Part shown: piece after piece, positions 1-55,567 of the stretch | Layout of the letters: every line of letters starts with the position of its first letter | How positions within the stretch are numbered: position 1 is the stretch's first letter | NCBI GenBank assembly: GCA_026196225.1 | Contig: JAPHRD010000012.1 | Coordinates: 1 to 55,567 of the forward strand | Source: Motiliproteus sp. | GTDB lineage: Bacteria > Pseudomonadota > Gammaproteobacteria > Pseudomonadales > Balneatricaceae | Direction: 5' to 3' | Length of the DNA stretch: 55,567 nt | Program-made: the position numbers and the translations under genes | Notes under the pieces: model-generated | Databases searched by the model: none | Seen by the model: only the letters and a program-made list of their open reading frames with translations | What the model was told of the DNA's origin: nothing

Positions 1-532
1 ATCCAGCGAGGTATTTCTGCGTTGAAAATAGAAACTGGACAGTTTGAAGCTACTTGTTCAGACCATCCCCAGTATTCAAGAGCTGGCCTTTCCTGTTTTT
101 GATCCTATCCACCCCTGTCTCTCACCCATTACCCGCATCTAAAAACGTTAATGCTTTCGGCTAGTTCTGTTGTAGCGTTACTACAGAAAAAGTTGATTGA
201 TATATCTCACAGAATTGTGCACAGCAACATTAAAAACCCTTCAAAACATTATCACTAAAACCCTATCCAATTGTTTTTATTAATTTTATTTAACTTAAAA
301 ACCAAACATCCCGCCGATACACCTCGACTCACCTTCCACTAATGTAGTAGGTAGGATTATTATCTTTTGGTAGAAAACCGCCACTTTTTTACCCTCTACT
401 ACTTCAGTACCAGCACTAAAGGCCATACAATAGGCCGCCGAATTTGTAATCCTGAGTAAGCCTGTTAAGTCGGCAACCAAAAGTTGTACCGTTCAGGCAC
501 TTGGCGACCAGCCGAAAATAATAGGGGATACC
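1..532. other. Non-coding region upstream of icd
   Basis: No convincing gene is visible. A 61-codon minus-strand frame at 295-480 has no recognisable protein character and no good ribosome site. The region is AT-rich between about 190 and 300, as expected of a promoter zone for the plus-strand icd gene, and carries one 24-bp dyad at 165-188, listed separately. The ribosome site for icd is probably the AGGGGAT just before its ATG at 533. Confidence 0.5.
165..188. promoter_or_regulatory. 24-bp imperfect palindrome upstream of icd
   Basis: The two 12-base halves match as a dyad at 10 of 12 positions (TTCTGTTGTAGC against the reverse complement TTCTGTAGTAAC). The site lies about 345 bases before the icd start. 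It could be an operator or the stem of an upstream transcript end. There is no T-run after it, so a protein-binding site is the more likely reading. The regulator cannot be named from the sequence. Confidence 0.3.
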
Positions 533-2764
533 ATGACCGAAACAAGTCAAACGATTTACTACACTCTGACCGACGAGGCGCCCTCACTGGCGACCTGTTC
601 TCTGCTTCCTATCGTCAGAACTTTTACCTCCGCTGCAGGCATCAACGTTAAGATCACCGACATCTCTCTTGCAGGACGTGTTCTTTCAGCCTTCCCGGAA
701 AACCTGAGCGATGATCAAAAAGTAGAAGATGGTCTAGTTTTCTTGGGTAACCTGACCCAAGACCCTGCAGCAAACATCGTTAAGCTGCCAAACATCAGTG
801 CTTCTATCCCACAGCTGAACGCCTGTATCGCTGAGCTAAAAGAGCAAGGCTACAACCTGCCTGACTTCCCTCAGGATCCCCAGAACAAAGAGGAAGAAGA
901 GGTTAACGCTCGTTACTCCAAGATCCTAGGTAGCGCCGTTAACCCAGTACTGCGTGAAGGTAACTCCGATCGCCGCGCACCAGAGCCTGTTAAAAAGTTT
1001 GCCCGAAAATTCCCCCACTCCATGGGCAAGTGGAGCATGGCTTCCCGCACTCACGCCGATTACATGCGCGGTGGTGACTTCTACTCCGCCGAGCAGTCTT
1101 ACACCATGCCTCAGGCTGGTGACGTTCGCATCGAGTTTGTCGATGGCGACGGTAATGTAACCGTTAAGAAGAAGCTGCAGCTGGAAACCGGTGAAATCAT
1201 CGATGCCATGCGCATGAGCGTTAAAGCCCTGCGTGACTTCTTCGAAGGTACCCTGCAAGACGCTAAAGAGTCCGGTGTTATGTGGTCTCTGCACGTTAAG
1301 GCGACCATGATGAAGGTCTCCCACCCTATCGTGTTTGGTCACGCGGTTACCGTTTATTACAAAGACGTATTTGAAAAGCACGCCGATCTGTTCGCCGAGC
1401 TGGGTGTTAACCCCAACAACGGTCTGAGCGACGTCTACGACAAGATTGAAACCCTGCCCCGCTCCAAGCGTGAAGAAGTTCACCGCGACATCCTGGCGGT
1501 TAAAGAGCACCGTCCTCACATGGCAATGGTTGACTCCTACAAGGGCATCACCAACCTGCACGTACCTTCCGACGTTATCGTTGATGCGTCCATGCCTGCC
1601 ATGATCCGTAACGGCGGTAAGATGTGGGGCCCTGATGGCAAGCCACAAGACTGTAAAGCAGTTATGCCTGAGAGCACCTACTCCAAGATCTATCAGGAGA
1701 TGATCAACTTCTGTAAGACCAACGGCGCTTTTGACCCAACCACCATGGGCACAGTACCTAACGTTGGTCTGATGGCTAAGAAAGCTGAAGAATACGGATC
1801 TCACGACAAGACCTTCGAACTGGAAGCCGACGGTACCATGCGCGTTGTTGACAGCAAAGGTAATGTGCTGATGGAGCACACAGTCGAGAAAGGTGATATC
1901 TGGCGCGCCTGCCAAACTAAAGACGAGCCTGTTCGCGACTGGGTTAAGCTGGCCGTTACCCGTGCCCGTCAATCCGACACTCCCGCTATCTTCTGGCTGG
2001 ACCGCAACCGTCCACACGATATCGAGCTGATCAAGAAAGTTAACTGCTACCTGCAGGAACACGATCTGACTGGCCTGGATATCCGTGTACAGACTTACGA
2101 AGAAGCGATCCGTCGCAGCATGGAGCGTATGATCCGTGGCCGTGACACCATCTCTGTAACCGGTAACGTACTGCGTGACTACCTGACTGACCTGTTCCCA
2201 ATCATGGAACTGGGTACGTCTGCCAAGATGCTGTCCATCGTACCAATGCTGAAAGGCGGCGGTATGTACGAGACTGGTGCGGGTGGTTCTGCGCCTAAGC
2301 ACGTACAGCAGGTTGAAGAAGAGAACCACCTGCGTTGGGATTCCCTGGGTGAGTTCCTGGCTCTGGCGGTCTCTCTGGAAGAGATGGGTATCAAGAGTGA
2401 TAACCCTCGCGCCAAGATCCTAGCCAAGACTCTGGACGTTGCTACCGGCCAACTGCTGGAAAACAACAAGTCACCTTCACGTAAGGTTGGCGAGCTGGAT
2501 AACCGCGGAAGCCACTTCTACCTGGGCCTCTACTGGGCACAGGCCGTAGCAGCACAAACTGAAGACGCCGAATTGGCCGCTCAGTTTGCATCTCTGGCTG
2601 AAGAGCTGAGCAGCAACGAAGAGAAGATCATTTCCGAGCTGGCCGAAGCACAAGGCAAACCTGCCGGTCTTGACGGTTACTACCACGCCAAGCGTGAAAC
2701 TGTTAAGAAGGTCATGCGTCCAAGCGCGACTCTGAACGCAGCGCTGGCCAAAGCCAACAGCTAA
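533..2764 (+). CDS. icd: NADP-dependent isocitrate dehydrogenase, monomeric type
   Basis: This enzyme oxidises isocitrate to 2-oxoglutarate and CO2 with NADP+ in the cytoplasmic TCA cycle. The 743-residue length is that of the monomeric (IDH-II) family, about 740 residues, not the 416-residue dimeric enzyme. Family signatures are visible, including [10 protein letters not shown] at residues 141-150 in the substrate-binding region, followed by a conserved HSMGKWS and later KATMMKVS. The ATG at 533 follows an AGGGGAT ribosome site, and a strong terminator follows the gene, so it is probably monocistronic. A 467-codon antisense frame across the gene is a coding shadow. Nothing appears truncated. 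Confidence 0.97.
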
Positions 2765-2795
2765 TCAGCTTTTGCAGCTCACGCTGCACTGAATT

Positions 2796-2830
2796 AAAAA
2801 GCCCGACCTGTAAAACGATCGGGCTTTTTT
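2796..2830 (+). terminator. Rho-independent terminator of icd
   Basis: A GC-rich stem (AAGCCCGA paired with TCGGGCTT around a short loop) is followed by six T residues on the plus strand, 30 bases after the icd stop codon. The A-run on the left arm means it could also stop minus-strand transcripts. Confidence 0.9.
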
Positions 2831-2842
2831 GTGCCGCTCTGG

Positions 2843-3139
2843 TTATCCCCAGCGCCCCCTGACCGGCAAACGAGAGAAGCTATCCTGCCCCCGTTCCCTT
2901 TCAATCCGCGCCCGCTGCCTGGGCGTCAAGTACTTCAGGCAGTCATTCATTTGATTAGCCAACCCCAACAGAAAAAACGGAGTCTTGCTCGACAACGCCA
3001 TATTGGTAAAAGCCTGTTGACGACATTGCTTGTATCTACGCTCATTGGCTTCTGCCTGTGACCAAGGAAACACCGCTAGTATAAAAAACAGTGAGACAAC
3101 CGCAGCAGTAACGGATATCTTAAAATTTAGACATTTCAT
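2843..3139 (-). CDS. Hypothetical small exported protein
   Basis: The 98-residue product is not recognised. Residues 1-32 look like a signal peptide: a short basic start, a hydrophobic run with VVSLFFILAV, then a polar AEANE cleavage region. The mature part is about 65 residues, basic, with two cysteines (Cys39 and Cys67) that could form a disulfide in the periplasm. It converges with icd and shares the terminator region with it. The competing plus-strand frame over the same DNA has no signal or family character. A real gene is likely because of the signal peptide, but no function can be given. Confidence 0.55.
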   Translation of the reverse strand: MKCLNFKISVTAAVVSLFFILAVFPWSQAEANERRYKQCRQQAFTNMALSSKTPFFLLGLANQMNDCLKYLTPRQRARIERERGQDSFSRLPVRGRWG

Positions 3140-3349
3140 CTAGCAACCTCATCACATCTAATCGGGGAATAGCTATAGGTCACAGAAAAATCAATTGGGG
3201 TTCATAACCGGAAAAATTTAGTCGAAAGTAACGTCAGATTTGGCAACGAGTGTCATAAAAATGATGTTCGATTCTTGTTTGGCTTATTGCTGACTGGATC
3301 AAAGTTTTTTGACGCTTTAAAATACCCTAACTCAACAATCGGTATCCCC

Positions 3350-3757
3350 ATGTCATCACGTCCTCTCAGCCTGTTAAAGCTACTCTTCTTAGCCACCCTA
3401 GTTATCAGCAGCCCAGCCGCTTTGTCTGACGGCAAGATAGAGGCGCTAGATTCAAATACCAGTTCTTTGAACCTCAGCGTAGAAAATCTTCCCGTAGAAG
3501 ATGGCAATAAGGCTGACCTTGATCAGACCCCATTGCTTTCCGATACAGAACGTCAGGCTATTGAAAACCTGAAAATAAAGCCTGAAGAAAAGAAAACTGT
3601 ACAATTGCCGCAAAAAACTGCTGAGTCCTCCACCGATATTGGAGCATCTCTAATAACCGAAGAAAGTCAGATGGATCCCCAAGATCCAATCGGATCAGGT
3701 AAGAACTATCTAGACTCTGTGGATGGTGCGAAAGTGGATATGAAATTGAAGTTCTAG
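3350..3757 (+). CDS. Hypothetical exported acidic protein
   Basis: No family is recognised. The frame is open from 3275, but the ATG at 3350 is preferred because it begins a good signal peptide (a basic start, a leucine-rich core LLKLLFLATLVI, and an alanine/serine cleavage region near residue 25). The mature part of about 110 residues is acidic and low in hydrophobics, with many Glu, Asp, Ser and Thr, suggesting a mostly disordered periplasmic protein. It stands alone, convergent with the next gene. Function unknown. Confidence 0.55.
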   Translation: MSSRPLSLLKLLFLATLVISSPAALSDGKIEALDSNTSSLNLSVENLPVEDGNKADLDQTPLLSDTERQAIENLKIKPEEKKTVQLPQKTAESSTDIGASLITEESQMDPQDPIGSGKNYLDSVDGAKVDMKLKF

Positions 3758-3830
3758 AAGTGTCACCGCAGAAAAATAGATTGCCGAACAATTCCGCAAC
3801 CCCAAAAATAAACATCCCTTTCCCTAAATA

Positions 3831-3867
3831 CAAAAACCGCCAATGCACGACTAGATGCATTAGCGGT
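3831..3867 (-). terminator. Rho-independent terminator between convergent genes
   Basis: The arms ACCGCCAATGCA and TGCATTAGCGGT (one mismatch) form a 12-bp stem around an 8-base loop at 3836-3867. On the minus strand the stem is followed by TTTTTG, so it ends the transcript of the small minus-strand gene at 3909-4112. It lies between that gene and the convergent exported-protein gene. Confidence 0.65.
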
Positions 3868-3908
3868 CTCTTAAATCTTTTCTCCACCCAGCTTGAAGGG
3901 TGAAATCC

Positions 3909-4112
3909 TTAGACTGGACTGAATTTGACTATCCAGGCTTCAGTCCCTTGAGGGTCCATAGGATCTTTGCGGTAGGAGGATACGGTATATTCCAGTTCCT
4001 TTGGAAAGCGGATATCAGTTACCTGGCTGTAACCGGCTGATGCCAGACGGTTGAGCAGTGTATTCTTTTCACCTGTGGAAAGACCTGATTCTGTACGGAT
4101 TCCTGCGGACAT
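3909..4112 (-). CDS. Hypothetical 67-residue protein
   Basis: Short cytoplasmic protein with no signal or membrane segment and no family recognised. It contains a likely N-terminal helix (TGEKNTLLNRLASAGYS) followed by a region rich in charged residues and beta-prone stretches (ELEYTVSSYR, EAWIVKFSPV). That pattern resembles a small alpha-beta domain. A matching terminator lies just after its stop at 3831-3867, which supports it being transcribed. It is the last host gene before the prophage. In the uninterrupted chromosome it would lie about 190 bases downstream of hupV on the same strand. Confidence 0.5.
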   Translation of the reverse strand: MSAGIRTESGLSTGEKNTLLNRLASAGYSQVTDIRFPKELEYTVSSYRKDPMDPQGTEAWIVKFSPV

Positions 4113-4300
4113 GGTTTTATCACTCCAGCAATAACTTAATTTTGTTGCACCGCCGTAATGCGACTGCAGTTGCAGTGTATCTGAAGGGAAAATATCTGAT
4201 CTATTGCCACAAAGAACTAATCGATGGTACCAGATAGTCGTAAATGGTAACCATAAGAAGCCATTATAGGCTGATCAAATGTACGAGGTCGTAGCTAAGA

Positions 4301-4322
4301 TTAATGCACGGTGCAGACCATA
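4301..4322 (-). pseudogene. hupV: Displaced 3' end of hupV at the left prophage junction (attL)
   Basis: Read on the minus strand, 4322-4301 gives Met-Val-Cys-Thr-Val-His-stop, the same last residues as HupV at the right junction. Twelve bases (GTGCAGACCATA, 4311-4322) are identical to 39465-39476. The bases beyond them encode the same residues with different codons (ACC GTG CAT TAA against ACG GTT CAC TGA). This is the pattern left when an element integrates into the 3' end of a gene and carries its own substitute end. The 12-bp core is the likely strand-exchange site. Confidence 0.8.
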
Positions 4323-4443
4323 TATAGCTTAAAGAGCGCGGATAACAATATAAATATCAATACTTTGCAGAATATTTACTGTACGAAAACACATGCTTTT
4401 TTGATGTTTTACAGCCCATATAAATCAAACAGTTACATGGGGG

Positions 4444-4455
4444 TTTTGCACCCCT
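4444..4455 (+). repeat. Left copy of the TTTTGCACC repeat (possible integrase arm site)
   Basis: TTTTGCACCCCT here is identical to the last repeat at 39412-39423 near the right end. It lies about 120 bp inside the left core, while the three right-end copies lie about 45-75 bp inside the right core. This spacing fits arm-type Int-binding sites flanking a core on circular phage DNA. Confidence 0.5.
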
Positions 4456-4462
4456 TGCCTGC

Positions 4463-4520
4463 TTAGAGCGCTACCTTGACATGGTAGAGGTCGGCAGTTC
4501 GAATCTGCCTAGTCCTACCA
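4463..4520 (+). pseudogene. 3' half of a tRNA-Val (anticodon GAC)
   Basis: The sequence holds the 3' part of the D stem, a complete anticodon arm (CTACC-TTGACAT-GGTAG, anticodon GAC), the variable loop, a perfect T arm (GGCAG-TTCGAAT-CTGCC) and the 3' acceptor strand ending TAGTCCTACCA. A matching 5' acceptor (AGGACTA) and the 5' D arm are missing: the upstream bases are unrelated. It therefore cannot make a tRNA. Fragments of exactly this kind are carried as attP by elements that integrate into tRNA genes. Here it lies inside the prophage, away from the junction actually used. Confidence 0.8.
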
Positions 4521-4557
4521 AATTTGCTGGCCTTGACCTGATAGTATTTACTAACAC

Positions 4558-4585
4558 GGACAAAGACGGGACAAGACTGGGACAA
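4558..4585 (+). repeat. Three GGGACAA-type direct repeats beside the tRNA fragment
   Basis: GGACAA at 4558-4563 and GGGACAA at 4568-4574 and 4579-4585 are spaced 11 bases apart, starting about 38 bases after the tRNA CCA end. Phased short repeats next to a tRNA 3' end are typical arm sites of tRNA-targeting integrases. The assignment is by pattern only. Confidence 0.5.
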
Positions 4586-4590
4586 AACTT

Positions 4591-4627
4591 AATGCCGGTG
4601 ATTGTAAAATCAGCTGGCATTTTTTTT
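4591..4627 (+). terminator. Terminator-like hairpin at the end of the late operon
   Basis: A long stem (AATGCCGGTGATT pairing imperfectly with AATCAGCTGGCATT) is followed by eight T residues on the plus strand. It lies directly after the stop of the leftward tail gene, where minus-strand transcripts would also meet the hairpin, followed there by only a short TTTT. It may act in both directions. Confidence 0.65.
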
Positions 4628-4629
4628 GC

Positions 4630-5673
4630 TTAATTCACATAGACCTGACTAACAGAGTCGTAAACGCCGATCACTTTTCCATCGCTATCCAGTTCATAGG
4701 AGAACGCGCCAGGTGTTGGAGCCCCGACCGAATCAGTCGGCGTGATCTTGGTCCCGCCATGACCCAGACGACAATAACGAGTATATTTTGAAGTGTTTGA
4801 AACGCTTCTAATCAGCTTGCATGTTTCCGCAGTCTTCTCAGCGGCAGAGCAGTCCGGATCTTTCTCGTGGCCTTTGAATCCACCCTCCGAACAATCATAA
4901 GCGATTTTACACACGCCGTCCGATGGATGCTCTGCAGGGGAAACATCATCAGCCGTCACGGTGCAGTAAGCCGCTGTAGAGCCGCCGCAATTTTGCCGTG
5001 AGATCCCGAAAGCACCAACACTGCTATTAAGGACATTATCCCAAATATAAAACGTGTAATAATCATCGGTAACATAGGTTGGGCCGATGTGGATGGAGAA
5101 TCTAGTGTTTTCAACATCCTGTGCAGCTGATAACGGGTCCGCACCCCATCCTGCAAGAATCCCAGCGTTTGCAAACCAGTATGTGCCTTCCTCCCATCCT
5201 TCTGGAACAGGGCCGTTGTCTGGATCATCCCAGCCTGGCGGCGCATCATACTCCGCACCACAGTCCCTGTTTAGATCAATAGAAACTGCCCCCCCGGTGG
5301 TCGGATCAGTGCCGGTCATTGTGGCTACTTGTGAAGCCATTGCCGTATGAGTGCCGCTGGAGCCGAACAAGTCATCGACATCACCAGAGGCACCATCAGC
5401 GCCACCGCTAGCCCCGCCGTTAATCGTGCCTGGGGAGCTTACAGAATCGCCTGTACTCGCGTTTTCTGGGTCAGTTTCGGTGCCTGAGCCGGAAAGCCCT
5501 GTATCTCCGGATTCATCAGCGCCGCCACCAGAGGTGATATTTCCATCCTTATCGGCTACAGCGAAACCAACGCGCGCTCGTACTTTAGGCGGGTTCGCCT
5601 CAAGCCCTAGACCGGCCCTAACTTCAGGGTCAGATTTTACGATTTTGATAATGGCTTCTGCTAATTCGCCCAT
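4630..5673 (-). CDS. Cysteine-rich late protein, probable tail-tip component
   Basis: No family is recognised in this 347-residue protein. Residues 1-35 resemble the short N-terminal anchor found in many tail-associated proteins. Residues 45-115 are a Gly/Ser/Asp/Thr-rich linker. From about residue 135 a compact region holds nine cysteines plus many aromatic residues, and the C-terminal 25 residues look like a beta hairpin. Being the last gene of the tail module, one base overlapping the tail-hub gene, it is likely a receptor-binding or tail-tip protein. No signal peptide is present, so any disulfides would have to form after release. Confidence 0.75.
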   Translation of the reverse strand: MGELAEAIIKIVKSDPEVRAGLGLEANPPKVRARVGFAVADKDGNITSGGGADESGDTGLSGSGTETDPENASTGDSVSSPGTINGGASGGADGASGDVDDLFGSSGTHTAMASQVATMTGTDPTTGGAVSIDLNRDCGAEYDAPPGWDDPDNGPVPEGWEEGTYWFANAGILAGWGADPLSAAQDVENTRFSIHIGPTYVTDDYYTFYIWDNVLNSSVGAFGISRQNCGGSTAAYCTVTADDVSPAEHPSDGVCKIAYDCSEGGFKGHEKDPDCSAAEKTAETCKLIRSVSNTSKYTRYCRLGHGGTKITPTDSVGAPTPGAFSYELDSDGKVIGVYDSVSQVYVN

Positions 5674-7337
5674 TAGTTCAGCACCAGTGTGTCATTAGGT
5701 ATTTCGATTTCATGATCAGAAGCAGCCGATACTTCTCGCTCATTCCGATCAGCGTCTGCGACAACCGGAGTGCGTACAATAAACCCGCCTTCTGGGTAGA
5801 TATTAAGCGTCTGGACTGCATCATAATATTTGTAGTTGCCGATCAAACCATCCCAAGTTTCATCGTATGCTGGGCTGGCGGCGTGGTTACCAAAGTAAGA
5901 GCCTAAAATAGTGGCTGAAGGCAGCGGACCAGAGTCTGATGTGTCTGGCGGGGTCGGTGCTGATATAGCTGACTCGGTGGGGGCCGTGTTCTCTACCCTG
6001 CTCAACGCAATCTTTAAGCGAGTGTAATGTTCCCAGCCAGGATCTTCACCGACATGAAGAATATGCTCGATCTCTTCCACCTTGCCTTTGCATTGAGCTT
6101 TTGTGCTGGTCAGGTCGATGGTGTGCTGTATTAGAATATCTGGGCGGACATTCACGGTATTCAGATCAACATAATTGGCCCTGTGATCACCTAAGATCTG
6201 AACCCTAGCAATAGCTATTCCACACTTAACAGCATCATCAGACTCAGTGCGATCCCCATCGACGCCCGTCGTCATATCCGTAATGTAGTCACCATTTGCT
6301 GACAGGGTGCCGGACGGATCTTCGTAGCTATCAAGATCATCCCAGTCACTGCTGTCATATTCAGCGGTAACGCCATAGGTGCTGCTTTTAGTCACTTCAC
6401 CAAACTGGGTAATGCTTTGCGGAGCCTTCACGGTTACCGTGTAATCTTCTGTCACCCTTTGGGTAAAACGTTGCATTAGCGTGAAGTCTGCACCAAGTGC
6501 GTACTTGGCCGCCTCGATAGGCGATATCACAAACGAGATGCCGCCATAGTACCCGCTCGGTCCGAAATCATCGAAGGTGTATCCAGGCTTCAGGACTAAG
6601 CCGGTTCCCTGTGCTGCTTCAATGATCTGATTTCTAAATGCTAGCGTTGTTGGGTCAGCAATATAAGTTGCCATTGCAGAATTGCCACCGGGATAATCCC
6701 AGGAAAACACATACTCACGATGACGAAGCCGCGTGAATCGGTATTTATAGTTAACAGCAATCGAATTGCGCAGGCTGTCACGGCTCGCTAAAGATACAGA
6801 AACACTTTCGTTCCGCACATCTGTCGCTGCCAAACTGATATCTGCGGTAGCTTTTGCACCCCAATCAGACAAGACAGCGGCATTACTACCATCAAAATCT
6901 AACGACTTATCAACAGTCAGAAGCCTGTCTTCAGCCTTGCGCGGGATATCCGCATCGCCGTCAAAGATGTACGTTGAATAACGGCTATCAGTAATGAGCG
7001 ATTCGATGCCCGATTCAGTATAAGCAGACAACAGACCGTTTCGGTTCTGCGTACATGCCATTAATACCGTTCGGGTGCTGATGTTAAACTGAGGCACATC
7101 AACCACACCAGTGAACACGCGGCGCACAGTAGTCGTCAGGTCCTCAATATCTATGGTTACGCTTTTACCGGCCCAGTCATTCGGATCGATCGAACCGGCT
7201 GGTGGGTCATAGGTGAAAGATGCGGTGCGGTTCTGGCCTGCGGATATCTTGACGCTTAAAACGCCGATAACACGCGCAGATATATCCGCACCATCCAGAG
7301 TCACGACAGCGTCCCAGGGTCTTGTTGGATGAGTCAT
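5673..7337 (-). CDS. Phage tail hub or tip protein
   Basis: The 554-residue protein starts with a domain resembling the first barrel of tail hub proteins (a beta-rich opening with VTLDGADISARV and then an ITIDIEDL-like stretch about residues 60-70). It continues as a mixed beta protein with many Asp and Tyr. It directly follows the tape measure gene with the stop and start overlapping, which is where siphophages encode distal tail or hub proteins. It probably closes the tail tube and carries the following Cys-rich protein. No lysozyme or peptidase motif is visible. The assignment rests mainly on position and general composition. Confidence 0.7.
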   Translation of the reverse strand: MTHPTRPWDAVVTLDGADISARVIGVLSVKISAGQNRTASFTYDPPAGSIDPNDWAGKSVTIDIEDLTTTVRRVFTGVVDVPQFNISTRTVLMACTQNRNGLLSAYTESGIESLITDSRYSTYIFDGDADIPRKAEDRLLTVDKSLDFDGSNAAVLSDWGAKATADISLAATDVRNESVSVSLASRDSLRNSIAVNYKYRFTRLRHREYVFSWDYPGGNSAMATYIADPTTLAFRNQIIEAAQGTGLVLKPGYTFDDFGPSGYYGGISFVISPIEAAKYALGADFTLMQRFTQRVTEDYTVTVKAPQSITQFGEVTKSSTYGVTAEYDSSDWDDLDSYEDPSGTLSANGDYITDMTTGVDGDRTESDDAVKCGIAIARVQILGDHRANYVDLNTVNVRPDILIQHTIDLTSTKAQCKGKVEEIEHILHVGEDPGWEHYTRLKIALSRVENTAPTESAISAPTPPDTSDSGPLPSATILGSYFGNHAASPAYDETWDGLIGNYKYYDAVQTLNIYPEGGFIVRTPVVADADRNEREVSAASDHEIEIPNDTLVLN

Positions 7338-9004
7338 TAGGCGATACTCACCGCCTTAGCTTCACCGCTCAGAACCTTGGTCATTGTATCGGCAAAGTTC
7401 TTCAACTCGGAAGGCTTACCCGAAACGGTTGCGCTGGCATCCTGGATCTTGAATTCCATTGTGCCGATCTTCTCAGCGTTGCCGCCGCTTAGCCGGTTGA
7501 GAACGTCTTTCTGACCGGTCTGGTCATAGAGGAAAGTGCTAGCCTTCGAGCGCTTGGCCTGCTCACCGGCGAACTTCAGTTGCCTGTTATACTCGGACTC
7601 GTTGCCTTGGTCTTTAGCGACCTTCGCAGCCTTCGCATACATCTCGAAATTGATATCTCGAATCTGGCGAGGTTTAGCAGCAAAGTCATCTTTTTCGTCA
7701 GCGGTCTTTTTGCTTGAGCTATCGGTGTCACCGAATAGCTTTTTATAAAGATCGGACACGCCAGAGGTTGTCTGTTTTACCTGATCTTTAAACTCTGAAA
7801 GGGATCTTGTTGAGTCATTAATGGCAACTCCATACTTGTCGAAATCGGCTGCAGCGCCTGCCAGCCCCGAAGCCCCGCCCTTGGTTAAAGCTCCCTTTTC
7901 GGCAGCCGACTTTTGGAATTCATCAATCTTAGACTTGATAGCAATAGATGGGCGCTCCGCATTCAGCAGGTTATCCAGCTGCTTGCTCATCTTATTGGTT
8001 TCTATTTCGAACCCATCAGCCAAACCACTGAACAGGTCAGAGCGTTGAAAACTGTCGTCAACTAATTCGCGAAGATTCGCGTAGGCTCCATATATGGAAT
8101 CAATTGATCGAAGCGCAATCTGTGCCAGCTTACCAAACGCAATCTGGATGCCTTTGATAATGATCTGCCAGCCACGGAATGCGTCAGCGACAAAGCCGAC
8201 ACCAGTGGCCAGACTGCCAACAACCTTGCTAGCGACCTTATCCATGCCTCCCATATCAAGCGTTACCTGGGTGATGTAATCCACCACGGCTTGGAAAGCA
8301 GGCGCAACAGCAACAGTGATTTGATTTAGAAAGCCATCCCAGATAGTGGATAGTTTGGTCTTGGCGTCGTTGTACGCTTCGACCATCGCGGCTTGTTGGC
8401 TGGTAATTCGAATCCCAAGCTTATCGAATTCGGCACCCGTGGCCGACAAATCTGAAAGCAAGGTATTCACCAGATCAGCACCGGAACGGCCGAAGATATC
8501 CATTGCAATGCGGGTTTGATCCGTCCTCGAAGAAACGTTCTTCAATGCTCCGGCGATAGCATTAAACTGCTGGTCTGCCGACATCTGAGATAATTGCTCT
8601 GCACTCAAGCCAAGCTGATCAAATGCGCGCACGGCTGTAGAAAGCCCGGCCTTGCCATCACCCACAGTTTTCAACATTCGCTGTAGAGACTTATCAAGCT
8701 GATTAGTCGATACACCGGACAATTCAGCCTGATAGCGAAGCTTTTGCAGCTCCCCGGTATCAATCCTGAGCGCCGCAGCCTTCTTGGCCAGCTTGTCGAT
8801 CTCGGCAGCTTGCCGGTTAACAACCACAGCGATTGCGCCAACCGCAGCAACTCCAGCCGCACCGATAGCCTTGGCCACCACAGACGCCTGTTTGCGGATG
8901 CGCTTAGCCCAAGCCCCAACACTGTTACGCGCCTTCGCTAATTCCTTGACCAGCTGTGCAGAGTTCGCACGCAGATCAACTGTCAGCTTTGCAATTGTTG
9001 CCAT
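7337..9004 (-). CDS. Tail tape measure protein
   Basis: It sets tail length and helps DNA entry. The 555 residues show the usual pattern: an N-terminal helical region starting with LTVDLRANSAQLVKEL, a hydrophobic glycine/alanine segment around residues 45-65 (AIGAAGVAAVGAIAVVV), then a long stretch of heptad-like helices rich in Ala, Gln, Lys and Asp, with a second hydrophobic helix near 260-290. Position after the frameshifted tail chaperones is diagnostic. At roughly 0.15 nm per residue this would mean a tail of about 80 nm, short for a siphophage. The stop overlaps the tail-hub start. Confidence 0.92.
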   Translation of the reverse strand: MATIAKLTVDLRANSAQLVKELAKARNSVGAWAKRIRKQASVVAKAIGAAGVAAVGAIAVVVNRQAAEIDKLAKKAAALRIDTGELQKLRYQAELSGVSTNQLDKSLQRMLKTVGDGKAGLSTAVRAFDQLGLSAEQLSQMSADQQFNAIAGALKNVSSRTDQTRIAMDIFGRSGADLVNTLLSDLSATGAEFDKLGIRITSQQAAMVEAYNDAKTKLSTIWDGFLNQITVAVAPAFQAVVDYITQVTLDMGGMDKVASKVVGSLATGVGFVADAFRGWQIIIKGIQIAFGKLAQIALRSIDSIYGAYANLRELVDDSFQRSDLFSGLADGFEIETNKMSKQLDNLLNAERPSIAIKSKIDEFQKSAAEKGALTKGGASGLAGAAADFDKYGVAINDSTRSLSEFKDQVKQTTSGVSDLYKKLFGDTDSSSKKTADEKDDFAAKPRQIRDINFEMYAKAAKVAKDQGNESEYNRQLKFAGEQAKRSKASTFLYDQTGQKDVLNRLSGGNAEKIGTMEFKIQDASATVSGKPSELKNFADTMTKVLSGEAKAVSIA

Positions 9005-9213
9005 TAGTTAGCACCACCAAAGAGCTGCTTGAATGCCTCGACTTTTTCCGCATCGGAAAGCTTCCGGGACGCCTCAAGCTCACGCTCGCGCTCTATTCGT
9101 TCGATAAATTTGCGATCTTCAAGGAGGTCGATAGCCATCCACTCGGCTATGTCAGCAGATGAGTGGGTGGCTAAAACCTGAGGTACAGGCATGCCCAGCC
9201 GCTTCGCCAGCAC
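9004..9213 (-). CDS. Tail assembly chaperone, frameshifted C-terminal part (GpT-like)
   Basis: As an independent frame it would start at GTG 9213, but the frame is open without stops back to the end of the upstream chaperone gene and joins it after a -1 slip at 9246-9252. The region read after the slip begins Leu-Ile-Asn-Arg-Pro-Phe-Arg-Arg-Tyr and continues as a short charged helical domain ending just before the tape measure start. In lambda-like phages the G-GT pair binds the tape measure during tail assembly. The fusion product would be about 195 residues. Separate translation from the GTG is less likely, as no good ribosome site precedes it. Confidence 0.85.
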   Translation of the reverse strand: MLAKRLGMPVPQVLATHSSADIAEWMAIDLLEDRKFIERIERERELEASRKLSDAEKVEAFKQLFGGAN

Positions 9214-9242
9214 AAAGGCATAACGACGAAATGGCCGGTTAA

Positions 9243-9593
9243 TTAGTTTTTTGCTAATTCCTCAACGTCTGAATCAGAAAAACGGTTTAGCTTCTGCGCG
9301 ACAGCAAACACGCGGTCGAGCGCAGCTGCTGATTTCTTGCCGAGTTTAGAAATATCTTTCTCGGTAAACATCAGACCGCCTGATTCATCAACCAGCGTAG
9401 CCGCAACCATCTTGGCGCGAATGTTAAGCAAATCTTGCCCGCCGTTCTTGCCAATGATTGATGCTTCAAACTGGTCACGCGCAAAGCCAGACATCGTAGA
9501 AACAAGAACATCACCGCCCCACTCAGGGACAGAAACAGTCTCTGTCTGGCTATCGTTTGCGTTAAGGATTTCAGATTTAGAAAGGAGTGCCAT
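9243..9593 (-). CDS. Tail assembly chaperone (GpG-like)
   Basis: The 116-residue protein belongs by position and character to the tail chaperones. A beta-rich start with VSVPEWGGDVLV is followed by helices (ARDQFEASII, DISKLGKKSAAALDRVFAVAQ). Proteins of this kind coat the tape measure before tube assembly and are not part of the virion. It lies between the tail tube gene and the tape measure. Its last codons Lys-Asn-stop contain the slippery heptamer, so a fraction of ribosomes should extend it into the next frame. Confidence 0.88.
   Translation of the reverse strand: MALLSKSEILNANDSQTETVSVPEWGGDVLVSTMSGFARDQFEASIIGKNGGQDLLNIRAKMVAATLVDESGGLMFTEKDISKLGKKSAAALDRVFAVAQKLNRFSDSDVEELAKN
9246..9252 (-). 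promoter_or_regulatory. Programmed -1 frameshift site A-AAA-AAC
   Basis: On the minus strand the reading is GCA AAA AAC TAA, so the heptamer A AAA AAC has the canonical X-XXY-YYZ phase immediately before the stop. After slipping back one base the ribosome continues CTA ATT AAC CGG CCA and reaches the downstream chaperone frame with no stop. Location and phase match the G-GT frameshift of long-tailed phages. Confidence 0.9.
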
Positions 9594-9605
9594 CTAGTGC
9601 CTCTA

Positions 9606-10004
9606 TTAGGTCCAGACCACAGCACCAGTGATTCGAAGGTTTGCAGAACCTGTCACCTGCGCATCAACCCCACCAGACATATTGATGCCTTTAACCAGGG
9701 CGTTGAATGTCGCAATATTACCGCTTGCCAGAGTCAATACACATTCGCGTACTGCACCCGCAGCTTTGGCAGCTTCCATTGCGGCTTGCCCTACATCGTT
9801 GGGGTCGCGCATCAATTCGAGAGAGAAATTACCGAAGTCCTGAAGACCTAATCGATATTCTTTCGCGGTTGATGAAAGCGTGGTTACATCCTGCTCACTT
9901 GTCTCACCGTCAAAGCCGGAGAACGACACAACGCCGCCGACAGTTTGTGCAGTGGTTCGATCGTTGAAAGTAAAAGTTGCGCCCTGCGCATCAAGTACCG
10001 CCAT
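9606..10004 (-). CDS. Major tail tube protein
   Basis: The 132-residue protein opens with MAVLDAQGATFTFND and contains several beta strands and one central helix (DVGQAAMEAAKAAGAV), the build of a siphophage tube subunit. Hexameric rings of this protein stack into the tail tube around the tape measure. It lies between the tail completion protein and the chaperones, and is separated from the upstream gene by a terminator (10083-10106). It may therefore have its own promoter in the 124-base gap, as is common for this highly expressed protein. Good ribosome site: AGAGGAAAAC before the ATG. Confidence 0.85.
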   Translation of the reverse strand: MAVLDAQGATFTFNDRTTAQTVGGVVSFSGFDGETSEQDVTTLSSTAKEYRLGLQDFGNFSLELMRDPNDVGQAAMEAAKAAGAVRECVLTLASGNIATFNALVKGINMSGGVDAQVTGSANLRITGAVVWT

Positions 10005-10082
10005 GGTGTTTTCCTCTTTGGGATCGTGTCGCCATCACGGCGAGTGGTGCCTATCTGGGCGTCATCACGACGAGCCAGGCAT

Positions 10083-10106
10083 AAAAAAGCCCCGCATGTG
10101 CGAGGC
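10083..10106 (-). terminator. Internal rho-independent terminator ahead of the tail tube gene
   Basis: On the minus strand a 7-bp stem (GCCTCGC with GCGGGGC, one G-T pair) and a 4-base loop are followed by TTTTTT. It lies between the tail completion gene and the major tail protein gene, within what otherwise looks like one operon. Confidence 0.75.
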
Positions 10107-10128
10107 CGGGTGAAAGGGTTCTTTCTAG

Positions 10129-10470
10129 TTACTGCGGGATAGAGTAATCAACCGCGAATCGGTAAATTCCATGCTCTTCCTCATGCCGAGGCAGCATGCC
10201 TAGCCGATAATAGGTAGACATTTCTGATCGTATAGCATCACGTAGTTGGAGCGCCTCAGACAGTGATGAAGCCCAAGCGCTGAAGGTATATCTGGATCGG
10301 GTGCTACCTGTATCACCGTTCAAGGTGTTCACAGGGCTATCGGACACATACTCGAACGTTACTGCTGGAAAGTTCACACCCTCAGGCAAATCACCGTTAT
10401 AGATCCGATCTGTAATTCCTGTGATTCCGGTGCTACCCGTAAGTAGTGAATAAATCTGCGCGTCGGTCAT
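10129..10470 (-). CDS. Tail completion/terminator protein (DUF3168-like)
   Basis: This 113-residue protein resembles the DUF3168 family of tail terminators, which cap the finished tube and join it to the head. Features seen are the N-terminal helix MTDAQIYSLLTG, a GITDRIYNGDLPEG-type loop, a strand with FPAVTFEYVSD, and a helix EALQLRDAIRSEM. The start overlaps the stop of the gp10-like gene by four bases, indicating coupled translation. Assignment is supported by both sequence character and gene order. Confidence 0.85.
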   Translation of the reverse strand: MTDAQIYSLLTGSTGITGITDRIYNGDLPEGVNFPAVTFEYVSDSPVNTLNGDTGSTRSRYTFSAWASSLSEALQLRDAIRSEMSTYYRLGMLPRHEEEHGIYRFAVDYSIPQ

Positions 10471-10910
10471 ACTAGCGCCTTATCAATAGCCGCCTTCAAT
10501 TCCCGCTTAAATATAGCGGTCACTTGGCTGGCGTTTTTATCAAGTGCTGGCCGTAGAAATGGTTCAGCCTTCTGCTTTCGCTTGCCCTCGGTCCCGTACT
10601 CCTGGGCACCGATCTTAGCGTTGACGCGCCCATCTATATCAACGCCGGATGATTTCCGACCCTTGCGACGATTAGCTCCAACAGATATTACTGCTGCATA
10701 CTGGCCTTTGCCGTTTTTCGCGGCAATAGATAGCGACTCTTTCGATGCTCCAGTATCAACATTTACCCCAGCAATAGCATCATCTAAGACAGGTTTCATC
10801 GCCTTACGGCCTGCAGATTTCAAGAGTTTTTGGCCGGTCTTTGCTTGGAGTTTTAGCAACTGCTGTTCAAGCTCTGCCAGACCTTCAACATCGAACGAGA
10901 TATCAGCCAT
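10467..10910 (-). CDS. HK97 gp10-family neck protein
   Basis: The 147-residue protein fits the HK97-gp10 family: a helical start (GLAELEQQLLKLQAKTGQKLLKSAG split over residues 9-33), then VDTGASKESLSIAAK, a strand region, and a final helix ending KRELKAAIDKAL. The YGTEGKRKQKAEPFLRPAL stretch (about residues 110-128) is the usual conserved C-terminal signature, in which the phrase 'PFLRPAL' is typical. It acts in joining the tail to the head. Start and stop overlap both neighbours, so it is translationally coupled in the head-tail operon. Confidence 0.9.
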   Translation of the reverse strand: MADISFDVEGLAELEQQLLKLQAKTGQKLLKSAGRKAMKPVLDDAIAGVNVDTGASKESLSIAAKNGKGQYAAVISVGANRRKGRKSSGVDIDGRVNAKIGAQEYGTEGKRKQKAEPFLRPALDKNASQVTAIFKRELKAAIDKALV

Positions 10911-11226
10911 TCTTATGCTCTTTGCACAGGAGGATTAATTCCCGGCGGCGCTCGTCCACATCAATGATACGTGAGATATCAAGCGTTCTGCCGTTGTATA
11001 GAGCCCGCATATCTTCAGCCAGGTCTGCGCGATATCGAACAGCAATAGATACGCTGTATTCGTGCGCGGTGTAATCATTGGCCCAGCGCTCTCGCCCGGT
11101 AATGGTCATCGGCTTAGCCCATACCGTGGCCACATTTGCCCAGGCATCAACAACAGCGCCGTTTGCGTCATTGGATCGTGTGCGGCTCTGCAGCGTCACG
11201 CGACGGTTATACTTGCCAGCACCCAT
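10903..11226 (-). CDS. Phage head closure / head-tail adaptor protein
   Basis: A 107-residue protein of the head-tail joining (SPP1 gp16-like) family. It begins MGAGKYNRRVTLQSRT, followed by GAVVDAWANVATVWAKP and a GRERW motif, the typical small barrel of these stoppers. It ends with ISRIIDVDERRRELILLC, the last strand of the barrel. The protein sits beneath the connector and holds packaged DNA in the head until the tail binds. It overlaps the gp10 gene by eight bases and shares one base with the connector gene. Confidence 0.9.
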   Translation of the reverse strand: MGAGKYNRRVTLQSRTRSNDANGAVVDAWANVATVWAKPMTITGRERWANDYTAHEYSVSIAVRYRADLAEDMRALYNGRTLDISRIIDVDERRRELILLCKEHKNG

Positions 11227-11795
11227 CAGCCGATCACCGGGATTTTATAAGGTGCCAACAACGCTTCGTATGCCATAGGAACCTGAGAGATCTGCACGCC
11301 AGCAATAGCCGCCTCTCTGAATTCGTACAAGTGCCCGACCATCAATAGCATGGCTTGCTTGATAGGCTGCGGGACATCTTCAGCACTGGCATAGCCTGCT
11401 GTAAAATCCACTTCGACGCTGCCAGGGTGCGGCAATACGCTGGGCCAGTCCTGGCTGTACTGCAAACCAACAGAGCGAGTCAGCCCCATTTTCCGCAACT
11501 CATAAACAGACGCAGCTAAAGTCTGCTGCGCATTATCTGTGTCCATGTACCGAATAACATCGATACCAGTAGTCCAAGGCTTTAATTCAAGATCAGAGAA
11601 CCCATCGGCATAAAGCGTCCATGACTGGGACATCAGCGGGCGACCAATATGCTCCTCGACCTGCTGCCGGGCAGACTTAATAAGACCAGAAATCAAAACA
11701 TCGTCACCGGAATCAGAATCGGGACGGATGTGATCTTTCGCCTCGGATAAGTCAACCGGCTCTTCTGTCGGTTCGGTCTTGATAATAAAGGTCAT
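11226..11795 (-). CDS. Head-tail connector protein (gp6-like)
   Basis: The 189-residue protein has the gp6 layout: VDLSEAKDHIRPDSD near residues 15-29, a run of helices with SARQQVEEHIGRPL (about 44-57), a beta insertion, then YASAEDVPQPIKQAMLLMVGHLYEFREA (read in pieces, 134-161). Rings of this protein attach to the portal. The start ATG overlaps the stop of the small upstream gene in an ATGA arrangement. Confidence is high from both motif pattern and position. Confidence 0.9.
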   Translation of the reverse strand: MTFIIKTEPTEEPVDLSEAKDHIRPDSDSGDDVLISGLIKSARQQVEEHIGRPLMSQSWTLYADGFSDLELKPWTTGIDVIRYMDTDNAQQTLAASVYELRKMGLTRSVGLQYSQDWPSVLPHPGSVEVDFTAGYASAEDVPQPIKQAMLLMVGHLYEFREAAIAGVQISQVPMAYEALLAPYKIPVIG

Positions 11796-11968
11796 TTCTG
11801 CGCCTTTCTCACCTTAGCTTCAGGGCTTGGCTTAGTTTTAACCACCTCGCACAACCCATTCTCAATAAGATGGCCTGCAAACGCCTCAGACACATCAGGG
11901 AATTGCTGACCAGAGCGAACATTACCTAAATTCGTGCTGGAGAAATCACGTATAGCTTTAATCTTCAT
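11792..11968 (-). CDS. Small 58-residue head-region protein
   Basis: A short open frame lies between the capsid and connector genes on the minus strand. The product starts MKIKAIRDFSSTNLG, contains VRSGQQFPDVSEAFAGHLIENGL (read in parts) and ends in a basic tail KVRKAQK. A stretch predicting binding-type beta strands followed by a helix resembles small SH3-like or adaptor proteins often found here in HK97-type phages, but no firm family is named. Its stop overlaps the connector start (ATGA), and it fills an otherwise empty 210-base gap. Those two points argue it is real. Confidence 0.75.
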   Translation of the reverse strand: MKIKAIRDFSSTNLGNVRSGQQFPDVSEAFAGHLIENGLCEVVKTKPSPEAKVRKAQK

Positions 11969-12006
11969 AAAGGCAAAAGGGGCGGTTGCCCGCCCCTGTC
12001 TCGATG

Positions 12007-13149
12007 TTACGCAGTAATTGCACCGCCAACGATTGACGCAGGGCGATAGACAGTGAGTGCTGTCCGCATCTCTGCACGCAAGGTGACCAGGTTGGTCTGG
12101 AAGTTCGTATCATCAGACTCAGACAGATCAACCGTCATGCCCTGGCGATTCCATACTTGCGCAGCCATATCGAACGCACCAACCAAGAATTGGCCGGCAG
12201 TCATTGCGTTAGATTCAACAATAGGCAATCCCCAAATAGTCCGCGGAGAGGCATTGCGGGGATCCGCAGCACGGAAGTGATTATCAGAGCCTTGATCAAG
12301 GTCGATGTCTTCACAATCGGCAGGATTAAGGATCACCGCAGTAGGAGCGTAATCCGACTGCAATACAGCTGTAATTGCGCGGCGAATATTCTCCATCTTG
12401 TTAGAGCTAGCAACAGGAGTGAACACCGTATAGTTGCCGGACTTCATCAAGCCGCCGATGTTTGCGCCAGTGCCGTTACCAAGCAGCAACTGCGTGTCAA
12501 GACGACGTAGGACGCCATAACGCATCCGGCCATCTACATGGCTCGCCAGCATAGGCGCATCATCAATAACCTGCTTGGAAAGCTTAATCCAGTGTGCAAT
12601 GGTAGCAACAGGGGCGCTTTCAAGCGTAAATGTCACATCAGACTCAGGCTTGGTTCCGCCTTCTGCGGTTTCCGCAGCGTTATCAACGAAAGTGGCCTCC
12701 TTGGTGTACTCAATAGCATTGCTAGTCGTCAACCCAGAAGGAAGAACGTCAGATATGCGCAGAATACGGTTTGCAGGTGCAATAATCCCAGAATAACGGT
12801 CTGGTGCGACCGTGGTATCAGATCCGGTGATAGTGTTGTTCTGAACATGGAATCGAGCGCTTTTGGTTAGCCCATTCTGCATCGATTTGAAGGAATCAGA
12901 TTCAGCAAATTGCATACCAGCGGACAGTTCAGGTTTTGCAGCGCCAGCCTGCGCGGTGGCGGCCTGTTCCATTTCCAGCATACGAGCACCAATTTCGCCG
13001 CACTGGTCTTCTAGCTTGGCCAGAGCTTCTTTATTAGCCCGACCCAGTTTGGAATTGGTTTCCATTTCTTCGTTGGACTTGTTAATAAAGTCCGTGACTT
13101 CTTTATTTAGCGAATCGACAGCCGCTTTGACATCAGTAGTCATAATCAT
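12007..13149 (-). CDS. Major capsid protein, HK97 fold
   Basis: The 380-residue protein has the HK97 gp5 organisation. Residues 1-100 form a charged coiled-coil scaffold (delta) domain with repeated Glu/Lys/Leu, ending near AAKPELSAGMQFAES. The mature domain follows, with TVAPDRYSGIIAPANRI and a long middle helix region, then the P-loop-like and A-domain strands up to RPASIVGG. The adjacent ClpP-like protease probably removes the delta domain around residue 100. Whether the subunits crosslink cannot be told. The start overlaps the protease stop by four bases. Confidence 0.95.
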   Translation of the reverse strand: MIMTTDVKAAVDSLNKEVTDFINKSNEEMETNSKLGRANKEALAKLEDQCGEIGARMLEMEQAATAQAGAAKPELSAGMQFAESDSFKSMQNGLTKSARFHVQNNTITGSDTTVAPDRYSGIIAPANRILRISDVLPSGLTTSNAIEYTKEATFVDNAAETAEGGTKPESDVTFTLESAPVATIAHWIKLSKQVIDDAPMLASHVDGRMRYGVLRRLDTQLLLGNGTGANIGGLMKSGNYTVFTPVASSNKMENIRRAITAVLQSDYAPTAVILNPADCEDIDLDQGSDNHFRAADPRNASPRTIWGLPIVESNAMTAGQFLVGAFDMAAQVWNRQGMTVDLSESDDTNFQTNLVTLRAEMRTALTVYRPASIVGGAITA

Positions 13150-13949
13150 TTACCTGCGAGAGTAGTAGAAAGAGAGGATAGAGCGCTGATTATTTGGCCT
13201 TGATCTTCAGCAGAATCGCTCTGCATCAGGTCTTTAGCGCGGGAGGTCAACGCGGTTGCCTCCTTACGGGAAAAACCACCAGCATCTCGCAGGTAGCTTT
13301 CGAAATCTTTCAATGTGGAAATATCACCAACCTGATCAGACACTGTGTTCTGCTGCGTCAGTGATTTAGGAATAGAGGCGAAGTGCTTGGCGAATTCTGG
13401 AGAAAGCGCAGCCACGTTAACCGATTCGGTCAGGACATCAACGAATCCATAATCCTTCGCATCTTTCCCGTTCAGCCAGCTTTCAGCGTTCAGCAATTCA
13501 ACCAGCGTCTGCTCATCCAGCCCGGTCTTTTTGTGGTAGATGCTGACTAATGAATCGCGGATTTTATCGAGCATGTCGGCAGTGTCACGCAACTCATCCG
13601 CATCACCCATGATCCCAACCCAAGGGTTATGGATCATTACAAAAGCGTCCTCTGGCATAGTAATCACATCACCAGCCATAAGTACGATAGAGGCAGCAGA
13701 AGCGGCGACGCCTTCAACGCGGGTGTAAACTTTTGCGGGGTGATTCTTAAGGGCGTTATAAATAGCCAAGCCATCAAACGCAGAACCGCCAGGCGAGTGG
13801 ATCGACACATTAATTTCTCGAACGCCTTGGTGATCGTTCATTTCTGTGATCAGGTCTTTTGCGGTAACACCCCACAATCCGATCTCATCATGGATTGATA
13901 AATCAACAACGCCGTTTGAGGCGTTTCTAACGCTATACCATCGCTTCAT
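13146..13949 (-). CDS. ClpP-like head maturation protease
   Basis: A serine protease that trims the capsid scaffold inside the prohead. The core is ClpP-like: INVSIHSPGGSAFDGLAIY (about residues 47-64) gives the oxyanion region, Ser84 in GVAAS is the likely nucleophile, and His107 in MIHNPW the base. The aspartate is probably in the LNGKDAKDYGFVD region (about 158-170). The C-terminal 80 residues are Ser/Asp/Lys-rich and may act as scaffold. The 267-residue length is usual. It overlaps portal upstream by 17 bases and capsid downstream by four. Confidence 0.95.
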   Translation of the reverse strand: MKRWYSVRNASNGVVDLSIHDEIGLWGVTAKDLITEMNDHQGVREINVSIHSPGGSAFDGLAIYNALKNHPAKVYTRVEGVAASAASIVLMAGDVITMPEDAFVMIHNPWVGIMGDADELRDTADMLDKIRDSLVSIYHKKTGLDEQTLVELLNAESWLNGKDAKDYGFVDVLTESVNVAALSPEFAKHFASIPKSLTQQNTVSDQVGDISTLKDFESYLRDAGGFSRKEATALTSRAKDLMQSDSAEDQGQIISALSSLSTTLAGK

Positions 13950-15153
13950 CGGCGGATGCTCCTAGTTTGTCAATGGGGGCAAGATTTATCTGCGCGGTCA
14001 GATCGTCGCCGCCATCGCGTTCAGGTAAGTTCTCTTTGCGGCGGGCTTCATTTCTAGACATCAGGCCGTTTTGAACCATTGTGGAATAAAAGTTGGCGCG
14101 GGCCTCCGCCGTCGCCCGTAACAACCCTTCGAAGTTGAATTCAATCGTATAATTCCGACTCTCAGCGCTGGTCAGTAATGCATTCGCCATCGATTGCTCC
14201 CAGTTGGTCATCTGGGACCGTAGCTTTAGTTGAAGAAATGCCAGCATAATCTGTTCGATGCCGCTGCCCCATGTCGTGGTGCTACTGGTATCGTTTATAA
14301 GTACGGAAGGCACGCCGAACCAGCGGGCTATATCTTCGATCTGAAAGCGGCGGCTTTGCAGCATTTGAGCATCTTCAGGATTGATCTGAACCTGTTGATA
14401 CTTCATACCGCCTTCAAGCAGAAAAAGCTTGTGTGCGTTGGCGCTACCCTCATGGAGTGCAGAGAAGTTTTCGCGGATTTTCTGGCGCTGCTCTTTAGTT
14501 AGAACTTGCTCAATAGTCAGAACGCCGCCGGGCTTGCCGCCATTGGTGAAAAACTTGGTTGAGTATTCTTCTGTAGCCAGAGATAAGCCGAGAGTCGTCC
14601 TGCCATAAGCCAATGGAGACATGCCGACATTACCGTTCCCCATATTTTTGATATGAAGAATGTCTTTCTGCTCGATCGGATATTCACCAGCTTCCGTTGA
14701 ATAAAGATAAACTAACTCGCCATTTTTACCCACTTCAACCCGCATTTGAGCGGCTGACAGCGGCCATAGCGCAATCACTTTTCCCCTAGAATTTCGATCA
14801 ATCTTCGAATATGCGTTACCATAAAGACACCAATTAAGCATCATGGCTTGCCGCCATTCGAAAGATGTCATGCGCGAATTGGGCTTGCGATGGAGAATGC
14901 GATATAGATCGTTGTTTTTCGCCGGCTTCCTTCCCTTATCAGTTTCTTCGTAGACAACTAAAGGGAGGCTGGCAACAGTCTCGGCTAGAAGATGAACGCA
15001 CGCCCAAACAGCTGAAAGCTGCAGCGCTGTGTCTTCGGTAACCGATTTGACGCTGTTCGTGCTGTACATATTAGGATAGATATCCTGTTGACCTTGTTTA
15101 TCAGCGGTAGAACCTCCACCGAATATCGAGGCTATGCGTGTCCACATACTCAT
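13933..15153 (-). CDS. Portal protein, HK97 family
   Basis: The 406-residue protein matches the HK97-type portal, which forms the dodecameric DNA channel at one head vertex. Visible signatures are SAVWACVHLLAETVASLPL (about 47-65), the LLHRKPN/RMTSFEWRQAMML-like region near 85-105, LWPLSAAQMRV, DILHIKNM, and the C-terminal FEGLLRATAEARANFYSTMVQNG region. It directly follows large terminase with no gap and overlaps the protease start by 17 bases. Complete at both ends. Confidence 0.95.
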   Translation of the reverse strand: MSMWTRIASIFGGGSTADKQGQQDIYPNMYSTNSVKSVTEDTALQLSAVWACVHLLAETVASLPLVVYEETDKGRKPAKNNDLYRILHRKPNSRMTSFEWRQAMMLNWCLYGNAYSKIDRNSRGKVIALWPLSAAQMRVEVGKNGELVYLYSTEAGEYPIEQKDILHIKNMGNGNVGMSPLAYGRTTLGLSLATEEYSTKFFTNGGKPGGVLTIEQVLTKEQRQKIRENFSALHEGSANAHKLFLLEGGMKYQQVQINPEDAQMLQSRRFQIEDIARWFGVPSVLINDTSSTTTWGSGIEQIMLAFLQLKLRSQMTNWEQSMANALLTSAESRNYTIEFNFEGLLRATAEARANFYSTMVQNGLMSRNEARRKENLPERDGGDDLTAQINLAPIDKLGASADEAMV

Positions 15154-16824
15154 TTATGAAATCACCGGGTCATCAAGAAAATCATTCAGTGATCCACCAA
15201 GCTCAGCATGGCGAAGCACACGACTAACGGCAGTGAAAAGAGCGACCATGCCGTCAATTTTGTTATCTGGATGTTCTTTGTTGGGAAATACGTTTTCGTT
15301 TTTATCAACTTTGGCGGTGACGTTTGACGCCATCCAATTAAGAACAGGGTTGTCACCGTGATGAAGCCGCCCGGAAATAACAGCTGCTTCAATTTCCTTC
15401 ATGGCTTCGGACAAGTTTTTTACCGTCTGCGGGACTTCGATCATCGGAGCGCCCTCAGCAGCAAGGTGATTGGCCATCTGAGTGGACCCCCAAGGATCAA
15501 ATCCAATTTCCTGAACTTCATACTCGCTGAGGATTGTTCGAATTTCGTCTTCAATTCGGTCATGGTCAATCACCGCGCCTTCGGTCAGGGTGAGATAGCC
15601 CGACTCTGACCAACTCTGATACATATTGCCGATAGAGCGCGATTTAATGTGGATGGCGTCTTCAGGCAACCAGAACCATGATTTAAGGTGAAAATGGCCA
15701 TCATCTAGCGGAAAGACCATCACCAGCGCGGCAACGTCTAACTTGTTCGCCAGGTCCATGCCGATAAAGCACGGCGATTGCTGGAGAACTTCATCTGATT
15801 CAACAGCCGGGCAACGGTCCCACTTCTCCATGTCCATCCATGCCGTTGCGGTGTTCACCCAGACATTGAGGCGCTTAGTTAAGAAGTTGTTGCGGGCGGT
15901 CGGCATCTCCTTGGCTTTCTTAGCCAGGCGGCGGATGTCGTCCCACTTAACGCTAATTCCAAGATTAGGATTGGCCTTAATCCAGTTCGATTCATCCTGC
16001 CAATCATCACCATCATCAAGCGTGTAGATAATGGCGAAATAACTGTCATCTTCGACAACACCATCAAGGATCTTGGTGGCGTATTCGCGCTGCTCGTAGC
16101 AGATGCCCTGCTTGTTGAATCCAGCAGTAGTGATCGCAAAGAGTAATGGCTGGTCACGCGCTCCGGTCGCTGTCTCGATAACGTCCCAGACTTCCCGCGT
16201 CTTGTGTGCGTGCAGCTCATCCACGATGCCGCAGTGAACGTTCAAGCCATCCAAGTTGTTTGCATCGCTGGATAACGGCTCAAACTTTGAGGCAGTCGGG
16301 AGAACGTGCAGGTTAAGCTTGGTGGCACCGAATAACCGCTTAAGGAACGGCGAGCGATCAACCATCACTTTCGCATCATTGAAGACAATGCGCGCCTGAT
16401 CACGAGTAGTGGCGCAGCTATAAACCTCTGCACCGCCTTCGCTATCAAAGCCAGTCATGTAAAGACCAACACCAGAGCAAACCGTGCTTTTAGCGTTTTT
16501 TCTAGCCACTTCGTTGTAAGCGGTGCGGAAGCGTCTTAACCCATCGTCACGCATCCAGCCGAATATGTTGGCAAGGATGAACGCCTGCCAGGGCTCTAGT
16601 TTAATAACCTGACCAGCTAAAGCGCCTTTGACATGAGTGGTGAACTGATAGAAGTCTAGTGCGTGCTGCGCGGCCTCTTCATCAAAATAAAGCCCGCGAT
16701 CTTTGCATGTTTCTAGATCATTCAGATACCGCTGGCACGATAGCCGAACCCATCGACACGCAACTATCCTGCCCTCTACAACATCTTTAGCATATTGAAG
16801 GGCATCGGATACGGTAGCGGTCAT
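15154..16824 (-). CDS. Terminase large subunit
   Basis: The packaging motor and nuclease, 556 residues. The ATPase half shows an adenine-motif region KLEPWQAFILANIFG (about 75-89), a Walker A variant VARKNAKST (106-114), and Walker B GIVDE (199-203). The nuclease half starts around FIGMDLANKLDVAALVMVF (about 350-368), whose first aspartate is a likely metal ligand. A second acidic site lies near VQEIGFDPWGS. The family is HK97/P27-type terminase, usually cos-cutting with an adjacent HNH protein, and such an HNH gene lies 540 bases upstream. Overlaps the small subunit by four bases. Confidence 0.95.
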   Translation of the reverse strand: MTATVSDALQYAKDVVEGRIVACRWVRLSCQRYLNDLETCKDRGLYFDEEAAQHALDFYQFTTHVKGALAGQVIKLEPWQAFILANIFGWMRDDGLRRFRTAYNEVARKNAKSTVCSGVGLYMTGFDSEGGAEVYSCATTRDQARIVFNDAKVMVDRSPFLKRLFGATKLNLHVLPTASKFEPLSSDANNLDGLNVHCGIVDELHAHKTREVWDVIETATGARDQPLLFAITTAGFNKQGICYEQREYATKILDGVVEDDSYFAIIYTLDDGDDWQDESNWIKANPNLGISVKWDDIRRLAKKAKEMPTARNNFLTKRLNVWVNTATAWMDMEKWDRCPAVESDEVLQQSPCFIGMDLANKLDVAALVMVFPLDDGHFHLKSWFWLPEDAIHIKSRSIGNMYQSWSESGYLTLTEGAVIDHDRIEDEIRTILSEYEVQEIGFDPWGSTQMANHLAAEGAPMIEVPQTVKNLSEAMKEIEAAVISGRLHHGDNPVLNWMASNVTAKVDKNENVFPNKEHPDNKIDGMVALFTAVSRVLRHAELGGSLNDFLDDPVIS

Positions 16825-17297
16825 TTGCGGCGGCGATTAAGAAACTCTGCTAACTGGTCATGCTCTTGCGGCTCATTGGTTTGAACCTTGGTGCGGCTGG
16901 CGGGCGATAAGCCAAACTCATTAATCATTCCGCGAATACGCTTAAACGCATCGGACGCCATAGCCACTTCAGGCCGGGCTTTGATCATCGTCTCGCCAGC
17001 CTGGTTAGTTGTTTCGTATGTGAAACCATGCTTATTAACCAGGTCGCGCAGATCGCGCCACTCTGAATAAGCATCACAAAGTAGTTCGAGGCTCTTGCTG
17101 TCAGCAATTGTCAGCACCCCCATTTCCAGCAGTAACTCTGATAACCCTTTAAAGGCATATTTTGCCTTCGGGGAAAGGTGTGCTGGAGTGCGTGGTTTTT
17201 CTGCCTTAGGTTTCGGCTCATTCTTAGGAATGGCGCGCTTACCAGCGTTACCTTGTAACACTTTCAAGGCTGTCGGTTTGGGTGATGGCCCAGGCAT
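16821..17297 (-). CDS. Terminase small subunit, P27 family
   Basis: The 158-residue protein begins with the standard P27 signature, a GPSPKPTALKVLQGNAGKR run at residues 3-21, followed by a basic linker with EPKPKAEKPRTPAHL. A helical core contains LLLEMGVLTIADSKSLELLCDAYSEW, read in parts over 53-79, and RPEVAMASDAFKRIRGMINEFGL. It recognises the phage DNA end and loads the large subunit. Its start is preceded by AGGAGGTCC, a strong ribosome site, and its stop overlaps the large-subunit start. Confidence 0.95.
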   Translation of the reverse strand: MPGPSPKPTALKVLQGNAGKRAIPKNEPKPKAEKPRTPAHLSPKAKYAFKGLSELLLEMGVLTIADSKSLELLCDAYSEWRDLRDLVNKHGFTYETTNQAGETMIKARPEVAMASDAFKRIRGMINEFGLSPASRTKVQTNEPQEHDQLAEFLNRRRK

Positions 17298-17366
17298 GCG
17301 GACCTCCTAAAAAGGTTTTCTAACCTGCGGATAAAAAAGAAAGGCTTTGGCGACGGTCATTTAGCG

Positions 17367-17747
17367 TCAGTCTGTAGACTTTTGACCCGCCCCTCCCCTG
17401 CTGTCTTGCTGTGTCTTGTCTTGGTGGCACGGCTTGCAGATCGCTCGCAGGTTGCTCAATCTGTCTGTTCCGCCGTCTGCTTTCGGGATGACGTGATCAA
17501 CCTCGGTCGCTGGCGTCACTCTTCCCATCTCTAGGCATGCTTGGCATAGCCAACTGTCACGATTCATTGCCTGCTTGCGCAACTTGCGCCAGGCGTGGCC
17601 GTAACCGCGCTGGGTTGTAGTTTTACCCTCTTGCCTGCCGCGCCAGTTATGGCGCTTGTCTGCATGAGTGTCACAGTAACCAGAGCGGTCAACCGTAGTC
17701 AGCGGGCAGCCTGTGGAACGGCATGGCTTAGGGATGCGTGGTGGCAT
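17367..17747 (-). CDS. HNH endonuclease
   Basis: A 126-residue HNH nuclease with two pairs of cysteine ligands (CQACLEMG near residue 69 and CKPCHQDK near 107) around the catalytic core ATEVDHVIPKADGGTD (about 80-95). The first Cys pair plus CRSTGCP at the N-terminus may bind zinc. In HK97-type phages such a protein next to the terminase genes is needed for specific cos-end cleavage. Its position just upstream of small terminase supports that role. Start ATG at 17747. No membrane or signal segment. Confidence 0.92.
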   Translation of the reverse strand: MPPRIPKPCRSTGCPLTTVDRSGYCDTHADKRHNWRGRQEGKTTTQRGYGHAWRKLRKQAMNRDSWLCQACLEMGRVTPATEVDHVIPKADGGTDRLSNLRAICKPCHQDKTQQDSRGGAGQKSTD

Positions 17748-17833
17748 AGTAAGGAAGGAAGTCAGCGGGATATTAGACTAAGCAAGCATTGCGAGGCAAA
17801 ATACCCGTAATCAATTGATTTACAAAGGACAAG

Positions 17834-18187
17834 CTACGCCTCAAAGATCAACGTCAACTGGTTATTATCACCGCCATTGCGATGGGCAATCACCTGACCA
17901 TTCAAATGAGATGGATCAAAAGCAATCAACTTGCATCGCTGTATTCCTGACGGCGTGATAGCAAATGTATGCTCTGCAAAGTCCAGCGTAATCGCCCCAT
18001 CGTTTTGCCATGTAATGGCTGTTGGTGATGCATCGCTGTCAACGGTTTCGCCCGATGGCTGCAGTTCGCATGTAATGCGCGTAACACCATCCAACGGCGT
18101 AGCATTGCCCTCAATAGATACCTCGACAATCGCGACGTTTTCATACAAGCCAGGACTTGATTTGTAGAATCGTTCAGTTGCACTCAT
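17834..18187 (-). CDS. Hypothetical late protein, 117 residues
   Basis: No named family is recognised. The protein is beta-rich, with strands such as ENVAIVEVSIEG, RITCELQP and GAITLDFAEHTFAI, and looks like a small immunoglobulin-like or carbohydrate-binding-like domain. It is preceded closely (two bases) by another unrecognised protein of similar character and by the LamG-repeat protein, so the three may form one structure on the virion surface or fibre. Location between lysis and packaging genes is unusual for fibre genes. Function unproven. Confidence 0.7.
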   Translation of the reverse strand: MSATERFYKSSPGLYENVAIVEVSIEGNATPLDGVTRITCELQPSGETVDSDASPTAITWQNDGAITLDFAEHTFAITPSGIQRCKLIAFDPSHLNGQVIAHRNGGDNNQLTLIFEA

Positions 18188-18189
18188 GA

Positions 18190-18690
18190 TTAACCTGCAG
18201 TATCACCTTTGATTCTCAGCACAACAGTGTCATTAGAGAGCGCCGCCTGAAATGAAGGAACAGTGCGGCGAACCCATAGTGGGTAGTGCTCGCCAGCAGC
18301 CATATCCCCAAACGAAAGCGCACTGCCTTCGACTGTCGGGCTAGAGAAGCTTTCCCCTGATGGAGCTGTGTCCTCATTAGCAACCGTCTCAGCAGTTCCA
18401 TTCACACCCTCACCGCCAAGCGCTATCGCAAGCGGCACAGCAGATTGTGACTGGAGCCATACTTTCGCACTCTGCAGCGTTAGCGTTCCGTGTGTGTTCT
18501 CGACATAAACTAAGCGATATTCTGTATCGCCAGCAGCAGCTTCTGCTGAGCCGACAACATCGAATAGGTTGTGGAGATTGTTATCAACGAGTTCGACCGA
18601 TGACTTTGCACCACCTAGCGATGCATTCACATTGCTGTTGGCCGCGCCACCAGATAAATAGATTTTGATATCAGCAGCAACAATAGGCAT
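18190..18690 (-). CDS. Hypothetical virion-associated protein, 166 residues
   Basis: The sequence opens with IKIYLSGGAANSNVNASLGG (residues 8-27), an arrangement I associate with small tail or capsid accessory proteins of siphophages, and continues as a beta-rich protein. A long surface loop is rich in Glu, Thr, Ser and Gly (about residues 100-125), before a final block with YPLWVRRTVP and a strand TVVLRIKGDT. No catalytic motif is seen. It follows the LamG-repeat gene by eight bases and precedes the 117-residue gene by two, forming a tight three-gene block. Confidence 0.7.
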   Translation of the reverse strand: MPIVAADIKIYLSGGAANSNVNASLGGAKSSVELVDNNLHNLFDVVGSAEAAAGDTEYRLVYVENTHGTLTLQSAKVWLQSQSAVPLAIALGGEGVNGTAETVANEDTAPSGESFSSPTVEGSALSFGDMAAGEHYPLWVRRTVPSFQAALSNDTVVLRIKGDTAG

Positions 18691-18698
18691 GCGTCACC

Positions 18699-20435
18699 TC
18701 AATTAAGCGTGATTTTAGGGGTTAGAGAAGAAAGGGTTATTTGCTTGGTCAAGCTGTTTATTGTAATGCGACCCTCAAAGTCAGGCGTTAACCCGTCACC
18801 TTGAACCCGCCAACGTAGCGTTATGTCTTTCTCGGTCTCGTTCAGAACATCCCATCTAATAGAGAGATCTTTAACAACGGATGCCAGACCTTCAACATCC
18901 CACAAGACGGTTAAATCTTTAGCGATGCTATTTAGCACATCCCAGCGGATCGCTGCATCAATCTGGACAGCGTTTAGGACATTCCACAATAGTGACGAAT
19001 CCCGATAAACGGTATTAATTACGTTCCACTGTAGGGTCAAGTCTTTATTAACTGCGTTGTTAACGTTCCACAGTAGTGACAAATCTTTCGTTACCGACGC
19101 TAAGGAAGATTCGACATTCCAAAGCAGTGTCGTGTCTTTAGTGATCGAGTTGAGAACATCCCATTTAATAGAGGCGTCAACCTCTACGCTGTTCAGAATA
19201 TCGAATAACAGCGTAACGTCCTTGGTAATGGCGTTAAGCACATTCCAGCGCAGCGTCGCATCAACTTCGACACTGTTTAGGACGTTGTAGATAAAGGTTA
19301 GATCTTTGGAGACAGGGTTTAAAACATTCCACAGTAACGTTCTGTTAGACTGGACTGCATTTAGAGCATTCCAAAGAATCGTCATGTCTTTTGTAACAGG
19401 AGTAGTCCCACCACCCTGCGCAGGCTCAAACGTGCCAGGAATCGCGAACGTGCTGGGGCTTGCTAGGTTGTTCTGACGAGTAGAAATCCAGTCAACAGAT
19501 CTATTAGTTGGATACACATAGACAGATTCAATTACCCCGTCAAGGTTTCCTCTAGTACCTCCAGCCCAGGCAGCAAGCGTATCAAACTGGATATCAATAA
19601 GAGGCGTCATCGAATCAATCAACACGCCATCTTTAAAGATATGCATCGACACCCCATCGTTAACATACGTCAATCGAGTCGGGGTGTTGTTGGGAGAAGC
19701 AAGGCTGAATTTATAGTCAGCCGCCGATCTTACTGTATAACCAACAAGACCGGAATTGTTATAACTCTCAAAGTTAAGAATTGTATTGCCAGGTGAATCA
19801 GGCGCACCCAGTAAGGACGAAGTCACCTTGGTGTCTGTTGTCGCATTAATGTACAGCTCTACGGTAAAAGCGCCTGTTATCTCTGGCGCTCCAATAAAGA
19901 CATAATCATTGTACCCGTCAAAATCCAGCGCCTTGCCATCTTGTCCGTCAACCCACGCAGCGCCACTAATAACACCATCGGCTCCGTTTCCGGAACTGTC
20001 CACAATAACACCACCAGAACCCTCCGAAATATGGAATGCTCGCTGGCTAGCCGACCAAACAGCATTTCGCCCATAAGTGGAAGTAACCGCCTCGTCGGAG
20101 GCTGTGGGTGATGACCAAACGTGTATGGGTGTATTGCTATTGTAGGCAACCGTGGACACCTTCACGAACACGCGAGCCCTTTGATTTGCCGGTGTAGCTG
20201 ACACCACAAACTCAGAAGCCTCATGAGCTAACTGATTGACACCGGCAGGATCACTGCTGAACCGCAACCCTCCGCCGCCGTTCTGAGCAGAGTGAAACCC
20301 GTTATCCATCAGCTCTGACCAGAAATTATCCTCGGTCAGCTGGACAACAAAATCTATCTTATCCGCCGTGCCTGCAACCTGAGTTGACTGTATATCAATC
20401 TGGCCGCAGTAGACTGCATCCGCAGGAATCGCCAT
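18699..20435 (-). CDS. LamG-domain protein with fourteen 14-residue repeats
   Basis: Residues 1-110 form a beta-rich N-terminal part. Residues about 115-335 are a LamG/concanavalin-like domain, with GKALDFDGYNDYVFIG, FTVELYINA and HIFKDGVLIDS as typical strands. After a Gly/Thr linker, residues 347-548 contain fourteen tandem units of mostly 14 residues with consensus V-x-K-D-x-T-L-L-W-N-V-L-N-S. Then comes a short beta tail of 30 residues. LamG domains bind glycans, so a receptor-binding fibre or decoration is the most likely role. The gene lies beside the lysis genes, far from the tail module. Its start overlaps the previous stop by one base. Confidence 0.8.
   Translation of the reverse strand: MAIPADAVYCGQIDIQSTQVAGTADKIDFVVQLTEDNFWSELMDNGFHSAQNGGGGLRFSSDPAGVNQLAHEASEFVVSATPANQRARVFVKVSTVAYNSNTPIHVWSSPTASDEAVTSTYGRNAVWSASQRAFHISEGSGGVIVDSSGNGADGVISGAAWVDGQDGKALDFDGYNDYVFIGAPEITGAFTVELYINATTDTKVTSSLLGAPDSPGNTILNFESYNNSGLVGYTVRSAADYKFSLASPNNTPTRLTYVNDGVSMHIFKDGVLIDSMTPLIDIQFDTLAAWAGGTRGNLDGVIESVYVYPTNRSVDWISTRQNNLASPSTFAIPGTFEPAQGGGTTPVTKDMTILWNALNAVQSNRTLLWNVLNPVSKDLTFIYNVLNSVEVDATLRWNVLNAITKDVTLLFDILNSVEVDASIKWDVLNSITKDTTLLWNVESSLASVTKDLSLLWNVNNAVNKDLTLQWNVINTVYRDSSLLWNVLNAVQIDAAIRWDVLNSIAKDLTVLWDVEGLASVVKDLSIRWDVLNETEKDITLRWRVQGDGLTPDFEGRITINSLTKQITLSSLTPKITLN
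18792..19397 (-). repeat. Fourteen tandem 42-bp coding repeats
   Basis: The DNA encodes fourteen units of V-x-K-D-x-T-L-L-W-N-V-L-N-S type. Eleven are exactly 14 residues and three are lengthened to 15-17 residues (units 7, 12 and 14). Trp is kept in nearly all units (Tyr or Phe in units 3 and 5) and Asp in most. The units differ in sequence, so this is an old array, not a recent slippage product. Confidence 0.9.
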
Positions 20436-20812
20436 CAGTCATCGTATTCCGCGCTTACAGTTTCAAGATCAATGGTTTTATGGGTGATCAAATTCGCTAA
20501 TGCTGTCGCCTGATCAACCGGATCACCAGTCGCAGGGTCTACGCCACCCAAGGCACCGATCTTTTGTAGCGTCTTGTATGCGGAATCGATATCAGCCATA
20601 ACCGCGCCGTAGCGGGTAGCAAACTTAGCAAACGAAGCCGTATCGAACTCGCCATCACTGGCGGCAATCGAGTTGACTACCAGTGCCGCGTAGTTAGCCA
20701 TTCGGCCCGACACGCTCTGCATCGTTGAACCAAGCGCTTCAAAATCACGCTGAAGGTCTTGGCGAGCGTCGCGGAGATTGGTTGCCCGCGCCTGCTGATC
20801 TACTAAGCTCAT
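20435..20812 (-). CDS. Hypothetical helical late protein, 125 residues
   Basis: No family is recognised. The protein is nearly all helical: a coiled-coil-prone start (QQARATNLRDARQDLQRDFEAL), a middle helix with MANYAALVVNSIAAS, and a helix with MADIDSAYKTLQKIGAL, followed by a short loop and a final helix. It has no cysteine, signal or membrane segment. It starts right after the papain-like gene and overlaps the LamG-repeat gene by one base, which suggests that it works with that protein, for example as a chaperone or trimer base. The role is a guess from position. Confidence 0.7.
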   Translation of the reverse strand: MSLVDQQARATNLRDARQDLQRDFEALGSTMQSVSGRMANYAALVVNSIAASDGEFDTASFAKFATRYGAVMADIDSAYKTLQKIGALGGVDPATGDPVDQATALANLITHKTIDLETVSAEYDD

Positions 20813-20824
20813 TTGATTTACCTA

Positions 20825-21259
20825 TTATTTTCGTTTGCCGGTCAGCTTCTGATAGATATCCGCCGGCTTGTATTTGGATGGGTTGCGACCATGAAAACGG
20901 GCGTCGTGGCAATGAGCTGCGATGAGAACAACCCACTCAGCACAGTCATCTTTTAGCGGGTTATCGTCACCGAAAAGACGACCTACCCGCGCCCTGAAGT
21001 TGCTAAAGTCGTACTTGGTGTCTTTGTTTTGATCGATAAATTTCAGGACTTGGTATTTATCCCAATCGACAGCGACAAAATCCCACTGCCATGACAAGAA
21101 TTCTTTTCGGGTATGGAGCCCATCAATAGAGCCCTTCATGCCGTAGCCAATGCCATCTACTACAACTTCGCAGTGAGCAAACTCTGATTTAGTCCACCAG
21201 CAGATCAATTTATGAATTAACGATCCATCTGATTTCTGGAAAGCGACTTGTACAGACAC
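20825..21259 (-). CDS. Permuted papain-like (NlpC/P60-type) protein
   Basis: The 144 residues contain a histidine block SEFAHCEVVVDG (about 25-36) and, much later, a cysteine block KDDCAEWVVL (about 102-111). His before Cys is the circularly permuted order of the YiiX/YaeF branch of papain-like hydrolases. Members cleave or transfer peptide or acyl bonds. In phages they occur near lysis or tail genes and may attack cell wall peptides. There is no signal peptide. It is preceded by a lipoprotein, holin-like and endolysin genes, so a role in lysis or DNA entry is plausible. Activity is not proven. Confidence 0.75.
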   Translation of the reverse strand: MSVQVAFQKSDGSLIHKLICWWTKSEFAHCEVVVDGIGYGMKGSIDGLHTRKEFLSWQWDFVAVDWDKYQVLKFIDQNKDTKYDFSNFRARVGRLFGDDNPLKDDCAEWVVLIAAHCHDARFHGRNPSKYKPADIYQKLTGKRK

Positions 21260-21285
21260 GAAGCCACCCCCACACCGCAGGCCGG

Positions 21286-21513
21286 TTAAATTGAGTTAGA
21301 GCAGATCTGCTTTGGAACAGGAAAGAAGAGATTGCGCGTTTCGTCTTTGTATACGATCTCACCGAAATACTGGCAATGGCCTTTTTTATGCCATCGAATA
21401 CCCTGCGGTTCAGAGCGATCAACAACCGGCACTTGCTCAGCTGGTTTATTAGCAACACAGCCACCAACAACAAGCGCAGCTATCAGAATTAGTGAATTAG
21501 TGACCTTTGACAT
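21286..21513 (-). CDS. Small lipoprotein in the lysis cassette
   Basis: The 75-residue protein has a lipoprotein signal: a short basic start, a hydrophobic core (LILIAALVVGG) and a lipobox VGGC with Cys19 as the lipid-carrying residue. The mature part is about 57 residues with two more cysteines (CQYFG and the CSNSI end). It lies three bases after the holin-like gene. An outer-membrane spanin subunit is one possibility by location. However, no partner Rz protein with a single N-terminal membrane helix and coiled coil is visible nearby, so this is only a suggestion. Confidence 0.75.
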   Translation of the reverse strand: MSKVTNSLILIAALVVGGCVANKPAEQVPVVDRSEPQGIRWHKKGHCQYFGEIVYKDETRNLFFPVPKQICSNSI

Positions 21514-21516
21514 AGT

Positions 21517-22047
21517 TCACTCCTGCCGAGTATTGAGCAGCTTTGTTTTTGATTTACTGCCGAACGAGCTACCAAAGAAAAAACCAATAACGGCCTGGCG
21601 CTCTTGAAACAGAGATGAAATAGCACCCCCGATCAGCGCACTGATAGAACTCACGAGCAATTTATCTGGGACGAATGCATTTACTAAGCCGAAAATCACA
21701 ACCAGACCAAAAACAGCCCACAAGTTATATCTAACAACATTCTTAGCAATCTGATCAGCCGTCTCGTGATCGGTATCTGCATACATTGCACGAGCATCGG
21801 CCAAATCTTCTCTTGATAACCGGCGCAGCTCAGAGGCTGAACGCTCAAGCTCAGCACGCACCATATCGCGCTGCTCTGGACTCATGACGCTGGTGTCAGA
21901 ATGACCTGTAACCGCCTTGGCTATATCAGTGATTTTCTCAGCAGCCTTTACGCCGATTTTGTCACCAATCCAGTCTTTGGCCTTATCATCCAATCCCGTC
22001 GCAGAAAGGACCGCCTTTGCTGTGGTCAGTATCGTGAATGGGTCCAT
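21517..22047 (-). CDS. Holin-like membrane protein (GTA holin 3TM family type)
   Basis: The 176-residue protein starts with a helical cytoplasmic region and a charged segment (QRDMVRAELERSASEL, about 78-93). It ends with two clear hydrophobic helices, YNLWAVFGLVVIFGLVNAF (about 110-128) and LLVSSISALIGGAISSLF (about 133-150). This matches the family of holins described in gene transfer agents and related phages. It would release or control the endolysin at the inner membrane. It shares one base with the small membrane gene and lies just before the lipoprotein gene. Confidence 0.85.
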   Translation of the reverse strand: MDPFTILTTAKAVLSATGLDDKAKDWIGDKIGVKAAEKITDIAKAVTGHSDTSVMSPEQRDMVRAELERSASELRRLSREDLADARAMYADTDHETADQIAKNVVRYNLWAVFGLVVIFGLVNAFVPDKLLVSSISALIGGAISSLFQERQAVIGFFFGSSFGSKSKTKLLNTRQE

Positions 22048-22244
22048 TATTTAGACCTCCACCACTTTAAGAGCTTCCACCCCCACGCAACCAATTGGCA
22101 CATCAGCACCAATATCGTCAGGATAGAAATAATATTTTCTTGTGTGAGCCATGAGCAAACAGAGAACAGCACCCCGCAGGATGTCGCTTTCGCCGTGGTT
22201 AACGTAGGAGTGACATGCTCTATAATCGCTTTTAACCAGTCCAT
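22047..22244 (-). CDS. Small membrane protein of the lysis cassette
   Basis: A 65-residue protein with one or two hydrophobic segments: TSCGVLFSVCSWL (about 21-33) and IISILTILVLMCQLVAWGW (about 38-56), ending in a basic KLLKWWRSK. Such short proteins between endolysin and holin are often holins or antiholins. A competing frame at 22051-22251 over the same DNA lacks membrane character and was discarded. The start lies seven bases after the endolysin stop. Confidence 0.8.
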   Translation of the reverse strand: MDWLKAIIEHVTPTLTTAKATSCGVLFSVCSWLTQENIISILTILVLMCQLVAWGWKLLKWWRSK

Positions 22245-22251
22245 TCAGCAC

Positions 22252-22791
22252 CTATGCGTAAGCTCGATTGAGCCATCCTTTCAGATGCTTGTTTTGTGTT
22301 TTGTCCGCCTGGCAGATCATCCGGTAAACAGCCGCAGCTTCAGATCGAATACTGCTAATTAGTGCGACCTGCTTCGCTGAGTTGATTGCTCTGAATGATT
22401 TAGGCCCAAGTATTCCATCAGCTTGGATATCGAACCCAGCTGCACGACAGGCACGCTGAACAACCTTAGCTGCCTGTTTGCCCCGCATATTCACGAAGAA
22501 CGAGAACGCGCGAATAGCAATAGCCTCGTTCTGAATATTTAGCAGGCCGTAATGAGTCCAAAAGTATTTGCGGTATAGATATTTCACAATCGCAGGTTCA
22601 AGCGCGTAGATGTCCAACGCCGTCACATGCCCGTCTTTGTTTAGGTCTCCCTCCAAATCGGGAAGCGACTTAAGAAACCGCAAACTAATACCGTAATCAG
22701 TCTCACCCCCTCGATCATCCTCACTGGCTTTACCTCTACCTTCAAAAGGCAGTACGAAAGCCATAGCTGCATCGAAGTGGCCAAAAGACAT
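22252..22791 (-). CDS. Endolysin, GH108-type muramidase with peptidoglycan-binding domain
   Basis: The 179-residue enzyme hydrolyses the glycan backbone of peptidoglycan. The N-terminal glycosidase motif is FEGRGKASEDDRGGETDYGIS (residues 16-36, here in parts), with Glu17 the likely catalytic acid. An insert DLNKDGHVTALDI (about 50-62) looks like a calcium-binding loop common in this family. The C-terminal half has the PG-binding-3 pattern GFDIQADGILGPKSFRAIN. There is no signal peptide, so export would depend on the holin-type proteins downstream. It is the first gene of the late operon and follows two terminators. Confidence 0.92.
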   Translation of the reverse strand: MSFGHFDAAMAFVLPFEGRGKASEDDRGGETDYGISLRFLKSLPDLEGDLNKDGHVTALDIYALEPAIVKYLYRKYFWTHYGLLNIQNEAIAIRAFSFFVNMRGKQAAKVVQRACRAAGFDIQADGILGPKSFRAINSAKQVALISSIRSEAAAVYRMICQADKTQNKHLKGWLNRAYA

Positions 22792-22803
22792 AGATCACCA
22801 GAA

Positions 22804-22829
22804 TAAAAAACACCTGAGTCAGTCAGGTG
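22804..22829 (-). terminator. Terminator directly upstream of the endolysin start
   Basis: On the minus strand CACCTGA-CTGAC-TCAGGTG forms a perfect 7-bp stem followed by TTTTTT. The T-run ends about 13 bases before the endolysin ATG. A transcript from the early region or the late promoter would stop here unless antiterminated. Confidence 0.88.
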
Positions 22830-22865
22830 AACGTCTTAGTACAAGACAGGGGATATTGCAGGCAT

Positions 22866-22891
22866 AAAAAAACCCCAGCGATTGGCTAAGG
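22866..22891 (-). terminator. Second terminator upstream of the lysis genes
   Basis: On the minus strand CCTTAGC-CAATC-GCTGGGG (7 bp with two G-T pairs) is followed by seven T residues. It lies about 40 bases upstream of the terminator at 22804-22829, making a tandem block. Confidence 0.75.
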
Positions 22892-22964
22892 CTCTATGTT
22901 TGGTGTGCAGTTGCGCACTGTAGGAATAATCTATCAAATTGCGCGCGCAAAGAAAAGACTTTTA

Positions 22965-22980
22965 CTGTGTTTTTGTACAG
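22965..22980. promoter_or_regulatory. LexA-type SOS box in the late leader
   Basis: CTGT-N8-ACAG (CTGTGTTTTTGTACAG) with flanking TA on the left and TT on the right matches the gammaproteobacterial LexA consensus in both half sites. It lies between the putative antiterminator region and the lysis genes, next to a perfect 12-bp palindrome TTGCGCGCGCAA at 22939-22950. Host LexA could hold the late promoter off until DNA damage. The promoter itself cannot be placed exactly. Confidence 0.6.
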
Positions 22981-23036
22981 TTATTTTTCTCAACTCTGTA
23001 GCCCGTTGAAATATTGATATCTTTAAGCCTGAATTC

Positions 23037-23192
23037 TCAAGGCGAATAAAGACTGCCCCACGCAAACCAGCTAGTGGAAATACTATCAATCCTTATCCCG
23101 TGGCGGTCGTAAATATCCTGAATTGCTACAGCAAAAGTGTCGTTGACGACTTTCTCAACAGATACGCCAACCTCAATATTTCCATTTGCCAT
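23037..23192 (-). CDS. Small 51-residue protein before the late leader
   Basis: A short open frame begins with an ATG overlapping the stop of the upstream gene (TGATG). The product starts MANGNIEVGVSVEKVV, has an amphipathic helix (KVVNDTFAVAIQDIYDRHGI) and ends SWFAWGSLYSP. No family is recognised. It is the last gene of the leftward early operon before the terminators and could be a small partner of the preceding candidate antiterminator. It fills a 155-base gap with the same overlap style as its neighbours. Confidence 0.65.
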   Translation of the reverse strand: MANGNIEVGVSVEKVVNDTFAVAIQDIYDRHGIRIDSISTSWFAWGSLYSP

Positions 23193-23632
23193 CACGCTGC
23201 CCTCCGCGCCAGTTCCAACTTAATCGCCAGCATATGCTCTGCTGCTGACATGAATTTTAAATACTGCGTTTGAGATATTTTTATCTCAGTGGCCAGATGC
23301 CTGGTTGATAATGGCTTGCCGTTGTCTCGCTGGTTTTCACCGTGCCGCCGATAGTGATACAGCCAGACCATTGCCGCCTTTTCATTCGTGGGGTAGATTT
23401 CAGTCCATGCCCTGGCTGTTTCCAACGCTTGCGGCTCTGGTGTCTGCAGATACTTCTCCATGCTGATAATCGATGACAGGTTCGATTTATCCAAGCTGTT
23501 CTGATTGATAGGCATGCCGATACTTGCTATTGGCGACATCCCCGTACCAACTTCGCAATCACCCCCACCACAAAGAAACCGCCCCAACTGCTCACCACGC
23601 AACTGCACTTCTCGGAGAATTCGTTTATCCAC
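23192..23632 (-). CDS. Candidate late antiterminator (Q-like position)
   Basis: The frame opens at 23668, but GTG 23632 has a GAGAGG ribosome site and a shorter overlap with the upstream gene. Residues 1-70 are variable with a CGGGDC stretch. The C-terminal half is helical, with LETARAWTEIYPTNEKAA, a YHYRRHGENQRD loop and a helix-turn-helix-like STRHLATEIKISQTQYLKFMSAAEHML (in pieces). This pattern resembles Q antiterminators of lambdoid phages, which bind DNA near the late promoter. Two terminators directly downstream support the role. Not proven by sequence alone. Confidence 0.6.
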   Translation of the reverse strand: MDKRILREVQLRGEQLGRFLCGGGDCEVGTGMSPIASIGMPINQNSLDKSNLSSIISMEKYLQTPEPQALETARAWTEIYPTNEKAAMVWLYHYRRHGENQRDNGKPLSTRHLATEIKISQTQYLKFMSAAEHMLAIKLELARRAA

Positions 23633-23822
23633 GCTCGCCCCTCTCTGGTCTGACAGTACACCACGCAAAATAGCGGTGGTGATTGAACATTGACTGTTGT
23701 GTTTTTACCATTCGCCCTACGTATTTCTGGATTTCTTCAGGCACTTGGTTGTATTCATCAATCATGGCTTGCCGGTCTGAATGTTTCTCCAGTATCCGAT
23801 TTGCCCAGTCGTGGTAGATCAA
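23625..23822 (-). CDS. Hypothetical 65-residue early protein
   Basis: No family is recognised. The protein is mainly helical (DWANRILEKHSDRQAMIDEY) with a QVPEEIQKYVGRMVKTQQ stretch and a basic C-terminus with one cysteine. No signal or membrane segment. It overlaps the start of the candidate antiterminator by eight bases and the preceding gene by four, so it is part of the tightly packed early operon. It could be a DNA-binding accessory protein, given its charge and size, but that is only a guess. Confidence 0.65.
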   Translation of the reverse strand: MIYHDWANRILEKHSDRQAMIDEYNQVPEEIQKYVGRMVKTQQSMFNHHRYFAWCTVRPERGERG

Positions 23823-24022
23823 ATAATCCCTTTTCGTCTCAGCTCAACAATATCGTCAGTATCAAAGCCAGCTCTCTTCAGTTCGATTAGCTGCTTGATT
23901 CCAGTCTCGTCATCTCCGGCCTGCTCCAGGTGATGCTCTATGGCTGGCATGCTTGTGATATGAAAGCCGTCTTTGGCAACAAGATTTCCTGTGGCGGGGT
24001 CATAATCAACAATTACTTTCAC
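23819..24022 (-). CDS. Hypothetical 67-residue early protein
   Basis: No family is recognised. It begins MKVIVDYDPATGNLVAKDG, a beta hairpin, followed by helices HHLEQAGDDETGIKQLIELKRAGF and a final TDDIVELRRKGII that looks like the second half of a small DNA- or protein-binding domain. It overlaps the genes on both sides by four bases (ATGA-type junctions), which implies coupled translation. It is acidic in the middle and basic at the end. Function unknown. Confidence 0.7.
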   Translation of the reverse strand: MKVIVDYDPATGNLVAKDGFHITSMPAIEHHLEQAGDDETGIKQLIELKRAGFDTDDIVELRRKGII

Positions 24023-24687
24023 GACTGTTTCTCCTGCTCATCTCGATAACATTGCGGTAAATATCTGACCAAGGCGTGCTGTGCAGCCCAGTTACGCAGT
24101 ACGCGCGGTGGCATCTCACTCCAATGACCAAATCCAAGTTGACGCTTCAGCACATCCCAGCACCACGCTCTAACATGACTTTCAGCTTGCTTGTCGAACC
24201 ATGCGCGGGCCTGGCTCTCGGTATTTATCTGGGGTAGTGAATGAACAAGCGCCCCAAGCTCACCATGCTGATGCTGCAATTGGTGCAATTTATCGACCAT
24301 CGGCACGCCAGAGTATTCAGGCTTGATCCCAGTGCCCGAATCTACAGACCGGCGCACATGGCAATAAGTGCAGCGGCTTTCGCCCTTGGTGCCATCCCAA
24401 TCAAAACCACCTGTCACTGCGCACTTTTGTTTTCTTACCCAGGCTTGATACTGAACATCTGTGCCGACTGCTTTTCTGACAGCCTTGAGACCAAAGAAAC
24501 CTGATAGCTTCAACTGTCTCGCTTGCTCACCATACGGCGGCTCAATTGGCGTTAAGGCGAAGTTCTTAGCCAGTTCCATCGCTTGCATGGCCGCCGTGGT
24601 TTCATCAGGCTCGATATCAAATACAAGCTGAAGCGATCCATCCGGTTGAAACTTTGCGCTAGTGGCTATTGAAGTGACTGATTGCAT
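24019..24687 (-). CDS. HNH-like zinc protein (DUF968/Ref-type candidate)
   Basis: The 222-residue protein has a beta-rich N-terminal half. A cysteine/histidine region from about residue 88 follows: CAVTGG, then CTYCHVRR, then GIKPEYSGVPMVDKLHQLQHQHGE in parts. Spacing of Cys, Cys-x2-Cys-His and the later His-x3-His resembles DUF968/Ref HNH nucleases of lambdoid phages, which act in recombination. The usual catalytic histidine pair is less clear than in the classical family, so activity is uncertain. It lies between RusA and late genes, where NinB/NinG/Ref-type proteins normally are. It overlaps RusA by 22 bases. Confidence 0.7.
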   Translation of the reverse strand: MQSVTSIATSAKFQPDGSLQLVFDIEPDETTAAMQAMELAKNFALTPIEPPYGEQARQLKLSGFFGLKAVRKAVGTDVQYQAWVRKQKCAVTGGFDWDGTKGESRCTYCHVRRSVDSGTGIKPEYSGVPMVDKLHQLQHQHGELGALVHSLPQINTESQARAWFDKQAESHVRAWCWDVLKRQLGFGHWSEMPPRVLRNWAAQHALVRYLPQCYRDEQEKQS

Positions 24688-25064
24688 GATTGCAGCTCCG
24701 TTATTCTCACTCGAACAGATCCGCCCTTTTGGGGCTCTTGGCGTCTTACGATCAATTCATCAATCTGGCTATCGTCCTGGTACACCCCCGCGTGACCTAA
24801 AGCATCAAGCAAAGCCTTCAGAATGTTATCCAGATCTCTCTTGCGGCGATCCGGTGGTGACACGAATACTTCCACCCCCAACCGGCCCACTAATTCGCTC
24901 TTGCCCTTCAGCGCCTCTTTGCATCGGTACATAGTCTCAACCCGATACACTGCGCCTTTTTGTTTGATATTGACGTTATGGCGTCCATTCCTGATTGTGT
25001 GCTGCCAGTAGTGATTCACTGTTGGCGGATATGGGAGGACTAAATCAATCACACTAATAACCAC
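24666..25064 (-). CDS. rusA: RusA-family Holliday junction resolvase
   Basis: A 132-residue endonuclease that cuts four-way DNA junctions during phage recombination and packaging. The family pattern is clear: PYPPTVNHYW at residues 11-20, then RKRDLDNILKALLDAL (74-89) with Asp77, Asp79 and Asn80, then GVYQDDSQI (93-101) with Asp97/98 as metal ligands. The reading frame starts at GTG 25064, with a second GTG four codons later. The start overlaps the end of the dNMP kinase gene by 16 bases. Length is normal. Confidence 0.93.
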   Translation of the reverse strand: MVISVIDLVLPYPPTVNHYWQHTIRNGRHNVNIKQKGAVYRVETMYRCKEALKGKSELVGRLGVEVFVSPPDRRKRDLDNILKALLDALGHAGVYQDDSQIDELIVRRQEPQKGGSVRVRITELQSCNQSLQ

Positions 25065-25585
25065 TCAAGCTGGCTGTATAAATATTCAAGCGTGTCGTTG
25101 TTCTCAATCACTAGATCACCTTCACAGACGGCAACACCACTTTCTGAAGTGTGCCCAGGGTTATCGATCTGATCTGGATCATCCCGCCGAACATGAAGCA
25201 AAAAACCACGACTACGGATAAACTCCGCCTCATTCTCAAAACGGACATCGGGTATCACAAAGCCAGGGTGGTAAGTGTCTTCAGTAAACGATTGCTCCAT
25301 CAGTCGGCCCATTGCCAAAACCCATAGATCAGGGTGTATCAAATTACGCCCCCACTCCGTTCCAATGGTCTGCGCCATATAGCGAGGGGTAACACCATAG
25401 ACAGGATCAATAACCTCCTTCTGATCTCCGTACAGCTGCGCCTGTGATAATCCAATCCCAACCTCAAGCATCTTCTTCAACGGGTCAGCAAAGGAGGTCT
25501 TAACCAACCCATAATGCTTTGTCAGATAATCCGCTGCGGTGTCTTTGCCTGCTCTCGCCGGCCCAGCTATGCCAACTAATCGCAA
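25049..25585 (-). CDS. Deoxynucleoside monophosphate kinase
   Basis: The 178-residue P-loop kinase phosphorylates dNMPs to supply dNTPs for phage replication. GIAGPARAGKDTAADYL (residues 5-21) holds the Walker A loop with Lys14. A nucleoside-binding region with TSFADPLKKML (about 30-40) and a later WVLAMGRLM / VIPDVRFENEAEFI stretch fit the phage dNMP kinase family. Translation starts at TTG 25585, eight bases after a GAGGAG ribosome site that lies inside the preceding small gene. The end overlaps rusA. Confidence 0.9.
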   Translation of the reverse strand: MRLVGIAGPARAGKDTAADYLTKHYGLVKTSFADPLKKMLEVGIGLSQAQLYGDQKEVIDPVYGVTPRYMAQTIGTEWGRNLIHPDLWVLAMGRLMEQSFTEDTYHPGFVIPDVRFENEAEFIRSRGFLLHVRRDDPDQIDNPGHTSESGVAVCEGDLVIENNDTLEYLYSQLEWLLV

Positions 25586-25668
25586 TGTTCACGCTCCTCA
25601 ATCACACACCCAGCTATAAAAAACATCGTTGATAGCCAGAATGCTGTTTTAGCTAAATACCGGCGCAT
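25576..25668 (-). CDS. Tiny lipoprotein-like peptide, 30 residues
   Basis: An ATG at 25668 opens a frame of 30 codons: MRRYLAKTAFWLSTMFFIAG then CVIEEREHCD. The basic start, hydrophobic core and FFIAGC lipobox look like a lipoprotein signal with Cys21 and a ten-residue mature acidic tail. Its stop overlaps the TTG start of the dNMP kinase, and its body carries the GAGGAG ribosome site of that gene. It may be translated mainly to couple expression, or act as a tiny membrane peptide. It is short, so confidence is moderate. Confidence 0.5.
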   Translation of the reverse strand: MRRYLAKTAFWLSTMFFIAGCVIEEREHCD

Positions 25669-26832
25669 TCACTTCACCATCGAAATATCAAAACGGTGGC
25701 GGCTTACTTCGCCGTGATCCTTGTGGTGGACAATGCACATCATGTCCCGCCCTGCTCTGTACCCTTTGGCTGAGTGCCAAGCATCTTTGCCCGCTAGCGT
25801 TCTAAAGGATTCAGTCATCACCCCCGGTAGCTCTTGTGCTTTTCGGTGATGGATATGCCCGACATACCAATAGCGGTGCTTTGTCTCACCCCAGTCCTTT
25901 GGCATATCGGTTGCCATAATTGGGCCTAGTGATTCGTGCTTGGTGTTGTGGCCGTGGGTAATGCCGATCATCACGCTATGAAAGCGGTAGTAGTGAAAAG
26001 GCTTAGGGCTGAGATCTATCGTCACACGAGGGCTGTTTTCATAGAACGCGCTTAGAATCAGCGACAAGGTGTAACTGCTCTGATCGTCATGGTTGCCGAT
26101 CTCATTGATGACGGTGACGCGCTTATGCTTAGCCAAGGCTTTCTCAATGCAATAACGCATGATATGCACCCCCACCCGTAAAACCCTTGACCATCGAGAA
26201 TCAACATCAAGCGTATTGCCTGATCGCCGCGTGGTGTTGTCCATCGTATCAGAGTGGAAGAAGTCACCCAGGTTGGCAATCAATGCCTCATCACTATCGG
26301 GCGCTTTCTCCACCAGGTAATCGATTGCTTGGCGTAGGTCGTGTTCTGCTGTATCACAGTCGAAGTCGTTACCCGTTTCTTCTGCCCAGGCGTACATGCC
26401 AATATGGGGATCGCCCATCGGGTAGACCGCCAATAGCGTTTTGTTCGTGTGCTTGGGTGCCTTGACCGACTTACTGGTGCCGGTGATCTCATCCTTCAGG
26501 GATTCAATAATCTCTTCAGCGACTTTCTGTAGTGATTCCGCTTTGATATTTGTCTTAACCCACTGCAGGCGCTTGGTGCCCTTTTCGTCATACAGTGTGC
26601 TTGTGCCCTTCACCAGATGAGAGTCTGGCGCAGTGTGGATCATGTCGTGCTCTGGTGAATACCCTTGCAGATGTGCCTTGTGGCGAACTGCTTTGAGCGC
26701 CTTATTGACATAGCCCTTGTTGCAATTCAGCTTCTTTGCCGCCTTGCCTTGGCTACCCTCACTGATTATCGCGTCTATGATCTCCGCTTGTCGTTCAGTA
26801 GCGAATTGCTTCAGCTCTGGATCAACACTCAT
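25669..26832 (-). CDS. Metallophosphoesterase with N-terminal HTH
   Basis: The 387-residue protein starts with a helix-turn-helix (ERQAEIIDAIISEGSQGKAAKKL, about 13-35, then GYVNKALKAVR). The catalytic part begins near residue 132 and shows calcineurin-type motifs: GDPHIGM, LGDFFHSD, EIGNHDDQSS, GITHGHN and a final VGHIHHRK. Together these bind two metals. It probably dephosphorylates or cuts nucleic acid in the replication phase. Similar proteins occur in lambdoid early regions. It overlaps the preceding 48-residue gene by three bases (ATGA). Confidence 0.9.
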   Translation of the reverse strand: MSVDPELKQFATERQAEIIDAIISEGSQGKAAKKLNCNKGYVNKALKAVRHKAHLQGYSPEHDMIHTAPDSHLVKGTSTLYDEKGTKRLQWVKTNIKAESLQKVAEEIIESLKDEITGTSKSVKAPKHTNKTLLAVYPMGDPHIGMYAWAEETGNDFDCDTAEHDLRQAIDYLVEKAPDSDEALIANLGDFFHSDTMDNTTRRSGNTLDVDSRWSRVLRVGVHIMRYCIEKALAKHKRVTVINEIGNHDDQSSYTLSLILSAFYENSPRVTIDLSPKPFHYYRFHSVMIGITHGHNTKHESLGPIMATDMPKDWGETKHRYWYVGHIHHRKAQELPGVMTESFRTLAGKDAWHSAKGYRAGRDMMCIVHHKDHGEVSRHRFDISMVK

Positions 26833-26975
26833 ACACCCACACCCTTTTCGCTTTCGCTCGATTGCTTAATCTTCAATCCGCCCTGCCTCAACATCTCTAA
26901 AGCCCTATCACGCGCCCGTTCGGCCGCTTCTCTGCGGGCTGATTTGGCGTAGTAGCGATTGCGTTTTGTCTGCAT
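26829..26975 (-). CDS. Small basic 48-residue protein
   Basis: The frame ATG 26975 to TGA 26829 encodes a very basic helix-forming peptide: MQTKRNRYYAKSARREAAE, then RARDRALEMLRQGGLKIK and a Ser/Glu tail. Arginine and lysine make up about a third of residues, which suggests nucleic-acid contact. It lies four bases after the replication gene stop and overlaps the metallophosphoesterase start (ATGA). Too short for family assignment, but the tight junctions on both sides support it. Confidence 0.65.
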   Translation of the reverse strand: MQTKRNRYYAKSARREAAERARDRALEMLRQGGLKIKQSSESEKGVGV

Positions 26976-26979
26976 GTCA

Positions 26980-28038
26980 TCACCAGCTGGTATCGTTGAT
27001 ATCCATCACTGCAGCCGTCACAGCTGCCCGGTTGTCTGATTTGCTAACTGCTGGAAGCATTTCCCCGTTTGGCTCATCCTCCCAGCGGCGTTGAGATATC
27101 CACCCCTCTGGATAGATCGGAGTCAGCCCACTGGAAGCCCGCACTGGCCGCCGCATCGCTTCAAGCTGCGCCATGCGAATAATCTGGTCTAGCTGGGCTT
27201 GGTTTTCAGTGGGGGATTTGGTCCATTGGATTCTTAACCAGGCATCGATTGCCTTAGCTCGCCCTTTTCGGTAATCAAAGGCGTCCCAGAACTGCTGAAA
27301 GGTTTTGAGTTTGTTGCCGGTCAGCTTTTTGTTCTTCGCAGAGATCCAATCAGGACCATCATCGTCAAGCGTGGCGTCATCGTCAGATGCGCAAATATCT
27401 TCTGGAGTAATCTCTTGAGTATTCTCTGTAGTAATCTCTTGTAACATGGGAATGGAAATTCCCATTTCTGTAACTCGGCTTTCCCCATCTATGTAAATGG
27501 GGGTTGCCTGTTTCTGTAACTCGGCATTGTCTGTTTCTGTAACTGGGGATTGTTGATTTACAGTAGATTGGGATTGCTTAGTTACTGTAGATTGGGGTTC
27601 TTGGTTTACTGTATCTGGCTTTTCCTGTTTACAGACCAGATCACCAATCACGCCATCAGCAAAATCATTATTCCGAATGTAATAGGTCAACCCGCTGCGC
27701 TTATCATGATAGGAGCAGTACAGACACTCAGTATCACCACGCTTAAACTGTTCTTCGGCCTCTTTGAATGCCTTCTTAGAGCGGTAACGAACACCCAGCT
27801 TGTCAAACGCTGTACGGAACTCATCAGGCGAGAACCCAATATCTTCCTGCCAACTATCACCGACCTTGTATGCATCGTGATCACAAGGCTGTAGAAACTT
27901 ATAAAACGAGCCATCAGCTATCGAGAACCAGTATTCAAGCTGCTGCCAGAGAATAGCGGCGGAAATAGACCCAGCTCGCTCACGCAGTGCAGGGTTGTAT
28001 GGGATAGTTTTTGCTGAAATCGCTAGGGAATTATTCAA
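26980..28038 (-). CDS. Phage replication initiator (O-like)
   Basis: The frame reaches GTG 28059, but TTG 28038 is preferred. It lies one base after the stop of the preceding gene, behind a GGAGGG ribosome site. The N-terminal domain of about 125 residues is helical with LREERAGSISAAILW-like and DEFRTAFDKLGVRYR stretches, resembling winged-helix replication domains. A Gln/Ser/Thr-rich linker with 8-residue repeats (STVNQQ and similar) spans about 135-185. The C-terminus has FQQFWDAFDYRKGRAKAIDAWLRI, found in phage replication proteins that recruit the helicase. The linker DNA contains iteron-like repeats. Confidence 0.8.
   Translation of the reverse strand: MNNSLAISAKTIPYNPALRERAGSISAAILWQQLEYWFSIADGSFYKFLQPCDHDAYKVGDSWQEDIGFSPDEFRTAFDKLGVRYRSKKAFKEAEEQFKRGDTECLYCSYHDKRSGLTYYIRNNDFADGVIGDLVCKQEKPDTVNQEPQSTVTKQSQSTVNQQSPVTETDNAELQKQATPIYIDGESRVTEMGISIPMLQEITTENTQEITPEDICASDDDATLDDDGPDWISAKNKKLTGNKLKTFQQFWDAFDYRKGRAKAIDAWLRIQWTKSPTENQAQLDQIIRMAQLEAMRRPVRASSGLTPIYPEGWISQRRWEDEPNGEMLPAVSKSDNRAAVTAAVMDINDTSW
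27465..27640. repeat. Iteron-like repeat array (candidate phage replication origin)
   Basis: About eight imperfect copies of a TTTCTGTAACTGGGG / TTTACTGTAGATTGGGG motif repeat every 23-24 bp: conserved CTGTA-like cores near 27468, 27491, 27514, 27537, 27561, 27585, 27609 and 27632. Two copies, 27511-27525 and 27534-27548, are nearly identical in DNA but lie in different reading frames, so the repetition is not simply a protein repeat. In lambda the origin iterons lie inside gene O, and this array is placed the same way. Confidence 0.65.
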
Positions 28039-28039
28039 T

Positions 28040-28252
28040 TTACACCCCCCTCCCTTCACGCAAGAAATGACGGCGCAGATCTGCTATAACTACGGCCATC
28101 ACAAGGACGGAAGAAATGATTACCAAAGGAATGGCAAGGGCATTGGACGGCATTAAATGCGCTATCAGTGCCCCGACAAAAGCAGTAAGAAGAACCCACT
28201 TTCGATTACTAAGAGACGGAAAGCGCTTCAGGGCTGCCTTTTTAGGAAACAC
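28040..28252 (-). CDS. Small two-helix membrane protein
   Basis: The 70-residue protein has a basic start (PKKAALKRFPSLSNRK) and two hydrophobic segments, WVLLTAFVGALIAHL (about 19-33) and LAIPLVIISSVLVMAVVIA (about 39-57), then a basic tail. It starts at GTG 28252, which overlaps the upstream TAG (TAGTG). Membrane proteins in early operons often interfere with host entry or division functions, but nothing specific can be claimed. The stop is followed after one base by the TTG start of the replication gene. Confidence 0.65.
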   Translation of the reverse strand: MFPKKAALKRFPSLSNRKWVLLTAFVGALIAHLMPSNALAIPLVIISSVLVMAVVIADLRRHFLREGRGV

Positions 28253-28749
28253 TAGCTACCACCCCCAAACACATCAGCCATGAGAGTACGCATGGCTTCC
28301 AGCTTCTTATTTCTTTCCCCTTTCTCGTGAAGCTGCTCCTCTACATCTAGAGCGACGGTCTCGATAGCTCCAGCGAGCGTTTCCATATCGATAGCGAATA
28401 CTCTTACCCGATCGGCGATATCTGAAAGCGAATCAATAGGGCATGCCGCTGCGGCATTCTCGGAGATAACAGGCTGGGCGGGTTCTCTGGTTATAGCGGT
28501 CACCTGCTCCCTTGTTTTTACTTTCAATTGCTGCCACTTCCCTCGCACCATTTCTCTAATCAGCCCAGCTTCCTCAAGACTTTTGAGAACTCCACGGGTT
28601 TTTTTCGAGTCGGTACTGATGTTCTGCCGGACAAGTTCTGAATTAATCTCGGACAATGTCCACGCATCATTCTTAGGAACGCACCCCAATATTTTACGAG
28701 CCAGGCTTGTCAGATTAGCCAGCTTGGAATCAAATTGAACTGGATTCAT
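28252..28749 (-). CDS. Winged-helix early protein
   Basis: The frame is open from 28824, but ATG 28749 has a perfect GGAGG ribosome site and gives a 165-residue product. Residues 1-75 form a winged-helix-like domain (NLTSLARKILGCVPKNDAWT, a recognition helix with TRGVLKSLEEAGLI, wing VRGKWQQL). A Pro/Ala linker follows, then a coiled-coil helix with ETLAGAIETVALDVEEQLHEKG. The protein probably binds DNA as an oligomer and may regulate early transcription or load replication proteins. It overlaps the upstream gene by 20 bases and the downstream one by one base. Confidence 0.75.
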   Translation of the reverse strand: MNPVQFDSKLANLTSLARKILGCVPKNDAWTLSEINSELVRQNISTDSKKTRGVLKSLEEAGLIREMVRGKWQQLKVKTREQVTAITREPAQPVISENAAAACPIDSLSDIADRVRVFAIDMETLAGAIETVALDVEEQLHEKGERNKKLEAMRTLMADVFGGGS

Positions 28750-29056
28750 TTTCCCTCCCTGCATACCAATACTCATGCGCATGAGACTTTCCACGGCGAT
28801 CGTTCTTAATAGTCCACCCATCAAGCTCCGGCAGGTGTGCTTCCAGCATATGAATACTGCTCTGTCTTAATCTGTCGTAATATTCAAGGGACTCTGGAGT
28901 GCTCTTGCAGTAGATCGAGCGGTATGACACGCCAGCCACCGCTTCCAAACAGTGCCGTTTGGCTACTCCGTCTAAATATTGGAATTCGTAATCTCTTGAT
29001 GGGGTCATAATTACGTCCTGTACTTGAGTTGCTGACGGTCTTCGATCTGCTGGCAT
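28730..29056 (-). CDS. Hypothetical early protein, 108 residues
   Basis: No family is recognised. A start at ATG 29008 (MTPSRDYEFQYL, 92 residues) behind AGGACG is as likely as the longer form from 29056, whose first residues overlap the upstream zinc-finger gene. The product has a helix with DRLRQSSIHMLEAHLPELDG and a KNDRRGKSHAHEYWY stretch rich in His and aromatic residues. Two cysteines lie in the middle (KRHCLEA, IYCKS). It could be a small nucleic-acid-binding or inhibitory protein. Located in the early leftward operon. Confidence 0.65.
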   Translation of the reverse strand: MPADRRPSATQVQDVIMTPSRDYEFQYLDGVAKRHCLEAVAGVSYRSIYCKSTPESLEYYDRLRQSSIHMLEAHLPELDGWTIKNDRRGKSHAHEYWYAGRENESSSI

Positions 29057-29211
29057 GGGATACAGATATCCGCACCCGGCCGGGCCTTTCTCTTTATGTT
29101 CGGGATTATTTCGTTACAGCCACCACGACATAAGCGGCGCAGTTCTGGTTTGGCTGTGATGGCTGGCTGATTCATACCTGTCCGTTTGGTCAATTGGGGA
29201 CCAGTGCTCAT
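29011..29211 (-). CDS. DksA/TraR-type C4 zinc-finger protein
   Basis: The 66-residue protein has the four-cysteine finger CRGGC...CIPC (about residues 28-53) with the family's IP-x-RK-ARPGADI spacing between the pairs. The phage and plasmid relatives (TraR-like) bind the RNA polymerase secondary channel and mimic ppGpp with DksA. The N-terminal coiled-coil tip residues are absent here, as in short TraR-like proteins. It would alter host transcription early in infection. Its ATG overlaps the Cro-like stop (ATGA). Confidence 0.85.
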   Translation of the reverse strand: MSTGPQLTKRTGMNQPAITAKPELRRLCRGGCNEIIPNIKRKARPGADICIPCQQIEDRQQLKYRT

Positions 29212-29444
29212 GCGGTTAAACTTCCCCCATCATCTGGATACAGATCCGGGCGAATCTGGTGTCGGGACACCCCCCCGCCGGCCGCCCTCTCGACATCGAT
29301 CACACGCGCAGCAGGGATGCGCCCGGAGGCGCTCCATTGCTGAACAGACTGGGGCTTAATGCCCAATTGGTTGGCGAGAGCTGTTTGTCCTCCGGCTAAT
29401 GAGATAGCCCTCTGAACAGCGCTTTTAATGCTTTTGTTGGTCAT
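29208..29444 (-). CDS. Cro-like repressor (YdaS-type HTH)
   Basis: The 78-residue protein has a compact helix-turn-helix, AVQRAISLAGGQTALANQLG (residues 9-28) with the recognition helix in KPQSVQQWSASGRIPAARV (30-48), matching YdaS/Cro proteins. It is divergent from the CI-like gene and the first gene of the leftward early operon, as expected of Cro. Operator-like dyads lie in the 158-base gap. It would turn down CI and early promoters in the lytic cycle. The recognition helix QSVQQW resembles AVQQW in the CI-like protein, consistent with shared operators. Confidence 0.9.
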   Translation of the reverse strand: MTNKSIKSAVQRAISLAGGQTALANQLGIKPQSVQQWSASGRIPAARVIDVERAAGGGVSRHQIRPDLYPDDGGSLTA

Positions 29445-29475
29445 GGTGATTTCTACGCCTGAATGCAGAGCAATT

Positions 29476-29590
29476 ACAAGTATAACTTACATCACAATGC
29501 GAAGAGGAATCAAGATATTCTTTCATCTCAGACTGTGAGCAATGCAGAAATAAAGTATTTCTTTCAGTGAAAGGAACAAGCAGCGCTTGT
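29476..29590. promoter_or_regulatory. Operator cluster between cro-like and cI-like genes
   Basis: A 15-bp dyad ACAAGC-AGC-GCTTGT at 29576-29590 is perfect in its 6-bp arms. ACAAGT-ATA-ACTTAC at 29476-29490 matches five of six arm positions. Weaker copies sit at 29510-29524 (TCAAGA-TAT-TCTTTC) and 29551-29565. The left site covers a minus-strand TATACT (-10 of the cro promoter), and the right one is 12 bases before the cI ATG. Four sites in one divergent gap fits CI/Cro switching. Confidence 0.7.
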
Positions 29591-29602
29591 AATATTGCGT
29601 AT

Positions 29603-30280
29603 ATGGAAAATGATATAGCGTCCAGAATCACGCATAGGCGGGAATCGATCGGCCTAAGCCAAACCGACATCGCCTCTGCGCTTGATATAACTCCACAAGC
29701 TGTCCAGCAATGGGAGAGCGGAAAAACCACGCCTCGCGGAAAGCGAATGGAAAAACTGGCCGCCCAGCTCCGAACCACTCCGCAGTGGCTTCAATATGGC
29801 ACAGGCTTTATAGAAGACACCAATCACCGATTATCATTCTATGACGACCAGCCTTCTGATATCGTCGAGATCCCTATTTATAACGCCCAACTTGCCGCAG
29901 GATCTGGCGTTTGGGCCACTGATGAAAACATAATAGGCACTATGTCATTTCCAAGGTCATGGATTACCGCAAATGGGCTGCCAATGGCTGGCTTAGCAAT
30001 AGCTGAAGCCTCCGGAGATAGCATGCATCCCTCTATTAAGGATGGGGATACCCTGCTGATAGATACTAATCAGAAGAAACCTTCCTCTGGACAGGTGTTT
30101 GCATTCGCTAATGGCGACGCAGAACTACGCGTAAAACGCCTATCAAAGCGCATGGACGGCATGTGGGTTATCCGGTCGGATAACTCTGACCCTGCTTATA
30201 TGGATGAAACTATAAGCCCTCAAGACGTTCAAACCCTCCATATCATCGGGCGCGTAGTTAAAGTTATCGGCAATATTTAA
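29603..30280 (+). CDS. CI-like repressor, HTH plus LexA/S24 peptidase domain
   Basis: The lysogeny repressor, 225 residues. The N-terminal HTH is ITHRRESIGLSQTDIASALD (about 9-28) then ITPQAVQQWESG. The C-terminal S24 domain begins with a conserved segment PIYNAQLAAGSGVWA containing the Ala-Gly cleavage region. Catalytic Ser lies in EASGDSMHPSIKDGD and Lys in DAELRVKRL. RecA-driven self-cleavage after DNA damage is expected. An upstream GTG at 29567 is in frame, but ATG 29603 is at the normal HTH start. The message may be leaderless, since no ribosome site is evident. Confidence 0.95.
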   Translation: MENDIASRITHRRESIGLSQTDIASALDITPQAVQQWESGKTTPRGKRMEKLAAQLRTTPQWLQYGTGFIEDTNHRLSFYDDQPSDIVEIPIYNAQLAAGSGVWATDENIIGTMSFPRSWITANGLPMAGLAIAEASGDSMHPSIKDGDTLLIDTNQKKPSSGQVFAFANGDAELRVKRLSKRMDGMWVIRSDNSDPAYMDETISPQDVQTLHIIGRVVKVIGNI

Positions 30281-30352
30281 CAGTCTACGTGTCAGACCAT
30301 ATACGACTATTTAGATTTGCAATTAACAACATACGGTCATAGCATGACTATG

Positions 30353-30376
30353 TAAGCGCCCGTTACTGGGTGCTTT
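30353..30376 (+). terminator. Possible terminator after the repressor gene
   Basis: AGCGCCC and GGGTGCT pair (with one G-T) around a short loop and are followed by TTTATT on the plus strand, 70 bases after the repressor stop. Confidence 0.5.
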
Positions 30377-30472
30377 ATTCTGATCAACACTCAACAATTA
30401 ACGCTATGGAGATTAACATGTCTACTCGTAAATCTGAGGAGTGGGGAGATTAACGCAACTAGCTCGGCGGTA

Positions 30473-31009
30473 ATGTCTGTTGCCGCCACACACCCCGTCA
30501 CGCACCAATACCTCATCCCAGCTCTGATTACAGGAACCTTTATACTAGTTTCAGCTATAATTGGTGCGTGGATGGCTGGCAAGACCATAAAAACTAACCG
30601 TCGCCTCGCTCGAACAAGAGCAACCATCGACATCATACTGAAAACCGAAGACGAACCTCATTATCAGGAAATTAAAGCCATCTATCTTGAGGTGCGCGAC
30701 GGGCCAGGACTAGCGACGATAAATGACGCTAAAACACATGCCGCCCACCGAGAGCGGCAGGCAGTACAGTCGTTTTTGAGTCATTATGAACTGATGAGTA
30801 TTGGCATTAGTAAGCAAATTCTTGACGAGCATATCTACCACGAGTGGAAACGTCAGCAGTTAGTGAGTCACTGGAACGACGCAAAAGAACTAATATTCGC
30901 CGCCAGAGCCCGCACCAACAACGAAAGGATCCTTAATAATTTCGAAAAAATGGCCACAGCGTGGGAATCCGGAAAATTCATTACCAATCACCATGCCGAC
31001 AAAGAATAA
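30473..31009 (+). CDS. DUF4760-like membrane protein (candidate lysogenic conversion gene)
   Basis: The 178-residue protein has one N-terminal membrane helix (YLIPALITGTFILVSAIIGAWMA, in parts, about 13-35) followed by a charged helix NRRLARTRATIDIILKTEDE and a helical cytoplasmic domain, the pattern of DUF4760. Its place beside the repressor, transcribed in the same direction, is typical of genes expressed in the lysogen. Such genes often exclude other phages. Function is not established. The ATG at 30473 lacks a strong ribosome site. An 11-codon leader peptide frame at 30418-30453 precedes it and may be involved. Confidence 0.7.
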   Translation: MSVAATHPVTHQYLIPALITGTFILVSAIIGAWMAGKTIKTNRRLARTRATIDIILKTEDEPHYQEIKAIYLEVRDGPGLATINDAKTHAAHRERQAVQSFLSHYELMSIGISKQILDEHIYHEWKRQQLVSHWNDAKELIFAARARTNNERILNNFEKMATAWESGKFITNHHADKE

Positions 31010-31011
31010 GC

Positions 31012-31025
31012 CCGCTATAGCGGGA
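31012..31025. terminator. Dyad between convergent accessory genes
   Basis: CCCGCTATAGCGGG is a perfect 14-bp palindrome lying between the stop of the DUF4760-like gene and the convergent secreted-protein gene. It can form a hairpin on either strand, with weak T-rich sequence after it on the plus strand (ATCATTTATCTC). Confidence 0.45.
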
Positions 31026-31036
31026 TCATTTATCTC

Positions 31037-31318
31037 TTAATGCCGCGTCCATTCCATCTCTGTGATCTCGTTCTTGAAAATCTTAACTGTCCACTGCCGA
31101 TCACCCTGGTAGTACGTCCAAGTCTCCTCAACACAGGTGCTCCGTTTCTTCCGATCACACCAACGATTCACAAAAGACTTGGTTAACGGACTACCCATAT
31201 AACGAACAAGCTTACCAACAGAATCCCCCTCGCGGATCGTCTGACCGTCCACCTGAATACTTCTGGCGCTGGCCAACAGAGGGAGTACTGATAGAACAAC
31301 GACTAACAACATTTTCAT
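31037..31318 (-). CDS. Small secreted DUF2845-like protein
   Basis: The start is ATG 31318, one codon after a possible TTG. The 93-residue product has a signal peptide (MKMLLVVVLSVLPLLASA) and a mature part that resembles DUF2845: IREGDSVGKLVRYMGSP, a pair of cysteines (WCDRKKRSTC), then TWTYYQGDRQWTVKIFKNEIT (in parts) where WxY is characteristic. It would be periplasmic with one disulfide. It is on the leftward strand in the accessory region and is probably expressed separately from the early operon. Confidence 0.75.
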   Translation of the reverse strand: MKMLLVVVLSVLPLLASARSIQVDGQTIREGDSVGKLVRYMGSPLTKSFVNRWCDRKKRSTCVEETWTYYQGDRQWTVKIFKNEITEMEWTRH

Positions 31319-31360
31319 CAAACATTCCTTTGCGTTGGATAATCCATAACAAAGCCAGAT

Positions 31361-32014
31361 CTAAACGAGTCCAATCTCTTTAGCCCAGCGCTCTTCACTG
31401 ATGATATTCAAATCCTGACCTTCTTCTCGCAATAGCATGGCATGCTGGATCTTCCTCCCCCACGGGGCGTGAGCCCAATCCCTACTGCCACAAGTCCCTA
31501 TCACAACATACCTAGTCTTTTTAGTAGGCTTTCGTTGCACATACCCTCCACGGGATAAGACTTCAGCCTCACACTCCTTACGCGTTCCCGATGCGAACTT
31601 CCCTGTCAAAACGAAATGCTGTTCAGAAAAGAGAATATCCTCTTCCGGCTCATTCAAAGGCAGTACTGTTGCACTCTGATCAACCAACACCTCCCCCGTC
31701 TGCGTGTTAATGCTTTCCAGGCGGTCGCCGGTGATATCCTGAAGCAAAGTGAGTAGTTCAGCCGCCTCATCAGAATCCAGGACACCATCTTCTAAAACCT
31801 GCTTAAGGCGGGGATACAAAACGCTAACAGGCCAGTGGTCAGCCACCTCTTGGTGATCGTGAATCCAGCGGATAAGAAACTCGGCTTCTTGCTGCGTGAC
31901 TTCATTATCAATCAACACCCCTTTACAGAGGCCAATTAATTCGTTCAGATCACGAGTGACATTTCGGGCGGAATTAAAGCGGGCCGTTACTGGCTGTCCG
32001 TGTCCATCAAGCAT
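31361..32014 (-). CDS. BRCT-domain protein with TerB-like helical domain
   Basis: ATG 32014 follows a GGAGA ribosome site and gives 217 residues. Residues about 10-95 are helical, with LIGLCKGVLIDNEVTQQEAE and a second acidic VLEDGVLDSDEAAELLTLL, like a TerB-type domain. Residues about 125-210 form a BRCT domain: EQHFVLTGKFASGTRKEC, a GGYVQRKPTKKTRYVVIG stretch, and the conserved Trp near the end (RWAKEIGLV). BRCT domains bind phosphopeptides or DNA ends. It faces the rightward operon across the second operator cluster. Confidence 0.85.
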   Translation of the reverse strand: MLDGHGQPVTARFNSARNVTRDLNELIGLCKGVLIDNEVTQQEAEFLIRWIHDHQEVADHWPVSVLYPRLKQVLEDGVLDSDEAAELLTLLQDITGDRLESINTQTGEVLVDQSATVLPLNEPEEDILFSEQHFVLTGKFASGTRKECEAEVLSRGGYVQRKPTKKTRYVVIGTCGSRDWAHAPWGRKIQHAMLLREEGQDLNIISEERWAKEIGLV

Positions 32015-32070
32015 ATCAGTCTCCTTTTCGATACCTCTCTGAATATAGCAAACAGTCACCCCCTAAACAT

Positions 32071-32130
32071 ACAAGATATACTTTAATCCCAAATACAAGT
32101 TTGGCTTGACTTGTTTAAAGCGTTTCTTGT
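32071..32130. promoter_or_regulatory. Second operator cluster and rightward promoter region
   Basis: ACAAGA-TAT-ACTTTA (32071-32085), ACAAGT-TTG-GCTTGA (32095-32109) and TAAAGC-GTT-TCTTGT (32116-32130) have the same 15-bp format as the dyads between cro and cI. The middle copy overlaps a TTGACT -35-like element (32106-32111), with weak -10 candidates after it. The same repressor probably controls both divergent genes here. Confidence 0.6.
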
Positions 32131-32161
32131 AATCTGTATACATCATTAGGAGGGAATCGAC

Positions 32162-32527
32162 ATGAACGCCCACGCCACATTCGAAGGATCAACACTGCAA
32201 ACCCACGTTGGTTTGTTCTCGCAGAGAGAAGCCCAGGTTGTGACATGGGTTGGTGAAGGCAAGACAGATACAGAGATCGGCCCTATCTGCGGCTGCACCC
32301 CCAGAACAGCGAAAGCACACGTTCTATCTGCCATGCGCAAGCTTGATGTTCATACCCGCGCACAGCTCGTAGCCAAGGCATTCACTAAAGGTTTGATGTC
32401 TTCCTTATGCCTCTGCCTAGTCATCATCTCCGCAGTTTCTACCGGCGATGACGTTATGCGCCTCCGCTGCGTCAGTCGTACCAATGCCCGGCCCGTATCC
32501 ACCCGCCAGATTCATTCAGGAGCGTAA
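32162..32527 (+). CDS. LuxR/GerE-type HTH regulator
   Basis: The 121-residue protein contains a GerE-like HTH: LFSQREAQVVTWVGEGKTDTEIG (residues 19-41, in parts) and the recognition helix TPRTAKAHVLSAMRKLDVHTRAQLV. A hydrophobic segment with LMSSLCLCLVIIS (about 79-91) and a basic tail follow, so it may be membrane-tethered. It is the first gene of the rightward operon, with a perfect AGGAGGG ribosome site, and may activate or autoregulate that operon. No receiver or ligand-binding domain is present. Confidence 0.85.
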   Translation: MNAHATFEGSTLQTHVGLFSQREAQVVTWVGEGKTDTEIGPICGCTPRTAKAHVLSAMRKLDVHTRAQLVAKAFTKGLMSSLCLCLVIISAVSTGDDVMRLRCVSRTNARPVSTRQIHSGA

Positions 32528-32530
32528 CCA

Positions 32531-32779
32531 ATGAGCGAAATAGAACCCGTTGACTGCATCTGCCTCGTTAAGGGCCAGAAGCACATGGTAACCGCACTGG
32601 CGGTGGGATTTGTCGGTAATACCGTTGCGATGGATGTCCGTCTTCTGGATACCAACAACAACGAAGTAGCCATGAATGATGAAGATCGCAAAATAGCCGA
32701 ATACGCCATCTGTAAGGAAATGAGAAAGCGTGCCATTGAGCGCAGCTACAGCTCCCCTTTTCAACCACAAGCTATCTAG
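32531..32779 (+). CDS. Hypothetical 82-residue protein
   Basis: No family is recognised. The N-terminal half is beta-rich with two cysteines close together (DCICLVKG), the middle has AMDVRLLDTNNNEVAMND, and the C-terminal part is a basic helix (AEYAICKEMRKRAIERS). It starts three bases after the HTH gene stop behind a CAGGAGCG ribosome site, so it belongs to the same transcript. A role in regulation or recombination is possible given its neighbours. Confidence 0.7.
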   Translation: MSEIEPVDCICLVKGQKHMVTALAVGFVGNTVAMDVRLLDTNNNEVAMNDEDRKIAEYAICKEMRKRAIERSYSSPFQPQAI

Positions 32780-32788
32780 GTGACCGCT

Positions 32789-33109
32789 ATGGATATGGTA
32801 CATCGCATGAATGAATTAGACCGCCGCCGCACTACGCAGCGCACCCCCACAGAGGTGACTGAAAGTGCCATGCAGATTATTGGCAAGACGCTTGTATATA
32901 TCGCTGGTTCGCTTGTCATCTGGGCTGCCTGCTTCGGTGTTGGCACCCTGCTGGGTCTACTAGCACCAGAAGAACACATTGCATCTGGAAACCGAGGGAG
33001 CCACCTGTCGGACGGGCTGCCAGATGCGCACTTGCAATACCCAGTATCTGACACGGCAGCTGAGACGGTACACCTCCTTGTCGCACGTAATAGCACGCGG
33101 GCGATGTAA
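32789..33109 (+). CDS. Hypothetical membrane protein
   Basis: ATG 32789 lies after an AGGTGA ribosome site and is preferred over GTG 32780. The 106-residue protein has a basic N-terminal region (NELDRRRTTQRTP), one membrane helix (LVYIAGSLVIWAACFGVGTLLGLL, about 38-61) and a C-terminal part of about 45 residues with no recognisable domain. No family is assigned. It is in the rightward operon between two small cytoplasmic genes. Confidence 0.6.
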   Translation: MDMVHRMNELDRRRTTQRTPTEVTESAMQIIGKTLVYIAGSLVIWAACFGVGTLLGLLAPEEHIASGNRGSHLSDGLPDAHLQYPVSDTAAETVHLLVARNSTRAM

Positions 33110-33112
33110 ATC

Positions 33113-33433
33113 ATGTATCGGGCAAAGCTGGGCCGCCAGTCCCAAGATAACTGGCCAGAACATACTCCGCTCTGTGGTCTTGATGCCGCGAAAGCCTTTA
33201 ACGAAAAGCTACGCGATGAGCGAAACCACGCGCGATGGAAATGCGGCCAACTGAAAGAAGAGGTCGAACTGCTGGAACGTTGCAGGAAGGACTTGCACGG
33301 AACCACCCGCCAGCTTCAAGGCGAGGTATCAGAACTGCGCAAAGAAAACGTGGATTTGAAACAACAAGTCCGCAACCAAGCGGATCGCATCAAGCAACTA
33401 GAACAGGAAGCAAAGCAATGGCAAGAGGCGTAA
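33113..33433 (+). CDS. Coiled-coil protein preceding ssb
   Basis: From about residue 30 to the end the 106-residue protein is a continuous charged coiled coil with leucine heptads ([20 protein letters not shown], then [22 protein letters not shown]). The N-terminal 30 residues are a short non-helical cap with one Cys. Small coiled-coil proteins of this type often help recombination or ssb function, but there is no direct evidence here. The end overlaps the ssb start by 16 bases, so translation is coupled. Confidence 0.75.
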
Positions 33434-33879
33434 ACAAAGTAATCCTGATCGGCAACCTGGGACAAGATCCAGAAACGCGATACATGCCGAACGGGAATGC
33501 AGTCACCAACGTAACGGTGGCCACCAGTGATAGCTGGAAAGATAAAGATGGCCAGCAGCAAGAGCGCACCGAGTGGCACCGCATTGTCTTCTTCGGAAAG
33601 CTCGCGGAGATCGCCGGGCAATATACAAAGAAGGGTTCGAAGATCTACGTAGAAGGTGTGCTGCGCACACGCAAATGGCAGGACCAGAATGGCGAGGATA
33701 AATACACCACTGAGATCGTTGTGGATATGAATGGCCAAATGCAGATGCTCGATAGCCTGGGTTCTGACAAAGCGTCACAACAAGCCGCTGCATACGTGAA
33801 TCAGCCAGCAGCACAGCAGCCCGCTCAGCAACAACCGGCCGCGCCTGAATTTGACGACACAGACGACATACCGTTCTAG
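33418..33879 (+). CDS. ssb: Single-stranded DNA-binding protein
   Basis: The 153-residue SSB begins [19 protein letters not shown]. It has an OB fold through about residue 112 ([56 protein letters not shown]), a Gln/Ala/Pro-rich linker, and the acidic tail ending DDTDDIPF that recruits DNA-processing partners. The frame is open upstream to 33235, but those bases belong to the coiled-coil gene in another frame. It is in the rightward operon and coats phage single strands during replication and recombination. Confidence 0.97.
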
Positions 33880-33895
33880 CAGTTGATGGTGACCT

Positions 33896-34084
33896 ATGAA
33901 CTACATCTACGCGGTTGAAAAGCAGATCTACGTCCATGGTGATGATATCGATCCAGGAAGCTTGACCGCATGGACGTTAGACAAGGCGTATTGGAGCAAG
34001 CGAAGCGCGGACAAATACGCCGAAAGGCGTAACGAAAACCCCTGCAGCCTGCGCCGCCGAGTCATTAGAAAGCACGTTACCTGA
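33896..34084 (+). CDS. Hypothetical 62-residue basic protein
   Basis: No family is recognised. The product has a beta-hairpin start (MNYIYAVEKQIYVHGDDI), a Trp- and Tyr-containing middle and a basic C-terminus (SLRRRVIRKHVT), suggesting nucleic-acid contact. It starts 16 bases after the ssb stop with a GTGACC-like weak ribosome site. Codon use matches the neighbouring genes. Its short length keeps confidence moderate. Confidence 0.6.
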   Translation: MNYIYAVEKQIYVHGDDIDPGSLTAWTLDKAYWSKRSADKYAERRNENPCSLRRRVIRKHVT

Positions 34085-34095
34085 GACAAGCAGTT

Positions 34096-34404
34096 ATGGA
34101 TAACACAGCAGAACAACAACACCGCGCCCCGCTCGCTTTAGAGCCGTTCGAATTCGATTGCGAGCACGGCCGCTTCAGGATCTTGAACGACAGCTGCACA
34201 CAAAAGCTGGCTGATCTGTGGGTGCGAATCGATACCGGCAACCCTGAGAAGATCGGACAAGTATTGAAAGCGGGATTGTTTGTACTGCTGATGGGCCTGG
34301 CTCATTTGATTGACTGGACACCCCCAAGCGATCAACCCCGTGAAGAAGTCGCCAGAGTCGCGCAAATGGCTAGAACCGGGAAAACAGAAGGACTGATGCT
34401 GTGA
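34096..34404 (+). CDS. Hypothetical 102-residue protein
   Basis: No family is recognised. A hydrophobic stretch at about 55-75 (VLKAGLFVLLMGLAHLIDW) could be a membrane helix or the core of a helical bundle. The N-terminal half has CEHGRFRILND and CTQKLADLWVRID. The C-terminus is helical and charged. It overlaps the next gene by four bases (GTGA). Part of the rightward early operon. Confidence 0.6.
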   Translation: MDNTAEQQHRAPLALEPFEFDCEHGRFRILNDSCTQKLADLWVRIDTGNPEKIGQVLKAGLFVLLMGLAHLIDWTPPSDQPREEVARVAQMARTGKTEGLML

Positions 34405-34601
34405 GTATTGAAGCGTACGTAGAGCAACTGATGATTCAGGTAATTAACACCCAAGGCGCAGAGATCGACCACGGACCCTGTGAACCGTGTGAATACATCG
34501 ATGCCACGCCAGACGATGAAGTGGAGCTGCACTTGCTGCTGAAGTGCTCCAAGTGCGGCAACGAATCAGACGCCGTACACCAGGGCGTAAGCACGCATTA
34601 A
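34401..34601 (+). CDS. Small zinc-ribbon-like protein
   Basis: The 66-residue protein, starting at GTG 34401, has two cysteine pairs: CEPC (about 28-31) and CSKCG (about 49-53), in a beta-rich context (EVELHLLLKCSK). This fits a single zinc ribbon, which may bind nucleic acid or a protein partner. The N-terminal helix (IEAYVEQLMIQVINTQ) could dimerise. Overlaps the previous stop (GTGA). No exact family is known to me. Confidence 0.7.
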   Translation: MSIEAYVEQLMIQVINTQGAEIDHGPCEPCEYIDATPDDEVELHLLLKCSKCGNESDAVHQGVSTH

Positions 34602-34634
34602 CGCTACCCAATTTATCTACATAAGGATTTAGCC

Positions 34635-34862
34635 ATGTATCGAATCGAGATGATCCCCAAGGAAAGCACTATTCAAGAGTGCCTAACCTTCTGGACAGCA
34701 ACAGGCCGTGAAGACGAAACACCAAATGGACAGTTCGTATTCGAAAAAGTTGAATCGTACTTCTACTACGACCGAACGCTAGAAATTCGCAATGGTGACA
34801 AGCTCTACCTCTACAACATGAGCGACTTCTACCGCATCAAGATCATCAAGCTAGCGGAATAA
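34635..34862 (+). CDS. Hypothetical 75-residue protein
   Basis: No family is recognised. It is beta-rich and aromatic, with MYRIEMIPKESTIQECLTFW and later VESYFYYDRTLEIRNGDKLYLYNMSDFYRIKI in parts, compatible with a small five-stranded barrel. A clear AAGGAT ribosome site precedes the ATG. It lies in the rightward operon. The following gene starts 15 bases on, behind an AAGGAGCAGGG ribosome site also found before later genes. Confidence 0.65.
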   Translation: MYRIEMIPKESTIQECLTFWTATGREDETPNGQFVFEKVESYFYYDRTLEIRNGDKLYLYNMSDFYRIKIIKLAE

Positions 34863-34877
34863 GGAGCAGGGTTAAAG

Positions 34878-35237
34878 ATGAGCCATGACATCGATCTATG
34901 CTGCCCAGTCACTGGCAACGTGCTCCACGCCGATCAGCCTCACCAAATGAAAGGCGGTACTTATGCCCTAGGTGGGACAACCGAGCTAAGTCTTAATGTT
35001 ACTTACAACTACTCGAAGCACCTGTACAGGGTTCTTGATGAAGATAATGGTATCCGGTCGCTTAGCGGCAAGTCTGGCGCGGAGACATCCCTTCTTCTAA
35101 GTCGTGCGATAGATCAACTGGGCAACGATAAGTCAGCGGATTACTGGGAAGCCACCGAAGGAAACGTGAAGGCAGCTCTTATACAGCTAAAGACGACGGC
35201 AGACATTCGACCTGATGGCGTTTGGTGCGTTAGGTAA
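34878..35237 (+). CDS. Hypothetical 119-residue protein
   Basis: No family is recognised. The N-terminus has a Cys pair and turns (DLCCPVTGNVL), then GGTYALGGTTELSLNVTYNYS. The C-terminal half is helical with LSRAIDQLGNDKSADYWEAT and NVKAALIQLKTTADIRPDG. The combined pattern looks like a phage accessory protein of mixed alpha-beta fold. It shares the ribosome-site cassette AAGGAGCAGGGTTAA with the next genes, suggesting a common origin of the control region. Confidence 0.65.
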   Translation: MSHDIDLCCPVTGNVLHADQPHQMKGGTYALGGTTELSLNVTYNYSKHLYRVLDEDNGIRSLSGKSGAETSLLLSRAIDQLGNDKSADYWEATEGNVKAALIQLKTTADIRPDGVWCVR

Positions 35238-35242
35238 TTAAA

Positions 35243-35270
35243 CAGATTTAGAAAAGGAGCAGGGTTAATG
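35243..35270 (+). repeat. 28-bp direct repeat, copy 1 (ribosome-site cassette)
   Basis: CAGATTTAGAAAAGGAGCAG followed by GGTTAATG is identical to 35602-35629. Each copy carries an AAGGAG ribosome site and a start ATG. In copy 1 the coding content Thr-Asp-Leu-Glu-Lys-Glu-Gln-Gly-stop is a remnant not joined to a gene, whereas in copy 2 it is the true end of the preceding gene. Confidence 0.85.
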
Positions 35271-35627
35271 ATGAGGACTATTACTCGTGCGGACATCCCG
35301 CCAAAAATTGAGGCCGAAATCAGGTCCGAAGCCGAAGAGAATTTCGCTCGACTTATTAAGAGCGGTATCAATCTTGGCGATGGCACAACCTCGCTACAGG
35401 CTTCTGTTAACAGCAAAGGTGGAATGACTGTTTCGTTCTGTCGGGACAGCTACCACCCTCCTGGAACAACTACGAATTATCTGTCACAGGATGATGCAGA
35501 AAAGGCTCACAGCCGCCTAATGACGACTAAATACCTGGGCCTTAACTTCTCAAACGTATGCGCTATCAACGCATTGATTAAGGCTCTTGAGCTTGGCAAG
35601 GCAGATTTAGAAAAGGAGCAGGGTTAA
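35268..35627 (+). CDS. Hypothetical 119-residue protein
   Basis: No family is recognised. The N-terminal half is helical and acidic (PPKIEAEIRSEAEENFARLIKSG), the middle has a strand-rich stretch (SLQASVNSKGGMTVSF), and the C-terminal part has TKYLGLNFSNVCAINALIKALELG and ends ADLEKEQG. The gene starts behind repeat copy 1 and ends inside copy 2, so the unit looks like a duplicated or shuffled cassette. It shares one base with the next gene. Confidence 0.65.
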   Translation: MMRTITRADIPPKIEAEIRSEAEENFARLIKSGINLGDGTTSLQASVNSKGGMTVSFCRDSYHPPGTTTNYLSQDDAEKAHSRLMTTKYLGLNFSNVCAINALIKALELGKADLEKEQG

Positions 35628-35629
35628 TG
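35602..35629 (+). repeat. 28-bp direct repeat, copy 2
   Basis: The second identical copy spans the last codons of the 119-residue gene and the ribosome site and ATG of the next one. Copies are 359 bp apart. A related AAGGAGCAGGGTTAA also precedes the gene at 34878. Confidence 0.85.
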
Positions 35630-35893
35630 TTTGCCAAGATTTTTGAAAGCAAAGAGTACGGCCAGCTGTGTGCAATCTCATCATCTGAGAATGACGAAAA
35701 TAAGCCAGAAATTAGAGTGTTTGCGGAACCTGACGGGCTTGGAGTGTGCAGCTCAGCGATTATGTTTGAGGAAAGCGACTCAGGGTGGAGCAGAAGAGAT
35801 ACGGGCTTTTCAAAGTTAGATTTAACCGCTGCCGAAGCGATAGCAAAGCCTCTGTTTGATTTCGCTGCGGGCATGAATAAGGGAGAGGGTTAA
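35627..35893 (+). CDS. Hypothetical 88-residue protein
   Basis: No family is recognised. It begins MFAKIFESKEYGQLCAISSSE and continues beta-rich with EIRVFAEPDGLGVCSSAIMF, then a helical end LTAAEAIAKPLFDFAAG. The mixed sheet plus final helix could be a small binding protein. It uses the ribosome site of repeat copy 2 and overlaps the previous gene by one base. It is in the rightward operon. Confidence 0.65.
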   Translation: MFAKIFESKEYGQLCAISSSENDENKPEIRVFAEPDGLGVCSSAIMFEESDSGWSRRDTGFSKLDLTAAEAIAKPLFDFAAGMNKGEG

Positions 35894-35896
35894 ACC

Positions 35897-36553
35897 ATGT
35901 GCAAGGATAAGAAGGTTTGTAGGATCGATGATCCTCGTATCGAAACATACGAAAAACGCACGCGAAGCGGTAGTGAGCAGGTGTTTTATACCGGGAGCGA
36001 CGAAAGAGATTTTGACCGTTGGCGGGCAGAAGGCGGCAATAAAAAACACGGCGTAGAAATGCACGATAAGCCAGACACGATCAGGATTACACCGCCAGAG
36101 CGACACTATTACGCAGAACTGATCGAAGGCGAATGGTGGTGGGTTAATGGCTGTGCGGAATGCAACGGAAGGCCGCGCGACTGGATGACCCATATCGAAT
36201 GCGAAGATCATGATCGGTGCGCCCACTGTGGCTGCTCTAGAGAAGCTTTAGCTGAACCCCCTTGGGGAAGGAAAGACGGCTGGGTGTGTAAACCTTGCGC
36301 CGAAATCGAGGCAGCCGCTGAGCGACACAAAGCCCTAAGCAAGGTTGCTGAGGAGGAATACGACGAATGGGACTACCACCATACTGATGAAATTATCTGC
36401 CCTCATTGCGCAACAAAACAGTATCACGAAATGTGTGACGGAGAGCCAGACAGCAAGCAGCAATGCGAAACATGCGGTGGGGAATTCTCAGTAGAGATCG
36501 AATACTCCTACACGTTTTCTACCAACATTATCGGCGAAAGAATCACGGTTTAA
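35897..36553 (+). CDS. Multi-zinc-ribbon protein
   Basis: The 218-residue protein has at least three metal sites: CAECNG (about 95-100) with a later His, CAHCGC / CKPC (about 112-135), and CPHC...CETCGG (about 173-200). The last pair has HEMCDGEPD between. Such stacked ribbons bind nucleic acids or structure a small nuclease, but no catalytic motif is visible. The family is not recognised. It lies at the end of the first block of the rightward operon. The next gene starts 118 bases later, past a stretch that may carry a promoter. Confidence 0.7.
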   Translation: MCKDKKVCRIDDPRIETYEKRTRSGSEQVFYTGSDERDFDRWRAEGGNKKHGVEMHDKPDTIRITPPERHYYAELIEGEWWWVNGCAECNGRPRDWMTHIECEDHDRCAHCGCSREALAEPPWGRKDGWVCKPCAEIEAAAERHKALSKVAEEEYDEWDYHHTDEIICPHCATKQYHEMCDGEPDSKQQCETCGGEFSVEIEYSYTFSTNIIGERITV

Positions 36554-36671
36554 CCCTGTGGGCGGGTTATATATTTCGCCTCTAGCCAGCATGAATGAAG
36601 GGATATAGCACCATAAAACCTCAGATTGAACTATTCTAGGTTAACAATTGTGCATATAGGGATGAAAGTTA

Positions 36672-37328
36672 ATGGCTAGAGCATTTGAAGAAAAGCATGT
36701 CGTTGAGCTGATAAAGCGTCACGGCGAAGGCGATCAGGGGCAGATGAACAAGGTTTTGATCATGGGCGGTTTAGGCTGGGGTTTGGAGATGAACGAGTTG
36801 ACTGATCTTGAAGTTCGGCACGTGCTCCACCCTAACGGCAATCTTAAGAAAGAGTGGCAGTTACCCAAGGATATGTCTGCCAATGGCCACCCCAGATCCA
36901 TCAATACGAACAACGAAGCGTTGATCAGCGTGCTGAATGAATACCTTGATCAGATGGCAGCGGAAGGCGATCCAGAAGGCGTTGAGGATGAATACAGAGG
37001 TATCAAGCCAACGCGGCTGTTATTCACCAACGCAGCCGGTGAGCGCTTAGGGATGCAGAAGCGAGGCAAGACCAGAGGAACGGCCACAGGCTTACGGAAT
37101 CACTTCCAGCGCCTGATTGATCGATCTTCACTAAAAGGTGGTGGATTTACCCCGGCATCACTGCGAAAAACCTGGGCGCTGAACATGCACAGATCTGGAG
37201 CCGACATTAGAACCATTATGGCCGCAGCGGGAATGCGATCAGTACAAGCAGCAAAGAACCTAGTCTATGACGATGCGGAAACAGTAGAGGCCAGAATGGC
37301 CACAATGTACAGGAAGGTTAAGACATGA
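36672..37328 (+). CDS. Degenerate tyrosine recombinase-like protein
   Basis: The 218-residue protein keeps the fold signature of the catalytic domain: a GWGLEMNELTDLEV box-I-like helix (residues 36-49), TPASLRKTWALNMHRSG (160-176), and a C-terminal GMRSVQAAKNLVYDD. Catalytic residues are mostly replaced: box-I Arg is Glu39, the first His is Ser163, the second His is Met188. Arg165 and Tyr199 remain. It should not recombine DNA as integrases do. It may bind att sites or modulate Int. It lies about 900 bases upstream of the true int. Confidence 0.8.
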   Translation: MARAFEEKHVVELIKRHGEGDQGQMNKVLIMGGLGWGLEMNELTDLEVRHVLHPNGNLKKEWQLPKDMSANGHPRSINTNNEALISVLNEYLDQMAAEGDPEGVEDEYRGIKPTRLLFTNAAGERLGMQKRGKTRGTATGLRNHFQRLIDRSSLKGGGFTPASLRKTWALNMHRSGADIRTIMAAAGMRSVQAAKNLVYDDAETVEARMATMYRKVKT

Positions 37329-37579
37329 GCAAGTGGGTAAGCGTTAAGGACCAACTCCCAGAGCCTGAGAAAAAGGTTCTAATTCTGAATAGCGAAGGAA
37401 TGGAGGTCGCGCACTGGCAAGAAGGCGCGCCAGATCAGCCTGACGAAATGGGATATGACGCAGGGTTTATAGGCGAGCTGGCGTTCCCATCCAGATCCAT
37501 AGGCGCACCAAGCTACATGTATGAGGAGAATTTCCAGCCTACCCACTGGATGCCACTACCAGAACCACCCACCGAATAG
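37325..37579 (+). CDS. DUF551-domain protein
   Basis: The 84-residue protein matches DUF551, a phage and prophage family. It begins with the diagnostic SKWVSVKDQLPEPEKKVLIL and ends with FQPTHWMPLPEPP, with THWMPLP the classical end motif. The function of the family is unknown. It overlaps the preceding recombinase-like gene by four bases (ATGA), so expression is coupled. No cysteine or membrane segment. Confidence 0.9.
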   Translation: MSKWVSVKDQLPEPEKKVLILNSEGMEVAHWQEGAPDQPDEMGYDAGFIGELAFPSRSIGAPSYMYEENFQPTHWMPLPEPPTE

Positions 37580-37587
37580 GAATTGTG

Positions 37588-37941
37588 ATGAAGGGATTAA
37601 TTGCAGCGGTACTGATCGCTCTGGCGCTACCAACAGCAGCCGCCGAGCGGGACTATCAAGACCCATGGTGCTTCCAGCATAAAGGCGAAACTGAAGTGGT
37701 GATGGCTGACCGTAGCCGGGTTGACTGCCTAACCGGCACCCATGCCATTGAATTTGATTTCGGTAGCAAATGGGCTGAAGCCATTGGCCAAAGCTTGGGT
37801 TATGCCTTTGAGACAGGAAAGCGCGCCGGGATCGTGATCATAGCCCGAGACAGCAGGGAATATACGAAGTGGATCAAGCTGAATTCAGTGATCGATTACA
37901 ACAAACTGCCCATCGATACCTGGCTGATTAAGGCGTACTAG
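37588..37941 (+). CDS. Exported small protein with nuclease-like motif
   Basis: ATG 37588 begins a signal peptide (MKGLIAAVLIALALPTAAA). The 117-residue protein continues with a paired Cys region (PWCFQHKG...VDCLTG) and GTHAIEFDFGSKWAEAIGQSLGYA (in parts, about 52-75), followed by TGKRAGIVIIARDS. The E-x-D...K/E-x-I-G-Q arrangement recalls the restriction-endonuclease-like fold found in related phage-borne small proteins. Metal ligands and activity are not proven. It would act in the periplasm, where an incoming phage genome could be met. It lies just before xis. Confidence 0.65.
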   Translation: MKGLIAAVLIALALPTAAAERDYQDPWCFQHKGETEVVMADRSRVDCLTGTHAIEFDFGSKWAEAIGQSLGYAFETGKRAGIVIIARDSREYTKWIKLNSVIDYNKLPIDTWLIKAY

Positions 37942-37949
37942 GAGGATAT

Positions 37950-38246
37950 ATGGAACGATCAATATCACTTCGAGAATGGGACAAGCGGAAGTTTGAGAAG
38001 CCGCACTCAATGTCCACCCTGCGCAAGTGGGCCAGAGAGGGCTATATCAAGCCGCAGCCGGAATTGGTGGGCTCACGCTATGAAGTGCTACCCTCGGCCA
38101 GCTATGTGCGGCCCAATAGCGACAGAATGACGAAGTTGCGCCAAGCTAAAACGATGCAGCAGGCGAATCTTTCCGAGTCATTGAATGCCGCCGCCGCTGA
38201 TCCTGAAATGCTGGAGATCTTGGACGATGAATTCGAGGCCGCGTAA
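37950..38246 (+). CDS. xis: Excisionase-like protein (Xis)
   Basis: The 98-residue basic protein starts MERSISLREWDKRKFEKPHS and has a winged-helix pattern STLRKWAREGYIKPQPELVGSRYEVLPSASYV (in parts), like lambda Xis. It overlaps int by 20 bases with ATG inside its coding end, the same arrangement as lambda xis-int. It would bind near attR and bend the DNA to favour excision. An AGGAGGATAT ribosome site precedes it. Confidence 0.88.
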   Translation: MERSISLREWDKRKFEKPHSMSTLRKWAREGYIKPQPELVGSRYEVLPSASYVRPNSDRMTKLRQAKTMQQANLSESLNAAAADPEMLEILDDEFEAA

Positions 38247-39375
38247 GAATAACCTGGGCGTTCCTAATCTGTATCTGGTCATCAACAAAAAGACCGGGCA
38301 GATCAAGTATCGCTATAAGAACATCCTGAGCGGTAAGTTCAAGATGCTGAAAACGCGAAGCCGTGAAGAGGCCATCATCAAGGCTCAGCAGCTGAACGCC
38401 ATCATCGCCCAAAAGCTATTGGACCGTGAAGCCGCAGCCATCCTAGAAGCCGACAACAGCCAAGGTATTACCGTAGCTGCTTGGATTGATCAGTTTGTTG
38501 AGATCCAGAAGCACAGAGCCGAATCAGGCGAGATAAAAACGAGCACCTACGATAATGCCCGCTGGAAACTAAACCCCGTTAAAGAGAAATGCGGGCGGCT
38601 GAAGCTGGGGCAATTCAACACCCTACGGATCAATGAATACCTTCATGAAAAATACGTTGTTCGCGATAAGAAGCGAATGGCGCAGGCAGTACGATCAAGG
38701 TTGATCGAGGTATTTAAAGAAGCGGTAGCGGCTGGACATTTCCCCGCAGATAAGCCCAACCCGGCAGAAGTAGCCAAGACTGTGCGCGTGAAGGTCAAGC
38801 GCTCACGGCTAACGCTGGATGTATTCAATAAAGCGATGGAATGGGCGCAGAAAAACCAACCTGAATGGCAATGGCGGTCTTATCAGCTGGCGCTATTAAC
38901 CGCGCAGCGCCTGACCGATGTCGGTGGGTTTAAGTTTGCGGATATCAGGAAGGATAATGGGATCGAATATCTGGGGATTGTTCAGGGGAAAGGCGGCAAT
39001 CGGCTGATGATACCAATGGATCTGCACCTGGAAGCCATCAACTGGACGCTTAGAGATATCGTTAGCGCCTGTAGAAATCGAGTAGTTAGCCCGTATCTGC
39101 TCCACCATACCAAGCACGTAGGCAGAGCGAAGCCTGGGCAGCAAGTCAGATCGAAATCATTAAGCAATGGATTTGCCGAAGCCATCAGAGCAGTAAAGAA
39201 AGATTGGGGAGAATACAACCCGCCCTCTTTTCATGAATTGCGCTCACTCTCAGAACGCCTTTTTGAAGAACAAGGCATCAACACGCAGCACCTGCTAGGT
39301 CACAAGCACAAGACCACCACAGACACCTATCATGATGCTCGCGGACACGATTGGATCAAGGTAAAAATCAGCTAG
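38227..39375 (+). CDS. int: Lambda-type tyrosine integrase
   Basis: ATG 38227 gives 382 residues, with an N-terminal arm-binding domain (RPRKNNLGVPNLYLVINK, about 4-21), a core-binding domain (about 85-185) and the catalytic domain. The full catalytic set is present: Arg228 in AQRLTD, Lys255 in QGKGG, His336 and Arg339 in SFHELRSLSERL, His359 in LLGHK, Tyr368 in TYHD. It resembles lambda/HK022 Int closely in the last 50 residues. It recombines the core at the hupV 3' end. The gene ends 90 bases before attR, with arm-like repeats between. Confidence 0.97.
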   Translation: MNSRPRKNNLGVPNLYLVINKKTGQIKYRYKNILSGKFKMLKTRSREEAIIKAQQLNAIIAQKLLDREAAAILEADNSQGITVAAWIDQFVEIQKHRAESGEIKTSTYDNARWKLNPVKEKCGRLKLGQFNTLRINEYLHEKYVVRDKKRMAQAVRSRLIEVFKEAVAAGHFPADKPNPAEVAKTVRVKVKRSRLTLDVFNKAMEWAQKNQPEWQWRSYQLALLTAQRLTDVGGFKFADIRKDNGIEYLGIVQGKGGNRLMIPMDLHLEAINWTLRDIVSACRNRVVSPYLLHHTKHVGRAKPGQQVRSKSLSNGFAEAIRAVKKDWGEYNPPSFHELRSLSERLFEEQGINTQHLLGHKHKTTTDTYHDARGHDWIKVKIS

Positions 39376-39389
39376 GGGTTTAGGTAGGG

Positions 39390-39420
39390 TTTTGCACCTA
39401 TTTTGCACCTATTTTGCACC
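39390..39420 (+). repeat. Three tandem TTTTGCACC repeats beside attR
   Basis: TTTTGCACC occurs at 39390-39398, 39401-39409 and 39412-39420, an 11-bp period (TTTTGCACCTA). They are between the int stop and the attR core, 45-75 bp from it. A fourth copy lies at the left end (4444). Int or Xis arm sites are the likely meaning. Confidence 0.65.
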
Positions 39421-39454
39421 CCTAAAATAATCCTTATATTTCAACGCCTTACAA

Positions 39455-40903
39455 TCAGTGAACCGTGCAGACCATACAGGGATCGAATGAGCGAACAATA
39501 TGCTGTACTGCAACAGGCTCTTTCTCCCCTTCTCTGACCGGTGCGCCTTGTAGCGCCAGCTCTAAAGCCCCTGGTTGCTGTTGGCTATCTCGGGGGGAGA
39601 AATTCCAGGTGGTGGGAGCGATAATCTGGTAGTTATGGATCTTGCCGTCACGAACTTCGAGCCAGTGGCCCAGGCTGCCGCGGGCTGCTTCCAAAGTGCC
39701 AATACCGATACCGTCCTGCATTAGCTGACCATTGTCTTCAAAGAAGGGCTGACTGGGGTCTATCTCCCGCGCCCACTGCTCCATGGCAATGGTAATCCGC
39801 GCCAGTTCCAACAAGCGCATCAGAACCCGGTTGCGAACGTTGCTGCGGCTGTCCTGGTACAACGCTCGAGCCAGGGGATGCCCATCTACCAGCTGACGGG
39901 CAAAGGCGCCCACTTCAACCATCTTGCCATCCAGGCGGGGCGCTTTGCACCAGCTGTAACCTGCCGGGTTGCTCATGTCGGGTTCTGTTTCACCGCTGAT
40001 GGGCGGCAGTTGCGCTTGGCTCTGATTCATCCAGCTATGGCTGATATCTTCACTAATCAAAGAGAGATCCAGTGGTTTTTTGCCCTGTTGCCAAAGCCCG
40101 GGATGCAGGCAATATTCACCATTTAGGGGATAGTTGCCGTAACTCATAAACAGATCGCCGGCCTGCCCCAGTTGTTGCAGCTGCAGATCCTCAGAAATTT
40201 CCAAAAACAGTGTTAGATCAGATTCAATACTATTCGCCGCCGCCCAGCTTTGTAGCGCCTCTAGGCTATCCAGGGCAACAAAGTTTTCCAGCCGATCACC
40301 AATGGTCACTCGCTCAAGAAAGGCTCTGAAACCCTGCAAAATAGCCAGCACCCTTAATCGTTCTTGCGGCTGAACTGACTTGCTAACACCACCAGGTTGC
40401 AGGGTGAGTGTATGGGGCCATTTGCCTGCCAGGGTTCCCATCAAATGTAGGAATTCTGCCCGTGCCGGAACAATCTCAGCGGTGGCGGTTCCAGTCACGG
40501 CCTTAAAGCGCCGCTCAACTTTGTCGAACCAAGGGCGATCACGATAGATAGGACGGGCAAAATCGGGCATAAAGAACAGGTAGAAGTGGCTGAAATGGTC
40601 GGCCATGTTCTCGTTGGCCAGCACCAGATTGGTCACCCGCTGGCCGTTGACCGGCATTTTGATACCCTGAACATCAGCAAGGGCTCGTAGTGCAGCGACT
40701 GATTGGGAAACCGAACAGATACCGCAGATTCGTGGTGTATAGACCATGGCATCCTCAGGGCGTTTGCCCCGGAGGATCTGTTCAAAACCACGATATAGGG
40801 TGCAGTTGACCCAAGCCTGCTGTACCTGTTGTTGAGAGATATCCAGTTTTACTTCGAGATCCCCTTCAACTCGATTAAAGGGGCCAACTACCAGTCTTGT
40901 CAC
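39455..40903 (-). CDS. hupV: H2-sensing [NiFe] hydrogenase large subunit
   Basis: The 482-residue subunit carries the Ni-Fe site: TPRICGICSVSQ near residue 57 and DPCMVCTVH at the C-terminus supply the four cysteine ligands. Unlike catalytic uptake hydrogenases, it ends exactly at this histidine with no extension to be cut off, which is the mark of regulatory (group 2b, HupV/HoxC) enzymes. These sense H2 and control a kinase rather than supply electrons. The last codons (39455-39464) come from the prophage end. It lies four bases after hupU. The 12-bp att core lies within its final codons. Confidence 0.93.
   Translation of the reverse strand: MTRLVVGPFNRVEGDLEVKLDISQQQVQQAWVNCTLYRGFEQILRGKRPEDAMVYTPRICGICSVSQSVAALRALADVQGIKMPVNGQRVTNLVLANENMADHFSHFYLFFMPDFARPIYRDRPWFDKVERRFKAVTGTATAEIVPARAEFLHLMGTLAGKWPHTLTLQPGGVSKSVQPQERLRVLAILQGFRAFLERVTIGDRLENFVALDSLEALQSWAAANSIESDLTLFLEISEDLQLQQLGQAGDLFMSYGNYPLNGEYCLHPGLWQQGKKPLDLSLISEDISHSWMNQSQAQLPPISGETEPDMSNPAGYSWCKAPRLDGKMVEVGAFARQLVDGHPLARALYQDSRSNVRNRVLMRLLELARITIAMEQWAREIDPSQPFFEDNGQLMQDGIGIGTLEAARGSLGHWLEVRDGKIHNYQIIAPTTWNFSPRDSQQQPGALELALQGAPVREGEKEPVAVQHIVRSFDPCMVCTVH
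39465..39476. other. attR core within hupV
   Basis: GTGCAGACCATA is identical to 4311-4322 at the left end. On the minus strand it reads TATGGTCTGCAC, covering codons for Met, Val and the metal-ligand Cys of the DPCMVCTVH motif. The reading frame is preserved across the junction, so HupV stays complete in the lysogen. Confidence 0.8.
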
Positions 40904-40907
40904 AGAG

Positions 40908-41909
40908 TTACCGTTTTTTCTTTACTGGATGGATTTTAGGCGGCACCTTGATATGGTCCGATACCGCATTTTCTTTAAGTCGTATGGGTGTTGCTGCTTT
41001 GGATAGTGACGATAGCGCCACAAACCAGGCCTTGGGCATATCGGTAGGCAGGCCAACGGGTATACCGGCCAATTTAGGGGTTTTTACAAAGGAGTGACCA
41101 GGTTCTTCAAACTCCGGCGCAGTGCAGTTGATACAGGCGTAACCACCCCGGGTACAGGAGCCCTCACCGTTCCACAGGCGGGTATTACAATCACCATGGG
41201 CCTGGGTACCGACACAGCCCATATGCTCCATCATGCAACCAAAATCCGAGGGTTTTTCGGAGCTGGCTTTATATTCATAGTATTCGTTGCGGGGACAACC
41301 ATGGTGAACAAGATGGTCGCTGTACATCCGCGGGCGTCCGAGTTTATCCAGCTGCTGCGGTTGAAGTTCTGAGAAGGCCAGGCTCATCAATGTTTCGGTC
41401 ATCCAGTTGGGATGGGGAGGACAGCCCGCCACATTCACTACCGGCAGTTGCTGCTCGCTAGTAAATTCATCTCCCAGTAACCCGCCGCGCTGCTCACCGT
41501 CAAACTGCAGACCACGGGCTTCGGTAGGATTGGAACCGGCACTGGTAATACCGCCAAATGCAGCGCAACTGCCCACTGCCACTACATAGCGGGCCCGTTG
41601 CGATAATCGCTCGATCCACTCCATCATCGATCGATCAGTGCCCGACAGCATATGAAAAGCGCCGCTGCCATTGGGTCCGCAGACAGCCGCTCCTTCGATG
41701 CAGAGAATATCCAAAGGCGTAATCCCACAATCCACCGCGTCGAGGATTTCTACGGCCTCACTGCCTGTTTCTTCACTGAGTGATGGGTGCCACAGCAGGT
41801 TGATACCTGCGGCGTTAAAAGTTTTGATCAAGTCCGGCGACTCAGCGTTGAGCAACGACATGGTGCAACCACCGCAGCTACCCGACTGTAACCAGAGTAG
41901 ATTAATCAT
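40908..41909 (-). CDS. hupU: H2-sensing hydrogenase small subunit
   Basis: ATG 41909 gives 333 residues starting MINLLWLQSGSCGGCTMSLL, with no Tat signal. The C-G-G-C at residues 12-15 binds the proximal [4Fe4S] cluster, and later cysteines (GSCAAFGG, VAGCPPHP, HHGCPRNEYYEYK, CMMEHMGC, CINCTAPEF) bind the rest. Absence of the Tat peptide means the complex stays in the cytoplasm, as in regulatory HupU/HoxB. It overlaps the kinase stop by eight bases and precedes hupV by four, so the three genes are one operon. It passes electrons within the sensor. Confidence 0.94.
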   Translation of the reverse strand: MINLLWLQSGSCGGCTMSLLNAESPDLIKTFNAAGINLLWHPSLSEETGSEAVEILDAVDCGITPLDILCIEGAAVCGPNGSGAFHMLSGTDRSMMEWIERLSQRARYVVAVGSCAAFGGITSAGSNPTEARGLQFDGEQRGGLLGDEFTSEQQLPVVNVAGCPPHPNWMTETLMSLAFSELQPQQLDKLGRPRMYSDHLVHHGCPRNEYYEYKASSEKPSDFGCMMEHMGCVGTQAHGDCNTRLWNGEGSCTRGGYACINCTAPEFEEPGHSFVKTPKLAGIPVGLPTDMPKAWFVALSSLSKAATPIRLKENAVSDHIKVPPKIHPVKKKR

Positions 41910-43296
41910 CAGATTCCTCCCCGTCATCCAAGGGGAGTTCCATGGTAAATACCGCACCACCATCGGGATGATTGGCGACTTTCAACTGACCACCGTGTTC
42001 TGCCACCAAACCGTAACTGAGCGACAGTCCAAGTCCGGTTCCCTGCCCCACCGGTTTGCTGGTGTAGAAAGGTTCGAACACTTTCGACAGGTTTTCTTCG
42101 GCGATTCCCGGGCCGTTGTCATGGATCATAAACCAGATCCGATTGGTTTCAGCATTCTCACCGATACTGAGTTCCAGACGGGGGGATTCCACTTTTTCAA
42201 AGACATCAACGGCGTTCTGAACCAAATTGATCAGTACCTGCTGAATCTGACCTGGATGACCAGAGATCATCAGTTTTTCTGGCAGATCATAGCCAATACG
42301 GATTTTAACCTTGGCTTCCCGGGTCACCCAATGCACAGCGGTTTGTATGGTATGAACCAGATCAAATAGGGTCTTTTTCTCTTTCTGTCCCGAGGAGAAT
42401 TGGCGCAGATCCATGACGATATCCCGCACCCGTTCCGCACCTTCCATGGTGCCATCCAAAAGCGATGGCAGATCATCCAGCAGTTTATCGATGCGCAGCG
42501 ACTCACGCTGTTCACCGAGCTGCTGAATAGATTCTGTGCTGAGTCCTCCATCGGACTGCCCATGGAGCTGATCCATATACTCTTTGAGGCGCTTACCGTA
42601 TCCCAGTAAAGCGTGCACATTGCCGTAGATAAAACTGATGGGATTGTTGAGCTCGTGGGCCACCCCCGCAACCAGCCGACCCAGAGAAGCCATCTTCTCA
42701 GCATCGATTAATTGTTGCTGGGCTAACTTTAATTCGGCGTGGCTTTGATTGAGCTGATCGTAAGCTTTCTGCAACTCACCGATAGGACGACCGATCAGAA
42801 CCATACCCAAAGAACGGCCGCGACTATCGGTTCGAACCGCACAGTTCATGGATAAGGGAACCACCTCTTCAGGGGAGTCGAGATTGACTTCCAGATCTTG
42901 AAAACTCAGGGTGCGCCCCCGTGCACGGGATTTACTAATCAGCTCGCGGGACTCAGCGGTAAACAGCTCGAGAAAAGGGCGCCCCATAAGATCGGACCCT
43001 GAACGGCCCGTTAGCTGCTCAAGAGAACCATTCACCTGCTGGATCTGACCACTGGCATCGCAGACGATCAGCACATCGGTCATGGAACTCAGTACGCTGG
43101 AGATAAACTGATGGGCTTCTTCCAGCGCTTCGTTTTTCTCCTCGATCTCCACCTGATACTTAATCAGATCGGAGTAGACCTCCTCCATTTGATGGACGAC
43201 ATCAACCCAAGCCTCTTCGGTGAGGGTTTCCACCTGTGAAGGATCAAGGTGCCGGTCGGCACTATGGTTGCGTGTGTTGCGTGGGTCTATCTGCAT
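41902..43296 (-). CDS. hupT: PAS sensor histidine kinase of the H2 sensor
   Basis: The 464-residue kinase matches HupT/HoxJ. The N-terminal region has a charged helix (YSDLIKYQVEIEEKNEALEEAHQF), then a PAS domain (FISSVLSSMTDVLIVCDASG, about 64-83). The phosphorylated His is in AGVAHELNNP (about 221-230), with N-box LINLVQNAVDVFE, IHDNGPGI and GQGTGLGLS as ATP-binding motifs. In known systems the hydrogenase complex controls this kinase's phosphate transfer to a response regulator. No such regulator is in the window. The stop overlaps the hupU start. Confidence 0.92.
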   Translation of the reverse strand: MQIDPRNTRNHSADRHLDPSQVETLTEEAWVDVVHQMEEVYSDLIKYQVEIEEKNEALEEAHQFISSVLSSMTDVLIVCDASGQIQQVNGSLEQLTGRSGSDLMGRPFLELFTAESRELISKSRARGRTLSFQDLEVNLDSPEEVVPLSMNCAVRTDSRGRSLGMVLIGRPIGELQKAYDQLNQSHAELKLAQQQLIDAEKMASLGRLVAGVAHELNNPISFIYGNVHALLGYGKRLKEYMDQLHGQSDGGLSTESIQQLGEQRESLRIDKLLDDLPSLLDGTMEGAERVRDIVMDLRQFSSGQKEKKTLFDLVHTIQTAVHWVTREAKVKIRIGYDLPEKLMISGHPGQIQQVLINLVQNAVDVFEKVESPRLELSIGENAETNRIWFMIHDNGPGIAEENLSKVFEPFYTSKPVGQGTGLGLSLSYGLVAEHGGQLKVANHPDGGAVFTMELPLDDGEESDD

Positions 43297-43450
43297 AAAC
43301 CGCCCAAGAAGGATGTTGGAGCTACTGAATCACTGCACTCGACACTGAATTAACCATCAGCAGCAAGGAATTAGCCTGATCTTCATCATAACCTGAGGTT
43401 ACGGGATCAGCTAGTTTCGACCACAGCAGAATGACGGTAATTGATTTGAG

Positions 43451-44023
43451 TTACTTTTCCTCAAACATGATAACGGTATAAATATAACATTGAATATTCT
43501 CTGACCAATAATCAGAAGACCAGCCCGCTTTAAGCTTCAGCTGTTCTAGAAACTGTTTGGGCTCTGGTAGTTTTTCCCATACCTGGGGCAAAAAGGTAGC
43601 TCGGTGTGTTCCCTCCTCAATCCACAAACCATCCACATGAGGGCGCAGTTGCTGCAGTAGATCATGCTCTGAGTCGACATCGAGTTTTTCCATAGGCGAT
43701 AGCAGCGATATTTCAATTTGAACAGTATCCAAATCTGCCTCACTCAACGGAGAAAAACGGGTATCGGAAAAGGCTGCGCTATGGGCGTAATAAGCAACAG
43801 CCTCAACTAGAGGGTCGCGAGCTTCAAGCGTACCAATACAACCGCGTAATTGGCCGTTGATCGTCAGAGTTACAAAACAAGCAGCAGGGATTTGCAGCGC
43901 CTCAACGTAGTCGTCGAGATTCACTTTGAAGCCAGGCTGCAGCCCCAACCCGTTGCCAATGGACTGTCGCGCCAGCGATAACAGCTGATTCTGTTGAGAT
44001 TCATTCAATTCAGAAAACGGCAT
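43451..44023 (-). CDS. amrA: AmmeMemoRadiSam system protein A (AMMECR1 family)
   Basis: ATG 44023 gives 190 residues of the AMMECR1 family, overlapping the AmrB end by 14 bases. Signatures are FVTLTINGQLRGCIGTLEA (about 51-69) with the conserved LRGCIG, then AAFSDTRFSPLSEADLD and IEISLLSPME. The C-terminal part is THRATFLPQVWEKLP. Domain function is not known with certainty. In bacteria and archaea the family co-occurs with a MEMO-like protein and a radical SAM enzyme, and all three genes are here. A start at 44041 is possible but less likely. Confidence 0.93.
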   Translation of the reverse strand: MPFSELNESQQNQLLSLARQSIGNGLGLQPGFKVNLDDYVEALQIPAACFVTLTINGQLRGCIGTLEARDPLVEAVAYYAHSAAFSDTRFSPLSEADLDTVQIEISLLSPMEKLDVDSEHDLLQQLRPHVDGLWIEEGTHRATFLPQVWEKLPEPKQFLEQLKLKAGWSSDYWSENIQCYIYTVIMFEEK

Positions 44024-44795
44024 AGGCACCGTACCCCACAACCCGGTCTTTGCTTCCAGCGGTATCGCCGGAATTTTTCAGATCCAACAGCTCAACCGCC
44101 ATGCCACGTTGTTTTAACAGATTCAACAAGCCGTTAAGCGGGTAGCAGCCACAGGCTTGTTCACCCATCAGCGGTTCTCTAAGTTGGCAAATAAGATCAC
44201 TGGTGGAGCGGTCCAGGTGGCAGGCATCCTGGTAATCGTGAAAGTGGCTCAGGTCAGTAGAAATCACCACCAGCCGATTTGGGTCATCCCATAATCGCTC
44301 CAGCACTTCCGCCACCAACGCCGACGGGCAACGCCCCACCACCAAAGGCAACAATTTAAACTGGGGCAACAAAACCTGCAGGAAGGGCAACTGCACCTCA
44401 AGGCTATGTTCCTGCGCGTGGGCAATGGACATCTGTTGAACCTGTGGAAGATCGGCAATCTGATCGATACCTTGCTGATCCAGGGCGACATCACCCAGCG
44501 GAGTACGATAGCTATCACAATCGGGCAACGCCAAGCCTTCCAGCGGCACGCGATGAGAGGGCCCTAATACGGTTACCTTGCTGAAGTGTTCGCTGTGGGG
44601 ACGCAGCAAGTTAAAAGCGCGCGCAGCCACACCACCGGAATAGATATAACCGGCGTGGGGAACGATAAGCGCCTTTGGCCGCTCCCCGGAACAGGGGTTC
44701 TGCAGCAGCTGGTCTTCGACCTGGGTCAGCAATTCAGATCGATTATCTGGATAAAATAACCCGGCAACGGCGGGTTCTCTCACTGCAATGGTCAT
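44010..44795 (-). CDS. amrB: AmmeMemoRadiSam system protein B (MEMO1 family)
   Basis: The 261-residue MEMO1-type protein has the family's metal/active-site residues: VPHAGYIYSGGVAAR (about 46-60), VTLGPSHRVP-like TVLGPSHRVPLEG (74-86), STDLSHFHDY (about 180-189) and GACGCYPLNG-like EQACGCYPLNGL near the end. MEMO proteins resemble class III dioxygenases. Their bacterial role is open. It is divergently transcribed from amrS with a 59-base gap, and overlaps amrA, so the system genes are grouped in one locus. Confidence 0.92.
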   Translation of the reverse strand: MTIAVREPAVAGLFYPDNRSELLTQVEDQLLQNPCSGERPKALIVPHAGYIYSGGVAARAFNLLRPHSEHFSKVTVLGPSHRVPLEGLALPDCDSYRTPLGDVALDQQGIDQIADLPQVQQMSIAHAQEHSLEVQLPFLQVLLPQFKLLPLVVGRCPSALVAEVLERLWDDPNRLVVISTDLSHFHDYQDACHLDRSTSDLICQLREPLMGEQACGCYPLNGLLNLLKQRGMAVELLDLKNSGDTAGSKDRVVGYGAYAVF

Positions 44796-44814
44796 CTGTT
44801 TACCCTCTCTCGCA

Positions 44815-44824
44815 TATAATTATA
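44815..44824. promoter_or_regulatory. Overlapping divergent -10 elements between amrB and amrS
   Basis: TATAAT occurs on the plus strand at 44815-44820 and again on the minus strand as the complement of ATTATA at 44819-44824. The gap between the divergent starts is 59 bases, so the two promoters must overlap and compete or be co-regulated. The -35 elements are not clear. Confidence 0.45.
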
Positions 44825-44854
44825 GGAAGAGTTGTACAAAGGGTGTTAACCGCA

Positions 44855-45937
44855 ATGAACAGGGCAACTGATTCTTGGACTCCGACCCAGTACTGGCATC
44901 GGCTTGAGGATGATCGGATTCAATGCGATCTCTGCCCCCGGGCTTGCAAACTCAGGGAGGGGCAACGGGGTTTATGTTTTGTGCGGGGCTGCGAACAGCA
45001 ACAGATCGTGCTCTACAGCTACGGTCGCTCCAGCGGTTTTTGTATTGACCCGATTGAAAAAAAGCCCCTGAATCATTTCCTGCCGGGTACACCGGTACTA
45101 TCCTTTGGCACCGCGGGCTGTAATCTGGCCTGTAAATTTTGCCAAAACTGGGATATGAGTAAATCACGGGAGATGGATACCCTGGCAGACCGTGCCATGC
45201 CGGAAGATCTGGCCGACGCAGCCGAACGCGCAGGTTGCCGCTCGGTGGCCTACACCTATAACGATCCGGTCATCTTTCTGGAATACGCCGTGGATGTTGC
45301 CGATGCCTGCCGGGAAAAGGGAATCAACAGCGTTGCGGTCAGTGCCGGCTATATCTGCGAACAACCCCGGATCGATTTTTACCGGCATATGGATGCCGCC
45401 AATATCGATCTGAAAGCCTTTACCGAACGATTTTACAAAAAGATCTGCGGTGGTGATCTGGCCACCGTGCTCGACACCCTGCTCTACCTCAAGCACGAAA
45501 CTCAGGTCTGGTTTGAGATCACTACCCTGCTAATCCCCGACGAAAATGACAGTCCCGCCGAGATCGAACAGATGTGCCGCTGGATTATCGACAACCTTGG
45601 GCCAGATATTCCCATCCATTTCAGCGCCTTTCACCCCGACTGGAAGATGCGCGACAAACCCAGAACCCCAGCCTCCAGTCTAACCCGCAGTCGTCAGATC
45701 GCCCTTGATCACGGACTCCATTATGCCTACGTGGGAAACGTTCATGACAGCGCCGCTGATAGTACCTACTGCCCCGACTGTGGAGAGTTGGTGATAGAAC
45801 GAGATTGGTACCAACTGGGAAACTGGGCTTTAACCGCTGACGGATGCTGCAGTCACTGCGGGAGTTCAATTGCCGGCATATTTGAAGCCACTCCAGGAAC
45901 CTGGGGACCTCGCAGACTTCCCGTAAGGATCTTATAA
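44855..45937 (+). CDS. amrS: AmmeMemoRadiSam system radical SAM enzyme
   Basis: ATG 44855 gives 360 residues; the frame upstream is antisense to amrB. The N-terminus has CDLCPRACKLREGQRGLC (residues 24-41). The radical SAM cluster is CNLACKFCQNW (about residues 90-100, Cys-x3-Cys-x2-Cys), preceded by FLPGTPVLSFGTAG. GDP-like and SAM-binding blocks follow (AYTYNDPVIFLEYAVD, NIDLKAF). A C-terminal ribbon with CPDCGELV and CCSHCG may bind another metal. It is related to pyruvate formate-lyase activating enzymes. The substrate is unknown. Confidence 0.93.
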   Translation: MNRATDSWTPTQYWHRLEDDRIQCDLCPRACKLREGQRGLCFVRGCEQQQIVLYSYGRSSGFCIDPIEKKPLNHFLPGTPVLSFGTAGCNLACKFCQNWDMSKSREMDTLADRAMPEDLADAAERAGCRSVAYTYNDPVIFLEYAVDVADACREKGINSVAVSAGYICEQPRIDFYRHMDAANIDLKAFTERFYKKICGGDLATVLDTLLYLKHETQVWFEITTLLIPDENDSPAEIEQMCRWIIDNLGPDIPIHFSAFHPDWKMRDKPRTPASSLTRSRQIALDHGLHYAYVGNVHDSAADSTYCPDCGELVIERDWYQLGNWALTADGCCSHCGSSIAGIFEATPGTWGPRRLPVRIL

Positions 45938-46008
45938 GCCGCTGATTTATCAATACATTGAAAGCAGGTTTAAAGTATTTTCTATGCAACAAGCAAAAGC
46001 TGGCATTT

Positions 46009-46051
46009 CTCCTTCGACGGTTATACTCTGGCATCCTATAAGCCGAAGGAG
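46009..46051 (+). promoter_or_regulatory. Inverted repeat able to hide the ribosome site of the DUF5062 gene
   Basis: CTCCTTCG at 46009-46016 is the exact reverse complement of CGAAGGAG at 46044-46051, and the right arm contains the AAGGAG ribosome site six bases before the ATG at 46057. If the transcript starts upstream of 46009, pairing would block translation. A TATACT at 46022-46027 within the loop could instead be the -10 of a downstream promoter. Confidence 0.35.
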
Positions 46052-46056
46052 GAACC

Positions 46057-46317
46057 ATGAAAAAGTTAAAGAATGAGCCGGATTTACTGAAAGAAGCGAT
46101 TCGTGTGGGCGGCCTCTACCTGAAAAAGCGCGGCGCCGGATCCTTTGAAGATACCGACGGACAGGATCTTAAAGTAGAAGCGATCTACAAGCTGCTGGTT
46201 CATGACAAGCTGGTTCAACCACTGGCCAAAGATCAGATCGATCTGCCCCATATGCGCCACAAGTTGGCTCTGTGGATCTCCAAAAACCTGCCTGGCGATC
46301 ACCCTCTAATGAAGTAG
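46057..46317 (+). CDS. DUF5062 family protein
   Basis: The 86-residue protein matches DUF5062 of marine gammaproteobacteria: MKKLKNEPDLLKEAIRVGGLY, VEAIYKLLVHDKLVQPLAKDQ and ALWISKNLPGDHPLMK are the family blocks. Function is unknown. The helical content and conserved Asp/Lys residues suggest a small protein-binding protein. A strong AGGAGG ribosome site precedes it. It is convergent with the second kinase gene. A hairpin follows at 46327-46357. Confidence 0.92.
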   Translation: MKKLKNEPDLLKEAIRVGGLYLKKRGAGSFEDTDGQDLKVEAIYKLLVHDKLVQPLAKDQIDLPHMRHKLALWISKNLPGDHPLMK

Positions 46318-46326
46318 CTTATGGAT

Positions 46327-46359
46327 GGGCTGCTAACACAATTTCTGTGAGCAGCCCCT
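46327..46359 (+). terminator. Terminator-like hairpin after the DUF5062 gene
   Basis: GGGCTGCT and AGCAGCCC form a perfect 8-bp stem around a 15-base loop, followed by CTTTAACC. The T-tract is weak. It lies between two convergent genes. Confidence 0.6.
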
Positions 46360-46446
46360 TTAACCGTCTACCGTAACCGTCAACCGTAACCATCGCACGA
46401 TTGAAGATAACCTCGCCTTTTCTGAGCAGTCCTATCGGAATCGCTG

Positions 46447-48111
46447 CTACAGTGTGGCGGGCAACCAGAAATTCACCACTACACCCTGCCCCAATTCACT
46501 GGCCAGCTCTATTCGGCCACCACATACTACCGTCACCAGATTATGCACCCGGTAAAGACCCAGCCCTGAACTACCCTGCCCCAGCTGGGTGGAATAGAAA
46601 GGATCAAAGGCTTTCTCCAGCTGTTCTGCCGTCATTCCACGACCGTCATCCCGGAAGCAGAAATTAACACCGCCATCTGCTGAATCCGCTGTCAGTTTAA
46701 TCTCACCGCCCTTTTCCACCCCATGCACCAGGCTGTTCTCCAGCAGACTATCGATCACCTGTTGCAGACCCTGCTGGTAACCCTCAAGAAAAAGCTCTTG
46801 ATCAATATCGACGATAAAATTGGCAACTTTCTCAGCTAATTCCTTATGCCTGAACTGCTGCACATTTCCGGCAATTTCCCTAGGGGAAAAACGAACCACC
46901 TCGGTATGCCTTTGGTCTTCGGCAAGCTCCCGGAAGCGCGTCACCAGATGGCTGCTACGCTCAATATTCTGATGCATCAAGGTGAGGGCCTGATTGGCCT
47001 CGGATAGAAATTCCGCGAACAGAGACCGGCTTAGAGTATTGTTGTCGAACGCTTCCTGCATTTTCTCAACCATTCCCTGCATCGTACTGTTAGACATCCG
47101 CGCATTGCCTACAGGTGTATTCAACTCATGGGCAACACCGGCTACTAAGCGCCCCAAACCAGCTAGTTTTTTAGCTTCGACCAACTGACCCATGGTGGTT
47201 TGCAATTCAGCGTGGGCCTTTTGCAGCTGGATTAGACTTTTCTGCTCTGCCTCCTCTGCCTGGCGGCGCAGAGTAATATCCTGCAAAGTCTCAATAGCCC
47301 CCACGGTATTACCATCATCATCTAGCAAAGGCGCTGCAGTAAAATAGAGCCAGCGCCCTCCTTCTTTCATGTGGGGAAAGTAATCTTCCGCTTGATAGGC
47401 TCCAGCAATCACCTCAGACTCACTGAATTTGTGCCAATAGTAGTTCTCGATCCTGTCCGAATCTGCCCTGTCTACCACCAAGTCTGCCAAGGTGGGCCGA
47501 GGCTTGGAGTAAAATCCCTTCCAACCCTCTCGACGGCCAACCATCTCGCTGGCGGGAATACCGGTCAGATTCTCACAGGCTTGATTCCAATGACTGACCC
47601 TGTGGTCAGCATCTAGAACAAAGATAGGCACAGGACTACCCATCAAGATTTGGGAGAGCTTTAATTCGCTGGCTTTTACCGCCAGTTGAGCACGATAGAG
47701 GGGGGTAATGTTACGACCAACACCGTGGTAACCGCGAAATTCCCCCTGTTCATCGAAGATCGGTGTACCACTGATGGAATAGCGTTGATCCTCACCCTCA
47801 TCGCTACAGATATCGTATTCAAAATCCCGGAACGGTTGGTGATTCTCGCAACAGGCGATATGAGCGGCTAACTCCTCTTCCGTAACGCCATGGATCTTCA
47901 TCTCCCAACGCAGGTGTCCGATAAAATCTCGCTGGCGGCGGCGCAGCTTTTCTGTGGAGATACCCGAAAAACCGACAAAGCGTAGATTTTCATCCTGTTC
48001 CCAAAACCAGTCGGCGGAAAGCTCAGAAAAATCCCGTAGCCGATGGGCCTCCTTTCTCAGTTGCCGGATCTCTGCTTGCAGTTGGTTTTTTGTCGGCATC
48101 GCTTCTGCCAT
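46447..48111 (-). CDS. PAS-PAS sensor histidine kinase
   Basis: ATG 48111 gives 554 residues. An N-terminal coiled coil (QAEIRQLRKEAHRLRDFSEL) is followed by PAS domain 1 (FVGFSGISTEKLRR), PAS domain 2 (ILMGSPVPIFVLDADHRVSHW, about 170-190) and a PAC-like loop. The kinase part has AGVAHELNTPVG (His box), a QVIDSLLENSLVHGV N-box, FRDDGRGM and GQGSSGLGLYRVHNL. No membrane segment, so it is a soluble sensor. No partner regulator is adjacent. Its His-box resembles that of hupT, so they may share a lineage. Signal unknown. Confidence 0.9.
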   Translation of the reverse strand: MAEAMPTKNQLQAEIRQLRKEAHRLRDFSELSADWFWEQDENLRFVGFSGISTEKLRRRQRDFIGHLRWEMKIHGVTEEELAAHIACCENHQPFRDFEYDICSDEGEDQRYSISGTPIFDEQGEFRGYHGVGRNITPLYRAQLAVKASELKLSQILMGSPVPIFVLDADHRVSHWNQACENLTGIPASEMVGRREGWKGFYSKPRPTLADLVVDRADSDRIENYYWHKFSESEVIAGAYQAEDYFPHMKEGGRWLYFTAAPLLDDDGNTVGAIETLQDITLRRQAEEAEQKSLIQLQKAHAELQTTMGQLVEAKKLAGLGRLVAGVAHELNTPVGNARMSNSTMQGMVEKMQEAFDNNTLSRSLFAEFLSEANQALTLMHQNIERSSHLVTRFRELAEDQRHTEVVRFSPREIAGNVQQFRHKELAEKVANFIVDIDQELFLEGYQQGLQQVIDSLLENSLVHGVEKGGEIKLTADSADGGVNFCFRDDGRGMTAEQLEKAFDPFYSTQLGQGSSGLGLYRVHNLVTVVCGGRIELASELGQGVVVNFWLPATL

Positions 48112-48184
48112 ACTCTGAATCTCAGAATGCTGTAGGAAAAGTATAGACAGGCTTTTCGACACGGTGGAAAGGAGGCATATTGGT

Positions 48185-48856
48185 ATGGCCAACCGTCAGC
48201 TGATTATCGGCAACAAGAACTACTCATCCTGGTCGCTGCGGGCCTGGTTGCTGCTCAAACACTTGCAGATCCCCTTCGAAGAGATCCGCATCCCGCTGTT
48301 CCAACCGGGGTATCATCAGAAGATTCTTCAACATAGCAGTGCCGGGCGCGTTCCTATTTTAAAAGAGGATGGTCATACCATCTGGGATAGTCTCGCGATC
48401 GCTGAGTATCTAGCCGAGCAGCATCCGACTCTTTGGCCCGCTGATGCCAGCTTACGTGCCTACGCCCGTGCTGCGGTTGCCGAGATGCACGCGGGGTTCA
48501 TGGCCCTGCGCCAGGAGCTACCGATGAACTGCCGTGCTATCCAGCGTCAACTGGAGTACTCAGAACAAGCTGCCAGGGATATAGAACGAATCGAAGCGAT
48601 CTGGCTGCAATGCCAACAGCTGGAACAGCAGCACCAGATTCAAGGCCCTTGGTTGTTAGGTGATTTCGGGATTATCGATGCCTTCTACGCACCGGTAGCA
48701 CTGCGCCTGCAGGGTTATCAAATTCCTCTACAAGCTCATAGTCGCAGCTACCTGCAATGCCAATTGGATAACCCCCTCCTGAAGCAATGGATTGAAGAGG
48801 GTCAAAACGAATCAGAAATCATTGAAGAGGAGGAGGTGGGAACCACCTCCTGCTGA
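48185..48856 (+). CDS. Glutathione S-transferase family protein
   Basis: ATG 48185 (behind GGAGG) gives 223 residues. The N-terminal thioredoxin-like domain shows IIGNKNYSSWSLRAWLLLKH with the active-site Ser near residue 14, cis-Pro in AGRVPILKEDG and a WDSLAIAEYLAEQHP glutathione-binding helix. The C-terminal domain is helical with LGDFGIIDAFYAP. The family conjugates or reduces with glutathione in the cytoplasm. The exact substrate cannot be told. It is divergent from the PAS-PAS kinase. Confidence 0.92.
   Translation: MANRQLIIGNKNYSSWSLRAWLLLKHLQIPFEEIRIPLFQPGYHQKILQHSSAGRVPILKEDGHTIWDSLAIAEYLAEQHPTLWPADASLRAYARAAVAEMHAGFMALRQELPMNCRAIQRQLEYSEQAARDIERIEAIWLQCQQLEQQHQIQGPWLLGDFGIIDAFYAPVALRLQGYQIPLQAHSRSYLQCQLDNPLLKQWIEEGQNESEIIEEEEVGTTSC
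48831..48851. other. Strong hairpin at the GST/MscS convergent junction
   Basis: AGGAGGTGG-GAA-CCACCTCCT is a perfect 9-bp stem at the end of the GST gene. A second dyad, CAGCCCG...CGGGCTG, lies at 48871-48895 over the MscS stop. Either may end the convergent transcripts, though T-tracts are weak. Confidence 0.5.
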
Positions 48857-48880
48857 TAGATCGAGAAGAACAGCCCGTGG

Positions 48881-50038
48881 CTAGGACTCGGGCTGCAATT
48901 CCGGCTGCTGGCGCTCAGTAACCTTAGCCATTGCCTCGCCTTGAAGGTCCGGCATATGGATCGTAGAGGTCGGGAACGCAAACTCTGCACCGTGAGATTC
49001 AACGATCTCAATGATTGTTAGCATCACCTCTTCCTTGATCTCGTGAAAACGAACCCAGTTGGTGGTTTTGGTAAAGGTATAAATAAAGAAGTCCAGCGAA
49101 CTGGGGCCAAAACTGTTGAGGTTCACAATCAACGTCTGGTGAGTATCGATCTCGGGATGGTTCCGTAGCATTTCGCGAACTTCATCGATAACCGGTTTAA
49201 CTTTGTTGGCATCGTCGTAGCGCAGCCCAATGGTCTCCTTTATCCGTCGATTCTTCATCCGGGAAGGGTTTTCCACAGAGATGCTGGTAAAGGTCGCGTT
49301 AGGTACGTACAGGGGACGCTTGTCAAAAGTACGAATTCGAGTCTGACGCCAACCGATATACTCCACCGTTCCTTCGATATTCTTGTCCGGTGAACGCACC
49401 CAGTCACCCACTTTGAAGGGCCGATCCAGATAGATCATCAAGCCACCGAAGAAGTTGGCCAGCAGATCTTTGGCGGCAAAACCGATGGCAATACCACCGA
49501 TACCACCGAAGGCCAGCACTCCCGAGATGCTGTAACCCAGAGACTGCAAAATCACCAACACAGTGGTAATAATGATGGAAGCACGTAGCAGCTTACCGAT
49601 CGCTTGGGCAGTGGTTTCGTCCATCGGTTTCTTGAACCGTGCCGGCTCCATCACTGCCAGCTCGCCGCCCTTCACCAAGCGGATCAGGAACCAGCTCAAC
49701 AGCATAATGACGCCGATATCCCGCGCCGGCTCAATAATCGACAACAGGGTACTGTCAGACTTCATCTCCACCAGCTTCGCTGCCCAAGAGAGGCCGATCA
49801 CCCACACCATAACGGTGGCTGGGCGTCGGACCGCTTCCAGCAGGATGTCATCCCATAGATTCTTGGTGGCGGTCAGCTTGTCGGCTATCCGAGAGAAAAT
49901 TCGGTTCAACACAAAGCTGGCGATCAAGGTGATAAAGACCACCACGAACACCTCAACGATCCATAGCCCGTCCTGCCCCTGCAATCCAAGCTGACCCCAT
50001 AAATCGGTCCAGAATGCCTTTATCTCTTTCGCGTCCAT
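48881..50038 (-). CDS. MscS-type mechanosensitive channel
   Basis: The 385-residue protein has several N-terminal membrane helices (VFVVVFITLIASFVLNRIF, VMVWVIGLSWAAKL, IGVIMLLSWFLIRL, SIIITTVLVILQSLG), then the pore helix region GGIGGIAIGFAAKDLLANFFGGLMI (in parts, about 180-200) typical of MscS. The cytoplasmic domain follows (RPFKVGDWVRSPDKNIEGTVEYIGWR). It releases solutes under turgor stress. It is larger than E. coli MscS (286) and resembles the MscM/YbdG-length group. It is separated from nagZ by four bases, so the two may be co-transcribed. Confidence 0.93.
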   Translation of the reverse strand: MDAKEIKAFWTDLWGQLGLQGQDGLWIVEVFVVVFITLIASFVLNRIFSRIADKLTATKNLWDDILLEAVRRPATVMVWVIGLSWAAKLVEMKSDSTLLSIIEPARDIGVIMLLSWFLIRLVKGGELAVMEPARFKKPMDETTAQAIGKLLRASIIITTVLVILQSLGYSISGVLAFGGIGGIAIGFAAKDLLANFFGGLMIYLDRPFKVGDWVRSPDKNIEGTVEYIGWRQTRIRTFDKRPLYVPNATFTSISVENPSRMKNRRIKETIGLRYDDANKVKPVIDEVREMLRNHPEIDTHQTLIVNLNSFGPSSLDFFIYTFTKTTNWVRFHEIKEEVMLTIIEIVESHGAEFAFPTSTIHMPDLQGEAMAKVTERQQPELQPES

Positions 50039-50042
50039 CGTC

Positions 50043-51095
50043 CTATCCTGTTAATTGCTGCAAACGCTGCTGGGTTTTAAGCCAGCGTGGATCGGCCTTT
50101 AACTGCTCAATAGAGACCGATGCACGGGCCTTCATTGAGGCGACCCGTGGTGAATACTCAAAGTGTTGCTGCTCCAGCCAGTTCAACACCTGGACAGCTG
50201 CCTCGGGTTGGTTACACACCAGCACCATATCACAGCCAGCATCAATGGCGGCCTGAGCCCGCTGGCTATAGCTACCGGCTACCACCGCCCCTTCCATACT
50301 TAAATCGTCACTGAAAATAACGCCGTTAAAACCCAGCTGCTGTCGCAATATCTGTTGCAACCAGAAGCGAGAAAAACCAGCCGGTGCCGAATCGCAGCGC
50401 TGGTAAATCACATGGGCTGGCATGACCGCATCTAAACCCGCTTGCGCCAACTTGGCGAAAGGGTGCAGATCCTCAGCCTCAATCTGTTCAAAACTACGTT
50501 GGTCAACGGGAATAGTCAGATGGGAGTCGGCGGCCACGCCACCATGACCGGGGAAATGCTTTCCGGTGTTAGCCATACCCGCTTCAGCCATACCTGACAT
50601 CAACGCCGATGCCAGGGTAACCACGGTTTGCGGTTCTGAACCAAAAGCACGATCGCCGATCACTTCGCTGATCTGTCGGTCCAGATCAAGTACCGGGGTG
50701 AAGCTGATATCAATACCGTAAGCGATCAATTCCGAAGCCAGTAGCCAGCCACAGTCTCGGGCCAACATCAGTGCTGCTTCAGAATCCTGTTGGTTTAGCT
50801 GATGAAAAACAGCCATCGGTGGAATCCGGGTAAACCCGGTTTTAAACCGCTGAACCCGTCCGCCTTCGTGATCCACCGCAATTAACAATTGAGGCCGAAC
50901 CTCTCTAATTGCTGAGGTCAGTGTCTGTAATTGCTGAGGGTCCGAGTAGTTACGAGCAAACAGGATGACTCCGCCCACAGCAGGACGTTGCAACAGCTCT
51001 GCTTCGTCCGGCGTTAGCGTTAAACCCTGTAGATCCAACATCAATGGTCCTGCCGCACCACTGCCATCAGAGGCTAATATTGAAGGCCCTGACAT
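50043..51095 (-). CDS. nagZ: Beta-N-acetylhexosaminidase (cell wall recycling)
   Basis: The 350-residue GH3 enzyme removes GlcNAc from anhydro-muropeptides in the cytoplasm during peptidoglycan recycling. Motifs are GGVILFARNYSDPQQL (about 40-55), IAVDHEGGRVQRFK (73-86), GKHFPGHGGVAADSH (about 178-192) with the catalytic His/Asp loop, and GVIFSDDLSMEGA (about 264-276) with the nucleophile Asp. No signal peptide, as expected. It follows the L,D-transpeptidase by three bases, and both act on the cell wall. Confidence 0.95.
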   Translation of the reverse strand: MSGPSILASDGSGAAGPLMLDLQGLTLTPDEAELLQRPAVGGVILFARNYSDPQQLQTLTSAIREVRPQLLIAVDHEGGRVQRFKTGFTRIPPMAVFHQLNQQDSEAALMLARDCGWLLASELIAYGIDISFTPVLDLDRQISEVIGDRAFGSEPQTVVTLASALMSGMAEAGMANTGKHFPGHGGVAADSHLTIPVDQRSFEQIEAEDLHPFAKLAQAGLDAVMPAHVIYQRCDSAPAGFSRFWLQQILRQQLGFNGVIFSDDLSMEGAVVAGSYSQRAQAAIDAGCDMVLVCNQPEAAVQVLNWLEQQHFEYSPRVASMKARASVSIEQLKADPRWLKTQQRLQQLTG

Positions 51096-51098
51096 TCA

Positions 51099-51587
51099 TT
51101 ACTCCTTAATAAAAACTGGGGTTCCGGCATCAACCTGATCAAACAACCAGATTAGTTCGTCATTGCGCATGCGGATGCAACCATGGGATGCCGGCACCCC
51201 CATGGGTTCGGTGTCGGGCGTACCGTGGATATAGATATAGCGGCGCATACTGTCTACCGATGACAACCGATTAAACCCGGGCTCGCAGCCACAGAGCCAC
51301 AGTATACGGCTGAGAATCCAATCTCGATTGGGATACTGTTGAGCCAATGATGGGTTATAGATCTCACCGGTAGGCCGACGACCGGCAAATACCGTCTGAG
51401 CAGGTTGCCCTGCACCGATCTTGGCACGGATATAGTGTTTTCCACGGGGGGTACAGAAGCTGCCGTTTTTTTCCCCAGCGCCGTTAGCAGCGGTAGAGAT
51501 GGAAAACTGGCGGATCGGTGTGTTGCCTTGCTGGACCGTCATTGTCTGGGAAGCCAGACAGACTTCCAGACTGACGGTCTCGGTCAC
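51099..51587 (-). CDS. L,D-transpeptidase (YkuD family)
   Basis: The 162-residue protein begins at GTG 51587, overlapping the TetR stop (GTGA). It has the YkuD domain with HGTPDTEP and the catalytic SHGCIRM (about 134-141), Cys138 or nearby being the nucleophile. Family members make 3-3 crosslinks in peptidoglycan or attach lipoproteins. It lacks a signal peptide, unlike periplasmic relatives, so export or a cytoplasmic role in muropeptide handling remains open. It directly precedes nagZ. Confidence 0.9.
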   Translation of the reverse strand: MTETVSLEVCLASQTMTVQQGNTPIRQFSISTAANGAGEKNGSFCTPRGKHYIRAKIGAGQPAQTVFAGRRPTGEIYNPSLAQQYPNRDWILSRILWLCGCEPGFNRLSSVDSMRRYIYIHGTPDTEPMGVPASHGCIRMRNDELIWLFDQVDAGTPVFIKE

Positions 51588-52243
51588 AAAAGTTTCTCCA
51601 CCTTTGGAGAAACGGTATCAGCAGAAGCGGACAAACCGGCAACCAGGAAAGGAACCAGTCGGTGCAAAATCACTTCGACGGAGGCCTGGGTTTCATAGGA
51701 CTCAGATTCGATCTCGGTCAGAGCATGATGACTAGACAGAGGAAGAATCGTTGCTCCCAGCATTAGATGCACACGCCAGAAGAATTCATCTTCGCTAAGG
51801 TTGGGAACCGAGGAATGCAGCATGCGCATAAAACGTTTAAAGGTTTCGCCGTAACGCTTGATGATAAAGGGTCGCAGATCGCTTTGGGTTTCCAGATAGG
51901 CAAAGCCCATCAAGCGCATAAATAGCACCACACCCTGAGGACGTGAACTGGACGCTTTGAGAACCGCTTTCACTAACATCTCGAACAGTTCTTCGGGATG
52001 CACCTTAGTGTCATCGATCAAACGTTCGGTAATTCGATTTTCCAAATCACGGCACAGCGGTGCCAAATAATGGTCAGCAACAGCCTGCACTAGGGCTTTT
52101 CGAGACCCATAGTGATAATTAACGGAGGCCAGATTTACATCGGCCAACCCGGTGATGTCACGAAGCGATGTTTCCTGAAAACCGTGTTCAGCAAACAGCG
52201 TTATCGCGGCATCCAGTATCCTTTTGGCGGTATCCTGAGACAA
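51584..52243 (-). CDS. TetR-family transcriptional regulator
   Basis: The 219-residue protein has a TetR N-terminal HTH: AKRILDAAITLFAEHGFQETSLRDI (residues 6-30, in parts) and the recognition helix region LADVNLASVNYHYGSRKALVQAVADHYL. The C-terminal ligand domain includes a VLKASSSRPQGVVLFMRLM helix. It resembles regulators with fatty-acid or drug ligands but the ligand is unknown. It lies upstream of the L,D-transpeptidase on the same strand and probably regulates itself or nearby genes. The start ATG at 52243 follows AGGAG. Confidence 0.92.
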   Translation of the reverse strand: MSQDTAKRILDAAITLFAEHGFQETSLRDITGLADVNLASVNYHYGSRKALVQAVADHYLAPLCRDLENRITERLIDDTKVHPEELFEMLVKAVLKASSSRPQGVVLFMRLMGFAYLETQSDLRPFIIKRYGETFKRFMRMLHSSVPNLSEDEFFWRVHLMLGATILPLSSHHALTEIESESYETQASVEVILHRLVPFLVAGLSASADTVSPKVEKLL

Positions 52244-52252
52244 TCCCAGCTC

Positions 52253-53317
52253 CTAGGAAAAATAACGAGTTTTTTGTAATCGATCCCACCAGGTTAACAA
52301 CACCCGATCCAACGCACCTGAAATGGAAATACCAAAGCGTTCCTGTAAGGATTTTTTCTCTACATAGTTTATATGGTAAACGTCTGCCTGTTGGCAAGCA
52401 TTCAATAAATACTCATCGCTGGTACTGATTTCATCGATCAATTGTCTTTCCAGCGCTCGTTTACCAAACCAGACATCGCCATTAGCCACTGCTTTTATAT
52501 CGACCTCGGGACGGTGATCTGAAACGAAATCTTTGAAAAGCTCATGAGTATCTTCAAGATCCTCGATAAATTTCTGCCGCCCTTTTTCGGTGTTCTCCCC
52601 AAACATTGTCAGGGTTCGCTTGTGCTCACCGGCGGTCAGAACTTCAACATCAACATCATTCTTCTTCAGCAATCGGTGAAAATTGGGGATTTGCGCTACT
52701 ACACCAATCGAACCAATAACGGCAAAGGGAGCGGCTATCAGCCGGTCTGCGATACACGCCATCATATAACCACCACTGGCGGCCACCCGATCAACACTGA
52801 CAACCAAGGGGATTTTTCGATCTTTAATCCGTTGCAGTTGAGATGCAGCCAGACCATAAGAATGGACCATTCCACCGCCACTCTCCAACCGTACCATCAC
52901 TTCATCACGTTCGGTAGCCAGACTAAGTACTGAGGTGATCTCTTCTCGCAGCGGTTCTACTTCGGATGCTTTGATATCGCCATCGAAATCCAGCACAAAG
53001 ACACGCTTCTTGTGCTCTTTTTCAACATCGATGCCTTTTTTAATCTGCTTGGCTCTAGCCTTAGCTTCAGCTTTTTCCCGCTTTTTCTCTTCTTTGCGCT
53101 CTTTTTTAAGCAGATGCTTGTCAATAATACTCTCTTTCAAAGAGTCGCTCATGATGTCGAGCTCTTCGTTCAAGTGCTTGACCTCAATATGACCATCGTG
53201 CTCCTTACGCCCTCGCTGGGTTGCCATAGCGGCACCACCAATAACGATAAGAATAGCGACCACAATAGTTACGGCTTTTGCCAAAAACAGGCCGTATTCC
53301 TGAAAAAACTCGAGCAC
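52253..53317 (-). CDS. sohB: SohB-like inner membrane protease
   Basis: GTG 53317 behind GGGAG gives 354 residues, close to the 349 of E. coli SohB. A membrane anchor (LFLAKAVTIVVAILIVIGGAAM, in parts, about 9-30) precedes a Lys/Glu-rich coiled region (KKERKEEKKREKAEAKA). The protease domain has VMVRLESGGGMVHSYGLA, VVSVDRVAASGGYMMACIAD with the catalytic Ser in ASGG, and a later Lys in the GEHKR region. It cleaves membrane or periplasmic peptides. Located next to the TetR gene on the same strand with a nine-base gap. Confidence 0.92.
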   Translation of the reverse strand: MLEFFQEYGLFLAKAVTIVVAILIVIGGAAMATQRGRKEHDGHIEVKHLNEELDIMSDSLKESIIDKHLLKKERKEEKKREKAEAKARAKQIKKGIDVEKEHKKRVFVLDFDGDIKASEVEPLREEITSVLSLATERDEVMVRLESGGGMVHSYGLAASQLQRIKDRKIPLVVSVDRVAASGGYMMACIADRLIAAPFAVIGSIGVVAQIPNFHRLLKKNDVDVEVLTAGEHKRTLTMFGENTEKGRQKFIEDLEDTHELFKDFVSDHRPEVDIKAVANGDVWFGKRALERQLIDEISTSDEYLLNACQQADVYHINYVEKKSLQERFGISISGALDRVLLTWWDRLQKTRYFS

Positions 53318-53389
53318 AGTATCTCCCTTTAAGATCCACAACAGTGCCTGATGACATTCGACCTCTTCAATGGAGAACGCTAACAGCAC

Positions 53390-53613
53390 TTAAAAAATCG
53401 CCCAAGATTGTACCAAAAGCTTGCCCTCTCAGGGACCGCTAATAGCTACAGAATTAACATTTTTACCTCTATTTTTTAAACAGATGATCAAGCCCCTCGG
53501 TCCTGCAGCAAAAAAGTGACAAAAGCGCAACAGGGTTGTCACAGATCAATCAGTGAATTATTCGTTATAGAAAGCCTTCACTCCTTATATTGAGCTGATA
53601 TGATGAGCGCAAT
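53390..53613. other. Intergenic region between sohB and the SCP2-like gene
   Basis: No gene is visible. A TTGTCA near 53534 and a TATGAT near 53596 are promoter-like elements on the plus strand but are not at proper spacing to each other. A TTCACT with TATGAT 16 bases later is a better pair for the SCP2-like gene. The segment is AT-rich, as a divergent promoter region would be. Confidence 0.35.
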
Positions 53614-53643
53614 ATGAAGGCTGACTGTGCTGAGAGTATCGAT

Positions 53644-53958
53644 ATGAGTTCTGTAGCAGAAGTAATGAATAAACTGGTAGCCAAATTCCAACCGGAAGCC
53701 GCTGCTGATATGGATGCAATTTTTCAGATCGATATTGAAGACGATCGGCCCTACGTTATTCAGGTGAAAGAAGGGACCTGCCAAGTTAGCGAGGGGGAAC
53801 ATCCGGACCCTCAGGTTACCCTGATTATGGATAGCGAAACCTTTATCGACATTATCTACGGTGACCTGGGCGGTACCTTCGCCTTTATGAGCGGTCGTCT
53901 GCGCGCAGAAGGTGATGTCATGCTAGCTACCAAGCTTAGCGGTTTGTTCAAGCGCTAA
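53644..53958 (+). CDS. SCP2 sterol-binding-domain protein
   Basis: ATG 53644 gives 104 residues; an upstream in-frame ATG at 53614 is possible. The protein matches the short SCP2-type family: a helix (VAEVMNKLVAKFQPEAAADM), strands with AIFQIDIEDDRPYVIQV and DPQVTLIMDSETFIDII, and the end GRLRAEGDVMLATKLSGLF. Such proteins bind acyl chains or other lipids in the cytoplasm. In this organism no partner is obvious. It is divergent from sohB across a 326-base non-coding gap. Confidence 0.88.
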   Translation: MSSVAEVMNKLVAKFQPEAAADMDAIFQIDIEDDRPYVIQVKEGTCQVSEGEHPDPQVTLIMDSETFIDIIYGDLGGTFAFMSGRLRAEGDVMLATKLSGLFKR

Positions 53959-54013
53959 GCTCAACACAGCTATTATCTGTACGCCTCTACTAAAATCTTT
54001 CGACGTTTGAAAT

Positions 54014-54805
54014 CTATCCGACCTGACCTAGGGATTGGCCCACAAAATGGTCGATCAATTGACGAGAAATGGCAAAACTGGGTGGCAGATCGGGTAGCTG
54101 GTCGGGCGACCACCAGTCCGCAGCCAATATCTCTTTGCCATCAGGTTTTAATACGCCGGATTTGTATTCGGCGAAATAGCCCAGCATCAATGAGTGAGGA
54201 AACGGCCAAGACTGACTGCGCCAGTAACGAATATTTTTGATCTCAATACCCACCTCTTCCATCACTTCACGCCTGACGGCTTCTTCAGCGCTTTCCCCCG
54301 CTTCAATAAATCCTGCCAAAGTGCTGTATCGGCCCTCTGGGAAATGTGAGGCGTGGGCCAGCAGGCAACGCTCGCCCTTGGTAACTAACACAATAATGCA
54401 GGGAGAGATTCGAGGATATTGACGATAGTCACAGGCCTGACAGTGAGCCGCCAGATCGTATCCGTGCTCAACACGGTCACTGCCACAACGTGAGCAATAT
54501 TGGTGATTGCGATGCCAGGTATGCAGCTGAGCAGCCCGAGAAAGCAGATTGAAACGTTCTGAGTCCGCCTCCACCAATAGAGACCGTAAAGGAGTCAGTG
54601 ACTGCTCGTCGACGCCCTCTGGTAAGTGGGCCAATGAACAAAGATAAATGTGAAATCCCAGATACTCAGCCACCGGCAGTCTAAACATTTCATCCTTGCT
54701 CGGCGGTTCTTCAAACAGTAACGCCCCTTTCTGATCGCAGACGAGCAGGTCTTCAAAGAACCATAGGAAACGTTGCTCAACCTGGCGCTCCATCGTTAAT
54801 GGCAT
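54014..54805 (-). CDS. nudC: NAD+ diphosphatase (NudC), also RNA NAD-cap removing
   Basis: The 263-residue NudC has a zinc ribbon with CSRCGSDR and CQACDYR (about 103-127), then PRISPCIIVLVTKGERCLLA, the Nudix box GFIEAGESAEEAVRREVMEEVGI (about 165-187, in parts) and the NudC-specific SQSWPFPHSLMLGY. It hydrolyses NADH or NAD-capped RNA 5' ends. The ribbon and the SQPWPFPxS-type motif separate it from other Nudix proteins. It converges with the SCP2-like gene. Confidence 0.95.
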   Translation of the reverse strand: MPLTMERQVEQRFLWFFEDLLVCDQKGALLFEEPPSKDEMFRLPVAEYLGFHIYLCSLAHLPEGVDEQSLTPLRSLLVEADSERFNLLSRAAQLHTWHRNHQYCSRCGSDRVEHGYDLAAHCQACDYRQYPRISPCIIVLVTKGERCLLAHASHFPEGRYSTLAGFIEAGESAEEAVRREVMEEVGIEIKNIRYWRSQSWPFPHSLMLGYFAEYKSGVLKPDGKEILAADWWSPDQLPDLPPSFAISRQLIDHFVGQSLGQVG

Positions 54806-55567
54806 TGTCCTATTCCCCCGATTTCAACAAGCGGTCCCCATGGGTGTCCAGAAGATCACACCCTTAACACGCTATAAAAACTTAACGTCCAATAATGGAG
54901 ATCAAATATTTCACAAAAAGGTCAATATTAGTTTTTAGCTAATCCAGCGCCCGTTCACCCATCTAAATATAAAAAGAACCGTTTTTACGTCGACGCATCG
55001 TCAATCCGTTTATATATGAGTACCACAGCCGTTATAGCTAATTCTTATACTAAACAAGAACTCTGTGCTTGACGGATATGCACACTTATGAGGCACGAAG
55101 CAGTTTAGCTTTGATTTTTAAAATATGACGAGAAGATGACTGTTTCATATCGAAACAAACAGGATATATCATTGATTTATATAGATATATTTATCATTGG
55201 TTGTTTTTTGACCAGTTTGATCAAAAACCCCACTATATGGGCGATCAGACCCCTTACCCATATTTCATTCACAGAGTTATCCACAGACTTTGTGAGCAGA
55301 TTGCTCTACCCGTTGAAAACCCTGGGATCCCATGATTTAGCAGTCTTATAGAGGCGATTTTTTGCGCATCGCAACATAGGATGAGAGATTTCTTCCACAG
55401 CCTATGTCAATGGTTATCGGCCAAAAAAACGACCGAATTAGCACCTTCGAATAGGCTATCCTGTGACCTTAGCCCGCATTTTTCATGAAGATCTAAACAA
55501 AAACGGCTGAAAGCCGTATGGTTGGTGGTCTCTACGCATCTCCCATACAGCCTCAGCCGAGAACAAA
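54806..55567. other. Long non-coding region at the right end
   Basis: No convincing gene is seen in about 760 bases. The 71-codon plus-strand frame at 55136-55351 has no family character and sits in AT-rich DNA. One perfect DnaA-type box (TTATCCACA) lies at 55268-55276. At 55496-55567 there is a terminator-like hairpin with an alternative fold, described below. The region probably holds promoters of nudC and of a gene beyond the right edge. Confidence 0.5.
55496..55520 (-). terminator. Minus-strand terminator hairpin near the window edge
   Basis: On the minus strand ACGGCT-TTC-AGCCGT is followed by TTTTTGTTT, a canonical terminator for a gene lying to the right of the window. An alternative stem, GGCTGTATGG with CCATACGGC, shares part of the terminator's left arm. 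Confidence 0.7.

What the first reader, a model, noticed from the sequence alone, without database searches (positions are those of the whole stretch)
4301..39476. Prophage integrated into the nickel-binding 3' end of an H2-sensor hydrogenase gene
The 12-bp repeat GTGCAGACCATA at both ends is the codon block for Met-Val-Cys in the C-terminal DPCMVCTVH motif of HupV. The left copy still encodes Met-Val-Cys-Thr-Val-His-stop in a different codon spelling (ACC GTG CAT TAA, against ACG GTT CAC TGA). Excision would restore exactly the same protein end, and in the lysogen the phage supplies the last residues. Integrases prefer conserved 3' ends, usually tRNA genes. The metal-ligand end of a regulatory hydrogenase, which cannot tolerate a C-terminal extension because this class is not processed, would be a neat and, to my knowledge, not commonly described target. 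The cyanobacterial hupL element interrupts a gene and must excise; here the gene stays intact.
Basis: partly seen in the sequence, partly recalled or inferred. Interest (0 to 1): 0.85.

Follow-up and report, generated by a model that had tools for sequence, protein, structure and literature searches.

The report
Prophage at hydrogen-sensor gene end
A temperate phage sits at the very end of a bacterial hydrogen-sensor gene and carries its own spelling of the gene's last codons, so the sensor protein stays the same; related phages use the same spot, in the way that coliphage 21 is already known to use another gene.

Summary
A 35.2-kb prophage with capsid, portal, terminase, tail, CI-like, Xis and Int genes lies between two copies of TATGGTCTGCAC, at the 3' end of hupV (H2-sensor hydrogenase large subunit). 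Joining the outer flanks gives a HupV identical to the lysogen's. The site is recurrent. Relatives of this Int (49-50% identical) sit at the same spot in two other genera. One has an exact 24-bp second core; beyond it lies DNA that follows hupV in an uninterrupted congener. A viral contig carries an uninterrupted attP: tail genes, MVCTVH-stop, three arm repeats, Int (52%). The mechanism is not new. The Int is related to that of coliphage 21 (39%), whose attP has the same layout and carries the icd 3' end. New is the target, with a weakly supported single clade of integrases. It suggests that this phage swapped its integration module.

The parts
39455..40903 (-). hupV, H2-sensor [NiFe]-hydrogenase large subunit, 482 aa, ends DPCMVCTVH-stop; last codons phage-supplied
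   Evidence: PF00374 E 2.5e-74; end compared with relatives
40908..41963 (-). hupU, hydrogenase small subunit
   Evidence: PF01058 and PF14720; N-terminus read
41902..43296 (-). PAS-domain histidine kinase (HupT-like)
   Evidence: HisKA, HATPase_c, PAS; the name HupT is recalled
39465..39476 (-). attR core TATGGTCTGCAC
4311..4322 (-). attL core TATGGTCTGCAC
4301..4321 (-). displaced host end of hupV: MVCTVH-TAA
38185..39375 (+). int, lambda-type tyrosine integrase with arm domain, 396 aa
   Evidence: PF00589, PF09003; phage 21 Int 38.7%
37950..38246 (+). xis, excisionase overlapping int
   Evidence: phrog_629, PF07825
39390..39422 (+). three tandem 11-bp arm-type repeats (TTTTGCACCTA, TTTTGCACCTA, TTTTGCACCCC) between int and the core
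   Evidence: same place as the annotated three arm subsites of phage 21
4444..4452 (+). single arm-type motif on the attL side
4460..4524 (+). fossil core: 3' 61 nt of host tRNA-Val(GAC) plus 4 nt, 98% identical to G000:C78
   Evidence: Rfam tRNA match 29.2 bits
4557..4590 (+). three tandem GGACAA-containing repeats beside the tRNA-Val fragment (fossil arm sites)
   Evidence: similar repeats in congener G001
29567..30280 (+). CI-like repressor (HTH plus S24 peptidase)
16821..17297 (-). terminase small subunit
   Evidence: PF05119
15154..16824 (-). terminase large subunit
   Evidence: phrog_9
13933..15153 (-). portal protein, HK97 type
13146..13949 (-). Clp-type protease, probably the head protease
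   Evidence: PF00574; role inferred from position
12007..13149 (-). major capsid protein, HK97 type
7337..9004 (-). tape-measure protein
   Evidence: phrog_9483
4630..7337 (-). two late genes at the left end (347 and 554 aa); the larger matches phrog_5842 (unknown function), the smaller matches no PHROG or Pfam family
   Evidence: relatives in other genomes
25669..26832 (-). DNA exonuclease
   Evidence: phrog_704
33235..33879 (+). single-strand DNA binding protein
   Evidence: phrog_44

Best explanation
This is a temperate tailed prophage with HK97-type head genes. Its lambda/phage-21-type tyrosine integrase uses the last seven codons (including the stop) of hupV as attB. Crossover takes place within TATGGTCTGCAC, the codons around Met-Val-Cys of the nickel-binding C-terminal motif. 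attP carries its own MVCTVH-stop with different synonymous codons, so integration swaps the codons of the last three residues and the stop (ACC GTG CAT TAA) for ACG GTT CAC TGA and the protein is unchanged. Int presumably binds three tandem arm sites between its own stop codon and the core and one motif on the far side, and Xis presumably helps excision. Shown: sequence, reading frame, arm repeats, silent restoration, recurrence at hupV in relatives, attP in a viral contig. Inferred: activity of Int and Xis, the exact crossover point, and that the sensor works in lysogens. An older tRNA-Val attachment half-site next to the new attP suggests that the int-attP module replaced a tRNA-Val-specific one.
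For: Exact core pair and silent restoration. Integrase with arm domain, excisionase, repressor and virion genes. In 116 family genomes 5 Int genes in 4 genomes pass E 1e-40: the window, G024 and G017 at hupV, and two in G124 elsewhere. G024 has a 24-bp identical core pair on two contigs, phage genes to about 1.7 kb before the second core, and beyond it 1.4 kb, 68.5% identical to DNA that begins about 600 bp after hupV in congener G009. Viral contig L144: phage tail genes, then MVCTVH-stop, three arm repeats and a 52% Int, with no hupV match; its core region matches the predicted attP at 21 of 23 bases. Viral contig L154 carries MVCTVH-TAG near one end and a 48% Int at the other. The phage 21 record has the same order: int, three arm subsites, target-gene 3' end.
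Against: No empty relative of the window's own left flank was found. G017 shows no second core: no other place in that genome matches the 21-mer with fewer than 3 mismatches, and none of the 3-mismatch places lies in the 60 kb after its hupV, so its element may be degraded. The G024 flank test is not clean across the genus: in congener G036 the matching DNA lies about 17 kb after hupV, and the 10 kb after hupV in G048 gave no match. Single origin of the five hupV integrases is weakly supported (70/70; 72% of 200 bootstrap trees). Of 16 viral contigs matching the degenerate end pattern, only L144 has an Int relative in the stretch held; of four whole records searched, L144 and L154 fit and L143 and L147 do not. 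No excision data exist.
Confidence: 0.94

Rival explanations
1. The phage's true site is tRNA-Val, and hupV is an accidental secondary site.
For: A 65-bp tRNA-Val piece with three arm-like repeats lies in the left end.
Against: Around the tRNA-Val gene on C78 no integrase-like ORF of 120 aa or more was seen by eye in 16 kb. The G024 and G017 loci held, whose Int relatives sit at hupV, show no tRNA-Val fragment of this kind. The arm repeats beside int (TTTTGCACC) differ from those beside the tRNA piece. attP carries a full MVCTVH-stop, which a chance secondary site would not need.
Confidence: 0.03
2. The two hupV ends are an old host duplication or an assembly artefact, not att sites.
For: The 12-mer pair alone is reached in 6 of 100 shuffles.
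Against: Independent occurrences in other genomes and in viral contigs with the same Int type and geometry.
Confidence: 0.02
3. The element is integrated as described but is a dead prophage that no longer excises (compatible with the best explanation of the site).
For: No activity data; the G017 element lacks a recognisable second core and G036 keeps only a P-arm-like relic.
Against: Int, Xis, repressor, terminase, portal, capsid and tape-measure frames are open and both cores are identical.
Confidence: 0.3

Closest known systems
Coliphage 21 (and e14) at icd
   Same: Related integrase (phage 21 Int 38.7%; best listed match in the phage collection 40.7%, Providencia phage PSTCR8lys; 20 of 109 records listed); order int - three tandem arm subsites - 3' end of the target gene, which faces int; excisionase just upstream of and overlapping int; attP replaces the gene end. 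Arms of G024 and G017 (TTCCCCCAAAA) resemble the annotated phage 21 consensus YYTTCCCCAAAA.
   Different: Target is hupV, not icd; attP carries about 7 codons instead of the last 53 residues; Int is only about 39% identical.
tRNA-gene integrases
   Same: Conserved gene 3' end restored by attP; a fossil of this type is in the same prophage.
   Different: The present site is a protein gene.
Cyanobacterial hupL excision element (xisC)
   Same: Mobile element in a [NiFe]-hydrogenase large-subunit gene.
   Different: That element interrupts hupL and is excised during heterocyst formation (PMC4874684, passages); here hupV stays intact.

Membership tests
Phage 21 / icd-type integration (gene end replaced by attP) | lambda-type tyrosine integrase with arm-binding domain | tested here: met
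   PF00589 and PF09003
Phage 21 / icd-type integration (gene end replaced by attP) | three tandem arm sites between int stop and core | tested here: met
   repeats at 39390-39422, binding not tested; phage 21 annotation
Phage 21 / icd-type integration (gene end replaced by attP) | attP carries the 3' end of the target gene in frame | tested here: met
Phage 21 / icd-type integration (gene end replaced by attP) | target is icd | tested here: not met
   target is hupV; the monomeric IDH gene at 533-2764 is 1.5 kb outside the prophage
Phage 21 / icd-type integration (gene end replaced by attP) | Int-dependent excision and integration | not testable with these tools
   needs induction and PCR
Regulatory (H2-sensing) hydrogenase HupUV/HoxBC | [NiFe] large subunit without C-terminal extension | tested here: met
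   stop directly after the last His here and in all 21 family homologues L003-L023; class property in PMC7294309 (passages)
Regulatory (H2-sensing) hydrogenase HupUV/HoxBC | small subunit and PAS histidine kinase adjacent | tested here: met
Regulatory (H2-sensing) hydrogenase HupUV/HoxBC | small subunit without twin-arginine signal | tested here: met
   first 60 residues of HupU read by eye, no RRxFxK motif (motif recalled)
Regulatory (H2-sensing) hydrogenase HupUV/HoxBC | match above the cut-off of a curated NCBIfam model | tested here: not met
   large and small subunit match general hydrogenase models, none above its cut-off, and no HupU/HupV model appeared; not a defining feature of the class, told for completeness
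Regulatory (H2-sensing) hydrogenase HupUV/HoxBC | senses H2 | not testable with these tools
   biochemistry needed
hupL-type excision element | coding sequence interrupted until excision | tested here: not met
   hupV frame intact

The most novel reading that the evidence does not exclude
A phage lineage specialised on H2-sensing hosts, whose lysogeny is tied to the sensor: it can integrate only where hupV exists, and transcription of the hupTUV operon running into the convergent int would couple excision to the host's hydrogen response.
Probability: 0.07. Interest if true: 0.75.

Novelty: new member of a known kind. Interest (0 to 1): 0.5.

Why it matters
It adds a metal-ligand codon block of a hydrogenase to the conserved gene ends used by integrases, with attP copies that keep the peptide MVCTVH-stop while synonymous codons differ. 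It gives a candidate attB/Int pair for gammaproteobacteria with a H2 sensor. The fossil tRNA-Val site beside the new attP looks like a sequence record of an integration-specificity switch.

Tried and rejected
Searches for an uninterrupted relative of the window's own left flank: five left-flank ORF translations (two of them probably not genes) and the flank DNA gave no hit in 21 loci, 19 of them stretches downstream of hupV. The monomeric IDH gene of the left flank was found in 5 of 5 genomes asked, on other contigs than hupV in 4 of them and about 690 kb away on the same contig in G004.

Int protein in viral contigs gave no confirmed relative; the 554-aa late protein none. The terminase gave 16 viral loci; of 10 of these records searched, 6 had an integrase-family match. 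Three full-length ones (L128-L130) show no significant similarity to this Int.

Order (2 of 390 at E 1e-60: window and G017) and class (1 of 369: the window) samples added no Int. The samples are drawn evenly from larger groups, so absence elsewhere is not shown.

Viral contigs L143 and L147 match the end pattern and hold distant Int genes (37% and 34%), but not beside the match. In L143 the match and the Int lie near opposite contig ends, as in L154, but the 1 kb beyond its Int shares no 9-mer with the region of the match: treated as chance. For the other 12 of the 16 contigs only the stretch held was searched for Int, with no match.

G017's weak 10-mer at a possible distal end lies in a response-regulator gene: rejected.

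The exact tRNA-Val 22-mer in viral contigs gave 0.

The 218-aa integrase-like protein at 36672-37328 was considered as the old tRNA-Val integrase: it has only a catalytic-domain match just over the cut-off (29.6 against 27.1 bits) and the usual catalytic motifs look degenerate by eye; no match in phage records or solved structures; not adopted.

Literature: ten searches. In the rows listed (several lists were cut, for example 15 of 737) and in passages of ten papers I saw no phage at hupV/hoxC. Most subscription journals are absent from that library.
Full report
What is there. The window is contig C63 of a 3.96-Mb draft genome. Its genus also holds G004, whose contig length and hupV end are those of Motiliproteus sediminis HS6. 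On the minus strand run a PAS histidine kinase, a hydrogenase small subunit and a large subunit, that is hupT-hupU-hupV (names recalled). HupV ends DPCMVCTVH-stop. In all 21 family homologues (own included) the stop follows this His directly; 15 of 21 read exactly MVCTVH. Absence of a C-terminal extension is a property of the regulatory hydrogenase (PMC7294309, passages). Directly after the stop lies a convergent integrase gene, 396 aa, with arm-binding and catalytic domain matches and a core-binding match just under its cut-off. To its left are a Pfam Exc excisionase, a CI-like repressor and, on the opposite strand, terminase, portal, protease, HK97 capsid and tail genes.

The ends. The core TATGGTCTGCAC is exact at both ends. 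On the left its host side continues CGTGCATTAA, on the right its phage side continues GGTTCACTGA; with the last two core bases both spell Thr-Val-His-stop. Joining the two host sides gives a HupV identical to the lysogen's. The prophage is 35,154 bp core to core. In G000 no other place matches the degenerate 21-mer with fewer than 3 mismatches.

Recurrence. Of 96 genomes searched, own included, 38 have some match to HupV, and 21 match over at least query residues 3-482 at E below 1e-150 (my count). Of these 21, three carry this type of Int beside the stop: the window, G024 and G017. Of 116 family genomes, 4 hold Int genes at E 1e-40 or better, 5 genes in all: these three at hupV, and two in G124 (43-44%) with no MVCTVH-type end in the 14-15 kb held around each. 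In G024 a 24-bp block at the hupV end (C14:110602-110625) recurs exactly at C10:28946-28969. C10 before that point encodes primase, terminase, portal, protease, capsid and tape measure; of ten proteins scanned eight matched a PHROG, the last ending about 1.7 kb before the core. The DNA beyond the core matches, at 68.5% over 1.4 kb, DNA that begins about 600 bp after hupV in congener G009; in congener G036 the match lies about 17 kb after hupV, and G048 shows none in 10 kb. Among 16 viral contigs that hold the degenerate end, L144 has tail genes on one side and three arm repeats plus a 52% Int on the other, with no hupV match: an intact attP. Contig L154 has the end at 562-582 and a 48% Int at its other end. 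The other 14 show no convincing pairing; the whole records of 12 of them were not searched. G036 keeps a P-arm-like sequence after hupV (shuffle z 9.0 and 11.7 against G024 and G017) but has no Int match, perhaps a relic; in the same test two congeners without Int (G027, G051) score 13.8, so host kinship can also give such values, and window against L144 scores only 3.4. G017 has no recognisable second core. In a 15-row tree the five hupV integrases need one origin, but with support of only 70/70 and 72% of 200 bootstraps.

Closest known. The phage collection gives 109 records, all under 60% identity, 20 listed; the best listed is Providencia phage PSTCR8lys at 40.7%, and phage 21 is at 38.7%. 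The phage 21 record annotates, after int, three arm subsites with consensus YYTTCCCCAAAA, then the last 53 residues of isocitrate dehydrogenase facing int. The layout here is the same. That attP carries replacement sequence at icd is in print (PMC10111431, passages; PMC6379469 for e14, passages). Hence the kind is known and the target is new as far as searches show. PMC12884075 (passages) says that many attB sites lie in protein-coding genes and that many attP sites complete the gene that the island enters.

A second, fossil site. At 4460-4524 the prophage carries the 3' 61 nt of the host's tRNA-Val(GAC) and 4 more bases, 98% identical, followed by three GGACAA-containing repeats. Around the tRNA gene on C78 I saw no integrase-like ORF among those of 120 aa or more in 16 kb (by eye). 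Of 116 family genomes, the pattern tRNA end plus GGGACAA occurs in 3: once in the window, twice in congener G001, and once in G150, where it lies in an ordinary open reading frame; the reversed control pattern has 2 matches in the same genomes. The two G001 places align with the window beyond the tRNA and lie beside phage genes. I infer that this phage once integrated at tRNA-Val and later acquired the hupV-type int-attP module; the order of events and the old integrase are not shown. A relative of the 554-aa late protein lies about 1.2 kb from a tRNA-Leu in G032, which would fit module exchange.

Limits. No activity data; no empty strain for this very flank; draft contigs; the crossover point within the 12 bp is unresolved.

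Noticed in passing
window 4460-4590: tRNA-Val(GAC) 3' fragment followed by three GGACAA-containing repeats inside the left prophage end: fossil of another attachment site; similar sites in congener G001 beside phage genes.
   Followed up: yes
window 36672-37328 (+): 218-aa protein with an integrase catalytic-domain match just over the Pfam cut-off and no arm or core domain match, upstream of xis; the usual catalytic motifs look degenerate by eye.
   Followed up: partly
L018 (G038), locus 2926-2978: hupV's last 26 bases up to the stop are followed, after one base, by a perfect inverted copy of themselves; terminator hairpin or recombination scar.
   Followed up: partly
L017 (G036), 60 bp after hupV stop: P-arm-like sequence similar to that of G024 and G017 elements, but no integrase match in that genome: perhaps a relic of a lost element.
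   Followed up: partly
L139 (G032:C182), 5013-8019: Relative of the window's 554-aa late protein lies about 1.2 kb from a tRNA-Leu, suggesting that related prophages use other sites.
   Followed up: no
L072 (G124:C120), 7648-10617: Related Int (43%) lies about 0.85 kb upstream of a second, integron-type-looking integrase gene (by eye), next to fabG/fabD/plsX-like genes; L073 has a similar second integrase.
   Followed up: no
window 533-2764 (+): Monomeric isocitrate dehydrogenase lies 1.5 kb outside attL; taken as a coincidence with the icd target of phage 21, since it is not interrupted.
   Followed up: partly
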